From Magnetospirillum sp. ME-1 (GTDB lineage Bacteria > Pseudomonadota > Alphaproteobacteria > Rhodospirillales > Magnetospirillaceae): a stretch of 64,000 nt of DNA. The translations under genes and the position numbers were made by a program. The stretch covers positions 1-64,000 of the forward strand of contig NZ_CP015848.1 in NCBI RefSeq assembly GCF_002105535.1. Reading direction: 5' to 3'. A model generated the notes under the pieces. It did not search any database. It was not told the origin of the DNA and saw only the letters and a list, made by a program, of their open reading frames with translations. This document shows, in pieces, positions 1 through 64,000 of the stretch (positions within the stretch are counted from its first letter, which is position 1; the number at the start of each line of letters is the position of its first letter).

Positions 1-172
1 GATCGATCGATGGCCGTCCCATCGAACTGTAAAACGGCTGGAGATGAGCCCGTAAACCCGAAAGGTCGACGAAGCGGTCAATCGACCGCAGCATATGATC
101 GGCAGGGACATGTTGTTCCAGATTGAAGCTGTAGAACAGCGCCTCCTGCATCACCGTTCGATCGCCCATCAT
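1..172 (-). CDS. IS transposase N-terminus (IS1182/IS5-like), cut by the window edge
   Basis: The reverse strand from an ATG at 172 reads MMGDRTVMQEALFYSFNLEQ and continues with HVPADHMLRSIDRFVDLSG and a GRPSID block at the edge. This is the conserved N-terminus of DDE transposases of the IS1182/IS5 type. About 57 codons are visible and the frame is open to the left edge, so neither the catalytic residues nor completeness can be judged. The right end of the IS probably lies near 233-258. It marks the left part of the window as mobile-element-rich. Confidence 0.8.
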   Translation of the reverse strand, partial: MMGDRTVMQEALFYSFNLEQHVPADHMLRSIDRFVDLSGLRAHLQPFYSSMGRPSID

Positions 173-232
173 GATGCATGATCCAGTAGTTTTACTCTAC
201 TCGATTGAATCATAGGCTCGCCTAACGGGCAA

Positions 233-258
233 GGCCGAGTTTTTCAACAGAATCGGCC
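233..258. repeat. Probable IS terminus with short inverted repeat
   Basis: Arms GGCCGA (233-238) and TCGGCC (253-258) flank a TTTTTCAACAG core about 60 bp upstream of the partial transposase start. A GTTGAAAAA-type terminus is common for IS elements of this transposase family. The exact end and target duplication cannot be fixed because the other end is outside the window. Confidence 0.4.
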
Positions 259-537
259 CACACCGCCCGTTCCGCGTTGCGCCCATGTCGGGCATCCCGC
301 CGAGATCCCTCATTTCCCGAAAGCGGCCGTTGGCGCAAACGCCGCCGATGTCGCTGATGGGCCAGGAGGGGACGAACCTGTGCCTGACTGGGTAAGACCG
401 GGACGGGCCGAAAGGCGTGGGACTGTTGTCAGGGAAAAGGTGAGAGAAATGGCCGTTGGGCGGTTTTGTTGGTAAACAATGCGACATCAAAATAAGATGC
501 GCGAAGGCCACCGCGCCGCAATCTCCTCGTATTGTGA
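259..537. other. Intergenic, no gene recognised
   Basis: Non-coding stretch between the IS terminus and the stop of the hypothetical gene at 538. Short overlapping reading frames here have no recognisable product or start signals. No hairpin terminator is evident. Confidence 0.4.
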
Positions 538-1890
538 TTATAAACGGTCCGTTTGCGCCAGACGATATTCCACCTCTTTCTGTGCGGCCGCAATTATGGC
601 ATTGCAAGCGTCGAGATCGATCATCATGTTTTGAGGAATATAGGCGTCTAGCCGCGACAATAGTGCTCCCGTATCCGCGTTCCACATCTGCAACTCACCA
701 TTGAGCATAAAATCCCGGAAGAAACGTTGGGTCTCACGCCGGTGCTCTGCCGCTGCCACTGAACCGTCATCGTGACCGTAGACGCTGTTGAAAAGATCAA
801 ATTTTAAGCGCTCTTCCTCCAACGCCAGTTGGAAGCGGATCTCCACAAGGCCATCTATCGATTGGTAGGCCATCAATAATTCCGGGCCATGCTTATCGAT
901 CCACTTTGGAGTCATGCTCTCCAGCGGCCCATAGGGCAGGCATCCGCGCAATCGGACGTGGATGCGGGGCAAATCGATGGTTTGGCGTGGTTGTGGCCAC
1001 TCCCCAGCAAAGACGGCCTTATTCGAGGGGGCGTCCAACACCGCTTTCCAGCCGCGCAGCTCATAGAGATGCTTTTTGTATTCAGTCGATGGCGAGTCGA
1101 TGCCAAATCGCTCTTCGATCGCACGGATGGCCATTTCGCGTACGAGTGGGAGTTCACGATAGAGTCTGAGCCCGTCGCTCGGATTGTCAGGGTTGATAAT
1201 CGGCTGTCCGGTCGCATGAGCAACTGCACATCTTCCCGATTTGAAGAGGTGAAGGCCAATATCGGTCACGCCTTGCGCGGTAATACTTTGTAACGCCTCC
1301 TGAACACCGTGCCCCGTCAACGTCTGCAGCGCAACTCTCATCCACTCTTTACGAGCATCTGCGCCTGGAAACGCCAACTCAAGAATGCGCCAGTAAGACA
1401 GAAAAGCGTAACCGTGATGGTTAAGGCTTCGCCCCTCGCGCATCAGCGCCAGCGCAATTTGAGGCTTTTCCTCCACAGGGCAGATGACTTCGGTAAAATC
1501 GAACTCATCGCGGATTCCGAATCCGAATTTCTTATTGAGGCCCATCATACGCGGCAGATTGCCGCCAGTCCGATAAGCGACAGTGATACCAACATTCTCC
1601 CGCCAGGAGAGGACGCTCAGGAAGCGGCAGAGGATGCTTTCCGCTTCCTCCAGGGTCATCTCGGGGGGGCGATTGATCGCCACCCCAGGGTGGTCCTCTG
1701 TCGTAATGGGAATGATCCAAGCGCGGTGGCCAGCAAATTCCAACGATTGCGGACGAACTGGCCAGATGACGTCGGGCTGGATGTTCAGGCAAACCCACGG
1801 GCCATTGACCAACAGCTCGGGCGCAGCATCGAACATGGCTTGCCGATCTGCGATCTCGACCGGCAGCGGATATCCTAGTGGGTCACGCAT
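538..1890 (-). CDS. Hypothetical protein with HEPN-like Rx4H motif (MauJ-like)
   Basis: A 450-aa protein if started at the ATG at 1890 (MRDPLGYPLP). The frame is open to 2100, but the extra N-terminus is Arg/Gly-rich and looks non-coding. The middle holds an all-helical stretch with FLSYWRILELAFPGADARKE followed by SGRCAVAHATGQ. The RCAVAH fits the R-x4-H motif of HEPN-fold proteins and resembles uncharacterised MauJ/Apea-like HEPN proteins. No partner antitoxin or nuclease gene is adjacent. It sits alone in the accessory segment. Function is not assigned; the HEPN reading is an inference from one motif and its helical context. Confidence 0.6.
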   Translation of the reverse strand: MRDPLGYPLPVEIADRQAMFDAAPELLVNGPWVCLNIQPDVIWPVRPQSLEFAGHRAWIIPITTEDHPGVAINRPPEMTLEEAESILCRFLSVLSWRENVGITVAYRTGGNLPRMMGLNKKFGFGIRDEFDFTEVICPVEEKPQIALALMREGRSLNHHGYAFLSYWRILELAFPGADARKEWMRVALQTLTGHGVQEALQSITAQGVTDIGLHLFKSGRCAVAHATGQPIINPDNPSDGLRLYRELPLVREMAIRAIEERFGIDSPSTEYKKHLYELRGWKAVLDAPSNKAVFAGEWPQPRQTIDLPRIHVRLRGCLPYGPLESMTPKWIDKHGPELLMAYQSIDGLVEIRFQLALEEERLKFDLFNSVYGHDDGSVAAAEHRRETQRFFRDFMLNGELQMWNADTGALLSRLDAYIPQNMMIDLDACNAIIAAAQKEVEYRLAQTDRL

Positions 1891-2188
1891 ATCCGAGAGT
1901 TTACTCGATTGCCGCTCCACGAGAAATAGCAGCAAGGTTTCGGTGAACCGGTGCGGGCATGGCCAATGTCGGATTCGGGTCAGTCCCTGACGAAACACCC
2001 GCCGAACGGCAGTGTCCGATTTACCCGTTCTGAGCCCGAAACCCGCCCGTCCCCTCTCCGGCCCTTTTCCGCCCCCCAGGCCACAAATGGCAGTGGCCAC
2101 CGAATGCCAGGGTATCTCCTGAAATTTCAGGTCCGACGTCTCCTGGGCGCCGGACCTGGTTGATTGTTAATTTACACACGCAATGGCA

Positions 2189-2533
2189 TTACCAAATTGC
2201 AAATCCACCACATGATCGCAAAAACGCAGAGAATTCCTTTACATTCACTATGGCGAAGCCGCAGCGATGCATACTTGAACTGGCATTGACCCGATCGCCG
2301 AATTCTTTTGCCGTTCCATCGGCGATTGCCTGATCAATTCTATCAGCAAGGCTGATTGAATCTCTCGCATTGAGCCCCCAGCCATCGTTTGTATGGCCAA
2401 GGTTTGTTTCTGGAATTAGGTCTGGAGCAATGTACTCGCAAAAATCCCACAGTGGATGCCACCACCATATGTTGTTGCGAAAATACTCTCCGCGTTCTGA
2501 CGTGGGGTTCTCCCCGTCAACATCCATACCCAT
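2189..2533 (-). CDS. Hypothetical protein, 114 aa
   Basis: Starts at an ATG at 2533 preceded on its strand by an AGGATA ribosome site. Aromatic-rich N-terminal part (NNIWWWHPLWDFCEYIAPD), then a helical segment with SISLADRIDQAIADGTAKEF and a C-terminal VKEFSAFLRSCGGF. The pattern resembles small orphan proteins of genomic islands that have a WxPLWDYC-like block, but no function is known to me. Base composition is more AT-rich than the core genes, in keeping with acquired DNA. Confidence 0.6.
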   Translation of the reverse strand: MGMDVDGENPTSERGEYFRNNIWWWHPLWDFCEYIAPDLIPETNLGHTNDGWGLNARDSISLADRIDQAIADGTAKEFGDRVNASSSMHRCGFAIVNVKEFSAFLRSCGGFAIW

Positions 2534-3201
2534 AATCTAATATCCTCTGAATAATCCACCATCATCAACGTGATACAGTCAATTACGTCTCATATTTGCG
2601 GCGGTCACTTGGCGGAATTGCCTTGTGTCATGTCAATATCGGCCTGATGCCCCATATTCCGCAATTTACTTTTTGTCTTTATAAAATCATGTATTTTCCA
2701 TATAATTATGCAGCACATCGGGTTGTTTCGAGATATGACCGTGGCTTTCAAAGAAATAATTAAGAATTGCCGGAGACAATGCTGGCTGTTATTTGTGATT
2801 TTGCGGTTTGGTGAGGAGGCGATGCATCGGGATGCGACGACCACAAATCGCCACCCCAGATGACCCGCCTCGGTATAACTGACGTGGTGGCGGAGCTCTT
2901 ACTTAGCACTTGCCCCAGGAAACCCCAGCAATTCCGCCATTTTTGTGGAACTCCATGGCTACTAAGTAAACTAAGTAGGCAGATTCAAGAGCTCCGCATA
3001 AAACAGAAAATAATATTTTTTCATTTCTATAAATGGCTTTTCTCTTACTTGGTTTACTTAGTTACTAAATTAGAAATTATTATTATATATCAACGGCTTG
3101 CACTTAGTAATCACTAAGTAAATGGATTTGGCATTTACTTAGTAGGGCCGTAACCGGTTCCCTGGGCACCAGCCTAATCCGCGAGCACAGCCACCACCAC
3201 A
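2534..3201. other. AT-rich non-coding region with repeated ACTTAGT motifs
   Basis: No convincing gene. A 79-codon frame (2605-2844, minus) lacks a ribosome site and resembles no family. The region becomes strongly AT-rich between 3001 and 3100 and carries the repeat cluster described separately. It lies just beyond the 3' end of the serine recombinase gene. Confidence 0.5.
2891..3144. repeat. Cluster of ACTTAGT/ACTAAGT iteron-like repeats with a 10-bp inverted repeat
   Basis: ACTTAG-type heptamers occur in both orientations near 2900, 2961, 2970, 3056, 3102, 3113 and 3136. The pair at 3102-3108 and 3113-3119 forms a perfect palindrome with a 4-bp spacer. CGGAGCTCTT at 2891-2900 recurs inverted as AAGAGCTCCG at 2988-2997. 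Such arrays are typical of protein-binding sites (replication iterons, centromere-like sites, recombinase accessory sites). Which protein binds is unknown. Confidence 0.55.
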
Positions 3202-3789
3202 TCAGCCCGCAGGTCGAAGATCCAGGCCACCACCACCACGCCCACCTGGCAGGTGGCGATACAAAGTGGCCGTCGACACATTGAGGCGCCGGGCCACTTC
3301 ATCGACAGTAATCACCGGGGAAGCCAGCATGGCTCGCGCCACCTCCACATCCTGGTCCGACAGGGACCGAGGCCGCCCACCCACCCGACCCATCTTGCGG
3401 GCCGACTCCAGTCCGGCTCGAGTCCGCTCGATGATCAAACTTCTCTCGAACTCCCCGAGCGCCGCAAAAACGTGGAAGATCAATTTCCCCCCGGCGGTGG
3501 TGGTGTCGATCGCTTCGGTCAACGACCGTAAACCGATCCCACGTCCGTCGAGCATATCGACAGTCTCGATCAACTGCCGGGTCGATCGAGCCAACCGATC
3601 CAGCTTCCACACCACCACCGTGTCGCCGTTGCGAGCGAAGTCCAAGGCGGCCTTCAACTCGGGGCGATCGGCGCGGGCGCCGGAGGCATGTTCGGAAAAA
3701 ATCCGCTCACAACCGGCACCACCAAGGGCGTCGAGTTGCAGTTGCGGCGACTGGTCCTGGGTCGAAACTCTGGCGTAACCGACAAACAT
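3202..3789 (-). CDS. Serine recombinase (resolvase/invertase family)
   Basis: 195 aa from the ATG at 3789, which is preceded by a strong AAGGAGG. A TTG further upstream would add six residues. The N-terminal catalytic domain shows YARVSTQDQ with the nucleophilic serine, then VVWKLDRLARS, GKLIFHVFAALGEFER and IIERTRAGLESARKMGR. A C-terminal helix-turn-helix (VDEVARRLNVSTATLYRHL) binds DNA. Length and order match Tn3-type resolvases and DNA invertases. It probably acts on sites in the flanking AT-rich DNA. No transposase of a Tn3 element is next to it, so it may be a transposon remnant or a plasmid-type multimer resolution gene. Confidence 0.93.
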   Translation of the reverse strand: MFVGYARVSTQDQSPQLQLDALGGAGCERIFSEHASGARADRPELKAALDFARNGDTVVVWKLDRLARSTRQLIETVDMLDGRGIGLRSLTEAIDTTTAGGKLIFHVFAALGEFERSLIIERTRAGLESARKMGRVGGRPRSLSDQDVEVARAMLASPVITVDEVARRLNVSTATLYRHLPGGRGGGGLDLRPAG

Positions 3790-4006
3790 CCCCCCCCTCC
3801 TTCTCAATACTCATTCAATTACCGACGAATTGAGATGCATGTTTTGAGAGACAGTTTTGAGATAATACCACCTCCGTTAATCACGCAAAAGACCACGACA
3901 CAAATAAATTCTCATAAACGAACGTTTTTGCGAGTCCCGTGTACATGCACATCAGTCGCCAGTGCGAACAGATAAATACCTGCGCACGAAGCCGAGGAGA
4001 AATGTG
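3790..4006. promoter_or_regulatory. Divergent intergenic region with possible recombinase subsites
   Basis: Between the recombinase and the rightward 4007 gene. It holds an inverted repeat TCAATT (3815-3820) / AATTGA (3828-3833) and a direct repeat GTTTTGAGA (3841-3849, 3854-3862). Resolvase genes often have their res sites directly upstream, so these are candidates for res subsites or operators. The spacing has not been matched to a known res architecture. Confidence 0.3.
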
Positions 4007-4339
4007 ATGCGAGATCTACGAAGCCTTTATGACGAATGCCGCGACCTGGGGGTTGTCTCTGACCAAAGGTCGTTTAGCCGACTATTTAGCCGACAGGCGT
4101 CATGGTGCAGTTCGACATTGGCCAGAGGACGTCGGCCTACGACTGCAGCCCTTGTCGCGTTCGTCCTGCAGTTGGAAATGATAGCCAGGGCGACCGAGGA
4201 GGAAATTGTAGCGACCACGGATCAGGAAGAGGTCGATGCCCTCCGAGCTGGGCTCGACGAGATCACCAGAATGCGATCGGAAATCTGGATAGAGATCCAG
4301 GAACAATCAAAATCCGATGTCCATGGCCACTCACATTGA
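4007..4339 (+). CDS. Small hypothetical protein, 110 aa
   Basis: The ATG at 4007 follows a good ribosome site (GAGGAG at 3994-3999), so the upstream in-frame ATG at 3962 is unlikely. The N-terminus (MRDLRSLYDECRDLGVVSDQ, then RSFSRLFSRQASWCSSTLARGRRPTT) resembles a compact helical, perhaps HTH-like, module seen in small alphaproteobacterial island proteins. The C-terminal half is a charged helix. No function is assigned. Confidence 0.6.
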   Translation: MRDLRSLYDECRDLGVVSDQRSFSRLFSRQASWCSSTLARGRRPTTAALVAFVLQLEMIARATEEEIVATTDQEEVDALRAGLDEITRMRSEIWIEIQEQSKSDVHGHSH

Positions 4340-4370
4340 CGCCGGGCTGTGGCTGTTCGAACATGGATCC

Positions 4371-4490
4371 ATGAGGACGTTGAAGCCCAGGCCATCCCGC
4401 ATTCAGCAGCAGCGCTCCCGCCGAAATCGGCTGGTGATGATGGCGATGTTTGCGATCCTTGCCATCGCAATCGCCGCTTTCAAGATGTGA
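4371..4490 (+). CDS. Candidate small single-pass membrane protein, 39 aa
   Basis: A 39-codon frame with a very basic N-terminus (RPSRIQQQRSRRNR) followed by one hydrophobic helix (LVMMAMFAILAIAIAAF) and ending in KM. The basic-then-hydrophobic layout is typical of small inner-membrane proteins. There is no clear ribosome site, so translation is uncertain. It lies between the 4007 gene and the convergent 4495 gene, with only 4 bp to the latter's stop. Confidence 0.35.
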   Translation: MRTLKPRPSRIQQQRSRRNRLVMMAMFAILAIAIAAFKM

Positions 4491-4494
4491 TCCC

Positions 4495-5247
4495 TCAGGC
4501 CGCTATCGGATGGGGCTTCGTGTCGGGTAGCTCACCTTGCCACCACTCGGCCGACCCGAGGGCAATACCCAACCCAGCCAGACGACGGGCTTCGGCCCGA
4601 ATGATATCCAAAACCAGCTGCGGCATTTTGGCGCGGCCCGCCAACCAGCCATAGACGGTCCCTTTGGACCGCGCCAAGCCGCGATGGTTCAGCAACTTCC
4701 AAAGAATGGACTTCCAGCCGGATGAGATCTCCATGCAAGCCCGCAGCTCCCTTTTAGCGGCAGCCGTGTTGATGCCATCTTCACGGCGATAGGCCTCCAA
4801 TTCAGCCCGATCACTAGCGTCCATGGCGGAGCCCATTGGCGTCGGCCGTTTCGCAGATAGGCTATCGACTTCGCTCCGCAGCCCTGTGATTTCGGCCTTT
4901 TGCTTGACCATCTCGGCCTGCTGCTTGGCGATCTGACGATCTTTGGCGGCAACTGACGCCTTGAGGTCTTTGACCTCGTCTCGGAGGCGGGCGATCTCAT
5001 CCTGATACCCCTCGATATCAGCAAGGCATTCATCGATTTCTCGATCGGCCTTCTGCAACATGCTGGCGACAAAATCGTCTTCGTCGCCATAGACGTTCAG
5101 GTGGATCTCCCCCGGATGCACGTTATTCAGCCGGAAATGTTCAACCAATTTACGAGATGCAGCAGCATGCTCACCTTCGTTGGAGGAAAAAATCAGTCTG
5201 AAGATCTTTTCCGCAGTCTCTTTTTTGGTGCTCTTAGCCATAGCCAT
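4495..5247 (-). CDS. Coiled-coil hypothetical protein with DUF2786-like N-terminus
   Basis: 250 aa. Residues about 10-45 (AEKIFRLIFSSNEGEHAAAS then RKLVEHFRLN) resemble the DUF2786 helical module found in phage and island proteins. Residues about 75-135 form a heptad-rich coiled coil (DEVKDLKASVAAKDRQIAKQ). The C-terminal third (TVYGWLAGRAKMPQLVLDI) looks like a small DNA-binding or helical domain. A palindrome in its promoter (5251-5275) suggests autoregulation. Function unknown; a DNA-binding island protein is likely. Confidence 0.6.
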   Translation of the reverse strand: MAMAKSTKKETAEKIFRLIFSSNEGEHAAASRKLVEHFRLNNVHPGEIHLNVYGDEDDFVASMLQKADREIDECLADIEGYQDEIARLRDEVKDLKASVAAKDRQIAKQQAEMVKQKAEITGLRSEVDSLSAKRPTPMGSAMDASDRAELEAYRREDGINTAAAKRELRACMEISSGWKSILWKLLNHRGLARSKGTVYGWLAGRAKMPQLVLDIIRAEARRLAGLGIALGSAEWWQGELPDTKPHPIAA

Positions 5248-5250
5248 ATT

Positions 5251-5275
5251 CCGATACAGGTTTGTCCTATATCGG
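5251..5275. promoter_or_regulatory. Operator-like inverted repeat upstream of the 4495-5247 gene
   Basis: CCGATA (5251-5256) and TATCGG (5270-5275) form an interrupted palindrome directly in front of the start codon of the leftward gene. Placement over the promoter or leader suggests a repressor site. No footprint or motif match is known. Confidence 0.4.
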
Positions 5276-5568
5276 TGATAACGCCGCTACCGCAAAGGGG
5301 GCAATTTTAAAAAATCATAGTATTTATGGCGACAACACTCGGCAAAATAAGATGAGTATGTGGTATAACCATGTTATTTCCGCGGTTAATGGGGACATAA
5401 GGCGATAAAGCCATAATATATGTCTCCATTCTAGGCCGCACAAGGAGAATTATATACATGACCGAGGCGGATAATACGTGAGCTATGGCGCATACATTTC
5501 TGAACAGCATCGACAACAACAACAAATTGCCCGCTCTTGTCTTTTCGGCCTAACTGGCGATACGCCAC
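5276..5568. other. AT-rich intergenic region, no gene recognised
   Basis: About 290 bp between two leftward hypothetical genes. A 72-codon minus frame (5307-5525) has no ribosome site and no resemblance to a family, so it is not annotated. Confidence 0.4.
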
Positions 5569-5823
5569 TTACCGCTCGACAACCCTGATTCCGACGGGAA
5601 GTTGTGAATCGGCCAGCTTCTGCTCCGTTTGGTCGATCAGTCGTTCGACCCGCGCCAGGCACTGTCGCATTGCGTCAAATGCCTTGTTGACGTCGTACAT
5701 CATAGTCGGATGCTGATCAGTGGCATTGCCAACAGATATGCCCTCTGAAGGGGGTATAAAGTCATCATAAGATCCATCAAAGTCATTGAGTCTCATTGCG
5801 TCACCTGTGTTTATGTTTTGCAT
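5569..5823 (-). CDS. Small hypothetical protein, 75-84 aa
   Basis: The longest frame starts at 5823. The internal ATG at 5796 (MRLNDFDGSYDDF) has an AGGTGA just upstream and is the better start. The acidic N-terminal half is followed by a helix with KAFDAMRQCLARVERLIDQT. It is divergent from the 5835 gene, with only 11 bp between the outermost ATGs. No family is recognised. Confidence 0.5.
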   Translation of the reverse strand: MQNINTGDAMRLNDFDGSYDDFIPPSEGISVGNATDQHPTMMYDVNKAFDAMRQCLARVERLIDQTEQKLADSQLPVGIRVVER

Positions 5824-5834
5824 AAATATTTATC

Positions 5835-6218
5835 ATGAGAGTAAAAGATTTACATCCACACACATATGGAGCGTTTGTCATCTATTTCCATGCCTCTGGA
5901 TGCGTCAAAAAGGTCGATGGTCCGGCCACGGATCCAGTCATTACCGTCGCCGGAAAGAAGGTTGAGGATGCGGTCTTTGAACAGACCGGCGACGGTGACG
6001 GGAAGTTCCAGGGAGTAAAGTTCCGTGGAAGCGCGGTTATCTATCTGCCGATTCGCGATGGCTTCGGCCCAGTCTGCGCGAAATTCGTCAATTCCGATTT
6101 TATCGTCCAGGCAGGCCATCTGTTTGGCCGCCTACGCCAACGAAACGTCGAGATCAAACGGGTCGTGATGGTGGATCCGAGCACCGGTCGGACGGCTATC
6201 AGGGATTTCACCTTCTAA
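5835..6218 (+). CDS. Hypothetical protein, 127 aa
   Basis: A mixed alpha/beta protein with no signal peptide (GAFVIYFHASGCVKKVDGPA and, near the end, RVVMVDPSTGRTAIRDFTF). There is no obvious ribosome site before the ATG at 5835. The AT-rich AAATATTT between this gene and its divergent neighbour may be part of a shared promoter. Codon use is compatible with a real gene, but the function is unknown. Confidence 0.5.
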   Translation: MRVKDLHPHTYGAFVIYFHASGCVKKVDGPATDPVITVAGKKVEDAVFEQTGDGDGKFQGVKFRGSAVIYLPIRDGFGPVCAKFVNSDFIVQAGHLFGRLRQRNVEIKRVVMVDPSTGRTAIRDFTF

Positions 6219-6292
6219 ACGACAATCACTCAACGCGTCGCTTTCCTTCACCTCCTCCTCAGCTGATTAACGTCGGAAAGACCACTTCGTAA

Positions 6293-6700
6293 TCAGGCCT
6301 TGGCAGCAAGCTCAGCGAAATCGTGCCGCTCCATCATTGAGGAGACTGCGAATCCCGCCACCAACCCCCAGAATGCTGCCCCGATGTTTAATAGGCTGAT
6401 GTCGGCAACCGTCACCAGCAAGCTGATCAAAGCGCCTAAGGTGAATTTACCGGTACCGAACGAGGAGATGAACGAACCATGCAGCACCCTGAGCATGGCA
6501 AGACCTCCCAGCATCATGATGTATTCCTTGGGCGTAGCCAGCATCAATCCGGTGAAGGTGGACGCAAAGACGCCGAACAACACGCCCAGCAAGCCGAATG
6601 CCAGGGCGGCGGTATGGTGCCGATGCAACTCTCCCGACGAGATCAGCAGGGCGTTGGTGGGACCGGTCAGGGATGGTCGCCTATTGCCCTCCTGCGGCAA
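6293..6700 (-). pseudogene. BenE-type benzoate transporter, C-terminal fragment
   Basis: 135 codons matching only the last third of BenE-family membrane transporters: TAALAFGLLGVLFGVFAST, then PKEYIMMLGGLAMLRVLHG, TLGALISLLVTVADISLLN and IGAAFWGLVAGF. Full-length BenE proteins are about 390 aa with about 12 membrane helices, so the N-terminal two thirds are missing. Its 5' end overlaps the 3' end of the exported-protein gene by 20 bp, which suggests a recombination junction at the end of the operon. It is probably not functional. Confidence 0.6.
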
Positions 6701-6983
6701 TTTTCAATCGGGTGATCGCCATTTCTAATTCTGCGGCGATCTTACGACGTAGGTCGGAAGCCTTGGCCTCCTTCAACCGTCGCAGAGAGCCCTCAGCCTC
6801 GTTCAATTCCTGCACGGCCACTGTGGCAGACTGGGTTGCTAAACGCAGCTTGACCGACGAGATCTCCGCAGCCTTGCCATCTTCATAAGCCTTGTCGATG
6901 GGGCCGCTCTGGGCCAGGGCTATTGATGCCGGGGACAGCATGGCCGCCACCATCATCACCATCAGGGTTTGCTTGATCTTCAT
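6681..6983 (-). CDS. Small exported protein at the end of the secretion-like operon
   Basis: 100 aa from the ATG at 6983, preceded by AAGGAGATCGAC. A signal peptide (MKIKQTLMVMMVAAMLSPAS then IALAQ) is followed by a long helix (AVQELNEAEGSLRRLKEAKA). It begins 26 bp after the PqqD-M50-HlyD gene and is probably co-transcribed. It is likely a periplasmic helical accessory; no family is known to me. Confidence 0.7.
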   Translation of the reverse strand: MKIKQTLMVMMVAAMLSPASIALAQSGPIDKAYEDGKAAEISSVKLRLATQSATVAVQELNEAEGSLRRLKEAKASDLRRKIAAELEMAITRLKIAAGGQ

Positions 6984-7009
6984 GTCGATCTCCTTCACTG
7001 GGTTGATGA

Positions 7010-9115
7010 TTATGCGCCCCACTCCCGGACCAGCACCACCAGGGCCGAGCGGGCGGCGCGGCCAATCAGGCTTTGGCCCTGGCCGCTGATCTGGACATGG
7101 CCGATCAGCTTGAGGTTGGGGGCCGTGCCATCCAGACGGATGGTAACGCGGAAGAAGCTTCCCTGGGGCACCAGAATCTGGCCCGATACCCGCACGGGGA
7201 TGTCGCCGCCATGGAGCGAGGCCAGGGCCGGATCGGTCAGCACCTTGATCGGATTACGGTCGATGGCCAGCACCGTGCCGGTCATACCGACATGGTCGAG
7301 GCCGTGAGGGATGAAACGGGCGGTGTCGCCCGGCTTGATCCTTTCCAGGTCATCCTCGGCCACATAGGCGGTGGCGATGGTCGAACCATCAGCCCGGATC
7401 AGGCCCAATTGCTGCTTGGGCGACAGCCAAGCGCCGGGCTTCAGATCCGGCAGTGGATCAAGGAAGATCCCGGCATGGGGCGAGGTAATGGTCAGGCGTT
7501 CGGCCTCGGCATCCAGGGCCGCCTTCTCGGAGCCAAGCCGCGACAACTCCTCGGTCAGGGCCGACATCCGTTCGCGGCCGAAGGGATCGAGCTTGACCGC
7601 CTCCAACTCGGCGGATTTTCCCGCCAGCTTGGCGGCGGTGATGGCACGCCTTGAATCGATATCGGGGGCGGTGAAGGCCAGCAACTTTGTTCCCGCCGCC
7701 ACATGCTGGCCGCGCTCGACCAGCACCGCCTCCAACCGGGCCGGAGCAGGCAGGAATAGCGGCGCCACAATCTCGGCGGCGACCGAGGCCGGAGCCTCGA
7801 TGCGGGTCCGCCACGGGATCACCGCGACCACCAAGGCAATGCCAATTCCCAGCAACGGTTGCTTCCAGCGAGAGTTCTTGAAAATGCCGTCGCGGCGCTT
7901 GGCCCATTCTTTGACCTCGTTCCAGATGGGCAGGAACACGAACCAGCCGATCTCGACGGCAAACAGGAGAACGCCCACCGCCTTGATGAAGAAATGGTAG
8001 ACCAGGGCGGCGATGCCGAGGAACAACACCAGCCGGTAAACCCAAACCGCCATCGCAAAGACGACCATGGCCCGCTGGCGGCCTGGGTTCATGGCTTCCG
8101 GCGGTGGCTCGCCCAGATCGAACAACACTTCCCGGAGCCACCACTTTGCCATGGAGAAGGAACGTGGATGCAGGTTGGGCAGTTCCAGAGCGTCCATGGC
8201 CAGGAAGTAGCCATCGAAGCGCATGAACGGACTGAGATTGATGGCCAGCGACGACACCCAGGTGAAGGCGGCCAGCACAAACACCGCTTGGCGCATGCCA
8301 CCATCGGGCAGGAAAGCCCACAGCAGCGTGGCCCAGGCCGCCACGGAGAGTTCGGCCATGATCCCCGCCGCCCCGACCAGCAGCCTTTGCCGCCGTGACG
8401 CCAGGGTCCAGGTCTCGTTGACGTCGGTATACAGCACCGGCCACATCACCAGGAATGCCACCCCCATGGTCGGCACCCGGCAACCGAACCGCTTGGCGGT
8501 CAGGCCGTGGGCCAGTTCGTGGATCACCTTCACAAATGACAAGGCGATGCCGTAGCTGACCATGCCGCTGACCGAGAGGGTATCGACCAAGGTGGCGGTG
8601 AAGACCTCCCATTGCCGCACCACCAGCATCAACCCGAGCAGCAAGGCCCCCAAGGTGGTCCAACGAAACCACTGGCTGCCCAGCCAGGACACCAGCGGCA
8701 GAAGGCCCCCGAGGAAGCGATCCGGCCGCGCCAGCGGAATGCGGAAGAACAGGTAATGGTGTAGCAGCCAGTTGAAGATGGAATGCTTCTCGGCCGCCGC
8801 CTGCTCGGCCAGACGAGCCGTGTCGGCATGGCTGTTGGCTTGGGTCAGTTGGTTGCCATGCAGGAACTTGGCGACGTCCATCACCTCATCGTCGGCCATG
8901 TCGATGGTGGTCTCCGCCCGCACCATCTCGGCCACCTCACCGGCGGTGCCACCCCAACGGCTCAGCGCCTCGAAGGCGGCCCAGCCGATGCGGAAATAGC
9001 GGTTCCTGACCGGGTCGCGGATGGTCCAGGTCGGGGAACCGTCAAGGGAGGCCGGACCAGGATGGAGCGACAGCTCGTCGCGTAAGGCGGGCAAGGGCAT
9101 GACGGCGGCGTCCAT
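7010..9115 (-). CDS. PqqD-like / M50 metalloprotease / HlyD fusion membrane protein
   Basis: 701 aa. Residues about 28-95 resemble the PqqD peptide-chaperone fold. A multi-pass membrane domain carries HELAH at about 199-203 (zinc ligands and catalytic Glu of M50 site-2 proteases) and the second M50 signature NLSPFMRFDGYF with Asp301. After the last membrane helix (about 425-445) comes a periplasmic HlyD/biotinyl-lipoyl region with a coiled-coil insert (ELEAVKLDPFGRERMSALTE). Such fusions are known as M50-type HlyD adaptors (YydH/PhlB-like). It is adjacent to the GAF-HlyD gene (1-bp gap). Substrate is unknown; cleavage or escort of the two DUF4347 exoproteins is an inference from context. Confidence 0.85.
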   Translation of the reverse strand: MDAAVMPLPALRDELSLHPGPASLDGSPTWTIRDPVRNRYFRIGWAAFEALSRWGGTAGEVAEMVRAETTIDMADDEVMDVAKFLHGNQLTQANSHADTARLAEQAAAEKHSIFNWLLHHYLFFRIPLARPDRFLGGLLPLVSWLGSQWFRWTTLGALLLGLMLVVRQWEVFTATLVDTLSVSGMVSYGIALSFVKVIHELAHGLTAKRFGCRVPTMGVAFLVMWPVLYTDVNETWTLASRRQRLLVGAAGIMAELSVAAWATLLWAFLPDGGMRQAVFVLAAFTWVSSLAINLSPFMRFDGYFLAMDALELPNLHPRSFSMAKWWLREVLFDLGEPPPEAMNPGRQRAMVVFAMAVWVYRLVLFLGIAALVYHFFIKAVGVLLFAVEIGWFVFLPIWNEVKEWAKRRDGIFKNSRWKQPLLGIGIALVVAVIPWRTRIEAPASVAAEIVAPLFLPAPARLEAVLVERGQHVAAGTKLLAFTAPDIDSRRAITAAKLAGKSAELEAVKLDPFGRERMSALTEELSRLGSEKAALDAEAERLTITSPHAGIFLDPLPDLKPGAWLSPKQQLGLIRADGSTIATAYVAEDDLERIKPGDTARFIPHGLDHVGMTGTVLAIDRNPIKVLTDPALASLHGGDIPVRVSGQILVPQGSFFRVTIRLDGTAPNLKLIGHVQISGQGQSLIGRAARSALVVLVREWGA

Positions 9116-9116
9116 G

Positions 9117-10427
9117 TCATAGCCCTACGACATTGCGCACGACCGCCAAGGGGCGCCGCGCCAGCCAGTAAATGAGCGCCACCCGATGACCATCGAGCCG
9201 GGCGGTGCCCTTCAATCCCAGCCGGGGTCCCGTCTCGCCCTGGGCCAGTTCGGCGCGCACCCGATGGCCCAGGGTGCCATCGGGCTGGGGGATGGCTTCA
9301 TAGGTGACATAAAGCAGCTTGGCCGATACCGGCGACAGCGGATCGGCATTGAGGAACAGGCTGACCGGGCCGCCCCTCTCCAACTCGATGACATCGGCAG
9401 GCGCCAGCCAGGCTTCCACTTCGACATCGTTGGGCGATGCCACCGCCAGCACCTTCTCGCCCACCGTCACCGGGCGGCCCTGCCATTCGGCGGGATCGTC
9501 CAGAACGGCGACACCGGCACGCGGCGCCTTGACCTGGGAGCGGGCCATCAGGTCTTCCAATTGCGCCGCCTCGGCGCTCCGCTCCTCGATGCGGGCGCGG
9601 ATGATGGCAAGCTGCCCCTTGGCCTTGGGGTCGAAGAAGGCCTGCTGGGTGGCCTGATCCAGCTCGGCCTGGGCAGTGGACAGCGCCTTTTTGGCCACTT
9701 CCAGCTTGCCGGTGAGCGTGGTGCGGTCCAGTTCGAACAAGATATCGCCCTCGGCCACCGCCTGGTTGGGCCGCACATGCACCCGTTCGATGACACCTTC
9801 CATGGGCGAGCGGATCACCGCCGGGTCATGGGCCACCACTTCCGCCGGGGCCAGCACCGAAAGCCGCACCGGAAACAGCAGGGCCAGCACGATTCCCGCC
9901 GTCAGCTTGAGACGGTAGCGGGGGATGGATGTGATCTTCCGCTTCCATTCGGTCAAGGGCGCGGGCCGGTGCAGCACCGCCCAGGCATGGCCGTAGAAAT
10001 CCGAGGCGCGGGTCAAGAGCGCCACGTCCTGCTCGCCCCAGTCCTCGTCACGGGCCAGCAGAAGGGTGCCAAGCCGCTTTCCTTCCCGGTCCTTCAGCGG
10101 CAGCAGCAGGGCGCAAGGCGGCAGCCATTCCGACCACTCCGCCCCATCGGCCCCCTCCAGATCGGCGGGACCGGCTTGGCGCACTTCGTCGGAAGCCAAG
10201 CGTTTGAACACCCGCTCCAGCCACAGAGTAAACGGCGCACCGGTCTCGATTCCGGCGACACCGGATACCGCCTTCAAGCCCTCGCCCTCGATGAACAGCG
10301 CCGCCTGGCGATAGGCCGCCAAGGCCCGGCTGTCGTTGACCATGACGAAGCCCAGTTCGGTGGAGTTGGCGGCCTTGCGGGCGTGTTCTTCCAGCCCCAG
10401 CAGGGTGATGAGCGGGTTGTCGCTCAT
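9117..10427 (-). CDS. HlyD-family periplasmic adaptor with N-terminal GAF-like domain
   Basis: 436 aa. Residues 1-160 form a cytoplasmic GAF-like sensor domain (LGFVMVNDSRALAAYRQAAL then FIEGEGLKAVSG). A membrane helix near 175-192 (LKLTAGIVLALLFPVRLSVL) leads to a HlyD barrel-sandwich/lipoyl region (VIRSPMEGVIERVHVRPNQA) with an alpha-hairpin and beta-barrel. HlyD proteins connect inner-membrane exporters to TolC. The GAF domain suggests a small-molecule input. It lies in the operon between another adaptor (13-bp gap) and the M50-HlyD fusion. Confidence 0.85.
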   Translation of the reverse strand: MSDNPLITLLGLEEHARKAANSTELGFVMVNDSRALAAYRQAALFIEGEGLKAVSGVAGIETGAPFTLWLERVFKRLASDEVRQAGPADLEGADGAEWSEWLPPCALLLPLKDREGKRLGTLLLARDEDWGEQDVALLTRASDFYGHAWAVLHRPAPLTEWKRKITSIPRYRLKLTAGIVLALLFPVRLSVLAPAEVVAHDPAVIRSPMEGVIERVHVRPNQAVAEGDILFELDRTTLTGKLEVAKKALSTAQAELDQATQQAFFDPKAKGQLAIIRARIEERSAEAAQLEDLMARSQVKAPRAGVAVLDDPAEWQGRPVTVGEKVLAVASPNDVEVEAWLAPADVIELERGGPVSLFLNADPLSPVSAKLLYVTYEAIPQPDGTLGHRVRAELAQGETGPRLGLKGTARLDGHRVALIYWLARRPLAVVRNVVGL

Positions 10428-10440
10428 GGCCCGATATCAA

Positions 10441-11184
10441 TCATGGCTGGGGCATCTGAACCCGCCCGGTCATGCCGGCGATTAGTTCGGGATAGTCACC
10501 CCGCACCTCGGCCACCACCTTGACCGAGTGGCTGACGGCATCGACCTTGGCGCCGACACGGGCGATCTTGGCGGGATAGACCTTTTTGACCTCGTCCACT
10601 GCCACCTGGACCACCAGGCCAGGCTTGAGGTTGCGCACCCAGCCGGACGGCACGATGAATTCGGCTTCCAGGGTCGAGTCGTCCAGGATGTCGAGGATCG
10701 GCTGACCGGCCTGAACATATTGATGGGCGCGGGCCTTCTGCTCCACCACTCGGCCGGAAAACGGCGCATTGATGCCGCATTTGGTGGTGACGGCGCGAGC
10801 CGAGTTGAGCTTGGCCTGGGCCACGGCGGCGTCGGAGGCCGATTTCTCGGTCTCCAGCGTACCGGCGGAGTTCAATTCCAGTAGGCGCTTATGCACAGAT
10901 TTGGACTTCTCCGCCGCGCCCAGCACCGCCTGGGCCTCATCCAGCTGCGCCCGCTGGATCACGCAGTCGAAGGCGACCAGTTGCTGGCCCTCCTTGAAGC
11001 GGTCACCGTCCTTGACCGTGATGCGGTCGATCTTGCCGGGCAGTTCCGCCGAGAGGGTGGTGAACTGCACCGCCACCAGTTGGACCGGAATCACCGGCTC
11101 CTGTGCCGCCGCCCCGAAAGACAGCAGGCACAGGGCCGAGACCGCCCATCCCAGGCGGATTGGAGAAAATGGAACGGTGATCAT
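10441..11184 (-). CDS. RND/HlyD-type membrane fusion protein
   Basis: 247 aa. A signal peptide (RLGWAVSALCLLSFGAAAQ) is followed by a barrel-sandwich segment (LSAELPGKIDRITVKDGDRF), an alpha-helical hairpin (QLDEAQAVLGAAEKSKSVHK) and the second lipoyl half (INAPFSGRVVEQKARAHQYV). It is short for the family, with a minimal beta-barrel. The start at 11184 overlaps the stop of the 75-aa gene by one base, which implies translational coupling. It is the second of three adaptor-type proteins in the operon, counting the M50 fusion. Confidence 0.85.
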   Translation of the reverse strand: MITVPFSPIRLGWAVSALCLLSFGAAAQEPVIPVQLVAVQFTTLSAELPGKIDRITVKDGDRFKEGQQLVAFDCVIQRAQLDEAQAVLGAAEKSKSVHKRLLELNSAGTLETEKSASDAAVAQAKLNSARAVTTKCGINAPFSGRVVEQKARAHQYVQAGQPILDILDDSTLEAEFIVPSGWVRNLKPGLVVQVAVDEVKKVYPAKIARVGAKVDAVSHSVKVVAEVRGDYPELIAGMTGRVQMPQP

Positions 11185-11411
11185 CACGGCAGTATCCCCA
11201 AAGCGGCAAAACAGTCGGGATCGCGGAGAACCGATTCCGCCACCGTCATCCGTCGACCGGTGTTGATATCCACCAGCCGGGCATGGTGCGGCAGGCCGGG
11301 GGGCTGGAAGATCTCCTCGACCGTCCAGACCGATCCCCACAACCCGACCTTCTCGAAGCGATTGCCAGGCTCCAGGGCGGTATTGGGTTTGCGCAGCCCC
11401 AGCATGGTCAT
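11184..11411 (-). CDS. Small cytoplasmic hypothetical protein, 75 aa
   Basis: The ATG at 11411 overlaps the stop of the giant exoprotein gene in an ATGA, and its own stop overlaps the next start. This tight coupling supports a real gene. The sequence (KPNTALEPGNRFEKVGLWGS, with VDINTGRRMTVAESVLRDPD) has no membrane segment or known domain. It could be an assembly or export accessory of the operon. Confidence 0.6.
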   Translation of the reverse strand: MTMLGLRKPNTALEPGNRFEKVGLWGSVWTVEEIFQPPGLPHHARLVDINTGRRMTVAESVLRDPDCFAALGILP

Positions 11412-14400
11412 GCCCACCGCGCCAGACTGGCCAGGGCCGCGTGGCGGCTGGCCTGCTTGAGTTGTTGGGTGAAGGCCAGCTTGCCCACCGGCTTGTCGCG
11501 GTGGTGATAGCCGGTCTTCGCGGGAGCGGGCACTGGCGGAGACTTCTCGCCCACGCTGATGCGCACGGTGGCGATGGCTTCCCGGCCATCCTGGTCTCGG
11601 GCAATGACACGCACCAGCACCACCCCCTCGAACCCGGCAGGCGGCTTGCCGGTGAAGGCGCCGGTCTTGGGATTGAAGGCCAGCCAGGACGGCAGGGCCT
11701 GTCCATCCTGCTGGGCGGCGGTGAGGTTCACCACCGCATCGGGGCGGGTATGGGCGAAAGTGTCCGAGGGAACCGCAAAGCTGAAACCAGCGGAGGTTTC
11801 CTGGACCTGAGCCATTGGCCGCACCGCCACCAACGCCTCGCCACCCATGGCCGAGCGCTGAGCTTCCGCGATCACGGGAACCCGGAAGGCTCCATCCGAC
11901 GTGGCTGCCGTCAGCTGGCCCGTTGCGGTCAAGGTGATGACGGCGGGAGCCTGCACCACATTGACCGCTGCGACGGCAACAGGAGCCACCGTGCCCCTGT
12001 CAGACACCTGGGGTGTCAAGACCGGAGCGCTTGGCGGTGGTTGGCCTCCGTCCCGCGATGGTGCCGCTGAATCACGAACGATGGTCACGACCGGTACAGA
12101 GGGAGCTGCTGGCGGGATCGGCGTGGGGACAACAACGGGAGCGGGATCAGCTTTTGGAGGCGGTGGCGGAGCCGGCGGTGGCTGCGTCTTGGTCTCGGTC
12201 ATGGTGATCGTGGCCAAGGCGCTCTTAGCCCCGCCGATATAGGCGGTTCCGTCATCGGCGACCTGCACTGTCACCGTATCGGTGCCGAAGCCGGCAGCAG
12301 TGTATTTCAACGTCCCCAGAGCTGTGTTGACCTGTGCCTTGGTGCCGTGGAAGGTCACTGTGCTGCTGTCGTTGGCGCCAACATCGCCAGTGATGCCGTC
12401 CAGATGTACCTTGCCCGCCGCATTGCTGCTGGACACCGTGACGGTATAGGTGCCGTTGGTATTGTCGGCGATCGATACACCGGTCAGTGTGCGCTGCGCC
12501 ACCGCATCGCTGGTCACGTTGGACCCGCCCGGCACGCTGATGCTGGGCGTATCATTGGCCGCCACCGTCACCGTCGAGGCCAGTGACACGGTGGCGGTAT
12601 CGGTGCCGCCATTGGCGGTGCCGCCGGTGTCCTTGATCTGGGTCAGCGTTACCACGCGATTGCCCACCGTGGCGTTGTTGTTGGTGTTTTCATATTGCAG
12701 GCCGTTGATCAGAGCGTTGGCGACGCTGCCAGTCATGTTGCCCGCCTTGGTCAAGGTCACCGTGGCCGTCGTCCCCGTCACCGACACCGAATACGCTATG
12801 GAATTGCCGCCCGTGCTGGTGCCGCTGGTGCCATTGGTCAACTGAACGGTGCTGCCGTCGATCTTCAGCTTTTCCGCCGTCCCGTCCGCCAAGCCCGATA
12901 CCGTCAGGGTGATCTGGTTGATGCTCTGGCTGGCCTCGACCACACTGGCGGCTGCGCCGCTGAACAGGGCGGCGGTGAAGGTGCTGGGATGATCCACCGT
13001 TGGCGTGGTGACGGTGGCAGTCAGGGTCGGCGCGTTGTTGACCGCATTGACCGTCACATCGGAATGCGCCGTCAGCGTGGTGCTGTCCGTGCCACCGGCC
13101 CCGGTGCCGCCATCATCCTTGATCTGGGTCAGCGTCACCACGCGGGTGGCCGCGATGGGGTCGTTGCTGGTGTTCTTATAGGTCAGGCCGTCCACCAGGC
13201 TTTGGGCCTGCGCCGTGGTGAAATTCCCCGCCTTGGTGATGGTCACCGTGGCCGTGCCGCCCGACAGCGTCACGTTCGAGATGAACGAATTGCCGGCACT
13301 GGTCACGCTGGTGGCATTGGTCAAGGCCACGTCGGTGCCGTCGATGGTGACGATTTCATTCGCTCCATCGGTGACGTTGCTGATGGTGAACTTGATCTGC
13401 TGGATCGTCTGCGGGCTGACATCGGCCCCGCCTAGGGACACCGCGCTGCCGCTGAACAGGCTGGCCGCTGTGCCGCCCTCGGTGAAACTCGGCGTGCTGG
13501 TGGTCGCCGTCAGGGTCGGGGCGTGGTTCAGGGGCAGAACCGACACTGAAACTGCGCTGGTTAGGGTCTTGCTGTCCACGCCCCCGTTGGACGTGCCGCC
13601 ATCATCCTGGATGCCGGTCAGGGTGATGGTGCGGTTGCTGGCGGTCAGGTTGCTGCCCGAATCCTTGTATTTCAGGCCGTCGATCAGGGAATTGACCTGG
13701 GCACCGGTCAAATTTCCCGCCTTGGTCAAGGTCACCGTGGCGGTACTGCCCGTCACCGACACCGCATAGCCGATGGAATTGGTGGCGCTGGTGCCGGTGG
13801 TAGCATTGGTCAGAGTCACATCGGTGCCGTCCACCACCAGGATTTCGCTGGCGCCGTCGGCCAGACCGGACACGGTCAAGGTGATCTGTTGGATCTTCTG
13901 CGCCGCTTCCACCGGGCTGGCCGCCGTGCCGCTGAACAGGCTGATCGCCGCCTGCGATTCGGTGTAGCTGACCGAGCTGCCCGGTGTGGTGGTGAAGGTG
14001 GGCTGGGTATTGACCGCCGTGATGCTCACATCGGAGTGATCCGTCGGCGTCGCCGTATCCACCCCGCCGCCAGCGGTGCCGCCGCTGTCTTGGACGCCGG
14101 TCAGGGTAAAGACCCGGTTCGCCACGGTGGGATCGTTGCTGCTGTTCTTGTACTTCAGTCCATCGACCAGGGTTTGCGCCTGGGCGGTGGTGTAATTGCC
14201 GCTCTTGGTGACCGTCACCGTCTTGGTGGCGCCAACCCCGCTGACCGCGATGACAAAGGCGTTGGCCGTCGTGGTGGTGCTGCCCACCGTCAGGGCCACG
14301 TCCTGGCCGTCGATCGTGATGATTTCCGAAGCCCCATCGGTCACGTTACCGACGGTGAAGGTCAGCGTCTTGATGGATTGGGCGCTATTATCGTTGGTGC

Positions 14401-17400
14401 CGATGCCGATGGCGGTGCCGCTGAACAGCGACACGGCGCTGCCGCCCTCGGTGAAGCCCGGCGTGCTGGTGGTGGTCGAAAGCGTCGGCACATGATTGAC
14501 CGGCGAGACCGTGACGGTGCTGGCGGTGCTCAGCGTGGTGGTATCCACCCCCGGACTGGTGCCGCCGTCATCCTTGATCTGGGTCAGGGTAACGGTTCGG
14601 GTGCCGACGACGATACCGCTGACGGTATCGCGGTAGGTCAGGCCGTTGACCAGGGCTTGCGCCTGGGCACCGGTAAAGTTTCCGGCTTTTGTGATGGTCA
14701 CCGTGGCCGTCCCGCCGGTCACGCTGACGGTACTGATAAAGGAATTGGCGGTGCTGGTCACCGAGGTGGCATCGGTCAGCACCACATCGGTGCCGTCCAC
14801 CTTCAGGATCTCATTCGCGCCATCGGCCAGCCCGGCCACGCTCAGGGTGATCTGCTGGATCTTCTGCGCCGCTTCCACAGCGCTGACGGCCGCGCCGCTG
14901 AACAGCGACACCGCCGCATTGCCTTCCACATAGGTCGGCGTGGTCGCCGTCGCGGTCAGCGTCGGTGCCGTATTGACGCCACTTAAGGAAACGTCGGAAT
15001 GGGCCGTCAGAATCGTGGTGTCGATGCCGCCATTGGCCGTACCACCGTCATCCTGCACGCTGGTCAGGGTGACGACTCGGGTGTTGCCGGTCGAAGGGTC
15101 AGAGCTGGTGTTCTTGTATTGCAGCCCGTCCACCAGGCTTTGCGCCTGGGTCGTGGTGAAATTCCCGGCTTTGGTGATGGTCACCGTCGATGTGGTGCCG
15201 GTGCGCGAAACGCTGACGGCAAAGCCGTTGCCCGTGGTGCTGGCCACCGTTGATCCGTTATTCAGCGCCACGTCCGAGCCGTCCACCACCAGCACTTCCG
15301 CAGTGCCTGCCGTGCCATCTGCCACGTTGCTGACCGTCAGGGTCAGGGTCTTGATGGCTTGGCCGCTGTCGCCGCTGTTGATGCCGATGGCAGTGCCGCT
15401 GAACAGGCTGACCGCGCTGCCGCCCTCGGTGAAACTCGGCGTCGCGGTGGTGGTCGACAGGGTCGGCGGATCGTTGACCGCCGTAATGGTCAGCGCGGCG
15501 GTGTCGGAAGCGGTCGAGAACGCCGTGGTACCACCACCTGCGCCGGGATCGGCCAAGGTGCCATTGGCACCCGAAGTGCCGTCCCAGGCCCGCAAGGTGA
15601 TGGCCGGGGAAATCGTGCCGTTCCAATCGGCATTGGGCTGGAAATACATCCGTCCATTGGTCGATGCGATCAGGCGGGCGTTGGACGTGGTCACCGCCCC
15701 CAGCGCCGACCAGGAACCACCGTTGTTGACGGAATACCACCATGTCCCATTGGCTGTGTCGGCGCCGATGACGGCGATGCCCTTGGCGGCACTGGCATCG
15801 GCGTCGGAAATGCCGCCCGCCAAAGCGGAGATCGCCGTGCCCACCGCACCCGATGGCGCTCCGCAATCCTCATTTTGGCCGGTCATGGTCAGGACGGTAT
15901 CGGCCAGGACCGGAGCATCGTTGATGCTGGTGGCAATCACCGTCGTGGTGGTGTTGGTCGGCGAGGAATTGGCGTCGGCGGCGGTGATGGTGAAGGTGGT
16001 GGTTTCGGTCGAACCGGCGGTCACCCGATTGGCGGCGGGGCTGAACACCAGTTGGCGGATGGCCGCCTGGGCGTTGGCCGGTGACCGTGCCGACAGGGTG
16101 TAGGTGCCGTTATTGTTGCTGACGAAGCCCGAAGCCGTCAGCGAGGCAGCGGTGAACGTCCCCTTGGTGGCGGTGTCCAGCGCCACGGTGACGGTGACAT
16201 TGTCGTTTTCGCCGTCACTGATGGTAACTGCGCTGAATGGCGTCACCGCCCCCGTATCATTGACCGCCTGGCTGGCGACCGCACCGCCGATAACGGGAGC
16301 GGCATTGGTCAGCAGGCTCTCGACAACGGTTTGACCAATAGTCACATCATAGCCGGGATTAGGAGTGACGGAATTGGTGACGACTATGTACAGCTTGCCG
16401 TCCGGCCCAACCACAAATGGATCAGCGGCCTTGAAAGCTTGCCCTGCGCCTGGAGTCGGCCCGGTTGCAACCTGGCTCCATGATCCGCCACTATATTTGT
16501 AGTAGGAGACAGGGCCATTAGACCCAGTGTCGACAGGGTAATATAATGACTGGTCTGATCCAACGCACAAGACGTTGCCACCCAGAACTTGATCGGGGGG
16601 GAGGCCAAGATCTGTGAAGGTGGTTCCGTCGAAATATTTGATGTGTTTTGTGCCAGTGGATTGATCAAGAAGATATAGGGAGTTGGATGGACCTGTAACA
16701 ATTTTCTGCGAAGTACCCGCAGCAACAGTTGCCTCTGACAGAATAGTTGCCCATCCAGAGCCTTGTGAGTATGAGTATATTGTATATTTTTGGGTGTTTC
16801 CCGGAGTGACGCGCTCGTATGCGCCGACAAATAGAGACCCATTGCTCGTTATGGCGAATTGCTGATCAGCCATGAAATATGGGTTGTTGTTTGTTATTCC
16901 GCCGTTCGGAGTTATCGTCGTCCAGCTCTGCCCTGAACCATTATATTTTGCGACAATGACGTTGTTGGTGCCGTTAACCGCTTGCCCCGTCGGGGCCGTA
17001 TAAGCCAGATACAGTGTTCCATCGGCTGAAAATTCAATCGTCCCGCCGTTTGGATAATCGGAACCGCTCAAGCCAGATGAAAATGAGCCAAATGTAGAAA
17101 ACCCAACATTAGACCATGATCCCCCGCCACTGTTGTATACATCGACATAGAGCGTCGTCAGATAATTCGCATCTTGCTTTTGATACTCGACGTATACGGT
17201 TGAATTTAACGGATTAACGGCCAGTGATGCGCCGCCTGCGGAATCGAACCCGCTTCCCAACATTACCCAACTCGTTCCGTTGTATTTTTCCACGACGAGC
17301 GTTTGCGATACGGAATTGTCGCGATATGTCTCAATGTCGAAGAGTGCATATAAATTTCCAGCAGCATCAAACTGAAGAGATGAATAATATCCATACATGG

Positions 17401-18184
17401 ATGATTTGTAGGTGCTGTAATCCCAATTATCCAACGCAGTCAGATCCGATGCGCTGGGCGCGATGCCGTTAATGCTGCCGTTCAGCGAGGTCCATCCCAG
17501 AGCTCCCACCCAATCCCCGGCATTGAAGGATGTCGCGGTGATATCGCCGGTTGTATAATCCAGAGACCACGATCCTCCTTCTGCCACATTTCCCACCAAC
17601 CCAGTGGAGGCGGCCACATCAGCCCCGGTGGCCAGGGAGAGGTCTCTGATGAATTTCTTTCCCTCGGCCGCTTGGGCCAAGTCGCAGCTATACAACAGGA
17701 AATCCCCACCGGCGTTCAGGGCCGAGCCGATTTCCGCCAATTCCGCCTGTGTCACCGGATTGGACAGCGAGGCATCGATCAGCGTGTTACTACCGAGCTG
17801 AACCAGTCCTTTGCCGCCATGAGTCAAGATTGAGATGGAATCGTAGCCGCCATGAGTCTCGGCCCACGCCGCCATCTGGGCTAGACCGTCCTGTCGGCCG
17901 TCGAGCTCCTCGATCTCGATACCCGGCTTCACCGCCGCTTCCAGGGTCTTGTAGCCGACCACCGAGGTATCGACGAACACCACCTCCTTTTTGCCGCTAT
18001 TCTGGGCCGGATCGGCAGCCTTGACCTCCACCGGGGCTGGAGCGTCTGGAATCAGCGCCTTCGCCGCAGGATCGGGGGCGGCATGGGCAGCGTCCGCCAC
18101 TGCCGCCCCGTCGAACATCCAGCGCGGTTCCAGGGCCATGAGTCCCAGATCCATCTTCCGACGCTTACGCTTGATGTGACCCAT
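11408..18184 (-). CDS. Giant DUF4347 repetitive exoprotein (2258 aa)
   Basis: The N-terminus has the motif LGLMALEPRWMFDGAA, followed by a DUF4347 domain at about residues 65-225 (VVFVDTSVVGYKTLEAAVKP then, further on, LAEIGSALNAGGDFLLYSCD). About 230-640 is a propeller-like region. Then come cadherin/VCBS-like domains, including six tandem repeats of about 160 aa. A Pro-rich linker and a putative Ig domain (SWLAFNPKTGAFTGKPP) end in a tail KLAFTQQLKQASRHAALASL. This is the architecture of large secreted or surface adhesins exported by type I-like systems. No Sec signal peptide is seen. The TolC, adaptor and M50 genes flank it. Confidence 0.85.
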   Translation of the reverse strand: MGHIKRKRRKMDLGLMALEPRWMFDGAAVADAAHAAPDPAAKALIPDAPAPVEVKAADPAQNSGKKEVVFVDTSVVGYKTLEAAVKPGIEIEELDGRQDGLAQMAAWAETHGGYDSISILTHGGKGLVQLGSNTLIDASLSNPVTQAELAEIGSALNAGGDFLLYSCDLAQAAEGKKFIRDLSLATGADVAASTGLVGNVAEGGSWSLDYTTGDITATSFNAGDWVGALGWTSLNGSINGIAPSASDLTALDNWDYSTYKSSMYGYYSSLQFDAAGNLYALFDIETYRDNSVSQTLVVEKYNGTSWVMLGSGFDSAGGASLAVNPLNSTVYVEYQKQDANYLTTLYVDVYNSGGGSWSNVGFSTFGSFSSGLSGSDYPNGGTIEFSADGTLYLAYTAPTGQAVNGTNNVIVAKYNGSGQSWTTITPNGGITNNNPYFMADQQFAITSNGSLFVGAYERVTPGNTQKYTIYSYSQGSGWATILSEATVAAGTSQKIVTGPSNSLYLLDQSTGTKHIKYFDGTTFTDLGLPPDQVLGGNVLCVGSDQSLYYPVDTGSNGPVSYYKYSGGSWSQVATGPTPGAGQAFKAADPFVVGPDGKLYIVVTNSVTPNPGYDVTIGQTVVESLLTNAAPVIGGAVASQAVNDTGAVTPFSAVTISDGENDNVTVTVALDTATKGTFTAASLTASGFVSNNNGTYTLSARSPANAQAAIRQLVFSPAANRVTAGSTETTTFTITAADANSSPTNTTTTVIATSINDAPVLADTVLTMTGQNEDCGAPSGAVGTAISALAGGISDADASAAKGIAVIGADTANGTWWYSVNNGGSWSALGAVTTSNARLIASTNGRMYFQPNADWNGTISPAITLRAWDGTSGANGTLADPGAGGGTTAFSTASDTAALTITAVNDPPTLSTTTATPSFTEGGSAVSLFSGTAIGINSGDSGQAIKTLTLTVSNVADGTAGTAEVLVVDGSDVALNNGSTVASTTGNGFAVSVSRTGTTSTVTITKAGNFTTTQAQSLVDGLQYKNTSSDPSTGNTRVVTLTSVQDDGGTANGGIDTTILTAHSDVSLSGVNTAPTLTATATTPTYVEGNAAVSLFSGAAVSAVEAAQKIQQITLSVAGLADGANEILKVDGTDVVLTDATSVTSTANSFISTVSVTGGTATVTITKAGNFTGAQAQALVNGLTYRDTVSGIVVGTRTVTLTQIKDDGGTSPGVDTTTLSTASTVTVSPVNHVPTLSTTTSTPGFTEGGSAVSLFSGTAIGIGTNDNSAQSIKTLTFTVGNVTDGASEIITIDGQDVALTVGSTTTTANAFVIAVSGVGATKTVTVTKSGNYTTAQAQTLVDGLKYKNSSNDPTVANRVFTLTGVQDSGGTAGGGVDTATPTDHSDVSITAVNTQPTFTTTPGSSVSYTESQAAISLFSGTAASPVEAAQKIQQITLTVSGLADGASEILVVDGTDVTLTNATTGTSATNSIGYAVSVTGSTATVTLTKAGNLTGAQVNSLIDGLKYKDSGSNLTASNRTITLTGIQDDGGTSNGGVDSKTLTSAVSVSVLPLNHAPTLTATTSTPSFTEGGTAASLFSGSAVSLGGADVSPQTIQQIKFTISNVTDGANEIVTIDGTDVALTNATSVTSAGNSFISNVTLSGGTATVTITKAGNFTTAQAQSLVDGLTYKNTSNDPIAATRVVTLTQIKDDGGTGAGGTDSTTLTAHSDVTVNAVNNAPTLTATVTTPTVDHPSTFTAALFSGAAASVVEASQSINQITLTVSGLADGTAEKLKIDGSTVQLTNGTSGTSTGGNSIAYSVSVTGTTATVTLTKAGNMTGSVANALINGLQYENTNNNATVGNRVVTLTQIKDTGGTANGGTDTATVSLASTVTVAANDTPSISVPGGSNVTSDAVAQRTLTGVSIADNTNGTYTVTVSSSNAAGKVHLDGITGDVGANDSSTVTFHGTKAQVNTALGTLKYTAAGFGTDTVTVQVADDGTAYIGGAKSALATITMTETKTQPPPAPPPPPKADPAPVVVPTPIPPAAPSVPVVTIVRDSAAPSRDGGQPPPSAPVLTPQVSDRGTVAPVAVAAVNVVQAPAVITLTATGQLTAATSDGAFRVPVIAEAQRSAMGGEALVAVRPMAQVQETSAGFSFAVPSDTFAHTRPDAVVNLTAAQQDGQALPSWLAFNPKTGAFTGKPPAGFEGVVLVRVIARDQDGREAIATVRISVGEKSPPVPAPAKTGYHHRDKPVGKLAFTQQLKQASRHAALASLARWA
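12560..15470 (-). repeat. Six tandem ~490-bp repeats in the giant exoprotein gene
   Basis: A block encoding SLFSG recurs near 15396, 14894, 14418, 13928, 13448 and 12956, which gives a period of about 476-502 bp. Each unit runs from an xxPTL boundary through VTITKAGN..TxAQAQSLVDGLxY and ends at a DDGGT block. Units 1, 3 and 5 share TEGGSAVSLFSGTAIG-like starts; units 2, 4 and 6 share VEAAQKIQQITL. The order is therefore (AB)x3. Confidence 0.85.
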
Positions 18185-18213
18185 AATTCACCGTTCAACA
18201 GGGCTGTTCACGC

Positions 18214-19953
18214 TTATTCGCCGACCCGATCGGCAAGGCGGCTGATCTTGCCGCCCAGCCACGCCAGACCGTCGCCCAGCGAGTCCTTACGTTCGGGATC
18301 GGGAGCGGAAACCGGCGCGGCCTCGGCCGGCTTGGCGAGGCCGTTGGAGATGAACGTCCCCAGCCAGGCCATGGCATCCTGATGCTCAGGCTTAGGGGCT
18401 GGGACATCGGGCGTCACCGTCTCGATCACGGCGGGAGCGGCGACCGGCACGGCATCGGCTTTCACCACTGGCGGCATGGCCAGCACGATGGCACCCGACA
18501 GGCCGTCCAGGGACTGCGATGCAACCCGCTCGGGCACCGGATCGGCGCCGAGGGTGGATTGCAGCTTGCCATAGGCCGACTGCATCTGGGCATAGGTCTG
18601 GAAGCGGCGAAGCTCGGCGGCGATGGCCGAGGTTTCGGTGCTGATGCGCTCGATCTCGTTCTGGGTGCCGCCGCGCTGCTGATTGCCAGAGGCTTCGGCC
18701 AGACGGCTCTCGATACCCCACAGCTTGTCTGCCCGCTCGAACTGCTTGGCGGCGCTGGCGAACTGATGCGACACCACATGGACCTGGGCCAGCACCGCCA
18801 TGCGCAGCGCGATACGCTTGGCATCGGCCACCTTCTCGGCGCTATCGGCATGGGCCAGGCGATCGGGCGCTGCCAGCAGGTTGATCAGGTTCCAGGTAAC
18901 CTTGGTGCCGACCTCGTTCCAGCGGTTGTCCACCAGGAACGAGTTGGAATCATACTGGCGCGTGAACGACAAGGTGACGCCCGGCAGCAGCTTCAGGATC
19001 TCCTTGTGGGTGTCGTCGATGGCGATGCGGCTCTGATAATCCTGCTCGCGCAGATCGGGGTTGTTGATCAGCGCCGCTTCTTCCATCTGTTCGATGGGCA
19101 TGGTCCAGGCCGGGATGGTCATGCCGCCATTGGCGGGCACCTCCAGCTTGAAGTCGCTGCCCGGCGCCACGTTGATCAGGGCGGCCAGTTCAGCCTTGGC
19201 GGTGGTCAACTCCTGGTCGATGGCTTCAAGCTGGCGGATGCTTTCCAGCAGGGTCTTCTGGATACGTAAGGATTCGGTGGGGTTCTTCAGCTTTTCCGCT
19301 TCGACCCGCTCGGAATCTTTCAGCGCTCGTTCGGCATTGGCGATGATCTCGGTGACCTTCCCCTTCAGGGTCTGGGCGGCGGCGGCCCGCCAAAAGGTGA
19401 AGCGCACCTCCTGTACAAGGTTGGCCACCGTCTTGCGCCGCTTCTCGCCCGCGATCAAAGCGCGGTCGGCGTTCTGATGGGCGGTGAAGTAGCTGACGCC
19501 GAAATCCAGGATGTTCCAGGTCAGGCCGAGATCGTTGGTGATGGAGAACCGATCCGCCGAATAGCTGGGGTTCGAGGTGCTGGTGGTCTGGGTATAGAGG
19601 TCGCGCGATTTGGTGGCGTTGGGGGCCGAGCGCTCGGTATAGCCGGCATTGACCGCCAGCTTGGGCAGCAGGTCGAAGCGGTCGAGATCCAACTGCCCCA
19701 GAGCCAGGGCCTCGTCCATCATCTTGGCCCGCTTGTCCAGATTGTACTTCAGGACGCGGGCCACCGCGTCGGACAGGGTGAGCGGCTTGGCCATCACCTC
19801 CTGGCCGTCGAACATGGCGGAGCGGTCGGCTTTGGCACGCGCCGAAAACTCGTCCTGGGTGAACGGCGTCGGCGTCACGGCACAGGCCGACAGCAGGGCC
19901 ATGGTGGAAACGGCGGCCAGCAGGCGGGCCATGCGAGCGGAAACGATGGTCAT
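18214..19953 (-). CDS. TolC-family outer membrane efflux lipoprotein with extended C-terminus
   Basis: 579 aa. A lipoprotein signal (LLAAVSTMALLSAC) leads to a TolC/OEP domain with long helical hairpins (LTLSDAVARVLKYNLDKRAK; later EILKLLPGVTLSFTRQYDSN). The last ~130 residues are Pro/Ala-rich and contain two similar short blocks, DAMAWLGTFISNGLA and DGLAWLGGKISRLAD, beyond the normal OEP length. It would be the outer-membrane channel for the export system. It lies between the two DUF4347 exoprotein genes (18- and 29-bp gaps). Confidence 0.88.
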   Translation of the reverse strand: MTIVSARMARLLAAVSTMALLSACAVTPTPFTQDEFSARAKADRSAMFDGQEVMAKPLTLSDAVARVLKYNLDKRAKMMDEALALGQLDLDRFDLLPKLAVNAGYTERSAPNATKSRDLYTQTTSTSNPSYSADRFSITNDLGLTWNILDFGVSYFTAHQNADRALIAGEKRRKTVANLVQEVRFTFWRAAAAQTLKGKVTEIIANAERALKDSERVEAEKLKNPTESLRIQKTLLESIRQLEAIDQELTTAKAELAALINVAPGSDFKLEVPANGGMTIPAWTMPIEQMEEAALINNPDLREQDYQSRIAIDDTHKEILKLLPGVTLSFTRQYDSNSFLVDNRWNEVGTKVTWNLINLLAAPDRLAHADSAEKVADAKRIALRMAVLAQVHVVSHQFASAAKQFERADKLWGIESRLAEASGNQQRGGTQNEIERISTETSAIAAELRRFQTYAQMQSAYGKLQSTLGADPVPERVASQSLDGLSGAIVLAMPPVVKADAVPVAAPAVIETVTPDVPAPKPEHQDAMAWLGTFISNGLAKPAEAAPVSAPDPERKDSLGDGLAWLGGKISRLADRVGE

Positions 19954-19971
19954 GGTGGTGATCCCCTGGGG

Positions 19972-22947
19972 TCAGGAAAAGCGGATGGCAGCAAAGCGAG
20001 CGGCCAGCTTGAGTTGTTGGGTGAAGGCGATCTTGCCCGCCGCCGGCTTGTCGCGGAGGTGATGGCCCAGCTTGATGACGTTGCCGTCCCTGACGGCGCC
20101 GGACTTCTCCGGCAGGCCATTGATGCGGATGGTGATGGTGGCCTCCTGGCCCTTGTCGTCGCGGGCGATGACGCGAACCACCATGGTGCCCTTCATATCG
20201 GGTGGTGGCTGGCCGGTCAGGGTGCCGGAGCGCGAGTCGAAGTTCAGCCAGGACGGCAGCGGTTGACCGTTGACGCGGGCGGCGCTGAGCGTCACCACCG
20301 CATCCGAACGGGTATGGGCGAAGGCATCGGCCGGAAGGGCGATCCGCAATGGCCCATCGGCCAGCGGCGGCACCACGACCTCGGGACGCAGTGCGACCAG
20401 CCCCTCTACCGCAGGGCCGCCCTGGGTCGCGGTGACCACGGGCACCCGGAAGCCGCCATCGGCGGTCGGTGGCGTCAACTGCGAGGTCATGACGACCGGG
20501 ATTGCCGGCGGCGCGACCACGACCGGCGCAAGCGGAATCACCGACTTGGCGACTTCGCTGACCGCGACCTTCGGGGCATCGACAGATGGGGCGGCAATCG
20601 GTGATGAAATCGACGGCAGCGGGGAGAATACCGGCGGCGGCGCGGTATTGCGCACTACGGTCGACGGCTGATCGGTCACAGACGATTGCGGCACGGGTTG
20701 CGGCAAAGCCACCACCGGAGCAGGTGCGGGCGCAGGTGGCGGAGGGGAGTTCGTGGACGTGGTGGTGGTGGACGTGGCGCCACCACCACCTCCTCCTCCT
20801 CCTCCTCCGCCGCCGCCGCCGCCGCCGCCGCCAGCGATATAGGGCGTTCCGTCGGTGCCGAAGCCTTCGACAAAGCCGGAATTATACGAGAAATGGGTAA
20901 TGGACGTTCCGGAATTGGAGATCCCCGTAATGTTGGGCACTGTCGATCCAACCAGTGCGGAAATGCCGTTAACGTAGATCATGTCAGTGACATTGATCCG
21001 GTCGGTGCCCGTCCCGGTCTTGCCCCAGATGAAGGCGCCTGAAGAGTCCAGCTTATCGGCAAAAAAGCTGTACGCGCCCAGTCCGGTGATCGCCCCCGCC
21101 GGAGTACCGGCTGGATCGATGTTTATGTTGGAACTGTCGGTCATGCCGCCGACATAGAGATTGTTGTTGCCATCGGCGGTCACGGCGACGCCGTATCCCC
21201 CCATGTTCCCGGTCCCGCCGATGCTCTTGGCCCAGGAATAGCTGCCATCCGTGCCGCTGTACTTGGCCACGAAAATATTGTTGCCCGACCCGGCACTTGT
21301 CAGATTATGGGTGCCGGCGGGATCGAAATTTTTCGTGCCCGAGAAGATTCCCACCAGTACGACATCGCCATTGCCGTCCACGGCCATGGTGCCGTTATAC
21401 GAGGCCACGTTGGCGGCTGCCGTTACGGTTTTGAACCACTGGCTGGTGCCTGAGGTATTCAGCTTCTGAAGGAACACCCCGTCGTCCGCAGCAAGATTGG
21501 CGGCCCCGCCGGGTTGTGAATTTATGGTGTCGCCCGTGGTCGCTTTACCTACGACGTAGAAATTCGTTCCATCGGATTGGACGGAATAGACGTTCTGCTG
21601 GGTATAGGCCGTGGTATCGTCATACGCGTATCCCCAGGCGGTCGTTCCATCAGCATTCAGGCTGACAACATAGCCCGCCACTCCGCTATTGGAGTTGTCT
21701 TGCAGCGTGGTCCCGCCGAAGTTCGCTGATCCCGTGAGCTGCCCAACCAGAGCGATTTTCGTGCCTGCGGCCGCGACGCCGCAGTTCGAATCATTGGATG
21801 TGCCGCCAAAGGTCTTGTTCCAGACATAATTTCCGATTGAATCCAACTTGGTGACGAAGATGTCATTACCGCCTGCGGATACGGCATTGTGATTGGCTGA
21901 GGCGGGATCGAATTGGGCTGTTCCTGAAAAATTACCTGAAACGATCACATTGTCGCCGCTGTCCACCGCCACGCCCATGCCACTGCTCGTGGTTGTAGAG
22001 GTTGTGGCAGCAGCCACCGTCTTTGCCCACAGACAAGCGCCTGTGGCGTCATATTTGGCGATATAGCCGACACTTCTGTTGGTGGCAAAATTGTTCGCCA
22101 ATGTCAGGGCCTGCCCGCTGACAGTGAACGTTATCGAGCGTTTAAATGACCCAACAACGTAGATATCATTCTGCGAATCCACAGCACTGTCGTAGATGGT
22201 CACGTAAGGGTTGGCATCGCTGGGGTTGTCCACCACGATCTGAAACGGCGAAGGTGCAACCAAATTCCGTTCGAACGCGGCCAGGGCCGTGCGATTCAGT
22301 TGATTAGCCGCCACCGCGCCGGTGGCCTTTTCCAATGTCCAATCACCGTTGATACCGGTGAGGTCGTCGGACGCCGCCACGTCGGCCCCCGTCGCCGCTA
22401 CGAGATCTGCAATGAATTGCTGACCGTCATCGCCCTTGGCCACGTCGCAGCCATACAGCAACAGGTCACCACCGGCATTCAGGGCGTGGCCGATCTCGGC
22501 CAGTTCGGCCTGCACCACCGCATCGGCCAGCGATGCTTCGGTGATTGTATCGACGCCAATGTTCAGAGCCGCTTCATGTCCGTGAGACAGAATGGAAATG
22601 CAGTCATAGCCGGAATGGGTCTCGGCCCATTTGGCCATCTGGGCCAGGCCGCTCTGGCCGCCGTCGATCTCCTGGACCTCGACACCGGGCTTCACCGCCG
22701 CTTCCAGGGTCTGGTAATCGGCCACCGAGGTATCGACGAACACCACCTCCTTCTTGCCGCCATCCTGGGCGGGCTCGGCGGCGCGGACCTGCACCGGCGC
22801 CGGGGCGTCGGGGATCAGCGCCTTGGCCGCCGCGTCGGGGGCGGCATGGGCGGCATCGGCCATGGCTGCGCCGTCGAACATCCAGCGCGGCTCAAGGGCC
22901 ATCAGGCCGAGATTCGGGCGTTTGCGTCGGGAAGCAACAGAAGTCAT
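19972..22947 (-). CDS. DUF4347 exoprotein with SBBP-type repeats and poly-Gly linker (991 aa)
   Basis: Start at the ATG at 22947, 4 bp after the AraC stop. The N-terminus LGLMALEPRWMFDGAA and DUF4347 domain closely match the giant neighbour. The middle has SBBP-like beta-propeller repeats (SYSWAKSIGGTGNMGGYGVA and relatives, each of the form VDxxGDVVLVGxF). A run of about 19 Gly then a TS/Pro-rich linker leads to a putative Ig domain (LPSWLNFDSRSGTLTGQPP) and the tail GKIAFTQQLKLAARFAAIRF shared with the giant protein. It is probably a secreted or surface partner exported by the same machinery. Confidence 0.85.
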   Translation of the reverse strand: MTSVASRRKRPNLGLMALEPRWMFDGAAMADAAHAAPDAAAKALIPDAPAPVQVRAAEPAQDGGKKEVVFVDTSVADYQTLEAAVKPGVEVQEIDGGQSGLAQMAKWAETHSGYDCISILSHGHEAALNIGVDTITEASLADAVVQAELAEIGHALNAGGDLLLYGCDVAKGDDGQQFIADLVAATGADVAASDDLTGINGDWTLEKATGAVAANQLNRTALAAFERNLVAPSPFQIVVDNPSDANPYVTIYDSAVDSQNDIYVVGSFKRSITFTVSGQALTLANNFATNRSVGYIAKYDATGACLWAKTVAAATTSTTTSSGMGVAVDSGDNVIVSGNFSGTAQFDPASANHNAVSAGGNDIFVTKLDSIGNYVWNKTFGGTSNDSNCGVAAAGTKIALVGQLTGSANFGGTTLQDNSNSGVAGYVVSLNADGTTAWGYAYDDTTAYTQQNVYSVQSDGTNFYVVGKATTGDTINSQPGGAANLAADDGVFLQKLNTSGTSQWFKTVTAAANVASYNGTMAVDGNGDVVLVGIFSGTKNFDPAGTHNLTSAGSGNNIFVAKYSGTDGSYSWAKSIGGTGNMGGYGVAVTADGNNNLYVGGMTDSSNINIDPAGTPAGAITGLGAYSFFADKLDSSGAFIWGKTGTGTDRINVTDMIYVNGISALVGSTVPNITGISNSGTSITHFSYNSGFVEGFGTDGTPYIAGGGGGGGGGGGGGGGGGGATSTTTTSTNSPPPPAPAPAPVVALPQPVPQSSVTDQPSTVVRNTAPPPVFSPLPSISSPIAAPSVDAPKVAVSEVAKSVIPLAPVVVAPPAIPVVMTSQLTPPTADGGFRVPVVTATQGGPAVEGLVALRPEVVVPPLADGPLRIALPADAFAHTRSDAVVTLSAARVNGQPLPSWLNFDSRSGTLTGQPPPDMKGTMVVRVIARDDKGQEATITIRINGLPEKSGAVRDGNVIKLGHHLRDKPAAGKIAFTQQLKLAARFAAIRFS
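20779..20833. repeat. Trinucleotide tract encoding the poly-Gly linker
   Basis: A run of CAC/TCC/GCC triplets (Gly codons on the minus strand) within the 991-aa exoprotein gene. The triplet period would let slippage change linker length in frame. Confidence 0.8.
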
Positions 22948-22951
22948 GGCA

Positions 22952-23674
22952 TCAATCCTGATTGCGACTCGCCTGGAAGCGGGTCGGGGGCATGCCGAAA
23001 CGGCGGGTGAAGGCAGCGGAAAAGGTGGGGACGTGCGAATAGCCCAGCGAAAAGGCGATATCCTTGATGGAGGCGCCGCCATCCACCACTAGGTCGCGGG
23101 CGCGAACCAGCCGCCAGTCCACCAGCCATTCAAAGGCAGTCATGCCGAATACGGCGCGGAACTGGGCGTTCAGTTTGCGGGGCGGTACCCCCACCATGCG
23201 CGATATTTCGGCCATGGACGGGGGAGAGACCGGATCGGTCAACAGAATGTCGCGGACGGCGAAGGCGTGCCGCTGATCATCGCTCTCGTCCGAAGTCGAA
23301 ACCTCGTCCACCAGCAGTTCGATGACCTTGCTTTGGACATACAGATTGAAGGCCGACCCGCGGTAAGGCGTGCGGGAAAGGTCCTCGGCGACACGGCGCA
23401 CCAGGGCGGAATTGGCGATTTCCACCCGCTCGCACCCACCGGACAGCAGCCTTTCCAGGCTGGAGCCGTGACCGTTGCCATGCCCCAGCATGATGCGCAG
23501 CCGGGCGGGGGAAACACACGCCACCAAGGCGTAATCACCGCCCGTCTCCGCCAAGCGTCCATCGGAGACAGACAACTGGACCATGGCCTTCAGACGCTCT
23601 CTCCGGGCATGGGAGAGCGTCAGGATTACCTCCAATCCTTGGCCGACCTGGATATGTTGAATATCGCTTGGCAT
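22952..23674 (-). CDS. AraC-family regulator heading the exoprotein operon
   Basis: 240 aa. The C-terminal double HTH is complete: ISRMVGVPPRKLNAQFRAVF and IKDIAFSLGYSHVPTFSAAF followed by RRFGMPPTRFQ. The N-terminal sensor part is short and shows no known ligand domain. It ends 4 bp before the DUF4347 gene and runs the same way, so it is probably the first gene of the operon and may control it. It is related to the adjacent 321-aa regulator (shared RDLLLTD/RDILLTD and PYRG blocks). Confidence 0.88.
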   Translation of the reverse strand: MPSDIQHIQVGQGLEVILTLSHARRERLKAMVQLSVSDGRLAETGGDYALVACVSPARLRIMLGHGNGHGSSLERLLSGGCERVEIANSALVRRVAEDLSRTPYRGSAFNLYVQSKVIELLVDEVSTSDESDDQRHAFAVRDILLTDPVSPPSMAEISRMVGVPPRKLNAQFRAVFGMTAFEWLVDWRLVRARDLVVDGGASIKDIAFSLGYSHVPTFSAAFTRRFGMPPTRFQASRNQD

Positions 23675-23768
23675 GCGCTCTCCGTGTCGAATGTCTCGAC
23701 AGCGGGATTAGAGCGCAGAGGGTGCTCCGAACTGAACCGAGGCGGTGTACGAAATCCTGCCTAAAGTG

Positions 23769-24734
23769 TTAGGAGGGCGTGCCGGGAGCGTAATATACGC
23801 TCGCCCGCTCATCACGGAATCCGGCTGGCGGCACTCCGAAACGCTGGGCAAACGCCGCAGCAAAGGCGCTACGGTGAGAATATCCCAGCCGATAGGCGAT
23901 TTCCTTGATGGATAATTCGCCGACAGCCAGGAATTGGGCGGCCTGCGCCATTTTCTGGTCCAACAGCCATTGCTGTACCGTCATACCGAATTCGCGTCGG
24001 AACGCCTCGTTCAGGCGGCGGGGCGAAGTTCCCACCTGGCGGGCGACATCCATCAGATCCGGCGGAGAGGCGAGATCGGTCAGCAGCAGATCACGCGCCG
24101 CCAAAAGGCGGTGACGCTCCCGGCCCAGCACGCGCTCATCGCCGGAATCGCCCTCATCCATGAGATCGACCACCGCCGACAGCATTTCCAGAACCTTGCC
24201 CTGCAGGAAGAAACTCAAGGCATTCCCGCGATAAGGGGCGGCGCGAACATCTTGCACGATACGCCCCAAATGGGCCGTTCGAGCCGGGGTGAGGGCCAGC
24301 GTCTCGGGGCGATCATCCAGCATCCTGGCCAAGGGACGAGGGCAACGGGTTTCACCGAAGAAATCACGCAGCCGTTCCGGGGTCAGCGCCAAAGCGACAT
24401 GCTCGAAGCTGCCCCCTCCCGGCAGGGCTCGATAGAATGACGCGGGATGGCGGCAGATACCAACGCTGAACCGCTCCTCATCAGTCACAATGGGGGCGCT
24501 GATTCCAGGCCGGATACATTCGTCGCCACCCGCGAGAAACACCCGAATCCAGAGCTGGGTGTCATGGGGCATCACGACTTTCTTGTAGTTGACGTTCGGC
24601 ACCCCTTTGGCGAACACATGAAAGAAATCCGCCCCATCCCCCAAGGAATGATGGGCGAAGGTCTCCGGGTGGCGACGGATCACCGTTTCGCGCCCCACCT
24701 CCGGGGCATCAACCCAATGTTCGACGATCGACAT
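23769..24734 (-). CDS. AraC-family transcriptional regulator
   Basis: 321 aa. An N-terminal sensor domain is followed by a PYRGNALSFFLQGKVLEMLS linker and a C-terminal AraC HTH pair (VARQVGTSPRRLNEAFRREF; IKEIAYRLGYSHRSAFAAAF with QRFGVPPAGFR). It is a longer paralogue of the 240-aa regulator 95 bp downstream and belongs to the group with pyochelin-regulator-like layouts. Ligand unknown. It is divergent from the AraC gene at 25043. Confidence 0.88.
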   Translation of the reverse strand: MSIVEHWVDAPEVGRETVIRRHPETFAHHSLGDGADFFHVFAKGVPNVNYKKVVMPHDTQLWIRVFLAGGDECIRPGISAPIVTDEERFSVGICRHPASFYRALPGGGSFEHVALALTPERLRDFFGETRCPRPLARMLDDRPETLALTPARTAHLGRIVQDVRAAPYRGNALSFFLQGKVLEMLSAVVDLMDEGDSGDERVLGRERHRLLAARDLLLTDLASPPDLMDVARQVGTSPRRLNEAFRREFGMTVQQWLLDQKMAQAAQFLAVGELSIKEIAYRLGYSHRSAFAAAFAQRFGVPPAGFRDERASVYYAPGTPS

Positions 24735-25042
24735 GCCCGTTCAGCCTAACCACAACCAGGATGCGGAACTCTTTTGAGATTCTGATTTCACCATCAACGC
24801 CTCATCCGCCCTTGTGCCCGCATTTCAGGCCCATTGATCGGAGATCTCCGCATCACGAGGTCAGACGCGACGAGGGGGTGACTCTACCTGAAACTGGGTC
24901 GAAGTTGCGAGCCGAAGAAGATACGTGAAATGGAAAGGTTAAGACGCGCCAATGCACGCTGGCTGATGAATGGCCAATCGCATGTAGACTCCACCGGCCG
25001 CTCCCGATGATATTGAGCGGACGCTAATCCCGGAGACGGCCG
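24735..25042. promoter_or_regulatory. Divergent promoter region between two AraC genes
   Basis: A 308-bp gap between head-to-head AraC regulators. Promoters for both must lie here, but I see no clear operator. Short frames in it have no support. Confidence 0.4.
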
Positions 25043-26050
25043 ATGCGCTCCGCCTATGAATTCCTCAAATTCAGCTGGCTTCTGGAAGACGAGGAGGCAA
25101 ATTTTCAGCCTTGGGATGGCGACGTCGATCGCCACCCCTACCCCATGCCACCCGAGGTCGGCGAGGCCAGTTTCTCCAAGATCGAGCTCGCCCTGGGAAT
25201 GACGCTGTTCCGCACCACCCGGCGCTTTACCCCGGCGGCGTTGGGACAGTTGATCCATATCGGGCATGTGGAGGGCGCTTTTCCCGGCGAGTCCCTGATG
25301 GTTCAGACGGTGGTCGGCGGCCAGATCATCCATCACGAAAAATACCCCACCGCCGAACTTATCTTTCGCCCCGGCATCGACCTGTTCCGCCTGGCCGACC
25401 GATTGAGCGTCGATCCCGTGGTCGATGGGTCGGCGGATGTCGTCATGACGGCATTGACCATCAGCCGGACGGTCCTGGGGCATCTGGTCGGCCACGACAT
25501 CGCCGAACGCACGCTCGACGCATTGGAGCTGACGCCGGCCCCCAGGATCAAAGTGCGGTCGATGCCGCCCCATGTGTCGGCCCATTTGCACAACGCCATC
25601 CCCCATGACCTCAATGGGGCCAGCCGTCGATTGCTGTGTCAGGCGCGGGCGCTGGAATATCTGACCGCGCTGATCGAACACTTGGGCACCAATGTCGCGG
25701 CGTTTCCACCGGCATCGCTGTCGAGGAAGCAGGCGCAGACGCTCCACCAGCAACTCACCTCCATGCATGGGAAACTGCCGACGCTGGAAGAGCTTGCCGT
25801 GCAATTCAATGTCTCGGCCCGATCCCTGAACAACGCGTTCAAGGCCGAATACGGGCAGCCCATTCATGCCTTCATCACCGAGCATCGCCTCGCCGAAGCC
25901 CATAAGGCCATAGAAAGCAGCGAAATCCCCCTCAAGACCTTGGCCCAGCGCCTGGGCTACATCCACACCAACCATTTCCTGGCGGCATTCCGCAGGAAGT
26001 TCGGCTATCCGCCGGGAAGCTTAAGGAAGAGGCAAACGCGGGAACCGTAA
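25043..26050 (+). CDS. AraC-family transcriptional regulator
   Basis: 335 aa. It has an unusual N-terminal half (FSKIELALGMTLFRTTRRFT) and a C-terminal double HTH (LAVQFNVSARSLNNAFKAEY; LKTLAQRLGYIHTNHFLAAF with RRKFGYPPGSLR). It is the third AraC gene in 3 kb and belongs to the same broad group as its neighbours. Its target is not evident. The adjacent exoprotein operon is the obvious candidate, but this is inference. Confidence 0.88.
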   Translation: MRSAYEFLKFSWLLEDEEANFQPWDGDVDRHPYPMPPEVGEASFSKIELALGMTLFRTTRRFTPAALGQLIHIGHVEGAFPGESLMVQTVVGGQIIHHEKYPTAELIFRPGIDLFRLADRLSVDPVVDGSADVVMTALTISRTVLGHLVGHDIAERTLDALELTPAPRIKVRSMPPHVSAHLHNAIPHDLNGASRRLLCQARALEYLTALIEHLGTNVAAFPPASLSRKQAQTLHQQLTSMHGKLPTLEELAVQFNVSARSLNNAFKAEYGQPIHAFITEHRLAEAHKAIESSEIPLKTLAQRLGYIHTNHFLAAFRRKFGYPPGSLRKRQTREP

Positions 26051-26191
26051 CGCCGCCTTCCAAGACAGCCTGGGTGAAAATAGCGCAGGCTGACGCCCCG
26101 GCACCGCCTTGGTGATACGGCAAATTATTCGCAGGGACGGTTGAACCCTGGACGCTGCAGGCGCACCTCCTATGGGGATGAGGTGCGCCTT

Positions 26192-26806
26192 ATGTCGATT
26201 CGCTCCATCTCCGCCTATCTGATTGCCGCGATCCTGGCAGGCTGGTCATCCTTGCCAACGGCGTTGGCTGCGGAGATGAGCGTGACGGCGGATGGCCGGA
26301 CCTTGGTGATCAGCGGCTTCATTCAGGAATGGGACCATTGCGTCGCCGCCCGCCTCCTGGCCGCCAACCCGACCATTCGACAGGCTCGCATCAATTCCCC
26401 CGGCGGGCATGCCTGGGCCGGAGCCTATATCGGTCGGCTGTTCGGTTGGGCCGGGCTGGAGTCGGTGGTGCCCAAGGGTGCGGTGGCGGATTCGGCGGCG
26501 GGCGTGGCGGTGCTCGGTGCGCCGCGCAGGGTGATTGCTGGCGAGGTCGGTCTACATGGCCCGTGGCTCTCGCGTCCGGATCAGTCCCCTTTGGCGCGAG
26601 TTACCTTGGCCGAAACCTCGGCGGAGATGTCCTCGGTGTTGGAATTGGGCGGCATGCCGCCTGAACGGATTTATCTTGCGATGAAAACCAGCCGCGATCG
26701 TCTGTATCGGATCGACGGTGTTGCGGCGGCCTCATTCCATCATCGTGGCCAGGCGGATCCAGAAAAAATCCAGCAAACGGCCACGACCTGCCGTGCGATA
26801 TCTTGA
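26192..26806 (+). CDS. Exported ClpP-fold-like protein
   Basis: 204 aa from the ATG at 26192 with GAGGTG upstream. A signal peptide (SAYLIAAILAGWSSLPTALA) is followed by a ClpP/crotonase-like core: ARINSPGGHAWAGAYIGRLF (oxyanion SPGG), then VVPKGAVADSAAGVAVLGAP, where the Ser of ADSA takes the place of the usual CASAC nucleophile block, and a late GEVGLHGPW carrying a histidine. The family is of exported serine-peptidase-like proteins of unknown substrate. It stands alone, between an AraC gene and an orphan. Confidence 0.6.
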   Translation: MSIRSISAYLIAAILAGWSSLPTALAAEMSVTADGRTLVISGFIQEWDHCVAARLLAANPTIRQARINSPGGHAWAGAYIGRLFGWAGLESVVPKGAVADSAAGVAVLGAPRRVIAGEVGLHGPWLSRPDQSPLARVTLAETSAEMSSVLELGGMPPERIYLAMKTSRDRLYRIDGVAAASFHHRGQADPEKIQQTATTCRAIS

Positions 26807-26955
26807 AGATAGACTGAAGCGTTTCATGCTTGATCCATATGTCTCATTTGCACTGTCATGACGATAATGGGTACAAACGGATGGTCGTCGGTGCCGAGCG
26901 ATGTATTGGGCGGATGTTTTTTGTTCTCCGAGCAGACGCCAACCACCAGCGATTT

Positions 26956-27453
26956 TTACACCTTCTTGCCCCTGATCCTCCAATGAAGGCCGAGGGTGGT
27001 CCAGCGATGATCACCCTCAAAGAGCGACCACCCCCCAAGGTGCTCATAGCTTTCATCAGATGATTGCCGATCAATCTCCAGGCGGCAGGCAAGATCTTGG
27101 AAATCCACCCCTGTGGTTTCCCGGCCAGGGGCATGACAGCACGAACACCATCCTATCGGGAGATGGGGTGTGGCGGCCTCGAGCAGATAGAGCAGTTCGT
27201 GGACGTCGCAACCCGGCCGAACACTTGCTGTCAGGGATGCTGGGATGAGGTGGTAGCCGACGTAAACCGCGTCATGCAGGCACGGTTCCTGGCAAGGGGT
27301 TCTGATGAACGAGGCCACCACCCCTGAGAATCCAGCAGGTATGGGCGGCATCTGGGACGGTGACGGCAGTGTGATCTGGCCAAGAATATCTTCGATGGTT
27401 ACATCGGCTGGAAGCCGTCCGGTAAGCGGCATAATTGGTTGATTGGAATCCAT
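26956..27453 (-). CDS. Hypothetical protein, 165 aa
   Basis: The ATG at 27453 follows GAGGAGGCCCC, a good ribosome site. The N-terminal third is Pro-rich. The centre has a Cys-containing block (GVVASFIRTPCQEPCLHDAV; later WCSCCHAPGRE). No known domain. It is the last gene before the tRNA and probably part of acquired DNA. Confidence 0.55.
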   Translation of the reverse strand: MDSNQPIMPLTGRLPADVTIEDILGQITLPSPSQMPPIPAGFSGVVASFIRTPCQEPCLHDAVYVGYHLIPASLTASVRPGCDVHELLYLLEAATPHLPIGWCSCCHAPGRETTGVDFQDLACRLEIDRQSSDESYEHLGGWSLFEGDHRWTTLGLHWRIRGKKV

Positions 27454-27623
27454 GGGGCCTCCTCAAGGAGGTATTTATCCAGCAATCGGCATCCAGAACG
27501 ATCCATTCCCACGGCCTCGAACTGCTTGAACAAGCGGATAAGCGAGCTTCCTTCGAAGGAATGCAAGGATCTCAGCCTCGACCTCGATTTGGGGCAACTG
27601 TGGGGCAAGGCCCCAAAAAGGTT

Positions 27624-27650
27624 TAGGCCCCAGCTTCTGGCTGGGGCCTA
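27624..27650. terminator. Stem-loop downstream of tRNA-Phe
   Basis: A perfect 10-bp inverted repeat, TAGGCCCCAG / CTGGGGCCTA, with a 7-nt loop lies 24 bp beyond the tRNA 3' end. On the tRNA strand it is followed by AAACCTTTTT, so it is a plausible intrinsic terminator. Confidence 0.6.
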
Positions 27651-27674
27651 ACTCCTTGATAACAAGGCAATAAA

Positions 27675-27750
27675 TGGTGCCCAGGGGCGGAATCGAACCA
27701 CCGACACTGCGATTTTCAGTCGCATGCTCTACCAACTGAGCTACCTGGGC
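27675..27750 (-). tRNA. tRNA-Phe (GAA)
   Basis: The 76-nt minus-strand sequence begins GCCCAGGTAGCTCAGTTGG and ends in CCA. It has the GTTCGATTC T-arm and an anticodon loop CTGAAAA with anticodon GAA. The acceptor stem GCCCAGG/CCTGGGC is perfectly paired. CCA is encoded. Its 3' end points to the accessory side, the usual orientation for island integration at a tRNA. Confidence 0.97.
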
Positions 27751-27830
27751 CTCGCACGCCTCGCGGCGAAGAGGAGGCGCTTATAGGCGACTTTCGCCGC
27801 CCCGGTCAAGCCCCCTCAGGGCAAAAAAGT

Positions 27831-28001
27831 TCATTCGTCCTCGGGAAGCCCTTCCGGGTCTTCCACCGCCGGCGCCCGGTAGGATTCGTTCAGCCAGCGG
27901 TGCAGGTCCACATCGGCGCAGCGGGTGGAGCAGAAGGGCTTGTATTTGGGCTGGGCGGGCTTGCCGCAGATGGGGCAGGCGGGCGCGGCTTGCTCGGTCA
28001 T
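27831..28001 (-). CDS. yacG: YacG, zinc-containing DNA gyrase inhibitor family
   Basis: 56 aa. The zinc motif C-x2-C ... C-x3-C is intact (CPICGKPAQPKYKPFCSTRC), followed by ADVDLHRWLNE, as in YacG. It binds GyrB and inhibits gyrase in E. coli. The start overlaps the RNase G/E stop in an ATGA, so it is translationally coupled. The normal length and conserved gene order make this secure. Confidence 0.93.
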   Translation of the reverse strand: MTEQAAPACPICGKPAQPKYKPFCSTRCADVDLHRWLNESYRAPAVEDPEGLPEDE

Positions 28002-29035
28002 CGGGTGGCGTCCTCGATCAGGATATCCTCGGGTGCGCGGGCCGCGTCTTCCCGGATGGACAGGGGATGGCCCAGCAGGCGCTCTGCCTCGGCCCGCTCG
28101 GGGCCAAGGCCCGTCAGGACGGCGGCCACGGAGGGTGCGGCGCGGAGGGCGGGAATGCGTCCGGGCGTGGCCAGGGCCTCGGCCAGCAGCCGGCGCAGCG
28201 CCGCCAGGGCCAGGGTTTCGGGCGTGGCGGCCAGGGAGCGGCGGCACAGCAATTCGCCCAGGGACGGGCCGCGCCGCTCGCGGGTCAGCTCCACCAGCCC
28301 CAGGGGCGAGACGCCGAATACATGGGTGGGGGTGGGATCGGCGCTTACCGCCTGCTTCAAGGCCTCGGCCAGCCGGTAAAGGGGTTTCCGGTCGCGGCCC
28401 GAGACGAAATCAACCACCACCTGCCCACCGATCCCCCTGAGGCGCAGCTGGCGGGCGATTTCCGCCACCGCCGCCCCGTTGGCCTCGGCCGGGCGGGTTC
28501 CGGCCGAATCCACGTCGATGGCGGTGAGCGCCGCGGCCTGCTCGATGACCAGTCGCCCGCCGCCCGGCAAAGGCACCACCGGGTCGAGAGCGGCGTCGAG
28601 CGCCTCGTCCACCTCGTGGTGGGCGTTGGGGACCATGCGGGCCTGGGGAAAGGCGGCCTGCAGGCGCGCCAGCGGGTCGGGACGATGCAGCAGGGCCGGG
28701 GCCTCGCCCACGGGGCCAAACCCCTGGTGGGCAGCCAGCAGCGGCCCCTTGCCGCCCCTGGCATCCGCCCGCACCCGCACCACGACGCAAGCGCCCTCGG
28801 ACAGGCCCAGGGCCTTGGCGCCGGGCAGGAAGCCCTGGCGCTCCCCCTGCCCCAGTTCCACGAAGGCGGCGTCGAGGCCCTTGTCGATGGCGGCGACACG
28901 GCCCCGGAAGACGCAATCGGTCAGCAGGCAGCGACGGTCGATGATCAGGTCCAGCGGGCGACCGTCGGCCAGCACCAGATAGCGGGCCTCGCCGGGGCCG
29001 GAAGAGACGAGAATCTCGACCGCGTCGCCGCTCAC
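27998..29035 (-). CDS. Ribonuclease G/E family protein (short form)
   Basis: 345 aa from a GTG at 29035 that overlaps the maf stop (GTGA). An S1-like segment (CVFRGRVAAIDKGLDAAFVE) precedes the RNase E/G catalytic core with AIDVDSAG and VVVDFVS, which supply the two metal-binding Asp positions. It is shorter than RNase G (about 490 aa) and lacks the Zn-link and the C-terminal scaffold. This is the compact alphaproteobacterial version in the infA-maf-rng-yacG cluster. It acts on RNA processing in the cytoplasm. Confidence 0.88.
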   Translation of the reverse strand: MSGDAVEILVSSGPGEARYLVLADGRPLDLIIDRRCLLTDCVFRGRVAAIDKGLDAAFVELGQGERQGFLPGAKALGLSEGACVVVRVRADARGGKGPLLAAHQGFGPVGEAPALLHRPDPLARLQAAFPQARMVPNAHHEVDEALDAALDPVVPLPGGGRLVIEQAAALTAIDVDSAGTRPAEANGAAVAEIARQLRLRGIGGQVVVDFVSGRDRKPLYRLAEALKQAVSADPTPTHVFGVSPLGLVELTRERRGPSLGELLCRRSLAATPETLALAALRRLLAEALATPGRIPALRAAPSVAAVLTGLGPERAEAERLLGHPLSIREDAARAPEDILIEDATR

Positions 29036-29604
29036 GGCCGGAAGCCGAATCCGTCCAGCAGCTGCGCCGTCTCGAACAGCGACAGGCCGACGATGTTGGA
29101 ATACGACCCCTGGATGTCGCGCACGTAGCGCGCGGCGAGGCCCTGGATGGCGTAGCCCCCCGCCTTGCCCTCCCACTCGCCCGAGGCGAGGTAAGCGGCG
29201 GCCTCGTCGTGGGACAGGCGCTTGAAGGTCACCGAGGAGGTCACGATGCGCCGCCCGATGCGGCCGTCGGGGGCGATCAGGCAGATGCCGCCCACCACGC
29301 GGTGGCGGCGTCCCGACAGCAGGTCCAGGCATTGGCGCGCCGTGGCTTCGTCCTCGGCCTTGGGCAGGATGCGCCGGCCGCAGGCCACCACCGTGTCGGC
29401 GGCCAGCACGAAGGCCCCCGGATGGCGCCCGGCCACGGTCAAGGCCTTCGCCTCGGCCAGACGGCGGGCGTGGGGAACCGGCAATTCGCCTTTGAGGGGC
29501 GTCTCGTCCATATGGGCGGGGTCGACGAGACCGGGCGTGATGGCGATCTGGCGAAGCAGGTCGAGGCGCCTGGGCGATGCCGACGCCAGCACCAGAACGG
29601 CCAT
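29032..29604 (-). CDS. maf: Maf-like nucleoside triphosphate pyrophosphatase
   Basis: 190 aa. It starts with the Maf hallmark LVLASASPRRLDLLRQ. It also has LAADTVVACGRRILPKAEDE and GKAGGYAIQGLAARYVRDIQ with GSYSNIVGLSLFET at the end. The enzyme hydrolyses non-canonical or modified nucleoside triphosphates. It lies between infA and RNase G/E in the usual order. Confidence 0.95.
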   Translation of the reverse strand: MAVLVLASASPRRLDLLRQIAITPGLVDPAHMDETPLKGELPVPHARRLAEAKALTVAGRHPGAFVLAADTVVACGRRILPKAEDEATARQCLDLLSGRRHRVVGGICLIAPDGRIGRRIVTSSVTFKRLSHDEAAAYLASGEWEGKAGGYAIQGLAARYVRDIQGSYSNIVGLSLFETAQLLDGFGFRP

Positions 29605-29608
29605 GGGA

Positions 29609-29827
29609 TTACTTATAGCGGAAGGTGATGCGGCCCTTGGTCAGATCATAGGGCGTCATCTCGACGTTCACCCGGTCACCGGCCAGCACGCGAATGCGGT
29701 TCTTGCGCATCTTGCCGGAGGTATGGGCAAGAATCTCATGGTCATTGTCGAGCTTGACGCGGAACATGGCGTTCGGAAGCAATTCCGTCACCGTCCCCGA
29801 AAACTCGATCACATCCTCTTTCGCCAT
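29609..29827 (-). CDS. infA: Translation initiation factor IF-1
   Basis: 72 aa, the standard length. The sequence [20 protein letters not shown] and [20 protein letters not shown] is the IF-1 S1/OB fold. IF-1 binds the ribosomal A site in initiation. It is followed closely by maf (4-bp gap). Confidence 0.98.
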
Positions 29828-29936
29828 TTGGCCTCCGAACAGGGTTTTGCGCGCGCGAAGATAAGTGAGCGCAGCTAAGGTTTTGGTCAAGCGTTTTCGA
29901 GCATAAGCCCGGTTATTATGTTGGCGGCATCCGCCC

Positions 29937-30042
29937 TGTCATCCCGAGCCGTGGCGAGGGATCTCCGCCTGGACGGCCCGAGCCAATACTGAAACGCCGC
30001 ATCAGACGGAGATTCCTCCTCCCGATGGTCGTCGGAATGACA
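29937..30042. repeat. Palindromic MITE/REP-like element
   Basis: The segment begins TGTCATCCCGAGC..GGATCTCC and ends GGAGATTCC..GGAATGACA, so its ends are imperfect inverted repeats around a short centre. It matches the widespread TGTCATtcCGAGC..GCTCGGAATGACA family of bacterial interspersed palindromes. It sits between infA and the LMW phosphatase gene. Confidence 0.6.
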
Positions 30043-30052
30043 ATTCCCAGGC

Positions 30053-30496
30053 CTATTCCCTTGCCATGCCGGAGGCCGGGAAGCGCTTGCGGATATGGCG
30101 CTCCAATTCGTCCCGGACCGCGCGATAGGCGTCGAGACGGACCTCGCGGCTGCCTTCGATCAGAGTGGGGTCGAAGGTGGGCCAGAACTCCACCTCGCAG
30201 GCATTGTGCCGGGTGAGGTCCACCGCCTTGTGCTGGGCCTCGGGCGACAGCGACACCACCACGTCGAAGCTGTCGTCCTCCAACTCCTCGAACAGGCGCG
30301 GCTTGTGCTTGGACACGTCGATGCCGATCTCGTCCATCACCTGGACCACGAAGGGGTCGGGCTCGCCCCGGCGCACGCCCACGGAATAGACGTAGATGCG
30401 CTTGCCGTGGATGCGCTTCATGATGCCTTCCGCCATGGGCGAGCGCACCGCGTTCATGGTGCAGCAGAACAGCACGGCGGAGGGCAGGTCCCCCAT
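30053..30496 (-). CDS. Low-molecular-weight protein-tyrosine-phosphatase-like protein
   Basis: 147 aa. It has the C-x5-R loop (CTMNAVRS) near the N-terminus and the LMW-PTP/ArsC fold. The late acid is offered by WPTFDPT, where classical enzymes have a DPY. It is 6 bp downstream of the UPF0262 gene and in the his operon context. It could be a protein phosphatase or an arsenate-reductase-like enzyme; annotations of such genes vary. Confidence 0.85.
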   Translation of the reverse strand: MGDLPSAVLFCCTMNAVRSPMAEGIMKRIHGKRIYVYSVGVRRGEPDPFVVQVMDEIGIDVSKHKPRLFEELEDDSFDVVVSLSPEAQHKAVDLTRHNACEVEFWPTFDPTLIEGSREVRLDAYRAVRDELERHIRKRFPASGMARE

Positions 30497-30502
30497 CCCG
30501 GC

Positions 30503-30976
30503 CTACCCTCGGATGTGCAATACGCAGATGAGGGTGAACAGGCGTCTCGCGGTGTCGAAATCCACGTCGATCTTTCCCCCCAGTCGCTCGCGCAGCAGTT
30601 CCGAGCCTTCGTTGTGCAGCCCCCGGCGGCCCATGTCGATGGCCTCGATCTGGCTGGGCGTCGACTTCTTGATGGCGGCGAAATAGCTTTCGCAGATCAG
30701 GAAGTAGTCCTTGACGATGGACTGGAAGGTCTTCAGCGGCAAGGGCACCTGCACCAGGGGGGTTTCGTCCTCCTTGCGCACGTCGAAGATCAGCCGCGTG
30801 TCTTCCAGCTTGATGTACAGCGCATAGGGGCCGACGAAATCGCCGTTGGGAGCGAAATAATTCTCCTCCAGCAGATCGTAGACCGCGACGGCGCGCTCGT
30901 GCTCGACCTCGGCGGCGCGGCGGACCTGATACTTTTCCACCAGCTCGATCTTGGCCAGCTTCTGGCGGTGCGGCAT
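30503..30976 (-). CDS. UPF0262 family protein
   Basis: 157 aa. It contains [20 protein letters not shown] and [20 protein letters not shown], which are characteristic of UPF0262, a conserved alphaproteobacterial family of unknown function. It overlaps hisD by one base and precedes the LMW phosphatase, an order conserved in related genomes. Confidence 0.92.
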
Positions 30977-32277
30977 CAGCCGGCTCCCATGTTGAGCCGG
31001 AGCGCCACCGAGAGCCCGTGCGCCCCCAATCCTTCCGCTTCGGCCAGACGCACCGCCGCCGGGCCGATGGCCCGCAAGCTGCCCGCATCACAGCCCAGAA
31101 GCGTGGTGCGCTTCATGAAGTCCAGCACGCCCAGCCCCGACGAGAAGCGGGCCGAGCGCGCCGTGGGAAGCACGTGGTTGGGACCGCCGATATAGTCGCC
31201 CACCGCCTCGGGCGTGTAGCGCCCCAGGAAGATGGCCCCGGCATGCCGGACCCTGGCGGCCAGGGCATCGGGGTCTTCCACCGCCAGTTCCAGGTGTTCC
31301 GGCGCGATGCGGTCGATCAGCGGCAGCGAGGAGTCAAGGTCCGGCACCACGATGATGGCGCCGTGATTGTCCCAGCTTTCCCGGGCGATCGGCGCGCGGG
31401 GCAAGGTCTTGAGGTGGGAGTCCACCGCCTCGGCCACGCGGGCGCCGAATTGGGCGTCGTCGGTGATCAGGATGCTTTGCGCCGCGGTGTCGTGCTCGGC
31501 CTGGCTGAGCAGGTCGGCGGCGATCCAGGCGGGATCGTTGAAGCGGTCGGCCACCACCAGGATCTCGGACGGGCCGGCAATCATGTCGATGCCCACCGTG
31601 CCGAACACCCGGCGCTTGGCGGCGGCGACGTAAGCGTTTCCGGGGCCGACGATCTTGTCCACCGGACGGATGGTCTCGGTGCCATAGGCCAGCGCGCCCA
31701 CCGCCTGGGCGCCGCCCACGCGGTAGATCTCGTCCACGCCGGCCACCTTGGCGGCGGCCAGGACCAGGGGGTTCAGCCTGCCGTCGGGGGTGGGCACCAC
31801 CATCACCAGCCGGGGCACCCCGGCGGCCTTGGCGGGGATGGCGTTCATCAGCACCGACGAGGGATAGGCGGCGGTGCCGCCCGGGACATAAAGGCCGGCG
31901 GCGGAAACCGGCCCCCAGCGCAGGCCCAGGCGCACCCCGGCGGAATCGGTGAAGGAATCGTCGGCCGGCACCTGGCGGGCGTGGAAAGCGCGGATACGCT
32001 CTGCCGCCAGTTCCAGGGCCTTGATCAGTTCGGGATCGCAGGAGGCATAGGCGGCCTCCACCTCGGCGGAAGTGACGCGCAAGCCGGCGGGCGTGAGGTC
32101 CAGGCGGTCGAAACGCTTGGTATACTCGATCAGCGCCGCGTCGCCACGGCTGCGCAGCTCGGCCAGGATGGCGGCCACCGCCTGATCCACGTCCTCGTCC
32201 ACCTCGCGCTTCATGGCCAGCAGGGCCAGGAAGGCGGTTTCGAAGCCGGGATCGCGGGAATCGAGGCTTTGCACCAT
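30976..32277 (-). CDS. hisD: Histidinol dehydrogenase
   Basis: 433 aa. The blocks [71 protein letters not shown] and [16 protein letters not shown] are diagnostic, including the zinc and catalytic region. It performs the last two steps of histidine synthesis. The start overlaps the hisG stop (TGATG). Confidence 0.97.
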
Positions 32278-32936
32278 CAGCCTCCGCAGGCCTTGCGGAA
32301 CGCGTCGATCCAGCCGGTCATCTCGTCGGGCCGGGTCTTCAGCGCGGCGCGGTTGACGATCAGGCGGCTCGTCACCTCGGCCAGCACCTCCACCTCCTTC
32401 AGGCCGTTGGCCTTCAGCGTGGCGCCCGACGACACCAGATCGACGATGCGGGTGCACAGGCCCAGCGAGGGCGCCAGTTCCATGGCGCCGTTGAGCTTGA
32501 CGCATTCGGCCTGGACGCCGCGCGCGGCGAAATGGCGCTTGGTCACTTCCGGATACTTGGTGGCGATGCGCACGTGGCTCCAGCGCTTCGGATCGTCCGA
32601 GGCGGCCAGATCGTCGGGCTCGGCCACCGACAGGCGGCAGGCGCCGATGCCGAGGTCGAGCGGCGCGTAGATCTCGGGATAATCGAATTCCATCAGCACG
32701 TCGTTGCCGGCCACTCCCAGATGGGCGGCTCCGAAGGCCACGAACGTGGCCACGTCGAACGAGCGCACCCGGATGATGTCGATATGGGGATGGTTGGTGG
32801 CAAAGCGCAACAGCCGCGACTTGGGATCGTCGAAGGCAGGCTCGGGCTCGATGCCGGCGGCGCGGACCAGGGGCATGGCCTCGTCGAGGATGCGGCCCTT
32901 GGGCAGGGCGATGACCAGTTTGTCTTGCGGGCTCAC
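32277..32936 (-). CDS. hisG: ATP phosphoribosyltransferase, short form
   Basis: 219 aa with a GTG start. It shows [20 protein letters not shown], the [10 protein letters not shown] block and a late [13 protein letters not shown] phosphate-binding loop. It lacks the C-terminal regulatory domain, so it is the short HisG that requires HisZ in trans; no hisZ is in the window. It catalyses the first step of histidine synthesis. Confidence 0.96.
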
Positions 32937-33082
32937 GTCTATGGAAACTCATATGATCCGGGGAGCCCTGTTTACCCGGTTTCGCGCCCCCATTCCAGTA
33001 CTGAGAAACAATCTTTCGCCTGTTACCATCGGTTACCGAAAACCAACCGACGCCGGGACCGCCAAGGGGTATAAGGGAAGCC

Positions 33083-33808
33083 ATGGATACCTCCAATCCC
33101 CACATCCTGGTCGTGGACGACGACCGCGAAATCCGCGACCTGCTGGCCAAGTTCATGGTGCGCCACGGTCTTCGGGTCAGCGCCGCCAAGGACGGCGTCG
33201 AGATGATGAAGACCCTGGACGAGCGCCGCATCGACCTGGTGGTGCTCGACCTGATGCTGCCGGGCGAGGACGGGCTGTCGCTGTGCCGGCGGATGCGCGA
33301 GACCCGGTCGGGCGTGCCCATCATCATGCTGACCGCCATGGGCGAGGACACCGACCGCATCGTCGGGCTGGAGATGGGCGCCGACGATTACGTGGCCAAG
33401 CCCTTCAATCCCCGCGAATTGCTGGCCCGCATCAAGGCGGTGCTGCGCCGGACGCAAGGCCCGGAGGACGCGGCGCCCGAGCGCGGCGGCACCAAGGTCC
33501 GCTTCCTGGGCTGGGTTCTGGATCTGGCCAGCCGCGACCTGCTGTCGCCCGACGGCGTGATGGTGGCGCTGTCGGCGGGCGAGTTCGGGCTGTTGCAGGT
33601 GTTCGTCGAGCATCCCCGCCGGGTGCTGTCGCGCGACCAGCTGCTGGACTTCGCCCGCGGCCGCTCGGCGGTGCCCTTCGACCGCTCCATCGACATCCAG
33701 GTCAGCCGCCTCAGGCGCCGCATCGGCGACGACGCCCGCGACCCGCAGATCATCAAGACGGTCAGGGGCGGCGGCTACCTCTTCACCCCGGAAGTGGAGC
33801 GGGCATGA
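33083..33808 (+). CDS. OmpR-family response regulator
   Basis: 241 aa. Receiver domain: acidic pocket DDDRE, phospho-acceptor Asp in VVLDLMLPGEDG, Thr in MLTAMGED and Lys in VAKPFNP. A winged-helix domain (YLFTP end, QVSRLRRRIGDD) follows. It overlaps the histidine kinase gene by 4 bases (ATGA). It resembles OmpR of the EnvZ-OmpR type, but the target genes are unknown. Confidence 0.93.
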   Translation: MDTSNPHILVVDDDREIRDLLAKFMVRHGLRVSAAKDGVEMMKTLDERRIDLVVLDLMLPGEDGLSLCRRMRETRSGVPIIMLTAMGEDTDRIVGLEMGADDYVAKPFNPRELLARIKAVLRRTQGPEDAAPERGGTKVRFLGWVLDLASRDLLSPDGVMVALSAGEFGLLQVFVEHPRRVLSRDQLLDFARGRSAVPFDRSIDIQVSRLRRRIGDDARDPQIIKTVRGGGYLFTPEVERA

Positions 33809-35253
33809 GCGCCGCCCGCCTCCGTCTGCTGCCCGACAGCGTGGTCGGCCGCACCGCCCTGGTTCTGGTGGCGGCGCTGATGATCTCGGCGGCGGCGGCG
33901 GTGGTGCTGTTTACCATCCAGCGCCAGGAAGCCCTGGAAGCCATCGGCGGCCGCAACGCCGCCGAACGGGTCTCCGCCCTGGTCACCCTGGCCGAGCAAT
34001 TGCCGCCCCAATATCGCCAGGACACCCTGTCCAGCCAGGACACCCCCAATTTCCGCGTCGGCTGGGGCCCCCAGCCCGTCGCCCTGGACAACGAGAATTT
34101 CGGACTGGCCGCCTATGTGCGCTCGGCCCTGGAACAGGGCCTGGACGGACGCGACATCAAGGTCTCCACCCGCCCCGGCCCCCTGCTGGGCGGTCCCGCC
34201 ACCGGCATCGGACGCGGCGGCGGCGGCCGCCACCATGGCGGCGGGCCGGGAATGGCCGGCCCCGGCGCCGGTCCCGGCGGAGGTCCCGGAGGTGGGGGGG
34301 GCCGGGTGATCGGACCGTCGCTCCGCGTCTCGGTCCCGCTGACCGACGGGAGCTGGCTGAACGTGCTGGCGCCGCTGGATCTGGGCGATCCCCTGTGGCG
34401 GCCGCGCTTCGTGGCCCCGCTGGTCATCGCCCTGGTCCTGGTCACCCTGGGGGCCCTGCTGGCGGTGCGCCGCGCCACCAAGCCCTTCGCCACCTTCGCC
34501 CAGGCGGCCGAGCGGCTGGGCGTCGACGTTTCCGCGCCCCCGCTGGCCGAGACCGGCCCGCGCGAGGTGCGTCAGGCCGCCCAGGCCTTCAACGTCATGC
34601 AGGGCCGCATCGCCCGCTTCGTTCAGGACCGCACCCAGATGCTGGCGGCCATCAGCCATGACCTGAAGACCCCCATCACCCGGCTGCGCCTCAGGGCCGA
34701 GTTCATGGAGGACGACGACCAGCGCACGAAAATGCTGGCCGATCTGGCGGAGATGGAGGCGATGATCGCCGCTACCCTGGCCTTCGCCCGCGACGACGCG
34801 GCCAGCGAGCCGCGCATCCGCCTCGACCTCGCCTCCATGCTCCAGGGCATGGTCGAGGATCTGAACGAGCTGGGAGCGCGCTGCTCCTATGACGGTCCCG
34901 CCGCCCTGGTGATCGAGGCCCGCCCGGCGGCGCTGAAACGGGCCATGGCCAACCTGATCGACAACGCCATCAAGTATGGCGGTTGCGCCGACGTGACCCT
35001 GGCGCCGGGCGGCGGCAACGCCCTGGTCACCATCGACGACCAGGGGCCCGGCATCCCATCGGAAGCCCGCGAACGGGTGTTCGCCCCCTTCGTGCGGCTG
35101 GAAACGTCCCGGTCGAGGGATACCGGCGGCACCGGCCTGGGCCTTGCCGTGGCGCGGGCCGCCATCCGCGCCCATGGCGGCGACATCACCCTGGCCGACC
35201 GGCCGGGCGGCGGCCTGCGGGTAAGCGTCAGCCTGCCGGGACTGGAAGGGTAA
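33805..35253 (+). CDS. Sensor histidine kinase partner of the OmpR-family regulator
   Basis: 482 aa. An N-terminal membrane helix and a periplasmic part contain a Gly/His-rich low-complexity segment (about residues 130-170). A second membrane helix (FVAPLVIALVLVTLGALLAV), HAMP, the H-box MLAAISHDLKTPITRLRLRA with the phospho-accepting His, an N-box NLIDNAIKYGG and G boxes DQGPGIPSEAR and GGTGLGLAVARA follow. It is EnvZ-like in layout. The start codon overlaps the regulator stop. Confidence 0.93.
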   Translation: MSAARLRLLPDSVVGRTALVLVAALMISAAAAVVLFTIQRQEALEAIGGRNAAERVSALVTLAEQLPPQYRQDTLSSQDTPNFRVGWGPQPVALDNENFGLAAYVRSALEQGLDGRDIKVSTRPGPLLGGPATGIGRGGGGRHHGGGPGMAGPGAGPGGGPGGGGGRVIGPSLRVSVPLTDGSWLNVLAPLDLGDPLWRPRFVAPLVIALVLVTLGALLAVRRATKPFATFAQAAERLGVDVSAPPLAETGPREVRQAAQAFNVMQGRIARFVQDRTQMLAAISHDLKTPITRLRLRAEFMEDDDQRTKMLADLAEMEAMIAATLAFARDDAASEPRIRLDLASMLQGMVEDLNELGARCSYDGPAALVIEARPAALKRAMANLIDNAIKYGGCADVTLAPGGGNALVTIDDQGPGIPSEARERVFAPFVRLETSRSRDTGGTGLGLAVARAAIRAHGGDITLADRPGGGLRVSVSLPGLEG

Positions 35254-35261
35254 AGGACGGC

Positions 35262-38200
35262 CTACTTCCGGGGCGGGGCGAGGGAGATTTCCACCTTGCC
35301 GGTAAAGGGCCGCACGGTGGGTTTCGGCCGTGGCGGGGCCAGGGCGATGCCATCCTCCTCGGCGTCCATCTTGGCCATGGCCGCCTCGACGGCGGCAGCC
35401 ACCTCGGCCAGATCGTCATCGGCGGATTCGGCGGGGACCTCGCCGGCCTCGGCCAGCATGGCCTGCATGTCGTCGTCGGAAAAGCCGGTGGCCGAGCCGA
35501 TCTCCGGCAGATTCCCGATGGGAACGGCCTCCTCGTCGTCCTCGGCCAGCAGGGCGGCGATCTCGTCGTCGCTCATGGCCCCGCCCAGATCGAACAGCGA
35601 CGGCGGCGGGCCATCGGGGGCGCAGGGTTCCGCCTGTTGCGACAGGGCGGCCAGATCGTCGTCGGAAAAGCCGGTGACCGAGCCGATTTCAGGCAGATCC
35701 TCGGCGGGGCTGGCGTCATCCTCCTCGCTTTCCGCCAACAGGGCGGCGATCTCGTCGTCGCTCATGGCGGTGCGGAAGGAAAAATCGGGCTTGGGCACGC
35801 TTTCGTCGGCGGCCAGCTGGGCGTTGAATTCCTCTTCCTCGGCCGCCTCCGCCAACAGGGCGGACAGGTCGGTGTCGGACAGGGTGGTGGAGGTGAGATC
35901 GACCGCCTCCGCCTGAGGTTCCCCCTCCTCCTCCTCCACGTCGCCCATGGCCAGGATGGCGGCCAGATCGTCGTCGGACAGGGCGCCTTCCGGCGCCTCG
36001 AATTCCGGCGCATCGTCCAGCGGCGCGGCCTCCTCCAGCAGGGCGACCATGTCTTCTTCCGACAGGATGGTCGAGCCCAGATCGCCGAGATCGGCCGGAC
36101 CGCAAGGCGCCGGCTCCTCGTCGTCACCCAGGTCCTCCACCTCGCCCATGGCCAGGATGGCGGCCAGATCATCGTCGGACAGGGCGCCTTCGGAAACCGT
36201 CGGCGCGGGAGCCTCCATCTCCTCCAGCGGCACGGCCTCGTCCAGCAGGGCGGCCAGATCGTCGTCGGACAGGATGGCCGACCCCAGGTCGCCGAGATCG
36301 GCGGGCGCGCAAGGCGCCGGCTCCTCGTCGTCGCCCAGGTCCTCCACCTCGCCCATGGCCAGGATGGCGGCCAGATCGTCGTCGGACAGGGCGCCCTCCG
36401 ACAAAGGCGCCGCCGCCTCGCCCAGCAGGGCGGCCATGTCGTCGTCGGACAGGATGGGCGAACCCAGATCGTCGTCGGGAATGGCGCCCTCGGCCACTTC
36501 CGGCGGCGGCGGCTCCTCCTCCCCGGCGGCGAAGGCCTCGTCCTCGGCGGCGAAGGGCTCTTCCGGCGGGGGCGGGGGCGGCGGCTCCTCGGCGGGGATG
36601 TCGCGCAGCACCGCCAGCAATTCGGTGGACAGCAGCGCCTGGGCATTGGGCTCGGACGGCGGCGGCGGCGGTTCGACCACCTCGGGCTCCGGCGCCTCGG
36701 GCATCGCCCGGCGGCGCATGTGGTAGACGGTCTGCTTGCCGAAATCCTTGGCCAGCGACAGCACGCCCACATATTCGCAGGCGAAGCGTTCGACGAAATC
36801 CTCGCCCCGGTTCTGGGCCTCCGAGCGCATGGCGCTCTGCTCGGCGGTCAGCACGGCGACGAATTGCTGGGTGGCGTAGACGTGGCCGATCACCGTCACC
36901 GGCTCCAGCCGCGCCGCCCGGTTGATGTGGCTGCCGTAGAAGTTCTGGCGCCCGCAGATGGGATCGATGGCCTGGAACACCGGGCCGGCATGCAGCGAGA
37001 TGCGCAGATTGAGGGGATGGGGCAGGCGGTCGGCCAGTTCCTCGTCGGCCCGGAGCACCATCTCCTGCAGGGTCTGGGCGTACTCGGCCATGGGGGTGGC
37101 CTTGTCCATCACCGCGAAGATGGCGTCGCCCCAGGTGTTGATGGCCAGCGGCTGGTGCTCGAGCCCCGCCATGCCCTCGGAAATCAGGCGCAGGAAGTCG
37201 AGGAACACCGGCGTGTGCTCCTCCTTCAGCTTGGAATAGCCGGCGATGTCGCAGAACATCATGGAGCGGATGACCCGGCCCTCGCCCTGCTCCTCGTCGG
37301 CCTCGCCGTCCAGGTCGGGCATCATGGGCACCGCATCGCCGGCCAGTTCGGGATGCTGTTGCAGCAACCCGTCCAGGTCGATGATGCGCAGTTGGGAGAT
37401 GTCCTCCCACTGGTCGATGAAGTCGGCGGCGCCGCCGGCCAGCGAGCCGGGCATCATGTCCCACACCGCCAGCAGGTAGGGATTGGAGCGCAGGAAATTG
37501 GCCCTGAGCGTCGCCAGGCCGTGCAGGCACTGATTGGCGAAGCGGTAGAGCATGCCGTGGCCGAGGAACCGCTCCTCGGTGGCGTAGGTCACGGTGTTGG
37601 CCAGCTTCAAGGCGTTGCGGAAGCGCATTTCCCAGCGCGACCCGCCATAGCGCACGTTCTCGGCGATGAAGTCGTCGATGGCGTAGGGCATCACCACGTT
37701 GACCTCGGCGCCCCGCTCCAGCATGGCCTCGATGAACAGCAGGTCCGAGCCGCAGGCGGCGGTGGAATAGCCCACCTGGGCGCCCAACTCGTCCAGGGAC
37801 TTGGCGATCTCGGCGCGAACGGCGCTTTCCAGCTCGGGCGGGAAGTGCGGCCCCTCGCCCGGCCGGTCCAGGGCGTGGCCGGTGAACACCACCACGGTGG
37901 GCGGCTTGATGATGTCGAAGACGGCATCGGGGACGGCAAGCCCGCCCTCCTGCAGCAGGGCCAGCTGCTTCAGCGCCGCCACGGTGCTGCCGTAATGGAT
38001 GCCTTCCAGCGTGCTGGCCCAGGCGAAGGAGGCCAGGGCGTCCTGCACCTCGCCCAGCAGCAGATGCGCCTCGGCCACCGTGGCCAGCATCTGGTAGCGC
38101 TCTTCCGGCGACAGGGAGAGGTCGGTCTCGGCGTTGCTGACCCGGTCACGGACCCGGCGCGCCAGTTCCCGCGCCCCGTCATGGTCGCCCAAAAGCCACG

Positions 38201-38717
38201 AGGTCACCGCCGCGTCGATGCCGTCTCTGGGCGAGCCGCTGATGTGGAAGGCGCGCAGGAACAGCTCGCGGCAATGTTCGAGATCGCCCCGCGATCCCGA
38301 GGCCAGCCAGGCCTCGCGGAACACGCCGGCCAGCGCGGTGTAGGTCTCGGAATCGGCGCTGGCCACCAGCTTCTTGCCGCGCACCAGTTCCAGCGCCTCG
38401 GCCAGTTCGGCCATGGAGGCCAGGGTGTCCTGGCTGTCGGCTTCGTCCAGCCCCTCGACGGCGCGCCGAAGGCTGTTGTGCAGGCGATGGAACGGCCCTT
38501 CGTCGATCAGGATGACGTCGAGCACCGGCTGTAAGAGCTTGCGCGCCTCATCCACCGCGCCGGTCTGCGACAACGCCACGGCACCGAAAATGGCCAGCTT
38601 GAAACTGTCGGGATATTGCCTCAGACCCTCGCGCGCCGTGTCGTGGGCCAGGAAGTTCTGGCCTTCCTCCAACAGCTCGCGGGTGATCCGTTCCCACTCG
38701 GACAGGCTGCGGGGCAC
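35262..38717 (-). CDS. Class III nucleotide cyclase with TPR-like N-terminus and FliM-like motif array
   Basis: 1151 aa from a GTG at 38717 that has GGAG upstream. The frame is open to a TTG at 38867. The N-terminal part (about 1-420) is helical and resembles a TPR/TRAFs-binding-type domain (VASADSETYTALAGVFREAW). A class III cyclase domain follows: FCDIAGYSKLKEEH (metal Asp), NTWGDAIFAVM (second metal Asp) and INRAARLEP (Asn and Arg). The Pro/acidic C-terminus carries about 11 copies of a LSDDDLAALL / MSDDEIAALL motif, like the FliM LSQxEIDALL motif that binds CheY. Likely product cAMP or cGMP. Confidence 0.85.
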   Translation of the reverse strand: MPRSLSEWERITRELLEEGQNFLAHDTAREGLRQYPDSFKLAIFGAVALSQTGAVDEARKLLQPVLDVILIDEGPFHRLHNSLRRAVEGLDEADSQDTLASMAELAEALELVRGKKLVASADSETYTALAGVFREAWLASGSRGDLEHCRELFLRAFHISGSPRDGIDAAVTSWLLGDHDGARELARRVRDRVSNAETDLSLSPEERYQMLATVAEAHLLLGEVQDALASFAWASTLEGIHYGSTVAALKQLALLQEGGLAVPDAVFDIIKPPTVVVFTGHALDRPGEGPHFPPELESAVRAEIAKSLDELGAQVGYSTAACGSDLLFIEAMLERGAEVNVVMPYAIDDFIAENVRYGGSRWEMRFRNALKLANTVTYATEERFLGHGMLYRFANQCLHGLATLRANFLRSNPYLLAVWDMMPGSLAGGAADFIDQWEDISQLRIIDLDGLLQQHPELAGDAVPMMPDLDGEADEEQGEGRVIRSMMFCDIAGYSKLKEEHTPVFLDFLRLISEGMAGLEHQPLAINTWGDAIFAVMDKATPMAEYAQTLQEMVLRADEELADRLPHPLNLRISLHAGPVFQAIDPICGRQNFYGSHINRAARLEPVTVIGHVYATQQFVAVLTAEQSAMRSEAQNRGEDFVERFACEYVGVLSLAKDFGKQTVYHMRRRAMPEAPEPEVVEPPPPPSEPNAQALLSTELLAVLRDIPAEEPPPPPPPEEPFAAEDEAFAAGEEEPPPPEVAEGAIPDDDLGSPILSDDDMAALLGEAAAPLSEGALSDDDLAAILAMGEVEDLGDDEEPAPCAPADLGDLGSAILSDDDLAALLDEAVPLEEMEAPAPTVSEGALSDDDLAAILAMGEVEDLGDDEEPAPCGPADLGDLGSTILSEEDMVALLEEAAPLDDAPEFEAPEGALSDDDLAAILAMGDVEEEEGEPQAEAVDLTSTTLSDTDLSALLAEAAEEEEFNAQLAADESVPKPDFSFRTAMSDDEIAALLAESEEDDASPAEDLPEIGSVTGFSDDDLAALSQQAEPCAPDGPPPSLFDLGGAMSDDEIAALLAEDDEEAVPIGNLPEIGSATGFSDDDMQAMLAEAGEVPAESADDDLAEVAAAVEAAMAKMDAEEDGIALAPPRPKPTVRPFTGKVEISLAPPRK
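35450..36470 (-). repeat. Array of about 11 SDDDLAALL-type motifs in the cyclase gene
   Basis: On the minus strand the code for (L/M/F)SDD(D/E)(L/I/M)AA(I/L)L recurs roughly every 75-150 bp. Longer near-identical units (ALSDDDLAAILAMGEVEDLG) occur twice, with a third close relative, which points to recent internal duplication. The spacers are Pro/Glu-rich and look disordered. Confidence 0.8.
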
Positions 38718-39005
38718 ATTTGCTCCGGCACTGATCGGGGTCGAATCCGCCAAGGTGGGCCAAACCTTTCCAATGGGTCTGAATACCTGTGTACCATGAG
38801 CCGGCCCGCCCCGAAAGGTCCGCAGGAACCATCGGGGAAAGCCGCTCACCCCCATGCTAGGGGTCAAATGTTATTATCTAATTAAATCAATCGGCTAATT
38901 CGACTGCCCGAGTGGCGTAACGTCCGTTGACGGGGCCGGGGCCCAAGACTACCTTGATAGGGAATACTCTCCTTATGACTCCCGGATCGAGGTGCGCTGA
39001 CCGCC
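38718..39005. promoter_or_regulatory. Divergent promoter region, cyclase and SET genes
   Basis: A 288-bp gap between divergent genes, with an AT-rich patch TTATTATCTAATTAAATCAA near 38871-38890 as the most promoter-like part. No operator palindrome stands out. Confidence 0.4.
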
Positions 39006-39506
39006 ATGACCGAGATCTACCCCCGCGATCTGATCGTCGATACCTCTCTCCCCGATTCCGATCAGTTCGCCGTGACCGCGGTGGATGGCCGGGTCGGCCG
39101 GGGTATCCGGGCCAACATCCCCTTCGGCCGGGGAACGCGGGTGGCCAAATTCGCCGGCACCCTGTCCAACACCGTCTTCCAGCACAGCCTGCAGGTCTCG
39201 CCCGAGACTCACCTGCACGATCCCTATTTCGTCGGCCTGCTGTCCCATTCCTGCGCGCCCAATTGCGTGCTGGACATGCAGCGCCTGGAGATTCTCGCCC
39301 TGCTGGACATCGAGCCGGGCGAACTGCTGACCATCGATTACGCGGTGACGGAAGACACCCTTTACCGGCAATTTCCCTGCAATTGCGGCTCGTCCCATTG
39401 CCGCCGCTGGATCACGGGGCGGCGCGAGGCGGTCAACGAGGAGGGCCGCGCCTATCTCGCCCAGCTGGCCGCCAAGCTTCCCCGCGTTCATCGGGGCGCA
39501 AGGTGA
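39006..39506 (+). CDS. SET-domain protein
   Basis: 166 aa. It has the SET core with LLSHSCAPNC (the NHSCxPN-like SAM motif), LTIDYAVTEDTLY and a post-SET-like zinc cluster CNCGSSHCRRW. SET proteins methylate lysines on proteins. Bacterial SET genes are often next to an ornithine decarboxylase-like gene; here the two overlap (TGATG). The substrate is unknown. Confidence 0.88.
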   Translation: MTEIYPRDLIVDTSLPDSDQFAVTAVDGRVGRGIRANIPFGRGTRVAKFAGTLSNTVFQHSLQVSPETHLHDPYFVGLLSHSCAPNCVLDMQRLEILALLDIEPGELLTIDYAVTEDTLYRQFPCNCGSSHCRRWITGRREAVNEEGRAYLAQLAAKLPRVHRGAR

Positions 39507-40693
39507 TGGGCCACGCGCCGGCGGGCGGGGGGACGGACACTTTCGCCTCGGTCCGCGACTTCATCTCGGCCGAGCACCCCGAAATTCCCGTCCATCTGCT
39601 GCGGCCCCGCCGCCTGGAGGCCATTGCGCGGGAGTTCGTGGCCGGTTTTCCCGGCGATACCCTCTACGCCGTCAAGTGCAACGCCCATCCCCTGGTGCTG
39701 TGGACCATGCGCCGCGCCGGCATCCACCATTTCGACGTGGCCTCGCCCATGGAGATCGGCCGGGTGGTGGAATGCGTGCCCGACGGCGTGATGTTCTACC
39801 ACCACCCCGCCAAGACGCCCGGCCAGATCCGTCTGGCCCGGGAGTGCGGCGTGCGCTTCTTCGCCGTGGACTGCATCGCCGAGTTGGAGAAGGTGGCGGC
39901 GCTGACCGATTCCACCCTGCGGCCGGTGGTGCGGCTGGCCATCCCCAAGGGGTCCGGCGCCGTCTACGATCTGTCCACCAAGTTCGGCGCGTCGCCCGAA
40001 GTGTTCGAGGCCACGCTTTGCCGGGCGGCCCAGATGGGCCTGAAGCCCGCCGTGACCTTCCACGTGGGCTCGCAATGCCTGGACCCGGCGGCCTTCCGCC
40101 TCGGCATCGAAATGGCCTGCGCCAGCCTCGACCGGACCGGCATCGCCATCGACTGGATGGATATCGGCGGCGGCTTCCCCGCCTATTACCGCCTGACCCA
40201 GGCACCTCCGCTTTCCGCCTATTTCGAGGTGATCGCCCAGGCCCATGCGGAATTGACCCAGCCGCGCGGCATCCGCCTGGCCTGCGAGCCGGGACGCGCC
40301 CTGATGGCCGAGGGCGGCTCGCTGCTGGTGCGCATCAATTTAAGGAAGCCGGACGCGGTCTATCTCAACGACGGCATCTTCGGCGGCCTGACCGAGACCT
40401 ATTGGGGCAAGGACCAGCTGTCCCTGCCCTTCCGCCTGCTGGATGGGCAGGGCAGGCTGAAGAACGGCCCGGCCGGACGCTTCACCGCCTTCGGCCCCAC
40501 CTGCGACGGCAACGACAAACTGCCCTGGCCGCTGGACCTGCCCCGGGACGCGGCCGAGGGCGACTACATCGAATTCAACCTGATCGGCGCCTATGGCCGG
40601 GAGATGGCGGCCCGCTACAACGGCATGCATTCCGACCATGTGACGGTGATCGAGGCCGATTTCGCCGGGCATCAGGCGGAGGAGGTCATTTAG
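39506..40693 (+). CDS. Ornithine/diaminopimelate-type PLP decarboxylase
   Basis: 395 aa, fold III PLP enzyme. It shows TLYAVKCNAHPLVLW with the PLP Lys, FHVGSQCLD, DIGGGFPAYY, CEPGRALMAEGG and GPTCDGNDKL with the catalytic Cys of the second subunit. It is ODC-like, probably making putrescine, but lysine or DAP specificity cannot be excluded. It overlaps the SET gene by one base. Confidence 0.9.
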   Translation: MGHAPAGGGTDTFASVRDFISAEHPEIPVHLLRPRRLEAIAREFVAGFPGDTLYAVKCNAHPLVLWTMRRAGIHHFDVASPMEIGRVVECVPDGVMFYHHPAKTPGQIRLARECGVRFFAVDCIAELEKVAALTDSTLRPVVRLAIPKGSGAVYDLSTKFGASPEVFEATLCRAAQMGLKPAVTFHVGSQCLDPAAFRLGIEMACASLDRTGIAIDWMDIGGGFPAYYRLTQAPPLSAYFEVIAQAHAELTQPRGIRLACEPGRALMAEGGSLLVRINLRKPDAVYLNDGIFGGLTETYWGKDQLSLPFRLLDGQGRLKNGPAGRFTAFGPTCDGNDKLPWPLDLPRDAAEGDYIEFNLIGAYGREMAARYNGMHSDHVTVIEADFAGHQAEEVI

Positions 40694-40766
40694 ACCGATG
40701 GACTCCGTTCCCATCCGCTTGTATCGTTTCACCAGTTGTTTTGGTCATAAGAGAGGAGATTGGGGT

Positions 40767-40970
40767 ATGAAGAAGATTATTCTCGTCGTGGGCACCGCGC
40801 TGCTGCTGACCGCCTGTGGTCCGGGCCGCTGGGAGCCCTTCGGCGCTTTCAACGATCCGGTGTGCATGCCCGACGGCTCGGTGTCGTTCTACCAGCAGGC
40901 CGACGAAAAGGGCAACCTGGGCACGCCCCGCGCGACCAGGGAAAACTGCCCCTGGAACAAGGCCAAGTAA
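40767..40970 (+). CDS. Small lipoprotein, 67 aa
   Basis: The ATG at 40767 follows GAGAGGAGATTGGGGT. A lipobox signal (IILVVGTALLLTACGPGRWE) marks it as a lipoprotein. The rest has two Cys and a GSVSFYQQADEKGN block. No known family. A strong terminator lies just after the stop. Confidence 0.75.
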   Translation: MKKIILVVGTALLLTACGPGRWEPFGAFNDPVCMPDGSVSFYQQADEKGNLGTPRATRENCPWNKAK

Positions 40971-40996
40971 GCCTTCGCTCCAGTGCGTTTTCGTGG

Positions 40997-41024
40997 AAAG
41001 GGCCCCATCCGGGGCCCTTTCTTA
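40997..41024. terminator. Intrinsic terminator after the lipoprotein gene
   Basis: A perfect 10-bp inverted repeat AAAGGGCCCC / GGGGCCCTTT with a 4-nt loop is followed by CTTATT. It sits between convergent genes and could serve both. Confidence 0.85.
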
Positions 41025-41029
41025 TTGGT

Positions 41030-41434
41030 TCATTCCTCGGGCGGAACCGGGCGCTTCTTGCCCTGGTCGTCCACCGCCACATAGGTGAACACCGCGCTGG
41101 TCACCTTGACCAGGGCGTCGCTGCCGCCGTGGCGGCGCACCCAGGCCTCGACGCGGACCGACAGCGAGGTGCGCCCGACCCGGATGATCTCGGTGTAGCA
41201 GCTGACCTCGTCGCCCACATAGACCGGCTGGTGGAATTCCATGCCCTCCACCGCCACGGTGGGGGTGTGGCCCCGCGCCCGGCGATAGGAATGGGTGCCG
41301 CCGGCCAGATCCATCTGGCTCATCAGCCAGCCGCCGAACACATGGCCGAACGGGTTGGTGTCGGCGGGCATGGCGATGGCCCGGGTGGAGAGACGGCCGC
41401 GCGGCGCGCCGCTAATTTCGATACTCTCGCTCAT
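41030..41434 (-). CDS. Acyl-CoA thioesterase (hotdog fold, YciA-like)
   Basis: 134 aa. The hotdog motif region NPFGHVFGGWLMSQMDLAG with a His/Asp arrangement, then VGDEVSCYTEIIRVGRTSLS. It is YciA/BACH type and hydrolyses acyl-CoA. It is divergent from parE, with 92 bp or fewer between their starts. Confidence 0.9.
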   Translation of the reverse strand: MSESIEISGAPRGRLSTRAIAMPADTNPFGHVFGGWLMSQMDLAGGTHSYRRARGHTPTVAVEGMEFHQPVYVGDEVSCYTEIIRVGRTSLSVRVEAWVRRHGGSDALVKVTSAVFTYVAVDDQGKKRPVPPEE

Positions 41435-41526
41435 GAACGTCCCAATCTTACAATATCTTGTGGTTAACTCCGACGACGCTACAGCATGCGCTTGCGCATC
41501 GGTCGCGCATTTCTATAATGCCAGCC

Positions 41527-43518
41527 ATGTCCGACCTGTTCCAGCAACTCGCCCCCAAGGCGACCGAATACTCCGCCAAGGACATCGAGGTCCTTGAGGG
41601 GTTAGAGCCCGTCCGCCGCCGTCCCGGCATGTATATCGGCGGCACGGACGACCGTGCGCTTCACCATCTGGTGGCCGAAGTGCTGGACAACGCCATGGAC
41701 GAGGCGGTGGCCGGCCATGCCGGCTGGATCGAGCTGGAACTGGCGGTGGACGGCACCTGCACCGTCCGGGACAACGGCCGCGGCATTCCCATCGACCCCC
41801 ACCCCAAATACCCGGACAAGAGCGCGCTCGAGGTGATCCTCACCACGCTGCATTCGGGCGGCAAGTTCGGCGGCGACGCCTACAAGGTGTCGGGCGGCCT
41901 GCACGGCGTCGGCATCTCGGTGGTCAACGCGCTCTCGGACCAGCTCACCGTCGAGGTGGCCCGCGACCGGGTGCTGTGGTGCCAGCGCTTCTCGCGCGGG
42001 CTGGCCCTGGGGCCCTTGGAGAAGGTGGGGCCGGTGCAGAACCGGCGCGGCACCACCGTGATCTTCCATCCCGACGCCCAGATCTTCGGCGAACGCGCCC
42101 ATTTGCGCCCCGGCCCGCTCTACCGCATGGCCCGCTCCAAGGCCTATCTGTTCAGGGGCGTGCAGATCCGCTGGAAGTGCGACCCGCTCCTGATCAAGGA
42201 CGGCGACGAGATTCCGGTCGAGGACACCCTGCACTTTCCCGGCGGCCTCACCGACTTCCTGAAAGCGGTGCTGAAGGACCGCCCCCTGGTCACCCGGGAC
42301 GTCTTCAACGGCACCGCGCCGCTATCCGACGACATGGGGCAGGTGGAATGGGCGGTGGCCTGGCCCGACGACGACGAGGAAGGCTTCACCAACACCTATT
42401 GCAACACCGTGCCCACCCCTGAGGGCGGCACCCACGAGGCGGGTTTCCGGAACGCGCTCACCCGGGGCCTGCGCGCCTATGGCGAGATGGCCGGCAACAA
42501 GAAGGCCGGCCAGATCACCGCCGAGGACGTCATGGGCGGCGCCTGCGTCATGGTCAGCCTGTTCATCCGCGACCCGCAGTTCCAGGGCCAGACCAAGGAC
42601 AAGCTGGCCAGCGCCGAGGCTACGAGGCTGGTGGAAAACGCGGTCAAGGACCATTTCGACCACTGGCTTTCCGGCGACAAGGCCTCGGCCACCGCGCTGA
42701 TCACCCGCCTGATCGAGCGGGCCGAGGACCGGGCGCGCCGTCGCGCCGCCAAGGAAACCAACCGCAAGACCCCCACCAAGCGTCTGCGCCTGCCCGGCAA
42801 GCTGGCCGATTGCTCGCGCTCGGTCAATGTCGGCACCGAACTGTTCCTGGTGGAGGGCGATTCGGCCGGCGGTTCCGCCAAGTCGGGCCGCAACCGCGAA
42901 ACCCAGGCCATCCTGCCGCTTCGGGGCAAGATCCTCAACGTCGCCTCGGCGTCGACCGACAAGCTGCGCGCCAACCAGGAGCTGAAGGACCTGATGGAGG
43001 CGCTGGGCTGCGGCGCCCGCGACACTTACGACGACGAGAAACTCCGCTACGAGAAGATCATCATCATGACGGACGCCGACGTGGACGGCGCCCACATCGC
43101 CTCGCTGCTGATGACCTTCTTCTATCAGGAAATGCCCGACCTGATCCGCAACGGCCACCTCTACCTGGCCCTGCCGCCGCTCTACCGACTGGCCCACGGC
43201 CAGACCGTGATCTACGGCCGCGACGATGCCCACAAGGAAGAGCTGCTGAAGACCGTCTTCGCCGGCAAGAAGAACGTCGAGATCAGCCGCTTCAAGGGCC
43301 TGGGCGAAATGCCCCCCGCCCAGCTCAAGGAAACCACCATGGACCCCACGAAGCGCACGCTGCTGCGGGTCACCATCCCGTCGGGGCGCACCGAGGAGGA
43401 CCACGAGGAAGCCAAGGACGTGGCCCGCCTGGTGGAAAGCCTGATGGGCAAGAAGGCGGAACTCCGCTTCCAGTTCATCCAGGAACGGGCCAAGTTCGCC
43501 ACGGATCTGGACGTGTAA
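41527..43518 (+). CDS. parE: DNA topoisomerase IV subunit B
   Basis: 663 aa (666 if the ATG at 41518 is used). The GHKL ATPase motifs LDNAMDEAVAGHAGWIELEL and GGLHGVGISVVNALS, the TOPRIM motifs EGDSAGGSAKSGRN and MTDADVDGAHIASLLMTFFY, and the ETTMDP/GLGEMPPAQLK end are all present. It has the ParE length and lacks the GyrB insert. An IS21-like end begins 4 bp after the stop. Confidence 0.93.
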   Translation: MSDLFQQLAPKATEYSAKDIEVLEGLEPVRRRPGMYIGGTDDRALHHLVAEVLDNAMDEAVAGHAGWIELELAVDGTCTVRDNGRGIPIDPHPKYPDKSALEVILTTLHSGGKFGGDAYKVSGGLHGVGISVVNALSDQLTVEVARDRVLWCQRFSRGLALGPLEKVGPVQNRRGTTVIFHPDAQIFGERAHLRPGPLYRMARSKAYLFRGVQIRWKCDPLLIKDGDEIPVEDTLHFPGGLTDFLKAVLKDRPLVTRDVFNGTAPLSDDMGQVEWAVAWPDDDEEGFTNTYCNTVPTPEGGTHEAGFRNALTRGLRAYGEMAGNKKAGQITAEDVMGGACVMVSLFIRDPQFQGQTKDKLASAEATRLVENAVKDHFDHWLSGDKASATALITRLIERAEDRARRRAAKETNRKTPTKRLRLPGKLADCSRSVNVGTELFLVEGDSAGGSAKSGRNRETQAILPLRGKILNVASASTDKLRANQELKDLMEALGCGARDTYDDEKLRYEKIIIMTDADVDGAHIASLLMTFFYQEMPDLIRNGHLYLALPPLYRLAHGQTVIYGRDDAHKEELLKTVFAGKKNVEISRFKGLGEMPPAQLKETTMDPTKRTLLRVTIPSGRTEEDHEEAKDVARLVESLMGKKAELRFQFIQERAKFATDLDV

Positions 43519-43521
43519 CTT

Positions 43522-43566
43522 TGTAGGTTTGCCCATAAGCTGAGAAATTTGGCCATAAGGTGAGAA
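43522..43566 (+). repeat. Left IS21-like end
   Basis: TGTAGGTTTG followed by two units CCCATAAGCTGAGAA (43532-43546) and GCCATAAGGTGAGAA (43552-43566) with a 20-bp period. Confidence 0.65.
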
Positions 43567-43616
43567 TGGCCTGTCTGGCAGGGTGCATCACAGGGCTCGA
43601 GATTTCCCCGCGACAG

Positions 43617-43997
43617 TCAGTCGAAGATATCGAGGAGGCCACGCATCCCGGTCTTGCGATGAGGACCATGGTGCTCGCCATGCCCATGTTTTACGTCGTA
43701 TCCATGCTCACGGTGATGGTCTCCGTCAGCCTGCGGCCGCCCCCATTGATCCGCCGCCGGACGAGAGGCCGCATGGCCCCAGGCCGATAGAGCGCCTCCG
43801 GAGGCGAAGCCTGCCTGTCGGGCCGGGTGGACAGAGGCTTCGTCAGACACATACTCCCGCACAGGTTCGAGCAGTTTCTCCAATTCACCGCGATCGAGCC
43901 AAACACCACGGCATTGCGGGCAGATATCGATCTCCACGCCGGAACGCTGGATGTTGCTCATTCCGACGTTGCAGTTGGGGCATACGAGCAGCGGCAT
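43617..43997 (-). CDS. TFIIB-type zinc-ribbon protein with His-rich tail
   Basis: 126 aa. The N-terminal zinc ribbon (CPNCNVGMSNIQRSGVEIDI, then CPQCRGVWLDRGELEKLLEP) is the zf-TFIIB family. The tail (DGDHHREHGYDVKHGHGEHH) is rich in His and could bind metals. It is the first gene inside the left IS-like end. Function unknown. Confidence 0.85.
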   Translation of the reverse strand: MPLLVCPNCNVGMSNIQRSGVEIDICPQCRGVWLDRGELEKLLEPVREYVSDEASVHPARQAGFASGGALSAWGHAASRPAADQWGRPQADGDHHREHGYDVKHGHGEHHGPHRKTGMRGLLDIFD

Positions 43998-44035
43998 GAC
44001 ATAACCCTCTTCTTGAACTAGGGAGTTGGCTCAGG

Positions 44036-44611
44036 TCAGCGCAGGCCGAACATCCGGCTCAGGCTCCTGTGACCCGCGATCTGGTGAAGTACGCCGAGCA
44101 GCGGATGAACGAGGAGATAAGCCCACATCACCGGCGCCAGGGACTCGTGTACCTCCTTCACCACCCGCAGCGACGGGGAAAGTCCTCCATCCGGCGCCAT
44201 GCCGAGGGACAGGGCCGTCCCGGTGGCGGCCATGGCCAACGCCAGCAGCAACCCCAGCCCCTGCACCGCGGCCGGCAGAGCCCTGGGTTCGTCACCGCCG
44301 GGCAGGCGCCCCCGCAGCGCTTCGCGCCCGGTCTCGGCGATATCGCGGCCGAGTTGGTTCAGCCGGGCCCCGGAGAACCACGGGAACAGCAGCAGCGCGT
44401 CACCACGGGCCAGCGTCCGGCCCACCGCCCACAGCCAGTGGATGGAAACGATTCCCAGGAGTGCGATCCCCACCCATTCGTGGACTTCGTACCATTGATT
44501 GGGCAAGCGTCCCGGCTTGGGATAGATCATCACCAGGCTGGTGATCATCTGCAGCGAAACGCCAAGGGCGACGCAGGCATGGAGAAGCTTGGTCAAAGGA
44601 TCGTACTTCAT
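44036..44611 (-). CDS. Cytochrome b561-type di-heme membrane protein
   Basis: 191 aa from the ATG at 44611, with a GGAG nearby. Membrane helices with heme-candidate histidines: KLLHACVALGVSLQMITSLV, YEVHEWVGIALLGIVSIHWL and VKEVHESLAPVMWAYLLVHP, then LGVLHQIAGHRSL. This fits bacterial cytochrome b561 as an electron carrier in the inner membrane. It is 13 bp downstream of the PepSY-like gene. Confidence 0.85.
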   Translation of the reverse strand: MKYDPLTKLLHACVALGVSLQMITSLVMIYPKPGRLPNQWYEVHEWVGIALLGIVSIHWLWAVGRTLARGDALLLFPWFSGARLNQLGRDIAETGREALRGRLPGGDEPRALPAAVQGLGLLLALAMAATGTALSLGMAPDGGLSPSLRVVKEVHESLAPVMWAYLLVHPLLGVLHQIAGHRSLSRMFGLR

Positions 44612-44624
44612 GGAAAACTCCGAA

Positions 44625-45074
44625 TCAGGGGCGAGGCTCGCCGGTCTTGGCATCGAGGACAACGGTCCTGGCGTTCCCACCCATCACGAGATCGACGTGG
44701 TAGCTGCCCTCCAGATAGCGGATGGCGGTGATGCCGCTGTCTCCGGGGCCGGATAGCTTCCGGACCACCTGCAACGCCGTCATGACATCGCCCGGGATGG
44801 GGGCGGTAAGGCGCTCGACGGGGAAATCATCGCGCATCTCGCCCGTAACGGCGTCGAATCCTGCGGTCATCGCTCCGCCCCGCGGGGTTCGCAGCACCAC
44901 GCCCCACCATGGGGCCCGATAGGAGATGCCTCGCACGTCGAAACGCTGGGCGTGCAGCTTCTCCAGAACGGCCCGCAGCGGCATGGCATCGGGGGGTGGG
45001 GTTTGCGCTGCCGCACCCAATGCCGAAATCACCAGCATCAACCCGGCGGCCGCCAATGTTCCGATGTGCCTCAT
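44625..45074 (-). CDS. Exported PepSY-like protein
   Basis: 149 aa from the ATG at 45074. Signal peptide (GTLAAAGLMLVISALGAAAQ) then a PepSY-like fold with YHVDLVMGGNARTVVLDAKT. PepSY proteins commonly pair with b-type cytochromes, and this one precedes a b561 gene. Its role may be in periplasmic electron transfer or proteolysis control. Confidence 0.7.
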   Translation of the reverse strand: MRHIGTLAAAGLMLVISALGAAAQTPPPDAMPLRAVLEKLHAQRFDVRGISYRAPWWGVVLRTPRGGAMTAGFDAVTGEMRDDFPVERLTAPIPGDVMTALQVVRKLSGPGDSGITAIRYLEGSYHVDLVMGGNARTVVLDAKTGEPRP

Positions 45075-45295
45075 TCTCTGCAGCCTTCCACGGTCAGTGA
45101 CAGGGCGGTTTGCCGCTTTCATCGGCACCACTCCCCCATAGGCTAGCGCACATCACCTGAACGGCCCCCGACTCTGCGGTTCATGCTGGGTTCAGGTTCG
45201 GTGGCGTAATGTGGGACGAAGCACTCACCCCGGCCCGGACCCGACGCAAATCCGCGTGATCCATGCCGAGCGGGGCATACCCCTATCGCTCCCGG
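45075..45295. promoter_or_regulatory. Divergent intergenic region
   Basis: About 220 bp between the leftward PepSY gene and the rightward YchJ-like gene. It should hold both promoters. No palindrome or known box was identified. Confidence 0.35.
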
Positions 45296-45820
45296 ATGAA
45301 CCAGCAGACGGAGACATCCTTGACCGCAGACTCATTCTCGGCCTGCCCCTGCGGTTCCGGCCTGGCGTTCGACGCCTGTTGCGGACCGATTATCGACGGC
45401 GTTCCCGCGCCTACGGCCGAAGCCCTGATGCGGGCCCGCTACAGCGCCTTCGTCGGCCGCCGGATCGGCGACTTCCTCCTGGAGACCCTGGCCCCCGAGA
45501 AGCGGGGCGAGTTCAATCTCCGCGAGGTCGAGCTTTCGGCGCGCGACGCCAGGGGGATGGGATTTGACGTCCGGGCCGTCGATGGCGGGGGAACCGATGA
45601 TGATCACGGTTCTGTGGAATACGTGGCCCGGTTCAAAATTCGGGATCAGGTTCAGCTCCATCACGAGATCGCGACCTTCCGGCGCGAAGACGGGCGTTGG
45701 CTTTACGTCGACGGCCGGGTCAATCCCAAGGCAGAGCCCCGTCAGGTCTCCAAGGTGGGACGCAACGACCCGTGCCCTTGCGGCTCGGGGCTGAAATTCA
45801 AGAAGTGTTGCGGCGCCTGA
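45296..45820 (+). CDS. YchJ/UPF0225 family SEC-C motif protein
   Basis: 174 aa from the ATG at 45296. SEC-C-type Cys clusters at both ends: [15 protein letters not shown] and [20 protein letters not shown]. Between them lies a cystatin/NTF2-like fold with [19 protein letters not shown] and [14 protein letters not shown]. This layout is the YchJ (UPF0225) family. Function is unknown; zinc-binding by SEC-C is established in the family. Confidence 0.9.
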
Positions 45821-45841
45821 GCCTGGAAGAGGGGGGACGGG

Positions 45842-46591
45842 ATGCGGCACTTCCGCTGTACGGCCTGTGGGAAATGTTGCGCCGGCTGGCTGCCTTTGAC
45901 CATCTCGGATGCCCTGCTCCATGCCGGCCGTTTTCCCCTGGCCGTGGTCTGGACGCCGGTTCGCCAGGCCGCCAAGGACTTCGCCGCCACCGAAAGACTG
46001 GGCTTCACCTTCCGTACTCCCGACAAGAAGACTGTGGCGGTCAGGATCTGCCCGACCGCCTACATTCCCCCCACCATGACCTGTCCGGCGCTCACCGCCG
46101 ACAACCTGTGCGCCATCCATGGGGCCAAGCCCCTGCGGTGCAAGGCCATGCCGTTCTTTCCCTATCGGGACGAGGGGCATCAGGCGGACCTGCTGATTCC
46201 GCGCGCCGGCTGGGATTGCGACGTCTCGCCATTGGCGCCTTCCGTCTATGACGGCAAGACCATTGTCGACCGGGCCGATTTCGATGCCGAACGGGCAGAG
46301 CTGTTGGCTCAGGCCCCCCTGATCCGGTCCTATGCCCAACGGCTCCTGGAGACGGTTCCCGCCATGGGAGGCAGCCTCGCCAAAGCCCTCCTCAAGCCGG
46401 GCGGGGGGCATGTCGCCGTAAGTTTCGCCTCGCTCCTGCGGCATTTGCCGAACGAGGATCGGAGCCGAATCGCCGCCCGGCAGATCGGGGCCCTGACGGA
46501 GGCATCCCACAGGCTCGGGACAGAATCCGGCTGGGCCGAATATCGCCGGAATTATCAGGACTGGGCCTGGGAAATGGAGCGCCTGACCTGA
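45842..46591 (+). CDS. YkgJ-type Cys-cluster protein
   Basis: 249 aa. It begins with the CxxCxxCC-type cluster CTACGKCCAGW, followed by MTCPALTADNLCAIHGAKPL then RCKAMPFFPY. This matches the YkgJ (zinc- or iron-cluster) family. The last 100 residues are helical and not typical. It is 21 bp after the YchJ-like gene and may be co-transcribed. Confidence 0.85.
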   Translation: MRHFRCTACGKCCAGWLPLTISDALLHAGRFPLAVVWTPVRQAAKDFAATERLGFTFRTPDKKTVAVRICPTAYIPPTMTCPALTADNLCAIHGAKPLRCKAMPFFPYRDEGHQADLLIPRAGWDCDVSPLAPSVYDGKTIVDRADFDAERAELLAQAPLIRSYAQRLLETVPAMGGSLAKALLKPGGGHVAVSFASLLRHLPNEDRSRIAARQIGALTEASHRLGTESGWAEYRRNYQDWAWEMERLT

Positions 46592-46665
46592 CGCTCATTC
46601 CGAAAGGCGTAGGATTTATCTGAGTTTGGTCATACTTCTGTTGATCTAATGACATTTGTCAAAAG

Positions 46666-49560
46666 ATGCTAATGAACCGCCACGTTGAACGGCGACAGAT
46701 GATCCACGCCATGCCGGCAGTATTTCAAAAGCTCGACCTCAAGACCAAGATCGTCGCGGCCTGCGTCGGCCTGTTCGTCGCCGCCATCTGGCTGCTGGCC
46801 CACGACGTGGCGGAAGAAGTGCGCGACGACGTCAAGGCCGTGGTCGCCGCCGAGCAGACCGCCCTGGTCGAGCACATCACCGACAGCCTTGAGGAGGAAA
46901 GCAAACTCCGCATCAACACGCTGAAGGATGTGGCGTCCCTGATCTCCCCGGAAATGATGGAAGACCGCGAGCGCCTGGGGGCGAAGCTGGCCGAGTTCAA
47001 GCATATCGGCCGCCTGTTCAATCTAGGGCTGTCGGTGGTTTCCCGCCAGGGAATCGGCTTCGTCGACTTTCCCGCCCTGAAAGGCCGGGCCGGATCTGAT
47101 TTTTCCGGTGAAGACTATTTCCAGGCCATCCTGGCCGGCGAGGATGTCGCCATCGGCCGCCCGCGCCTGGGGCGGTTCAGCAATCGCCCGGTCGTTTTGC
47201 TGGCCGTCCCGATCCGGGGGGCGGCCAACGAGGCCATCGGCGTCCTGGTGGGGGCCAATTCCGTCTCGGACAGCGATTTCTTCACCGAGATCATTCCCCG
47301 GCAGAGCCGCCTGGACGGGGAATTCCATATCGTTTCTCTCCGTGACCGCCTTTACGTCGCCTCTACCCGGAAGGACCGCATCCTCCAGCCTCTTCCGCCC
47401 TTGGGGGTGAACCGCATGCTCGATCGCTACGTGGAGGGCTATGAGGGATCGGGGATTTCCATCAATTCCGAGGGTGTGGAAGTTCTCAGTTCCTCTAGGC
47501 GGATCGAGAGTACGGGATGGGCCGTCATTGCCACCCTTCCGACTTCCATCGCCTTTGCCCCCATCCGTCGCCTGGAGTTCGAGATCTACCAGGATGCCGC
47601 GCTGGCGTCGGTCATCATCGCTGTGTTGCTGTGGCTGTTCGTCCGGCGCCAGTTGCGGCCGCTGGAACACGCGGCCGAAATGCTCAACGCCATGGCCACG
47701 GGCAACCGCCCCTTAAGCCCCCTGCCGGTCGAGGGCGGGCCGGAAATCCGCCAGGTGCTGGACAGTTTCAACAAGTTCCACGAGCGCATCAGGGCCCAGA
47801 AGCAGTCTCTGCGCGACAATGCCGAACAGCTTGCGCTGGCGGCGTCGGTGTTCGACGGCACCAGCGAGGCCATCGCCATCACCAATGCGGACGGCCTGAT
47901 CCTCAGCGTCAACAAGCCCTTCTGCCGCCTGACCGGCTACGAGTTGGAGGAACTGGTTGGCCGGAATCCGAACATCTTGAAATCCGGCCGCCACGATTCC
48001 GACTTCTATGCCGAGATGTGGCGGTCGATCACCGCCACGGGAAACTGGTCGGGCGAGGTGTGGAACCGCCGCAAGAACGGCGAGGTCTATCCCGAACGCC
48101 TGACCATCTCGACCATTTACGATGCCGAGGGCCAGGTCCAGCGCCGGGTCGCCATCGCCTCGGACATCACCGAGCAGAAAAAGGCCGAGGAGATCATCTG
48201 GCACCAGGCCAACCATGATCTGCTGACCGGCCTGCCCAATCGCCGCCGCTTCCTTGAACTGCTGCGCCAGGATCTGGCGCATGCCGACAGTCTTCCGGAC
48301 ATGGTGGTGGGCGTCCTTCTAGTCGATCTCGACCGCTTCAAGGAGGTCAACGACACCCTGGGACACGCCATCGGCGACCAGTTGCTGCTGGAGGTGGCGC
48401 GCCGGATCAGGTCCTGCCTGTCGGAAAAGGACGTCATCGGCCATCTGGGGGCCGACGAGTTCATCATCTCCATGATCGACGACCTGGGCACCGCCCGTCT
48501 GGAGGCGGCCATCGCGGCGATTCGCATGGTCATCGCCGAACCCTTCCGCTCGGGAAGCGACACCATCCATCTGACCGCCAGCATCGGTATCACCGCCTAT
48601 CCCACCGATGGCGGGGATATCGAGGAATTGCTGCGCAACGTCGATCAGGCGGTGCGCGAAGCCAAGAATGGCGGGCGCGACCGTTCGTGCTGCTTCACCG
48701 AATCCATGCGGGAAGCCGGGCAGACCAGACTGCAACTGGCCAACGATCTCCGAGCCGCGCTGTCCGAAGGGCAATTCGAGGTCTACTACCAGCCCATCAT
48801 CGACATGCCGTCGCGGACCATCGTCAAGGCCGAGGCTTTGCTGCGCTGGCGCCATCCGGAGCGCGGATTCGTCAGCCCCGCAATCTTCATTCCCATCGCC
48901 GAGGAAACCGGCCTGATCTCGGATATCGGCAATTGGGTGTTCCGCCAGGCGGCCGCCACGGCTAGGCGGCTGTGCGATCGCTGCCGCTATGTGGAGGGAG
49001 GCATCTGCCGCAAGGAGGAAATTGCGGGACCGGCGGCGCCTTGCCTATTCCAGATCGCCGTCAACAAGTCGCCCCGCCAGTTCTTCTCAGGCTTCAGCCA
49101 TCTGGAATGGGCCGAGCATCTGCGCGAGTTGAACATCTCGCCCCAATGCATCTCCATCGAAGTCACCGAGGGCTTGCTGCTGGGCCAGCACGCGGAAGTG
49201 ATGGAGCGCCTGGCCAAGTTCCGCGCCGCCGGCATGCAGATCGCGCTCGACGATTTCGGCACCGGCTATTCCGCCATGTCCTATCTGAAGCGCTTCGACA
49301 TCGACTACATCAAGATCGACCAGTCCTTCGTCCGCGACATGACCATCGATTCCAGTGATCGCGCCATCGCCGAAGCCATCATCGTCATGGCCCACCGGCT
49401 GGGCATGAAAGTGGTGGCGGAAGGAATCGAGACCGAGGAGCAATATGCTCTGCTGGCGGCGGCCGGGTGCGATTTCGGCCAGGGCTATCTCTTCGCCAGA
49501 CCCATGCCGGCGGATCAATTCGAAGCCCTGGCGGGTGGAAATTGTCCTCAGACACAATAA
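46666..49560 (+). CDS. Membrane PAS-GGDEF-EAL protein with Cys-rich EAL insert
   Basis: 964 aa. N-terminal membrane helix ([18 protein letters not shown]), periplasmic Cache-like sensor, second membrane helix, PAS ([20 protein letters not shown]), GGDEF and EAL. The cyclase signature reads GADEF instead of GGDEF, so diguanylate cyclase activity is doubtful. EAL motifs are intact: [28 protein letters not shown] and EGIETEEQ. Cys770, 773, 781 and 793 lie in a loop that is normally short, next to NKSPRQFF. It is probably a c-di-GMP phosphodiesterase with sensory input. The start codon is not strongly marked. Confidence 0.88.
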
Positions 49561-49962
49561 GGATCGGTGCTGGCACGCCCGAAAAAGGGGCGGAGAAGAG
49601 GAGATCCGGCCCCCCCCTGAAAACCCTATCACCCCTCATTCTGCAGATACTGGTCGACAGGGGGCACAATGCACGATGACTGAGCAGCCAAGGATCGCAG
49701 ACGGAACGGGGATCACTTCGGCCTCTGGAAACGGGCGCTCCGCAAGCCTTGGCCAGAGACCGTCCGTCACGGCTTCGACGAGAGGCTCGACCGACCGCAG
49801 TTGTTCTACATGGCATTTTGAAGCAGGAACCTGGGAGGCGCATCTTTCTTGAGACTGACGTCGCCAGACGGCATCACTCAGCAAAAATCCACAGCCTAGA
49901 CAGAGACGCCATATGTGGTATGTTTTTCCGACGATCGGCGCACCATATTGCGTGCCTGAGTT
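49561..49962. other. Non-coding or degenerate stretch before the right IS-like end
   Basis: About 400 bp with no convincing gene. An 82-codon minus frame (49636-49884) and overlapping plus frames show no family. It may be a remnant of IS DNA. Confidence 0.35.
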
Positions 49963-50039
49963 TTCCCAACTTGCGCCCTGATTTTGTGGTTTTTTCTCAA
50001 TTTACGGCCATATGTTCTCACCTTATGCCCAAACCTACA
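49963..50039 (-). repeat. Right IS21-like end
   Basis: In minus orientation: TGTAGGTTTG, then units GGGCATAAGGTGAGAA (50015-50030), GGCCGTAAATTGAGAA (49994-50009) and GGGCGCAAGTTGGGAA (49963-49978). It is the inverted counterpart of the left end at 43522. Confidence 0.65.
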
Positions 50040-50166
50040 TCTAGCTGCCTCGGTCAGCGGTGAATCTTTTGTGTCGGCCCAATCGCATCTTGGACGCAGC
50101 GGCCAACCCTGATTAGGCTGCGGCCACGTTACCCGACCCGACCACCACGCCATATTGGAGCGCCCC

Positions 50167-52518
50167 ATGGAGTTCTTTCGCCGCCTGACCTTCCTGGTCT
50201 GCGCTCCCGCTTTCGATACCGACGACCTGGAAGGCGTGCGGGTCCAGCAGATCATTACCGAGGTGGAGCGCCTGGGCTTCGAGGTGGTCCGCGCCCGGCG
50301 CATCGAGGACGCCGAGATCGCGGTGCAGACCGACGCCGCCATCGGCTGCGTGCTGGTGGACTGGGAGAAGGGCGGCAAGGGGGCGGAAGCCACCGAGCTG
50401 ATCAACCTGATGCGCCGGCGCGGCCTGGAGATGCCCATCGTCATCCTGGTGCGCGGCGAGCGCTTCGAGGACATTCCCGTCGACGTGCTGGACTACATCG
50501 ACGGCTACGTCTTCCTGGCCGAGGAGACGCCGGAATTCATCGCCAAGAATCTGGTCAGCCGCTTAAAGCAGTTCGCCGAGACCCTGAAGACCCCGTTCTT
50601 CGGCGCCCTGGTGGATTACGCCGAGGAAGGCAACCAGCTGTGGACCTGTCCCGGCCACAACGGCGGCATCTTCTACAACCGCAGCCCCATCGGGCGGATC
50701 TTCGTCGAACATCTGGGCGAGGCGGTGTTCCGCGACGATCTCGACAATTCCGTCCTCGAGTTGGGCGACCTTCTGACCCACGAAGGCCCGGCGCTGCAGG
50801 CCCAGAAGGAGGCCGCCAAGATCTTCGGGGCGGAAAAGACCTATTTCGTGCTGAACGGCACCTCGGCCTCCAACAAGATCGTGCTGTCGGCCCTGGTGGC
50901 CGAGGACGACCTGGTGCTGTTCGACCGCAACAACCACAAGGCGGCCCATCACGGCGCCCTGCTGCTGGGCGGCGGCATTCCCATCTTCCTGGAAACCGAC
51001 CGCAACGCCATGGGCATGATCGGCCCCATCTTCACCGATGCCTTCGACGAGCAGGCCATCCGCGAGAAGATCAGGACCAATCCCCTGGTCAAGGACCCGG
51101 ACGCCTGGACCAAGCCCCGCCCCTTCCGGGTGGCGGTGATCGAGCAGTGCACCTATGACGGCACCATCTACAACGCCGAGCGCATCCTCGAACGCATCGG
51201 GCACCTGTGCGACTACATCCTGTTCGACGAGGCCTGGGCGGGCTTCCTCAAGTTCCATCCCCTGTTCAAGGGCTGCTACGGCATGGGGCTGAAGGACCGG
51301 CTGGACGGGAATTCGCCCGGCATCATCTCGACCCAGTCCACCCACAAGCAGATGGCCGGCTTCTCCCAGGCGTCGCAGATCCACGTGCGCGACCGCCACA
51401 TCAAGGGCCAGAGCCGCCGCATCGAGCATCGCCGCTTCAACGAGACGTTCATGCTGCACGCCTCGACCTCGCCGTTCTATCCGCTGTTCGCCTCGCTGGA
51501 CGTGGGCGCCCAGATGATGCGCGGCCGCTCGGGCGAGGTGCTGTGGGACGACACCATCGATCTGGGCATCGAGCTCAGAAAGAAGGTCCGCGCCATCAAG
51601 CGGGAATTCGGCGAGAAGGAAAAGGACCCGGCCCGCCACTGGTTCTTCGAGCCCTTCGTCCCCGACGTGGTGCCCGAACCCGGCGGCGGCAAGACCCTGG
51701 TGGCCTGGGAGGACCTGCCCACCGAGACCATCGCGTCCGACGCCCGTTTCTGGGAATTCACCCCCGGCGCCCAGTGGCACGGCTTCCGGCACGTGACCCG
51801 GCCGGGCTACGCCATGACCGACCCCAACAAGCTGACCCTGATCACGCCCGGCTTCGACCGCAAGACCGGGGCCTATGCCGATTACGGCATTCCCGCCCCC
51901 GTGGTCGCCCAGTACCTGCGCGAAAACCGGGTGGTGCCGGAAAAGAACGACCTCAATTCCATGCTGTTCCTGCTGACCCCGGGCGTGGAATCCAGCAAGG
52001 CCGGTACCCTGCTCAGCGCCCTGGTGGCCTTCAAGCGCCGTCACGACGACAACGCCCTGCTGGACGACGCCGTGCCCGAATTCGTGCACAAGCGGCCGCA
52101 GCGCTATCGCGGCTTGCGCATCCAGGACCTGTGCGCCGAGATGCACGCCTTCTTCCGCGAGCGCAACGTCAGCGCGCTGCAGCGCGCCCAGTTCGCGCCC
52201 GAACATCGCCCCAACATGGTGATGCGCCCCAACGACGCGGTGCGCATGCTGACCCGCAACCAGGTGGACTACCTGCCCATCGACCAGATCGAGGGCCGTA
52301 TCGCCACCACGCTGTGGGTGGTCTATCCCCCCGGCATCGCCACCATCATTCCCGGCGAGCGCCTGTGCGAACGGGCCAGACCCATGCTGGACTACCTCAA
52401 GATGTTCGAGCGGAGCGCCAATCTGTTCCCCGGCTTCGAAGCCGAAATCCAGGGGCTCTACCGCGAGATCGAGGCCGACGGGTCGATCCGCTTCTACACC
52501 TACGTGGCCAAGGAGTAA
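50167..52518 (+). CDS. Orn/Lys/Arg decarboxylase (fold I)
   Basis: 783 aa from the ATG at 50167 (TTGGAGCGCCCC upstream). The N-terminal wing domain is followed by the PLP domain with LWTCPGHNGG, VLNGTSASNKIVLSALVAED, FDEAWAGFLKFHPLF and STQSTHKQMAGFSQASQIH, where the Lys binds PLP. It matches biodegradative lysine, ornithine or arginine decarboxylases of the LdcI/SpeF/AdiA type. The exact substrate cannot be told. It could take part in acid resistance or polyamine synthesis. Confidence 0.92.
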   Translation: MEFFRRLTFLVCAPAFDTDDLEGVRVQQIITEVERLGFEVVRARRIEDAEIAVQTDAAIGCVLVDWEKGGKGAEATELINLMRRRGLEMPIVILVRGERFEDIPVDVLDYIDGYVFLAEETPEFIAKNLVSRLKQFAETLKTPFFGALVDYAEEGNQLWTCPGHNGGIFYNRSPIGRIFVEHLGEAVFRDDLDNSVLELGDLLTHEGPALQAQKEAAKIFGAEKTYFVLNGTSASNKIVLSALVAEDDLVLFDRNNHKAAHHGALLLGGGIPIFLETDRNAMGMIGPIFTDAFDEQAIREKIRTNPLVKDPDAWTKPRPFRVAVIEQCTYDGTIYNAERILERIGHLCDYILFDEAWAGFLKFHPLFKGCYGMGLKDRLDGNSPGIISTQSTHKQMAGFSQASQIHVRDRHIKGQSRRIEHRRFNETFMLHASTSPFYPLFASLDVGAQMMRGRSGEVLWDDTIDLGIELRKKVRAIKREFGEKEKDPARHWFFEPFVPDVVPEPGGGKTLVAWEDLPTETIASDARFWEFTPGAQWHGFRHVTRPGYAMTDPNKLTLITPGFDRKTGAYADYGIPAPVVAQYLRENRVVPEKNDLNSMLFLLTPGVESSKAGTLLSALVAFKRRHDDNALLDDAVPEFVHKRPQRYRGLRIQDLCAEMHAFFRERNVSALQRAQFAPEHRPNMVMRPNDAVRMLTRNQVDYLPIDQIEGRIATTLWVVYPPGIATIIPGERLCERARPMLDYLKMFERSANLFPGFEAEIQGLYREIEADGSIRFYTYVAKE

Positions 52519-52586
52519 CCCCACTCGACTTAGGACTTGGTTTCTCGCATCATCGCGCCACCACATTCACATTGGAGTAAGTCACC

Positions 52587-52760
52587 ATGGCCGACGAGAA
52601 CTTGAGCCCCGGCAACATCGCCAAGGCGCTGGGCGTGTCCGACGGCAAGGTGAAGAAGGCCATCAAGGACCTGGGCCTGGAACCCGCCGCCAAGCGCGGC
52701 GTGTGCAGCTTCTACGCCCCCGACCAGGTGGCCAGGATCAAGGCGGCGGTCGGGGCTTAA
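52587..52760 (+). CDS. Small HTH DNA-binding-like protein, 57 aa
   Basis: The ATG at 52587 follows TTGGAGTAAGTCACC. The sequence LSPGNIAKALGVSDGKVKKA then IKDLGLEPAAKRGVCSFYAP is a compact winged or MerR-like HTH. It ends 6 bp before the Crp-family gene. It lies between that gene and the decarboxylase and may be a regulator or a nucleoid-associated small protein. Confidence 0.8.
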   Translation: MADENLSPGNIAKALGVSDGKVKKAIKDLGLEPAAKRGVCSFYAPDQVARIKAAVGA

Positions 52761-52766
52761 GGGGCC

Positions 52767-53429
52767 ATGGCCGCGCCCGGTCCCGAGGACTGGACCCGCT
52801 CGGTTCCCGCCCTTGGCCAGTTGGACGATGCCACCCGCGAGCGGCTGCGGGCCATCAGCCGCCGCGCCGCCCTGCCCGCCGGTACCAAGGTGTTCGGCGA
52901 GGGCAGCCCCTGCCAGGCCTATCTGATCCTGCTGGCGGGCGAGGTGCGGGTGCAGAAGGTGGCGGAATCGGGCCGCGAGATCGTCCTTTACCGCGTCGGC
53001 GCGGGCGAGACCTGCATCGTCACCACCGCCTGCCTGATGAGCGGGGTGGATTACGACGCCGAGGGCGTGGCCGAGAGCGACGTCACCGCCCAGGTCCTGC
53101 CCGCCCCGGCTTTCCGCGAGCTGCTGGGCCGCTCGGAAAGCTTCCGCGACTTCGTGTTCCGCGCCTACGGCACGCGTATTTCCAGCCTCTTGATGCTGAT
53201 CGACGAGGTGGCGTTCGGACGCATGGACCGCCGCCTCGCCGCCTGCCTGCTGGCGCGGGCCAAGGGAACCGGCACGGTGACCGCCACCCATCAGGATCTG
53301 GCGGTGGAACTGGGCAGCGCCCGAGAAGTGGTGAGCCGCCTGCTCAAGGATTTCGAGCGCCGGGGCTGGGTCGCCCTGGCGCGGGGCAGCGTGACGCTGC
53401 TCGATGCCGCCGCCTTGGGCGAAAATTAG
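52767..53429 (+). CDS. Crp/Fnr-family transcriptional regulator
   Basis: 220 aa. Cyclic-nucleotide-binding-type beta-barrel (AYLILLAGEVRVQKVAESGR) and a C-terminal winged HTH (THQDLAVELGSAREVVSRLL). It lacks the N-terminal Cys cluster of FNR. The downstream DUF2892 gene 92 bp away may be a target, as such pairs are common. Confidence 0.9.
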   Translation: MAAPGPEDWTRSVPALGQLDDATRERLRAISRRAALPAGTKVFGEGSPCQAYLILLAGEVRVQKVAESGREIVLYRVGAGETCIVTTACLMSGVDYDAEGVAESDVTAQVLPAPAFRELLGRSESFRDFVFRAYGTRISSLLMLIDEVAFGRMDRRLAACLLARAKGTGTVTATHQDLAVELGSAREVVSRLLKDFERRGWVALARGSVTLLDAAALGEN

Positions 53430-53521
53430 CAAAGTGTGTGACTAGGTCACCGACACGCCGGTCCCTCCTTCCTATTCTGCCGTCCAGTTCCCTTGGCAGA
53501 ACCTTTCGAGGAGTGGATGAC

Positions 53522-53710
53522 ATGAACAAGAACGTCGGCGGCATCGACCGCATCCTGCGCATCGTGGCGGGTCTGGTCCTGATCGGCCTGACCCTGGCCG
53601 GTATCATCGGCCTGTGGGGCTGGATCGGCGTGGTGCCGCTGGCCACCGCCGCCATCGGCTGGTGCCCGGCCTACCTGCCCTTCGGCATCAAGACCTGCAA
53701 GACCGGCTGA
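53522..53710 (+). CDS. DUF2892 (YgaP-type) inner-membrane protein
   Basis: 62 aa. MNKNVGGIDRILRIVAGLVL, a second hydrophobic helix and the end AIGWCPAYLPFGIKTCKTG are typical of the DUF2892 family, with conserved Cys residues. The family is often linked to sulfur or redox regulators. A GC-rich hairpin follows the stop. Confidence 0.92.
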   Translation: MNKNVGGIDRILRIVAGLVLIGLTLAGIIGLWGWIGVVPLATAAIGWCPAYLPFGIKTCKTG

Positions 53711-53726
53711 TTTCTTCCGGTCGGGC

Positions 53727-53750
53727 GGCCGGCGGCTTCCACCGCCGGCC
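53727..53750. terminator. GC-rich stem-loop between convergent genes
   Basis: A 9-bp inverted repeat GGCCGGCGG / CCGCCGGCC with a 6-nt loop after the DUF2892 stop. There is no T-tract, so termination is uncertain. Confidence 0.35.
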
Positions 53751-53760
53751 GGTCCCACCC

Positions 53761-53820
53761 GTCACGCCGTGATCTCGCCGGTCATACCGTGATCTCGCCC
53801 GTCATACCGTGATCTCGAAG
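53761..53820. repeat. Three tandem 20-bp copies at the 3' end of the STAS gene
   Basis: GTCAxxCCGTGATCTCGxxx occurs three times in a row (53761, 53781, 53801). The last copy contains the STAS gene's stop codon and its final codons; the other two lie downstream. It looks like a local duplication of the gene end. Confidence 0.8.
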
Positions 53821-54107
53821 GTGTCGCCGGCCTCGGTGAGTTCCAGCAGGCGCTTCACCCCGCTTTGCGGCCGGGCCAGGCTCATGGAGGCTCCGGCACG
53901 GTCCAGTTCCTCCTGGGCGATGTAAAGCAGCCCCAATCCCACCGAATCGATGTGGCTCAAGGCCGACAGGTCGAACACCACCTTGGCCTTGCCGACCCCG
54001 TCCAGATCGCGCAGCAGGACCGCGAAGGTATCGTTGGCGGCGAAATTCAGCTGTCCCTGAAGGGCGACGGTGACGGCCTGGCCGTTTTTGGCGACGTTGT
54101 ACTGCAT
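53802..54107 (-). CDS. STAS-domain anti-sigma factor antagonist-like protein
   Basis: 101 aa from the ATG at 54107 (GAGGAAAATC upstream). It has VALQGQLNFAANDTFAVLLR and VFDLSALSHIDSVGLGLLYI with a conserved Ser in the DSVGLG block, which is the phosphorylation site in SpoIIAA-like proteins. It is upstream in transcription of nothing else in the window and is 29 bp after the MCP stop, so the two are probably co-transcribed. A kinase partner is not present. Confidence 0.9.
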   Translation of the reverse strand: MQYNVAKNGQAVTVALQGQLNFAANDTFAVLLRDLDGVGKAKVVFDLSALSHIDSVGLGLLYIAQEELDRAGASMSLARPQSGVKRLLELTEAGDTFEITV

Positions 54108-54136
54108 GATTTTCCTCCCCAATGGAAAGTCGTCGG

Positions 54137-56113
54137 TTACTGCCGGACCCGGACCAGGAAGCGGTCGGTCTCGGCGGTCAGGGTCTCCACCACCTGGGTC
54201 AGACTCTTGGCGCTCCAGATCACGCGGACCGTGCCGGCGCAGGTCTGGGCGGACGAGCGCGACAGGTCACCCACATTGGCCGAGACGGACTTCGCCTGAC
54301 GGGCCACTTCGTCGATGTCGTCGGCGATTTCGCGGGTGGCGGCCTCCTGCTCCTGCACCGCCCCGGCGATGGCCGCCGAGACCTCGTCCAGGGACTTGAT
54401 GATATCGACCACGGCGGTGATGGCGTCGGCCATGCTGTGGGACGAGGCCTGGACCTCGCCCACCTGGCGGGCGATCTCCTCGGTGGCCCTGGCGGTCTGG
54501 TTGGCCAGGGTCTTCACCTCGCCCGCCACCACGGCGAAGCCCTTGCCCGCCTCGCCCGCCCTGGCCGCCTCGATGGTGGCGTTGAGCGCCAGCAGGTTGG
54601 TCTGCGACGCGATGTCGTTGATCAGCTTGACCACCTCGCCGATGGACTGCACCGAATTGGCCAGCCCGCCCATCTGCCGGGCGGTGGCGTTGACGTCTTC
54701 CACCGTGCGCCGGGCGATGTCGGTGGAATTGGCCACCTGCCGGGCGATCTCGTTGATGGCCAGGGCCAACTGGCGGGTGGCCTCGGCGGCGCCGGTGGCC
54801 CGTTCGGTGGTGATGCGCACCGCGTCGCCCACGTCCAGCGACCGCGAACCGCTGCGTTCCGAGCGCCCGGCCATGACCTGGGCGGTCTGGCGGATGCCGC
54901 CGGTGGCGCGCTCGACCTCGGCCACCTTGCTTTTGACGCTGGCCTCGAAATCGTCGGCCAAGGCCATCAGGGCGGCGGCCTTCTCCTCCTCGGAACGGAT
55001 GCGTTCGGCCTCGCGCGCCTCGCGCATCCGGTCGGCCTCGACCATGACGTCGTGGAAGACCTGGACGGCGCGGGCCATCTCGCCCACCTCGTCGTGGCGG
55101 TCCTGGGCGGGAATGGCGGCGTCCTTGTCGCCGGCGGCCAGGGCCTTCATCACCTCGGCCATGCGCTTGACGGGCCGCTCGATGGAAGCCCCCAGCCACA
55201 GCCCCAGGGTCAGGATCAGGACGAAACCGCCCACCATCACGATATCCAGGGTCCAGACGGCGGCGTGCCCGACCTCGGCGGCCTTGGCTTCGGCGGCGAG
55301 GGCCGCGTTCCGGGAATCGGCCACCATGGAGGCCAGCACACCTTCAAGCCAGTCCTTGTGGACGGCGATCATCTCGCGCTCCAGTCCGGCGACGGCGTCG
55401 ATACCGGCGGCGGCGGCGCTGAAATCGCGGTGATAGCGGTCCAGGCCTTCCCCCAGCTGCGCCCGCTCGGCCGGCCCGAGGCCGCTGGCCGGCAAGGCCT
55501 TGGCGAAGGCGGCCACCAGACCGTCCAGCTCGGCCCGGTCCGCCGGCTGGCGGCGTAGAAGGAAATTCTTCTCGGCCCGGCGCATCTGCAGCACCAGAAT
55601 GGTCAGGTCCGGCAGATCGCGGGCCTTCAGCACCTTTTCCATGTCCAGCGCCGAGCCCCTGAGCGCGCCCAGCAGCCCGAGCTGGTCGGAGAAGCCCACC
55701 TTGCGCTGGGTCTCGACCATGGCGGCGAAGGCGCGGCCGTAACGCTCGGCGCCGTCCTTGACCTTGGCGATCAGCTCGGGCCGGGGCGGCCCGTCGCCGG
55801 GCAGCACGGCGGCCATGCGGTCGAGGGCCGCAAGGGCCTCGCCCACGTGGCGGGGTTGCTTGGCGGCGGAATCCTCGTCATGGCGCAGCAGGAAGTTCTT
55901 TTCCTGGCGCCGCGCCTGCAGCAGGGCGATGTCCACCTGATCCGTGAGCGTCATCACCGTCCGGAAGGAATCGGCTTCGCGGCGGGCGGCGTCTTCGCGC
56001 TGGCGGCTGTTCCACAGCAGCAGTGCCGCCGCCAGAAACACCAGACCCGCCATGACCACCAGGGATGCAACCTGACGCCGCAGCGCCAATCGGGAGAGAA
56101 GGCGTTCCATCAT
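54137..56113 (-). CDS. Methyl-accepting chemotaxis protein with helical bimodular-type sensor
   Basis: 658 aa. Membrane helix at about 15-37, a long periplasmic helical region with two similar RRxEKNFLLR blocks (typical of HBM sensors), a second membrane helix at about 290-312, HAMP and a signalling domain with the hairpin tip [21 protein letters not shown]. No C-terminal pentapeptide for CheR binding. Ligand unknown; HBM sensors bind small organic acids. The STAS gene follows. Confidence 0.93.
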
Positions 56114-56250
56114 GCCTCTCCTGCCGGCTTACCGGCCCACATCGTAGGTGTTTTCCACTATATCCCTAAGGCGTATCCATATCAACTTTAGGATATGTGA
56201 ATTTACGCGAGGGTCAGGCGTGCGGCTGTTCGAACAAAATTTCTTCGGGG

Positions 56251-56269
56251 CTGCGAATTGTCAATGCGG
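56251..56269 (+). promoter_or_regulatory. First copy of a 19-bp element
   Basis: CTGCGAATTGTCAATGCGG, repeated identically at 56472-56490 in front of ccoG. It lies upstream of an orphan terminator and may drive a small RNA. TTGTCAA within it is a short palindrome. The protein that binds is unknown. Confidence 0.5.
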
Positions 56270-56284
56270 CCGAGCCCAGGCTTG

Positions 56285-56450
56285 CCTAGCCTGAGAGAAC
56301 CTCCCGGACGGCGAACGGCGGAAGGCTTAAGCCCCCATCCACCCTTTCCGCCGCTTCCATCCCGGATGACCGGCTGACGCCTCGCCCTCCCTTGGCGTCA
56401 TTATGACAAGGCCGCTGAACGCTCCCCGTCGGCGGCCTTGTTCTTTTTTC
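56285..56450 (+). ncRNA. Possible small RNA ending in an intrinsic terminator
   Basis: No coding frame lies on the plus strand here, yet a strong terminator (56406-56450) is present. The 19-bp element at 56251 sits upstream, as its copy does before ccoG. A transcript of roughly 150 nt is inferred. The 5' end is a guess. Confidence 0.3.
56406..56450 (+). terminator. Orphan intrinsic terminator
   Basis: ACAAGGCCGC (56406-56415) pairs with GCGGCCTTGT (56432-56441) and is followed by TTCTTTTTTC. It is a textbook rho-independent terminator for a plus-strand transcript, although no plus-strand gene precedes it within 2.6 kb. Confidence 0.85.
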
Positions 56451-56471
56451 TATAAAAATTCCAGACCGGCT

Positions 56472-56490
56472 CTGCGAATTGTCAATGCGG
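56472..56490 (+). promoter_or_regulatory. Second copy of the 19-bp element, upstream of ccoG
   Basis: It is identical to 56251-56269 and lies 58 bp before the ccoG start, where promoter or activator sites are expected. It could be a binding site for the nearby FNR-like protein, though it does not match TTGAT-N4-ATCAA. Confidence 0.5.
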
Positions 56491-56547
56491 GCGGACCAGT
56501 GCTCCTCCTAGGTTTGGCCGGCCCAATCCAAGAGGAGAGCCTCCCCC

Positions 56548-57993
56548 ATGTCGATGATCGGCAAGACGCCCGAGCCGTCCCCGGCCTGCCCCTCGACTCC
56601 GGCCTATGCCGCCTCGGCCAAGGTCCAGCCGCGCGGGGTGAAGGGGCGGTTCCGCAGCCTGAAATGGTGGGCCAGCGCCCTGCTGCTGGCCTATTGGCAT
56701 CTGGCGCCCTTCATCCGCTGGGATCGCGGCCCCGGCGCGCCATCCCAAGCCATCCTGGCCGACATGGCCGGACGGCGGGGCTATTTCTTCTTCATCGAGA
56801 TCTGGCCGCAGGAGGTCTATTTCCTGACCGGCCTGCTGTTCATGGCGGCCATCGCCCTGTTCCTGATGACCTCGCTGGTGGGGCGCGTCTGGTGCGGCTT
56901 TCTGTGCTGGCAGACGGTCTATACTGATCTGTTCGTGGCGGTGGAGCGTCTGGTGATCGGCGAGCGCAACCAGCGCATTGCCTTCGAGCGCGCGCCCCTG
57001 ACGGCGGGCAAGCTGGCCAGGAAGGCGGTGGTCAACGCCTTGTGGCTGGCCATCGCGGGCGCCTGCGGCATCGGCTTCACGCTGTATTTCGGCGACGCCT
57101 TCGAGCAACTGCGCGACATCTTCACCGGCGAGGCCAGCACCGCCACCTATGGCGCCATCGCCGTGGTGGGGGGCCTTTGCTTCCTGCTGGCCGGCTATGC
57201 CCGCGAGCAGGTGTGCATCTATATGTGCCCCTATGCCCGCTTCCAGTCGGCCATGTTCGACGAGCATTCGCTGATCATCTCCTACGAGGCGTGGCGGGGC
57301 GAGGCGCGCGGCCCGGCCCCCGCCGACCGCGACTTCAGCGGACGCGGCCATTGCGTCGATTGCCTGGCCTGCGTCCAGGCCTGCCCCACCGGCATCGACA
57401 TCCGCAACGGCAACCAGTTGGCCTGCATCGGCTGCGGGCTGTGCATCGACGCCTGCAACCAGGTGATGGACCGCTTCAAGCTGCCGCGCGGGCTGGTGTC
57501 CTACGATTCCTCGGCCAATCTGGCGGCCAGGGGCGAGAACCGCCAGGGTGGGCTGCGCCTGTTGCGCCCGCGCACGCTGGCCTATGGCGGCATCCTGGCG
57601 CTGGTCGCCGCGGTGATGCTGGGCCGGCTGGTGTCGCGCCCCGACGTGGACGTCAACGTGCTGCACGAGCGCTCGCCGCTGTTCGTGCAGATGTCGGACG
57701 GCAGCATCCGCAACGGCTACGCCTACAAGGTGCTGAACATGAAGGGCGAGGAGCGCGGCTTCACCCTGCGGCTGGACGGCGACGCGGGCGGCACCATCTC
57801 GGTGGTGGGCGGCGAGAGCGACGCCAAGGCGGTCGAATTGCGGGTGCCCCGCGATTCGGTGGGCGACTTCCGCCTCTACGTCACCCTGCCCGCCGACAAG
57901 GTGGCGTCGCGCAAGATGCCGCTCACCTTCGTGCTGTCGGGCCCGGGCCGCGAAGTCAGGACCGAGACCCTGTTCGCCGGGCCGGAGAGGTAG
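56548..57993 (+). CDS. ccoG: Cytochrome c oxidase accessory protein CcoG
   Basis: 481 aa with AGAGGAGAG upstream. Several membrane helices, a membrane motif VWCGFLCWQTVYTDLFVAVE, and two 4Fe-4S type clusters (CVDCLACVQACPTGIDI and CIGCGLCIDACNQVMD). The C-terminal periplasmic Ig-like domain is present. CcoG (FixG/RdxA) reduces copper for cbb3 oxidase assembly. No ccoNOQP genes are in the window. Confidence 0.96.
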   Translation: MSMIGKTPEPSPACPSTPAYAASAKVQPRGVKGRFRSLKWWASALLLAYWHLAPFIRWDRGPGAPSQAILADMAGRRGYFFFIEIWPQEVYFLTGLLFMAAIALFLMTSLVGRVWCGFLCWQTVYTDLFVAVERLVIGERNQRIAFERAPLTAGKLARKAVVNALWLAIAGACGIGFTLYFGDAFEQLRDIFTGEASTATYGAIAVVGGLCFLLAGYAREQVCIYMCPYARFQSAMFDEHSLIISYEAWRGEARGPAPADRDFSGRGHCVDCLACVQACPTGIDIRNGNQLACIGCGLCIDACNQVMDRFKLPRGLVSYDSSANLAARGENRQGGLRLLRPRTLAYGGILALVAAVMLGRLVSRPDVDVNVLHERSPLFVQMSDGSIRNGYAYKVLNMKGEERGFTLRLDGDAGGTISVVGGESDAKAVELRVPRDSVGDFRLYVTLPADKVASRKMPLTFVLSGPGREVRTETLFAGPER

Positions 57994-57998
57994 AAGGC

Positions 57999-58694
57999 CT
58001 AGCCCTCGCCGGCGATGGCGTCCAACTGGCCGAGATCGCGCCGAAAGACGTTCGGCGCGGTCTCGGTCACCACGCCGGAGCGCTTGAACTCCGCCACCAC
58101 CCGGCTGGCGGTCTCGGGCGTGATGCCCAGCAGGGCTCCCAAATCCTCGCGCCCGAACAGCCGGCACTCGGGCATGGTTTCCGGGGCCAGCAGGCGGAAC
58201 AGCCGGGCGATGCGCTGCCGGGCGCTGCCGGTGGACAATTCGCGGGTGCATTCATGCGAGCGCTGCACCGCGTCGTGCCACTTCTTCATGAGCTGGCGGT
58301 GCAGCTTCGGCGTCAGGCGGCTGACCACGTCGCGGGGAATGCGGCAGACCTTGGCCGGCGACAGCGCCACCGCCGTGTGCTCGTAAGATTCGGCCACCGT
58401 GGCCTCCAGCCCGGCCACATCGCCCTGGCCCAGCAGACTGACGATGCGGTGGCTGCCGTCGGGCAGGTACTGTTCCAGCTTGAACAGGCCCTCGCGCACG
58501 GTGAAGACGTGCCCGGCCGCCTGACCCGCCTGATAGAGCGCGCCCCCGGCGGCGAGGCGGATATCCTCGATAGGCAGGTGGATGATGCCGAAATCCTCGC
58601 CCTTGAGGTCGGCGAACAGCACCAGGTCGCGGATGGAGCATTGCTCGCACGAGGCCAGCCCGCGCCAGGCCGCCTCGATCTCGTGGTCACGCAT
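57999..58694 (-). CDS. Crp/FNR-family regulator with partial Cys cluster
   Basis: 231 aa from the ATG at 58694. N-terminal SCEQCSIRDLVLFADL has two Cys at the positions of an FNR cluster but no third Cys in the next ten residues. The barrel (GLFKLEQYLPDGSHRIVSLL) and HTH (GREDLGALLGITPETASRVV) are typical. Other Cys occur at about 114, 144 and 173. It could be an FNR/FixK variant sensing oxygen or redox. It is convergent with ccoG and follows the YeeE genes. Confidence 0.88.
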   Translation of the reverse strand: MRDHEIEAAWRGLASCEQCSIRDLVLFADLKGEDFGIIHLPIEDIRLAAGGALYQAGQAAGHVFTVREGLFKLEQYLPDGSHRIVSLLGQGDVAGLEATVAESYEHTAVALSPAKVCRIPRDVVSRLTPKLHRQLMKKWHDAVQRSHECTRELSTGSARQRIARLFRLLAPETMPECRLFGREDLGALLGITPETASRVVAEFKRSGVVTETAPNVFRRDLGQLDAIAGEG

Positions 58695-58753
58695 GAAGGC
58701 AATCCCTGTTGGGCGGACAGGATAGCCCGGCAAGCCCACTGGGCGGAAACAGT

Positions 58754-59167
58754 TTATCCTTTGCCGCCCAGACGGGAGATTCCCAGCAAACCGGCGACGA
58801 AGCCCGCCACGAACACCAGCGCGGCGGGATTTTGCGCCGACACCGCCAGGGCCGGCGCCGGGCACAGCCCCGCCAGCCCCCAGCCGGCTCCGAAAATGGC
58901 CGACCCGGCCACCAGCCGGACATCGATGCGCGTGGGCGGCGATGGCGGGCAGTCGGGGCTCAGCAGAGCGCGGCCCCGGCGGCGGACCAGCCAATGCCCC
59001 AGGGCGGCGACGGCCACCGCGCCGCCCATGGTGGCGGTCAGCCGGGGGTCCCAATGCCCGAAGAAATCCAGGAAGCCGACCACCTTGGCGGGGTCGGTCA
59101 TGCCCGACAGGGCCAGCCCGGCCCCGAACACCACACCGCACAGCAGGAAGACCAGCGCCCGGCTCAT
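58754..59167 (-). CDS. YeeE/YedE-family half transporter
   Basis: 137 aa. Membrane helices with FLLCGVVFGAGLALSGMTDP and GSAIFGAGWGLAGLCPAPAL, which carry the conserved Cys of the second half of YeeE/YedE thiosulfate or sulfur transporters. It overlaps the preceding half gene (ATGA). The two make a split pair that is common in proteobacteria. Confidence 0.9.
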   Translation of the reverse strand: MSRALVFLLCGVVFGAGLALSGMTDPAKVVGFLDFFGHWDPRLTATMGGAVAVAALGHWLVRRRGRALLSPDCPPSPPTRIDVRLVAGSAIFGAGWGLAGLCPAPALAVSAQNPAALVFVAGFVAGLLGISRLGGKG

Positions 59168-59583
59168 GATCCCGGCACTCCCACCAGGGCGACCATTCCG
59201 GCGCCGACCGCGATGAACAGCAAGGTGGCGACCAGCGAGCGCGGCGACAGCCGGGCGATGCCGCACACCGAATGGCCGCTGGTGCAGCCGTTGGCCAGCC
59301 CGGCCCCGATCCCCACCAGCAGCCCGGCCAGCATCAGCCGCCCGGGCGAGGCCAGGAAGACCGCCCCGCCGCCGCCGGTCAGGCCCTGGACCAAAAGGGC
59401 GCCGAGCGGCAGCCCCAGGATGAAGGCGATGGCCTCGAGCCGTCCGGCCAGGGCATTGCGGACCAGCCCGCTGACGCCGGCCACCCGGCCGAAGGCCAGC
59501 ATCAGCCCCGCCGCCGCCAGCCCGATCAGCGCCCCGCCCGCCAGGGCGAGGCTCCAATCGGCGGCGGAAAGCGGCACCATCAT
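59164..59583 (-). CDS. YeeE/YedE-family half transporter
   Basis: 139 aa. It has LALAGGALIGLAAAGLMLAF, GLVRNALAG and VGIGAGLANGCTSGHSVCGI with the conserved Cys pair of this family. The start overlaps the AhpD stop in ATGA, and its stop overlaps the next half gene. Probably imports or moves reactive sulfur species. Confidence 0.9.
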   Translation of the reverse strand: MMVPLSAADWSLALAGGALIGLAAAGLMLAFGRVAGVSGLVRNALAGRLEAIAFILGLPLGALLVQGLTGGGGAVFLASPGRLMLAGLLVGIGAGLANGCTSGHSVCGIARLSPRSLVATLLFIAVGAGMVALVGVPGS

Positions 59584-59939
59584 TCGGCGGCCTGCTTCTT
59601 GGCGGCGAACTGGTCGTAGGCTTCCAGCGCCAGGGCGCCGTACATCAGGGACGGGCCGCCGCCCATGTAGACCGACATGGCGATGGTCTCCATCACCTCG
59701 TCGCGCGAGCCGCCCAATTCCACCACCGCCTTGGCATGAAAAGCCAGACAGCCGTCGCAGCGCGCCGCGATGCCCAGAGCCAGGGCGATCAGCTCCTTGG
59801 TCTTGCCGTCCAGCGCGCCATCGGCGGTGGCCGCCTTGGCCATGGCGGAAAAGCCCTTCATCACCTCGGGCACGCCGCCGCGCACCTGACCGACCATCTT
59901 CGACAGACCGTTGGCCAGTTCGTTCCAATCCTTGAGCAT
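59580..59939 (-). CDS. AhpD/carboxymuconolactone decarboxylase-like protein
   Basis: 119 aa from the ATG at 59939 (GAGGTGCGTG upstream). It contains KTKELIALALGIAARCDGCL then AFHAKAVVELGG, the CxxC..H motif of AhpD-type peroxidases. It leads the YeeE-YeeE-FNR operon and could reduce peroxides or persulfides. Confidence 0.9.
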   Translation of the reverse strand: MLKDWNELANGLSKMVGQVRGGVPEVMKGFSAMAKAATADGALDGKTKELIALALGIAARCDGCLAFHAKAVVELGGSRDEVMETIAMSVYMGGGPSLMYGALALEAYDQFAAKKQAAE

Positions 59940-59967
59940 CACGCACCTCGTCCTTAGAAACAGCACA

Positions 59968-59991
59968 ATATGTTAGATTGCGCTAATATAT
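59968..59991. promoter_or_regulatory. AT-rich palindrome before the AhpD-YeeE operon
   Basis: ATATGTTAG (59968-59976), 6-bp spacer, CTAATATAT (59983-59991), with one mismatch. It resembles the AT-rich operators of BigR/SqrR-type ArsR regulators that control YeeE operons. No such regulator is encoded in the window. Confidence 0.5.
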
Positions 59992-60034
59992 AAGGGCCGC
60001 GGCGGATTTCAAGGCCCGAGCGGAGGGAAGAGCG

Positions 60035-60370
60035 TCAGTGCCCGCCGGAACGGGCGGGTGGGCGGGCTGCAGGCGGCGGCGGCGCGCTGGGCGGCGGGCG
60101 GCGGGCGGGCATGTCGTCGGAATCCTCCTCCGCCGCCTTCTGGCGGACCACGAAGCCCTGAAGGGCCCAGCCGATCACATAGAAGGTCCCGACAAAGAAC
60201 CACAGGCCCGCCAGGGTGAAGATCACCGTGCGGTGCAAGGCGTCGTCGCCGCTGCCGAACACGCCCAGCGCCCACAGCATGGGCCCGCCGAACAACACCG
60301 CCACGGCCCCGGCCAATCCCAGCCGGGTCCACCCTGTCGAACGAATGTAAGATATCCTGTAGGTCGACAT
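60035..60370 (-). CDS. Small membrane protein with Pro-rich tail
   Basis: 111 aa from the ATG at 60370. Two membrane helices (GLAGAVAVLFGGPMLWALGV; TVIFTLAGLWFFVGTFYVIG) and a cytoplasmic tail rich in Pro and Ala (ARRPPPSAPPPPAARPPARS). No family recognised. It is divergent from the 567-aa gene. Confidence 0.65.
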   Translation of the reverse strand: MSTYRISYIRSTGWTRLGLAGAVAVLFGGPMLWALGVFGSGDDALHRTVIFTLAGLWFFVGTFYVIGWALQGFVVRQKAAEEDSDDMPARRPPPSAPPPPAARPPARSGGH

Positions 60371-60584
60371 CGCCTTATGTCCTCCCCCGGCCCATTCCCC
60401 CTGGATCCGCCTCGGATTCTGGACGTTTACCGAACGGACCGCAACCCGTCTTATGGGCGTGGCAAAGAGAAGGGCTTTCCGAATAATTCCGTGACACGAT
60501 GTGTCGCCAATGGTTATTTTTCTTGGATCGTCCAAGACTGGGGGGTCAGGGCGGGCAACCAGGTTGTGGCGGGCGAGGACCAGA

Positions 60585-62288
60585 ATGGTCTCCAGTCGGG
60601 AAAACTTTGAAGTCCAGGTCAACAAGGGCGGCCGCTGGGCGACCGAGACGGTGGTCGCCAAGGAAGACGAGGCGCGGGCGCTCGCCAAGAAATTCCTGGC
60701 CGACAAGAAATGCGAGGGTGCGCGCATCGTCCGCAACTGGATGCGGTCCGACGGCACCATGGACGAGAGCGAGATTTTCTCGCAGACCCGCTCGGGCGTC
60801 GATGACGGCCCGGTCCGCATCTCGCCCATCGAGGACGTGCCCCCCGAGAAATGCGAGACCCCGGACGAGCTGATGGCTCCGTCGGGGCGCAACGTGGTCA
60901 ACCGCGTCTTCCGCTCCTATCTCGACAAGGCGATCCTGACGCCCACCGAGCTGATGCACAATTACAAGGAACTGAAGCGGCTTCAGGAAAAGGATACCCT
61001 GGTCCCCAACGCCGTCGACCGGGTGGCCCAGCTTCAGACCAAGGATACCGACCAGGATTCCAAGTCGCGCAGCGCCGAGCTGTTCAAGACCATCGACGAC
61101 ATGTCGGCGCGTGCCAAACGGGTGGAGAACGTCAAGCTGCCCAAGCTGGACGGCCGCTTCTCCGACGCCATCCGGGCGATCCGCGCCCAGGCGGGGGCCG
61201 AGGACGTCGACTACCTAGCCATGGTGCTGCTGTCGCGCGATCTGATCAACGCGCGCTCCTGGGTGGGCAAGCTGGAATTCCTGTGCAAGCTGGCGGTCGA
61301 AGACACCGACCCCCACGCGGTCGAGATGCTGGACGGCGTCATCGCCGACGTGCTGGGTTCATCCGTGGTGCAGGAAATCCTGGGCTGGCAGCCGGGGCTG
61401 GGCGCCGCCATCTGCCGCATGTTCGACCTGGCCGATGGCAAGTTCCCCACCGAGAAGAGCGAGGCCGGCGAATCCGCCGAAATCCTCAACCGCCTGTTCG
61501 CCGAGAAGAAGCTGCCCATCAGCCGCGCCTGCCTGCTCGACCGGGCGCACCGCCAGATCAAGTCCCCCAACCCGCTTTACCGCAGCGAAGGCGGCAAGGA
61601 GCTGGAGGAGCTGAAGAAGCTGGTGGAGCGCACCATGACGCCCACCGGATTCGTCTCGGGGCCCGAAACGGCCGAGGCGCTGACCATCCGCTATTCCCGC
61701 CAGATCGAGCAGGGCGGCGCGCCGGGCCGCAAGGCCACCGTCAACGGCCTGTTCCGCATGCTGCCCGACCGCGCCTTAGGCCTGATCTACATCCTGGACT
61801 TGGCGGGCACCCCCTGGGGCGCCACCGCCACCCCCGACATCGCCGAACTGGTGGATTACTGCCTGTCGGCCCGCCACCTGGGCGATTTCTGCCTGCGCTC
61901 GCTACCGCCGAAGGAAAAGATGCTGCGCGCCACCCTGGCCCACAGGACGGCGGCGGCCAATACCGCCCTGCCGCAGGTGGTGCGCGACAAGATCTGCGGT
62001 TTCATCGACACCATGCTGGAAGCCTATCTGGTCACCGAGCAGATCGTCGAGAAGCTGGACCACCAGGATTCGCCGCTGCGCGACCGCGCCGTACGGCTGG
62101 TGCAGTTCTGCGCCGCCGGCGTGCTGCCCGAGGGCAAGGCCATGACAAGGGCGCGCCAGCGCATCCTGGCCCTGCTGCGCCAGCCCAATTTCGACGCCCA
62201 TTTCATCGACGGTTTCACCGACCCGGTGCGGGCCCAGAAGGCGCTGCGCGACTTCCACATCCTGCTGGTCAAGGCAGGGTTCGGCTGA
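60585..62288 (+). CDS. Conserved hypothetical protein, 567 aa
   Basis: The ATG at 60585 has GCGAGGACCAG upstream. The N-terminal 90 residues form a small domain (FEVQVNKGGRWATETVVAKE). The rest is helical (LLSRDLINARSWVGKLEFLC; GLFRMLPDRALGLIYILDLA) with no membrane segment. I recognise no domain. It looks like a cytoplasmic alpha-solenoid protein typical of Rhodospirillales. Function unknown. Confidence 0.75.
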   Translation: MVSSRENFEVQVNKGGRWATETVVAKEDEARALAKKFLADKKCEGARIVRNWMRSDGTMDESEIFSQTRSGVDDGPVRISPIEDVPPEKCETPDELMAPSGRNVVNRVFRSYLDKAILTPTELMHNYKELKRLQEKDTLVPNAVDRVAQLQTKDTDQDSKSRSAELFKTIDDMSARAKRVENVKLPKLDGRFSDAIRAIRAQAGAEDVDYLAMVLLSRDLINARSWVGKLEFLCKLAVEDTDPHAVEMLDGVIADVLGSSVVQEILGWQPGLGAAICRMFDLADGKFPTEKSEAGESAEILNRLFAEKKLPISRACLLDRAHRQIKSPNPLYRSEGGKELEELKKLVERTMTPTGFVSGPETAEALTIRYSRQIEQGGAPGRKATVNGLFRMLPDRALGLIYILDLAGTPWGATATPDIAELVDYCLSARHLGDFCLRSLPPKEKMLRATLAHRTAAANTALPQVVRDKICGFIDTMLEAYLVTEQIVEKLDHQDSPLRDRAVRLVQFCAAGVLPEGKAMTRARQRILALLRQPNFDAHFIDGFTDPVRAQKALRDFHILLVKAGFG

Positions 62289-62316
62289 AGGCCCCGCCCC
62301 CAGTCCTCCTCGGCCC

Positions 62317-63399
62317 TCAGTCCTCCTCGGGATGGGCATGGGCGCCCCGCAGCGGCTTGGCGCAGTGGGGGCACAGGTGCCCCGTCTCCACCGACTGGCG
62401 CAGAATCAGCGACGCCTCCTCCTCGGAGAGCTGCAGGGTGCGGCGCGTGCGCTCCAGCAACCGGCGCTCCGAGCGGTTGATGGAGCCGTCCTCCAGCGCC
62501 TTTTCCACCGCTTCGCGGTATTCCTCGCGGCGGATGCGCATCTGCTCGGAAAAGCCGGACGCCAGCACACCGGCGGGCAGCGCGATCATGCCCACGCCCA
62601 GGATGGCGGTCAGCGCCCCCAATAATCGGCCCATGGGGGTGATGGGCACCATATCGCCATAGCCCAGCGTGGTCAGCGTCACCACCGCCCACCACATGGA
62701 GGTGGGGATGTCGCTGAACACATGCGGCTGGGCGCGGTGCTCGAACAGATAGATCAGGCTGGACGTCAGCACCAGGATCACCATCATGACGAACAGCACC
62801 GCCGAGATGGAGCGCGCCTCCTGGCGGGCCACCGCCGCCATCACCGTCATGGCCATGGAATAGCGGCCCAGCTTGAAGACGCGCAGCACGCGCAGCACAC
62901 GGATGGCCCGCAGGTCCATCTCGACGAACATGCCCAGGTAGAACGGCAGGACCGCCAGCAGATCGACGATGGCCATGGGCGACACCGCCCAGCGCAGCCG
63001 CCCCCAGAGCGGATGGCGGAACTTGGGATCGTCGATCTCCACCGCCGTCCACAGCCGCAGCAGGTATTCCAGGCTGAAGATCGCCACCGAGGCCAGGTCG
63101 AAGGCGTGGAAGGCCGGGCCGTGGGCGATGGACAGATGCTCGATGGATTCCAGCACCACCGCCACCACGTTCAGCACGATCAGCGCGATCAGGAAGGCGT
63201 CGACCACCTTGACCAGCAGGTCGGAATGGCCTTCGCCGCCCAGCATGTGGTAGACCGTGCGCCGCAGCGTGCGCCGGCGGCGGACGTGCCGCTGCCCCGG
63301 ATGCGGATGTCCCGGATGCGCCGTGGTCGGATGCGGATGGGCGGAATGGCTATTGGTCACAAAACGGCCGATGTCAAAGACGCTTATTTGCGCCACCAT
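62317..63399 (-). CDS. Voltage-gated K+ channel-like protein with His-rich N-terminus
   Basis: 360 aa. The S4-like segment MDLRAIRVLRVLRVFKLGRY has regular Arg, and the pore has the filter TLGYGD. It therefore fits a six-helix Kv-type channel. The N-terminus holds a His/Pro-rich stretch (HSAHPHPTTAHPGHPHPGQ) and the C-terminus a CPHC motif, both possible metal sites. It is on the inner membrane and convergent with the 567-aa gene. Confidence 0.9.
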   Translation of the reverse strand: MVAQISVFDIGRFVTNSHSAHPHPTTAHPGHPHPGQRHVRRRRTLRRTVYHMLGGEGHSDLLVKVVDAFLIALIVLNVVAVVLESIEHLSIAHGPAFHAFDLASVAIFSLEYLLRLWTAVEIDDPKFRHPLWGRLRWAVSPMAIVDLLAVLPFYLGMFVEMDLRAIRVLRVLRVFKLGRYSMAMTVMAAVARQEARSISAVLFVMMVILVLTSSLIYLFEHRAQPHVFSDIPTSMWWAVVTLTTLGYGDMVPITPMGRLLGALTAILGVGMIALPAGVLASGFSEQMRIRREEYREAVEKALEDGSINRSERRLLERTRRTLQLSEEEASLILRQSVETGHLCPHCAKPLRGAHAHPEED

Positions 63400-63506
63400 A
63401 TCCGACCGCCCCCGGTGAGGGGAAGGGGCGGACGGTGACGGAAATTCATGGCGCGGAGCACGCCATGTACTTTAGTGTGTTTTAATATACAGGAGCGGGA
63501 GAGGCC

Positions 63507-64000
63507 ATGAGCGCGGCCGGGTCGAATACCAAGGCGGGGCGGGTGTTTCTGATCGGGGCGGGACCGGGCGATCCGGACCTGTTGACGGTCAAGGCGTTGC
63601 GCCTGATTCAGGGCGCCGCCCTGGTGGTGTATGACCGACTGGTCAGTCAGGAAATCATGGACCTGATCCCCGCCGCCGCCGAGAAGGTCTATGCCGGCAA
63701 GGCGCTGGGCAACCATCATCTGGTCCAGGACGAGATCAACGATCTGCTGCTGCGCCTCGCCCGCTCGGGCCGCGACGTGGTGCGGTTGAAGGGCGGCGAT
63801 CCCTTCGTCTTCGGACGCGGCAGCGAGGAGGCCCTGTATCTCGCCGCCCACGGCATCACCTTCGAGGTGGTGCCCGGCATCAGCGCCGCCGCCGGCTGTT
63901 CCACCTATGCCGGCATTCCGCTGACCCATCGCGGGCTGGCCACCGGCGTACGCTTCGTCACCGGCCACCTGCAGGGTGACCGCTCGCTGGATCTGGACTG
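63507..64000 (+). CDS. cobA: Uroporphyrinogen-III C-methyltransferase, partial
   Basis: The first 164 codons of an SUMT-type enzyme. [56 protein letters not shown] and [20 protein letters not shown] are conserved. It makes precorrin-2 from uroporphyrinogen III for siroheme, heme d1 or cobalamin. The ATG at 63507 has GGGAGAGGCC upstream. The gene runs off the right edge. Confidence 0.95.

Follow-up and report, generated by a model that had tools for sequence, protein, structure and literature searches.

A conserved gene cluster of Magnetospirillum that probably encodes ABC-independent HlyD/TolC export of very large LEPR-tagged surface proteins

The window analysed in this study is a 64,000-nt stretch, bases 1-64000 of the complete 4.55-Mb genome of Magnetospirillum sp. 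ME-1 (NZ_CP015848.1). A run of genes on its minus strand, read from 23674 down to 6681, encodes in order an AraC-type regulator, a candidate cargo exoprotein (cargo 2), a TolC-type channel, a second candidate cargo (cargo 1), an HlyD-type adaptor, a protein combining a GAF-like domain, a transmembrane segment (TM) and an HlyD part (GAF-HlyD), a fusion of PqqD-like, M50 protease and HlyD parts (M50-HlyD), and a small protein. The features, in window positions, are as follows.

23769..24734, minus strand: AraC-type regulator, second copy upstream, which may belong to the operon (HTH_18 2.4e-23; position)
22952..23674, minus strand: AraC-type regulator, first gene of the run (HTH_18 1.2e-22)
19972..22947, minus strand: cargo 2, LEPR/DUF4347/He_PIG exoprotein; the reading frame is open to 23082, likely start 22947
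22870..22896, minus strand: LEPRWMFDG box, N-terminal in cargo 2 (position checked)
22264..22746, minus strand: DUF4347 domain of cargo 2, with a His/Cys pair, caspase-like by inference
19975..20034, minus strand: C-terminal end of cargo 2 with FTQQL box (position checked)
18214..19953, minus strand: TolC-type outer-membrane channel with lipoprotein-like N-terminus and C-terminal extension (OEP 3.5e-24; sequence)
11408..18184, minus strand: cargo 1, 2258-aa LEPR/DUF4347 repeat exoprotein
18107..18133, minus strand: LEPRWMFDG box, N-terminal in cargo 1 (position checked)
17528..17983, minus strand: DUF4347 domain of cargo 1
11411..11482, minus strand: C-terminal end of cargo 1 with FTQQL box (position checked)
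10441..11184, minus strand: periplasmic HlyD-type adaptor with signal-peptide-like N-terminus, likely start 11184 (HlyD_3 2.6e-18, HlyD_D23 1.3e-14)
9117..10427, minus strand: GAF-like domain, one TM and HlyD adaptor (profile matches, N-terminus alignment)
7010..9115, minus strand: PqqD-like, M50 site-2 protease and HlyD fusion, the proposed inner-membrane core
8507..8521, minus strand: HELAH zinc motif of the M50 part (conservation; position checked)
6681..6983, minus strand: small signal-peptide-like protein (occurs in near relatives)

The first-pass annotation had counted nine leftward genes with tiny gaps or overlaps. The span 6681-23674 holds eight, and nine are reached only if the AraC gene at 23769-24734 is included. 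Because cargo 2 probably starts at 22947, 4 nt past the AraC stop, the long overlap between these two genes vanishes, and because the HlyD gene probably starts at 11184 and not at 11706, a 223-nt gap lies behind cargo 1; the tight spacing stands for the remaining gaps, which measure 1 to 29 nt. Profile searches bore out most of the domain content that had been read from the letters, finding DUF4347 in both exoproteins (E 2.7e-43 and 1e-45), OEP in the TolC-type channel, M50 (E 3.3e-9) together with HlyD_3 (E 2.6e-5) in the 7010-9115 fusion, and HTH_18 in the AraC regulator. HlyD_3 was detected in three proteins, the M50 fusion included. One adaptor is itself a GAF-HlyD fusion, which had been missed. 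In this 9117-10427 protein a GAF-like N-terminal domain (PF01590, E 0.0048) precedes the TM and HlyD parts, and PF01590 was matched at E <= 0.1 by 9 of 29 aligned GAF-HlyD N-termini, at best with 5.9e-5.

Directly after the operon lies a 135-aa open reading frame (ORF; 6293-6700) that matches positions 281-376 of the 378 in the BenE benzoate transporter model; as only the end of the model is matched, it is probably a remnant. A serine resolvase/invertase gene near the operon end (3202-3807) may mark past mobility. Promoter and terminator scans gave matches below shuffled expectation, and a search for tandem repeats in the cargo DNA found a single CCG run and nothing else. The small signal-peptide-like gene was present in 9 of 81 loci, the window among them.

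The absence of an ABC ATPase from the operon and the window was confirmed: PF00005 had 67 matches in the genome, none within 1-64000 and the nearest at 88837-89283. No RND or MFS Pfam match was found in the window's block either. A protein scan of genome contigs returned 113 M50-HlyD relatives, of which 80 were kept; among the resulting 81 loci, window included, the GAF part was present in 74, TolC in 67 and ABC ORFs in nine. Forty further regions, from other genomes and from this one, agreed with the arrangement, in which the cargo may stand upstream or downstream. From these 121 loci and 20 sister-type regions, described below, we obtained 140 M50-HlyD loci, many of them truncated where a contig or the fetched region stops. 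In 64 of the 140 the genes follow exactly the order TolC, HlyD, GAF-HlyD, M50-HlyD, and under a strict rule all four gene kinds stood in one run in 67 of 118 loci. When the homologous neighbourhoods were searched with a profile derived from eight of the Magnetospirillum genome's own ABC proteins, 17 of the 140 loci contained some ABC gene and in none did it lie between core genes; under the strict same-strand run rule, the run included an ABC gene in one of 118 loci (L162), where it lies upstream of the giant exoprotein. An ABC gene hidden in the operon is thus ruled out by the genome-wide PF00005 search and the 140-locus survey.

The loci with M50-HlyD come from Alpha-, Beta- and Gammaproteobacteria. 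Besides the operon described, the genome of the window has another complete module (L194), whose cargo likewise carries DUF4347, and all three DUF4347 proteins of this genome adjoin a complete module. Among 398 genomes of the phylum, DUF4347 was found in 95, full-length M50-HlyD in 89 and both in 75, so that M50-HlyD was present in 75 of 95 DUF4347 genomes compared with 14 of 303 others (Fisher p 2e-47, which ignores kinship). 'Full-length' here means a best E <= 1e-70, a threshold picked after the results had been viewed, and loci are undercounted, as two candidates were scored in nearly every genome. Counted by genus, which takes account of kinship, the figures are 37 of 46 genera with DUF4347 versus 13 of 167; the genome and genus lists were compiled by hand. 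Twenty of the 95 DUF4347 genomes have no module (for three of them, completeness is below 80%), and 14 module genomes have no DUF4347. A chance neighbourhood is rejected by the gene order and the co-occurrence, the genus version included.

The module is also carried by plasmids. M50-HlyD was matched at E <= 1e-20 in 65 of 72,556 plasmid records, in 61 over >= 80% of its length, and the plasmids include those of Azospirillum, E. coli and Citrobacter. In E. coli, DNA of the cluster was found in 24 of 5426 complete genomes (22 over >= 80%), with 21 of 25 places on plasmids. There, a 4458-aa Ig-like protein precedes TolC, two adaptors and M50-HlyD; it bears LESRQLFDGAA (LESR, not LEPR), the C-terminal sequence PSLAAQV and, by eye, a DUF4347-like region.

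The missing pump might be encoded elsewhere. Under classical type I secretion, the cluster would contribute adaptors and TolC, an unlinked ABC pump would use the C-terminal box of the cargo and the M50 protease would only process it. A type I ABC protein scored over the curated cut-off in 53 of the 75 genomes with both module and DUF4347 (three families, 40, 20 and 18), the genome of the window has exporter-like ABC proteins below the cut-off (533.5 bits at 3531733 and 519.9 bits at 1545963), and the position of the cargo's C-terminal box fits a type I signal. However, 22 of the 75 genomes, the window's included, have no type I ABC over the cut-off, although a score below it does not mean absence. 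In one of these, G088 (95% complete, with full M50-HlyD and DUF4347), the matches to the three type I families reach only E 5.5e-38 to 4.3e-32. The 35.8-kb plasmid pMSR-1 of M. gryphiswaldense bears the module together with a cargo gene of 493 aa and lacks an ABC gene; on the circular E. coli plasmid NZ_CP104683.1, a single ABC gene over the cut-off lies about 20 kb away from the module. Three HlyD proteins would be odd for one pump, and in the sister clade a SecA-like ATPase takes the place of the ABC protein. Taking these data together, we consider an ABC pump acting in trans unlikely.

The candidate cargo proteins share terminal boxes. The N-terminal box L-E-x-R-x-[ML]-F-D was present in 52 of 77 candidates with a complete start versus 1 of 746 other ORFs, and the C-terminal box FxxQL in 56 of 76 versus 46 of 412; both patterns were written after inspection of the cargo sequences, and these enrichments are descriptive. 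By eye, the 25 N-terminal misses comprise ten LERR/LEKR variants, one LEPRLLFA, four DUF4347 proteins lacking the box and ten unrelated-looking or fragmentary sequences, while eight of the 20 C-termini that miss the box look unrelated; all misses were kept in the counts. A LEPR-XLL form has been named for a giant protein of Vibrio (PMC10868602). Two sister-type giants whose starts were read begin with LEPRVLLNAD and LEPRLLLSAD, and the LEPRxMFDGAA box and LEPR-XLL therefore look like one tag family. In Azospirillum argentinense Az39 (L260:2259-9723), one LEPR/DUF4347 cargo has possibly been annotated as two genes. A search for the cargo in phages gave no match.

Hydropathy bears on how the cargo would enter the envelope. 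Among cargo proteins bearing the box, read from the nearest upstream Met, the hydropathy peak of the N-terminus reached the mark of 1.8 or more in 10 of 66, compared with 71 of 86 HlyD, 56 of 59 TolC and 0 of 112 GAF-HlyD N-termini; the median peaks were 1.20 for cargo, 1.13 for GAF-HlyD, 2.08 for HlyD and 2.21 for TolC. The box-bearing cargo thus mostly appears to have no Sec-like signal, its N-termini being about as little hydrophobic as cytosolic ends.

In DUF4347, a His and a Cys are nearly invariant (H in 68 and C in 67 of 70 domain rows). Both are invariant in an alignment of 59 of 62 rows, and the three rows left out also carry them. A predicted model (pLDDT 91.5) was searched with Foldseek; its best match was 9qpe_G, itself a DUF4347 chain (4.3e-6), followed by caspases at 5e-4 and weaker (TM about 0.3) and dehydrogenases from 1.1e-3. 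A search of solved structures with the DUF4347 alignment gave six matches, 9qpe and five designed TIM barrels; the latter are discounted as relatives, the match spanning a 28-residue stretch only. The residue pair and the predicted fold suggest that DUF4347 may be caspase-like (clan CD), and one may guess that it cuts its own protein. In print, DUF4347 appears in a putative type VI toxin (PMC8262886) and in a table row (PMC12322963).

The 701-aa M50-HlyD product retains the marks of a site-2 protease. H199, E200, H203, D301 and G302 are invariant in 36 aligned sequences, HExxH is present in all 131 M50-HlyD proteins, and the distal DG motif in 127 of them (104 of 104 of the window's type and 23 of 27 of the sister type). 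The predicted structure (pLDDT 88.9) shows HlyD-type folds at the C-terminus and matches EmrA and MacA (E about 1.5e-13). The PqqD assignment holds in part: Pfam detects PqqD neither in the protein of the window nor in 25 relatives of the same type, isolated N-termini included, but hhalign aligns the window N-terminus to those of the sister clade (probability 96, E 4e-9), five of seven of which match PF05402 (PqqD). A third M50-HlyD copy in this genome (about 510169-511305) comprises the C-terminal half only, without the protease motif, and neither cargo nor TolC was found in the 17 kb around it; judged from its sequence, it is a decayed module.

The PqqD-M50 part also matches the daptide metalloprotease model NF041824 (7e-47, 160 bits, under the cut-off of 300), which raises a different reading, a cluster that matures and exports a peptide or RiPP-like product and whose neighbouring exoproteins are not substrates. 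The PqqD matches of the sister N-termini would fit it as well. However, the module usually stands next to giants, and genome-wide it co-occurs with the cargo family; in the blocks listing ORFs that were labelled or >= 100 aa, no small precursor peptide gene stands out. This reading is very improbable in our judgement.

In distant relatives, the gene after M50-HlyD encodes a SecA-like ATPase of about 670 aa. SecA_DEAD, SecA_PP_bind and SecA P-loop domains were found in nine of ten such proteins tested, the tenth (L191) being degenerate. Among 19 distant M50-HlyD loci unselected for SecA (E 1e-70 to 1e-100, G291 fragments left out, three loci on contigs under 8 kb), 14 carry a SecA-like gene, one a degenerate copy and four none; the regions L230-L249 were fetched for their SecA-like genes and stand outside this test. 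In a tree of 131 M50-HlyD proteins, the 25 SecA-adjacent tips, the degenerate one included, fall into one clade of 27 members (support 1.0), the sister clade referred to above. For the other 104, of the window's type, the search revealed no adjacent SecA-like gene, some of their loci being cut short. M50-HlyD is the neighbour in all 26 loci with a SecA-like gene; in L245, where a 281-aa ORF lies between the two, and in L246, where the ORF caller fused genes, adjacency was taken from coordinates. At least two SecA_PP_bind copies occur in 33 of 89 M50-HlyD genomes versus 1 of 309 others. The genome of the window has one SecA and no second SecA gene.

The profile of the SecA-like protein matches residues 14-603 of the 841-residue SecA chain 3iqy_A, and Pfam lists no wing/scaffold domain in the proteins tested. 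The part beyond the matched residues is presumably the one that pushes chains through SecY, and the SecA-like protein therefore probably lacks it. One named example is the operon on pMSC49a of Methylosinus sp. C49, with the order giant, DUF3467, adaptor, PqqD-M50, SecA-like, adaptor, TolC, in whose record the names 'PqqD family protein' and 'prepilin peptidase' are used; further named examples are found in Mesorhizobium ciceri R30 and Rhodobacteraceae M382. Several other observations were made at sister loci. In two of the named sister operons, the giant and the adaptors are separated by a small DUF3467 gene (L257:7395-7700, L258:4325-4645). A gene of about 690 aa stands beside SecA-containing modules (L230, L233-L239), in some with the start of a large exoprotein after it, and the one tested (L233) is a ShlB/FhaC-type two-partner transporter. 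The degenerate SecA-like protein (L191:12742-14694), which follows the M50-HlyD gene, lacks the usual ATPase motifs (48 bits).

A SecA paralogue is open to another interpretation, since SecA is the motor of a two-step pathway. The cargo would reach the periplasm by an unrelated route, probably Sec, and the cluster would provide only the outer-membrane step, surface attachment and proteolysis; soluble HlyD and TolC could act from the periplasm. However, 56 of 66 cargo N-termini stay under 1.8 and have no Sec-like hydrophobic stretch, and HlyD-type adaptors are normally coupled to an inner-membrane pump. We regard such a two-step route as distinctly unlikely.

The reading we favour, and think probable on the sequence evidence, is that the cluster encodes an ABC-independent HlyD/TolC export system dedicated to very large LEPR-tagged surface proteins, with export accompanied by leader processing as the most economical function we can infer. 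The earlier suggestion that the PqqD-M50-HlyD protein is the inner-membrane part of a non-canonical system is favoured by gene order, cargo co-occurrence and the plasmid clusters; it had left out the GAF domain and the SecA-like protein. The cargo would begin in the cytosol, with basic residues followed by the tag L-E-x-R-x-[ML]-F-D-G-A-A and with the FxxQL box at its end. PqqD-type domains bind leader peptides, and in the 701-aa inner-membrane protein the PqqD-like part would bind one of the cargo tags, after which the M50 protease may cut a leader or a membrane-held intermediate. The HlyD part of the M50 protein, GAF-HlyD and the soluble HlyD would form an adaptor ring docking on TolC, and ring and channel would lead the chain out. 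DUF4347, which stands beside the tag, may later cut the cargo itself.

The force would come from SecA. In the sister type, the motor is most likely the dedicated short paralogue; for the window's type, the housekeeping SecA is the most likely source, and that SecA drives it is put forward only tentatively. That these modules make up a secretion type of their own is a serious possibility that we would place short of probable. In such a system, a motor of the SecA family, which the sister type would have for itself and the window's type would borrow, would feed giants tagged with LEPR or LEPR-XLL through PqqD-M50-HlyD and GAF-HlyD into HlyD-TolC, and LEPR would serve as the entry tag.

No described export route for giant LEPR-type surface proteins, and no published description of this system, was found in the open-access literature, and the passages available of a review of tripartite pumps (PMC8277102) contain nothing on such a system. 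The present data link LEPR giants with a single conserved machine that has no ABC pump of the usual kind; in the sister clade, a SecA motor stands in its place. If this is true, Gram-negative bacteria would have an additional route across their envelope, in which a Sec motor is joined to type I outer-membrane plumbing, and the LEPR tag, DUF4347 and the SecA-like genes recorded as 'prepilin peptidase' or 'DEAD/DEAH box helicase' would gain a meaning. With its two complete modules, the genome of the window is a place to test this.

Among known systems, type I secretion (HlyB/HlyD/TolC), to which the LapB/LapC/LapE adhesin exporters also belong, shares with the cluster a TolC-type channel, an HlyD adaptor, giant repeat cargo and the lack, in most cargo, of a Sec-like signal, and on our reading the outer-membrane step would be alike. 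The cluster has no ABC pump, which is the defining test, and differs further in its PqqD-like/M50 and GAF parts fused to adaptors, its N-terminal LEPR tag and the SecA-like ATPase of the sister clade. The efflux pumps MacAB-TolC, AcrAB-TolC and EmrAB-TolC resemble it in adaptor and channel folds, whereas the window's block has no ABC, RND or MFS pump. Accessory Sec systems (SecA2, with or without SecY2) resemble the sister clade in having a second SecA linked to large exoproteins; here, however, the SecA is shortened, linked to HlyD and TolC genes, and absent from the window's type. The daptide and epipeptide M50 proteases (NF041824, NF058609) likewise combine a PqqD-like and an M50 part, but the proteins described here carry an HlyD fusion, have giant neighbours and score under both cut-offs. 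Finally, Tce1 of the P. aeruginosa type VI system (PDB 9qpe chain G) belongs to the same DUF4347 family and is the best fold match, whereas DUF4347 in our cluster forms part of giant exoproteins and stands beside the LEPR tag.
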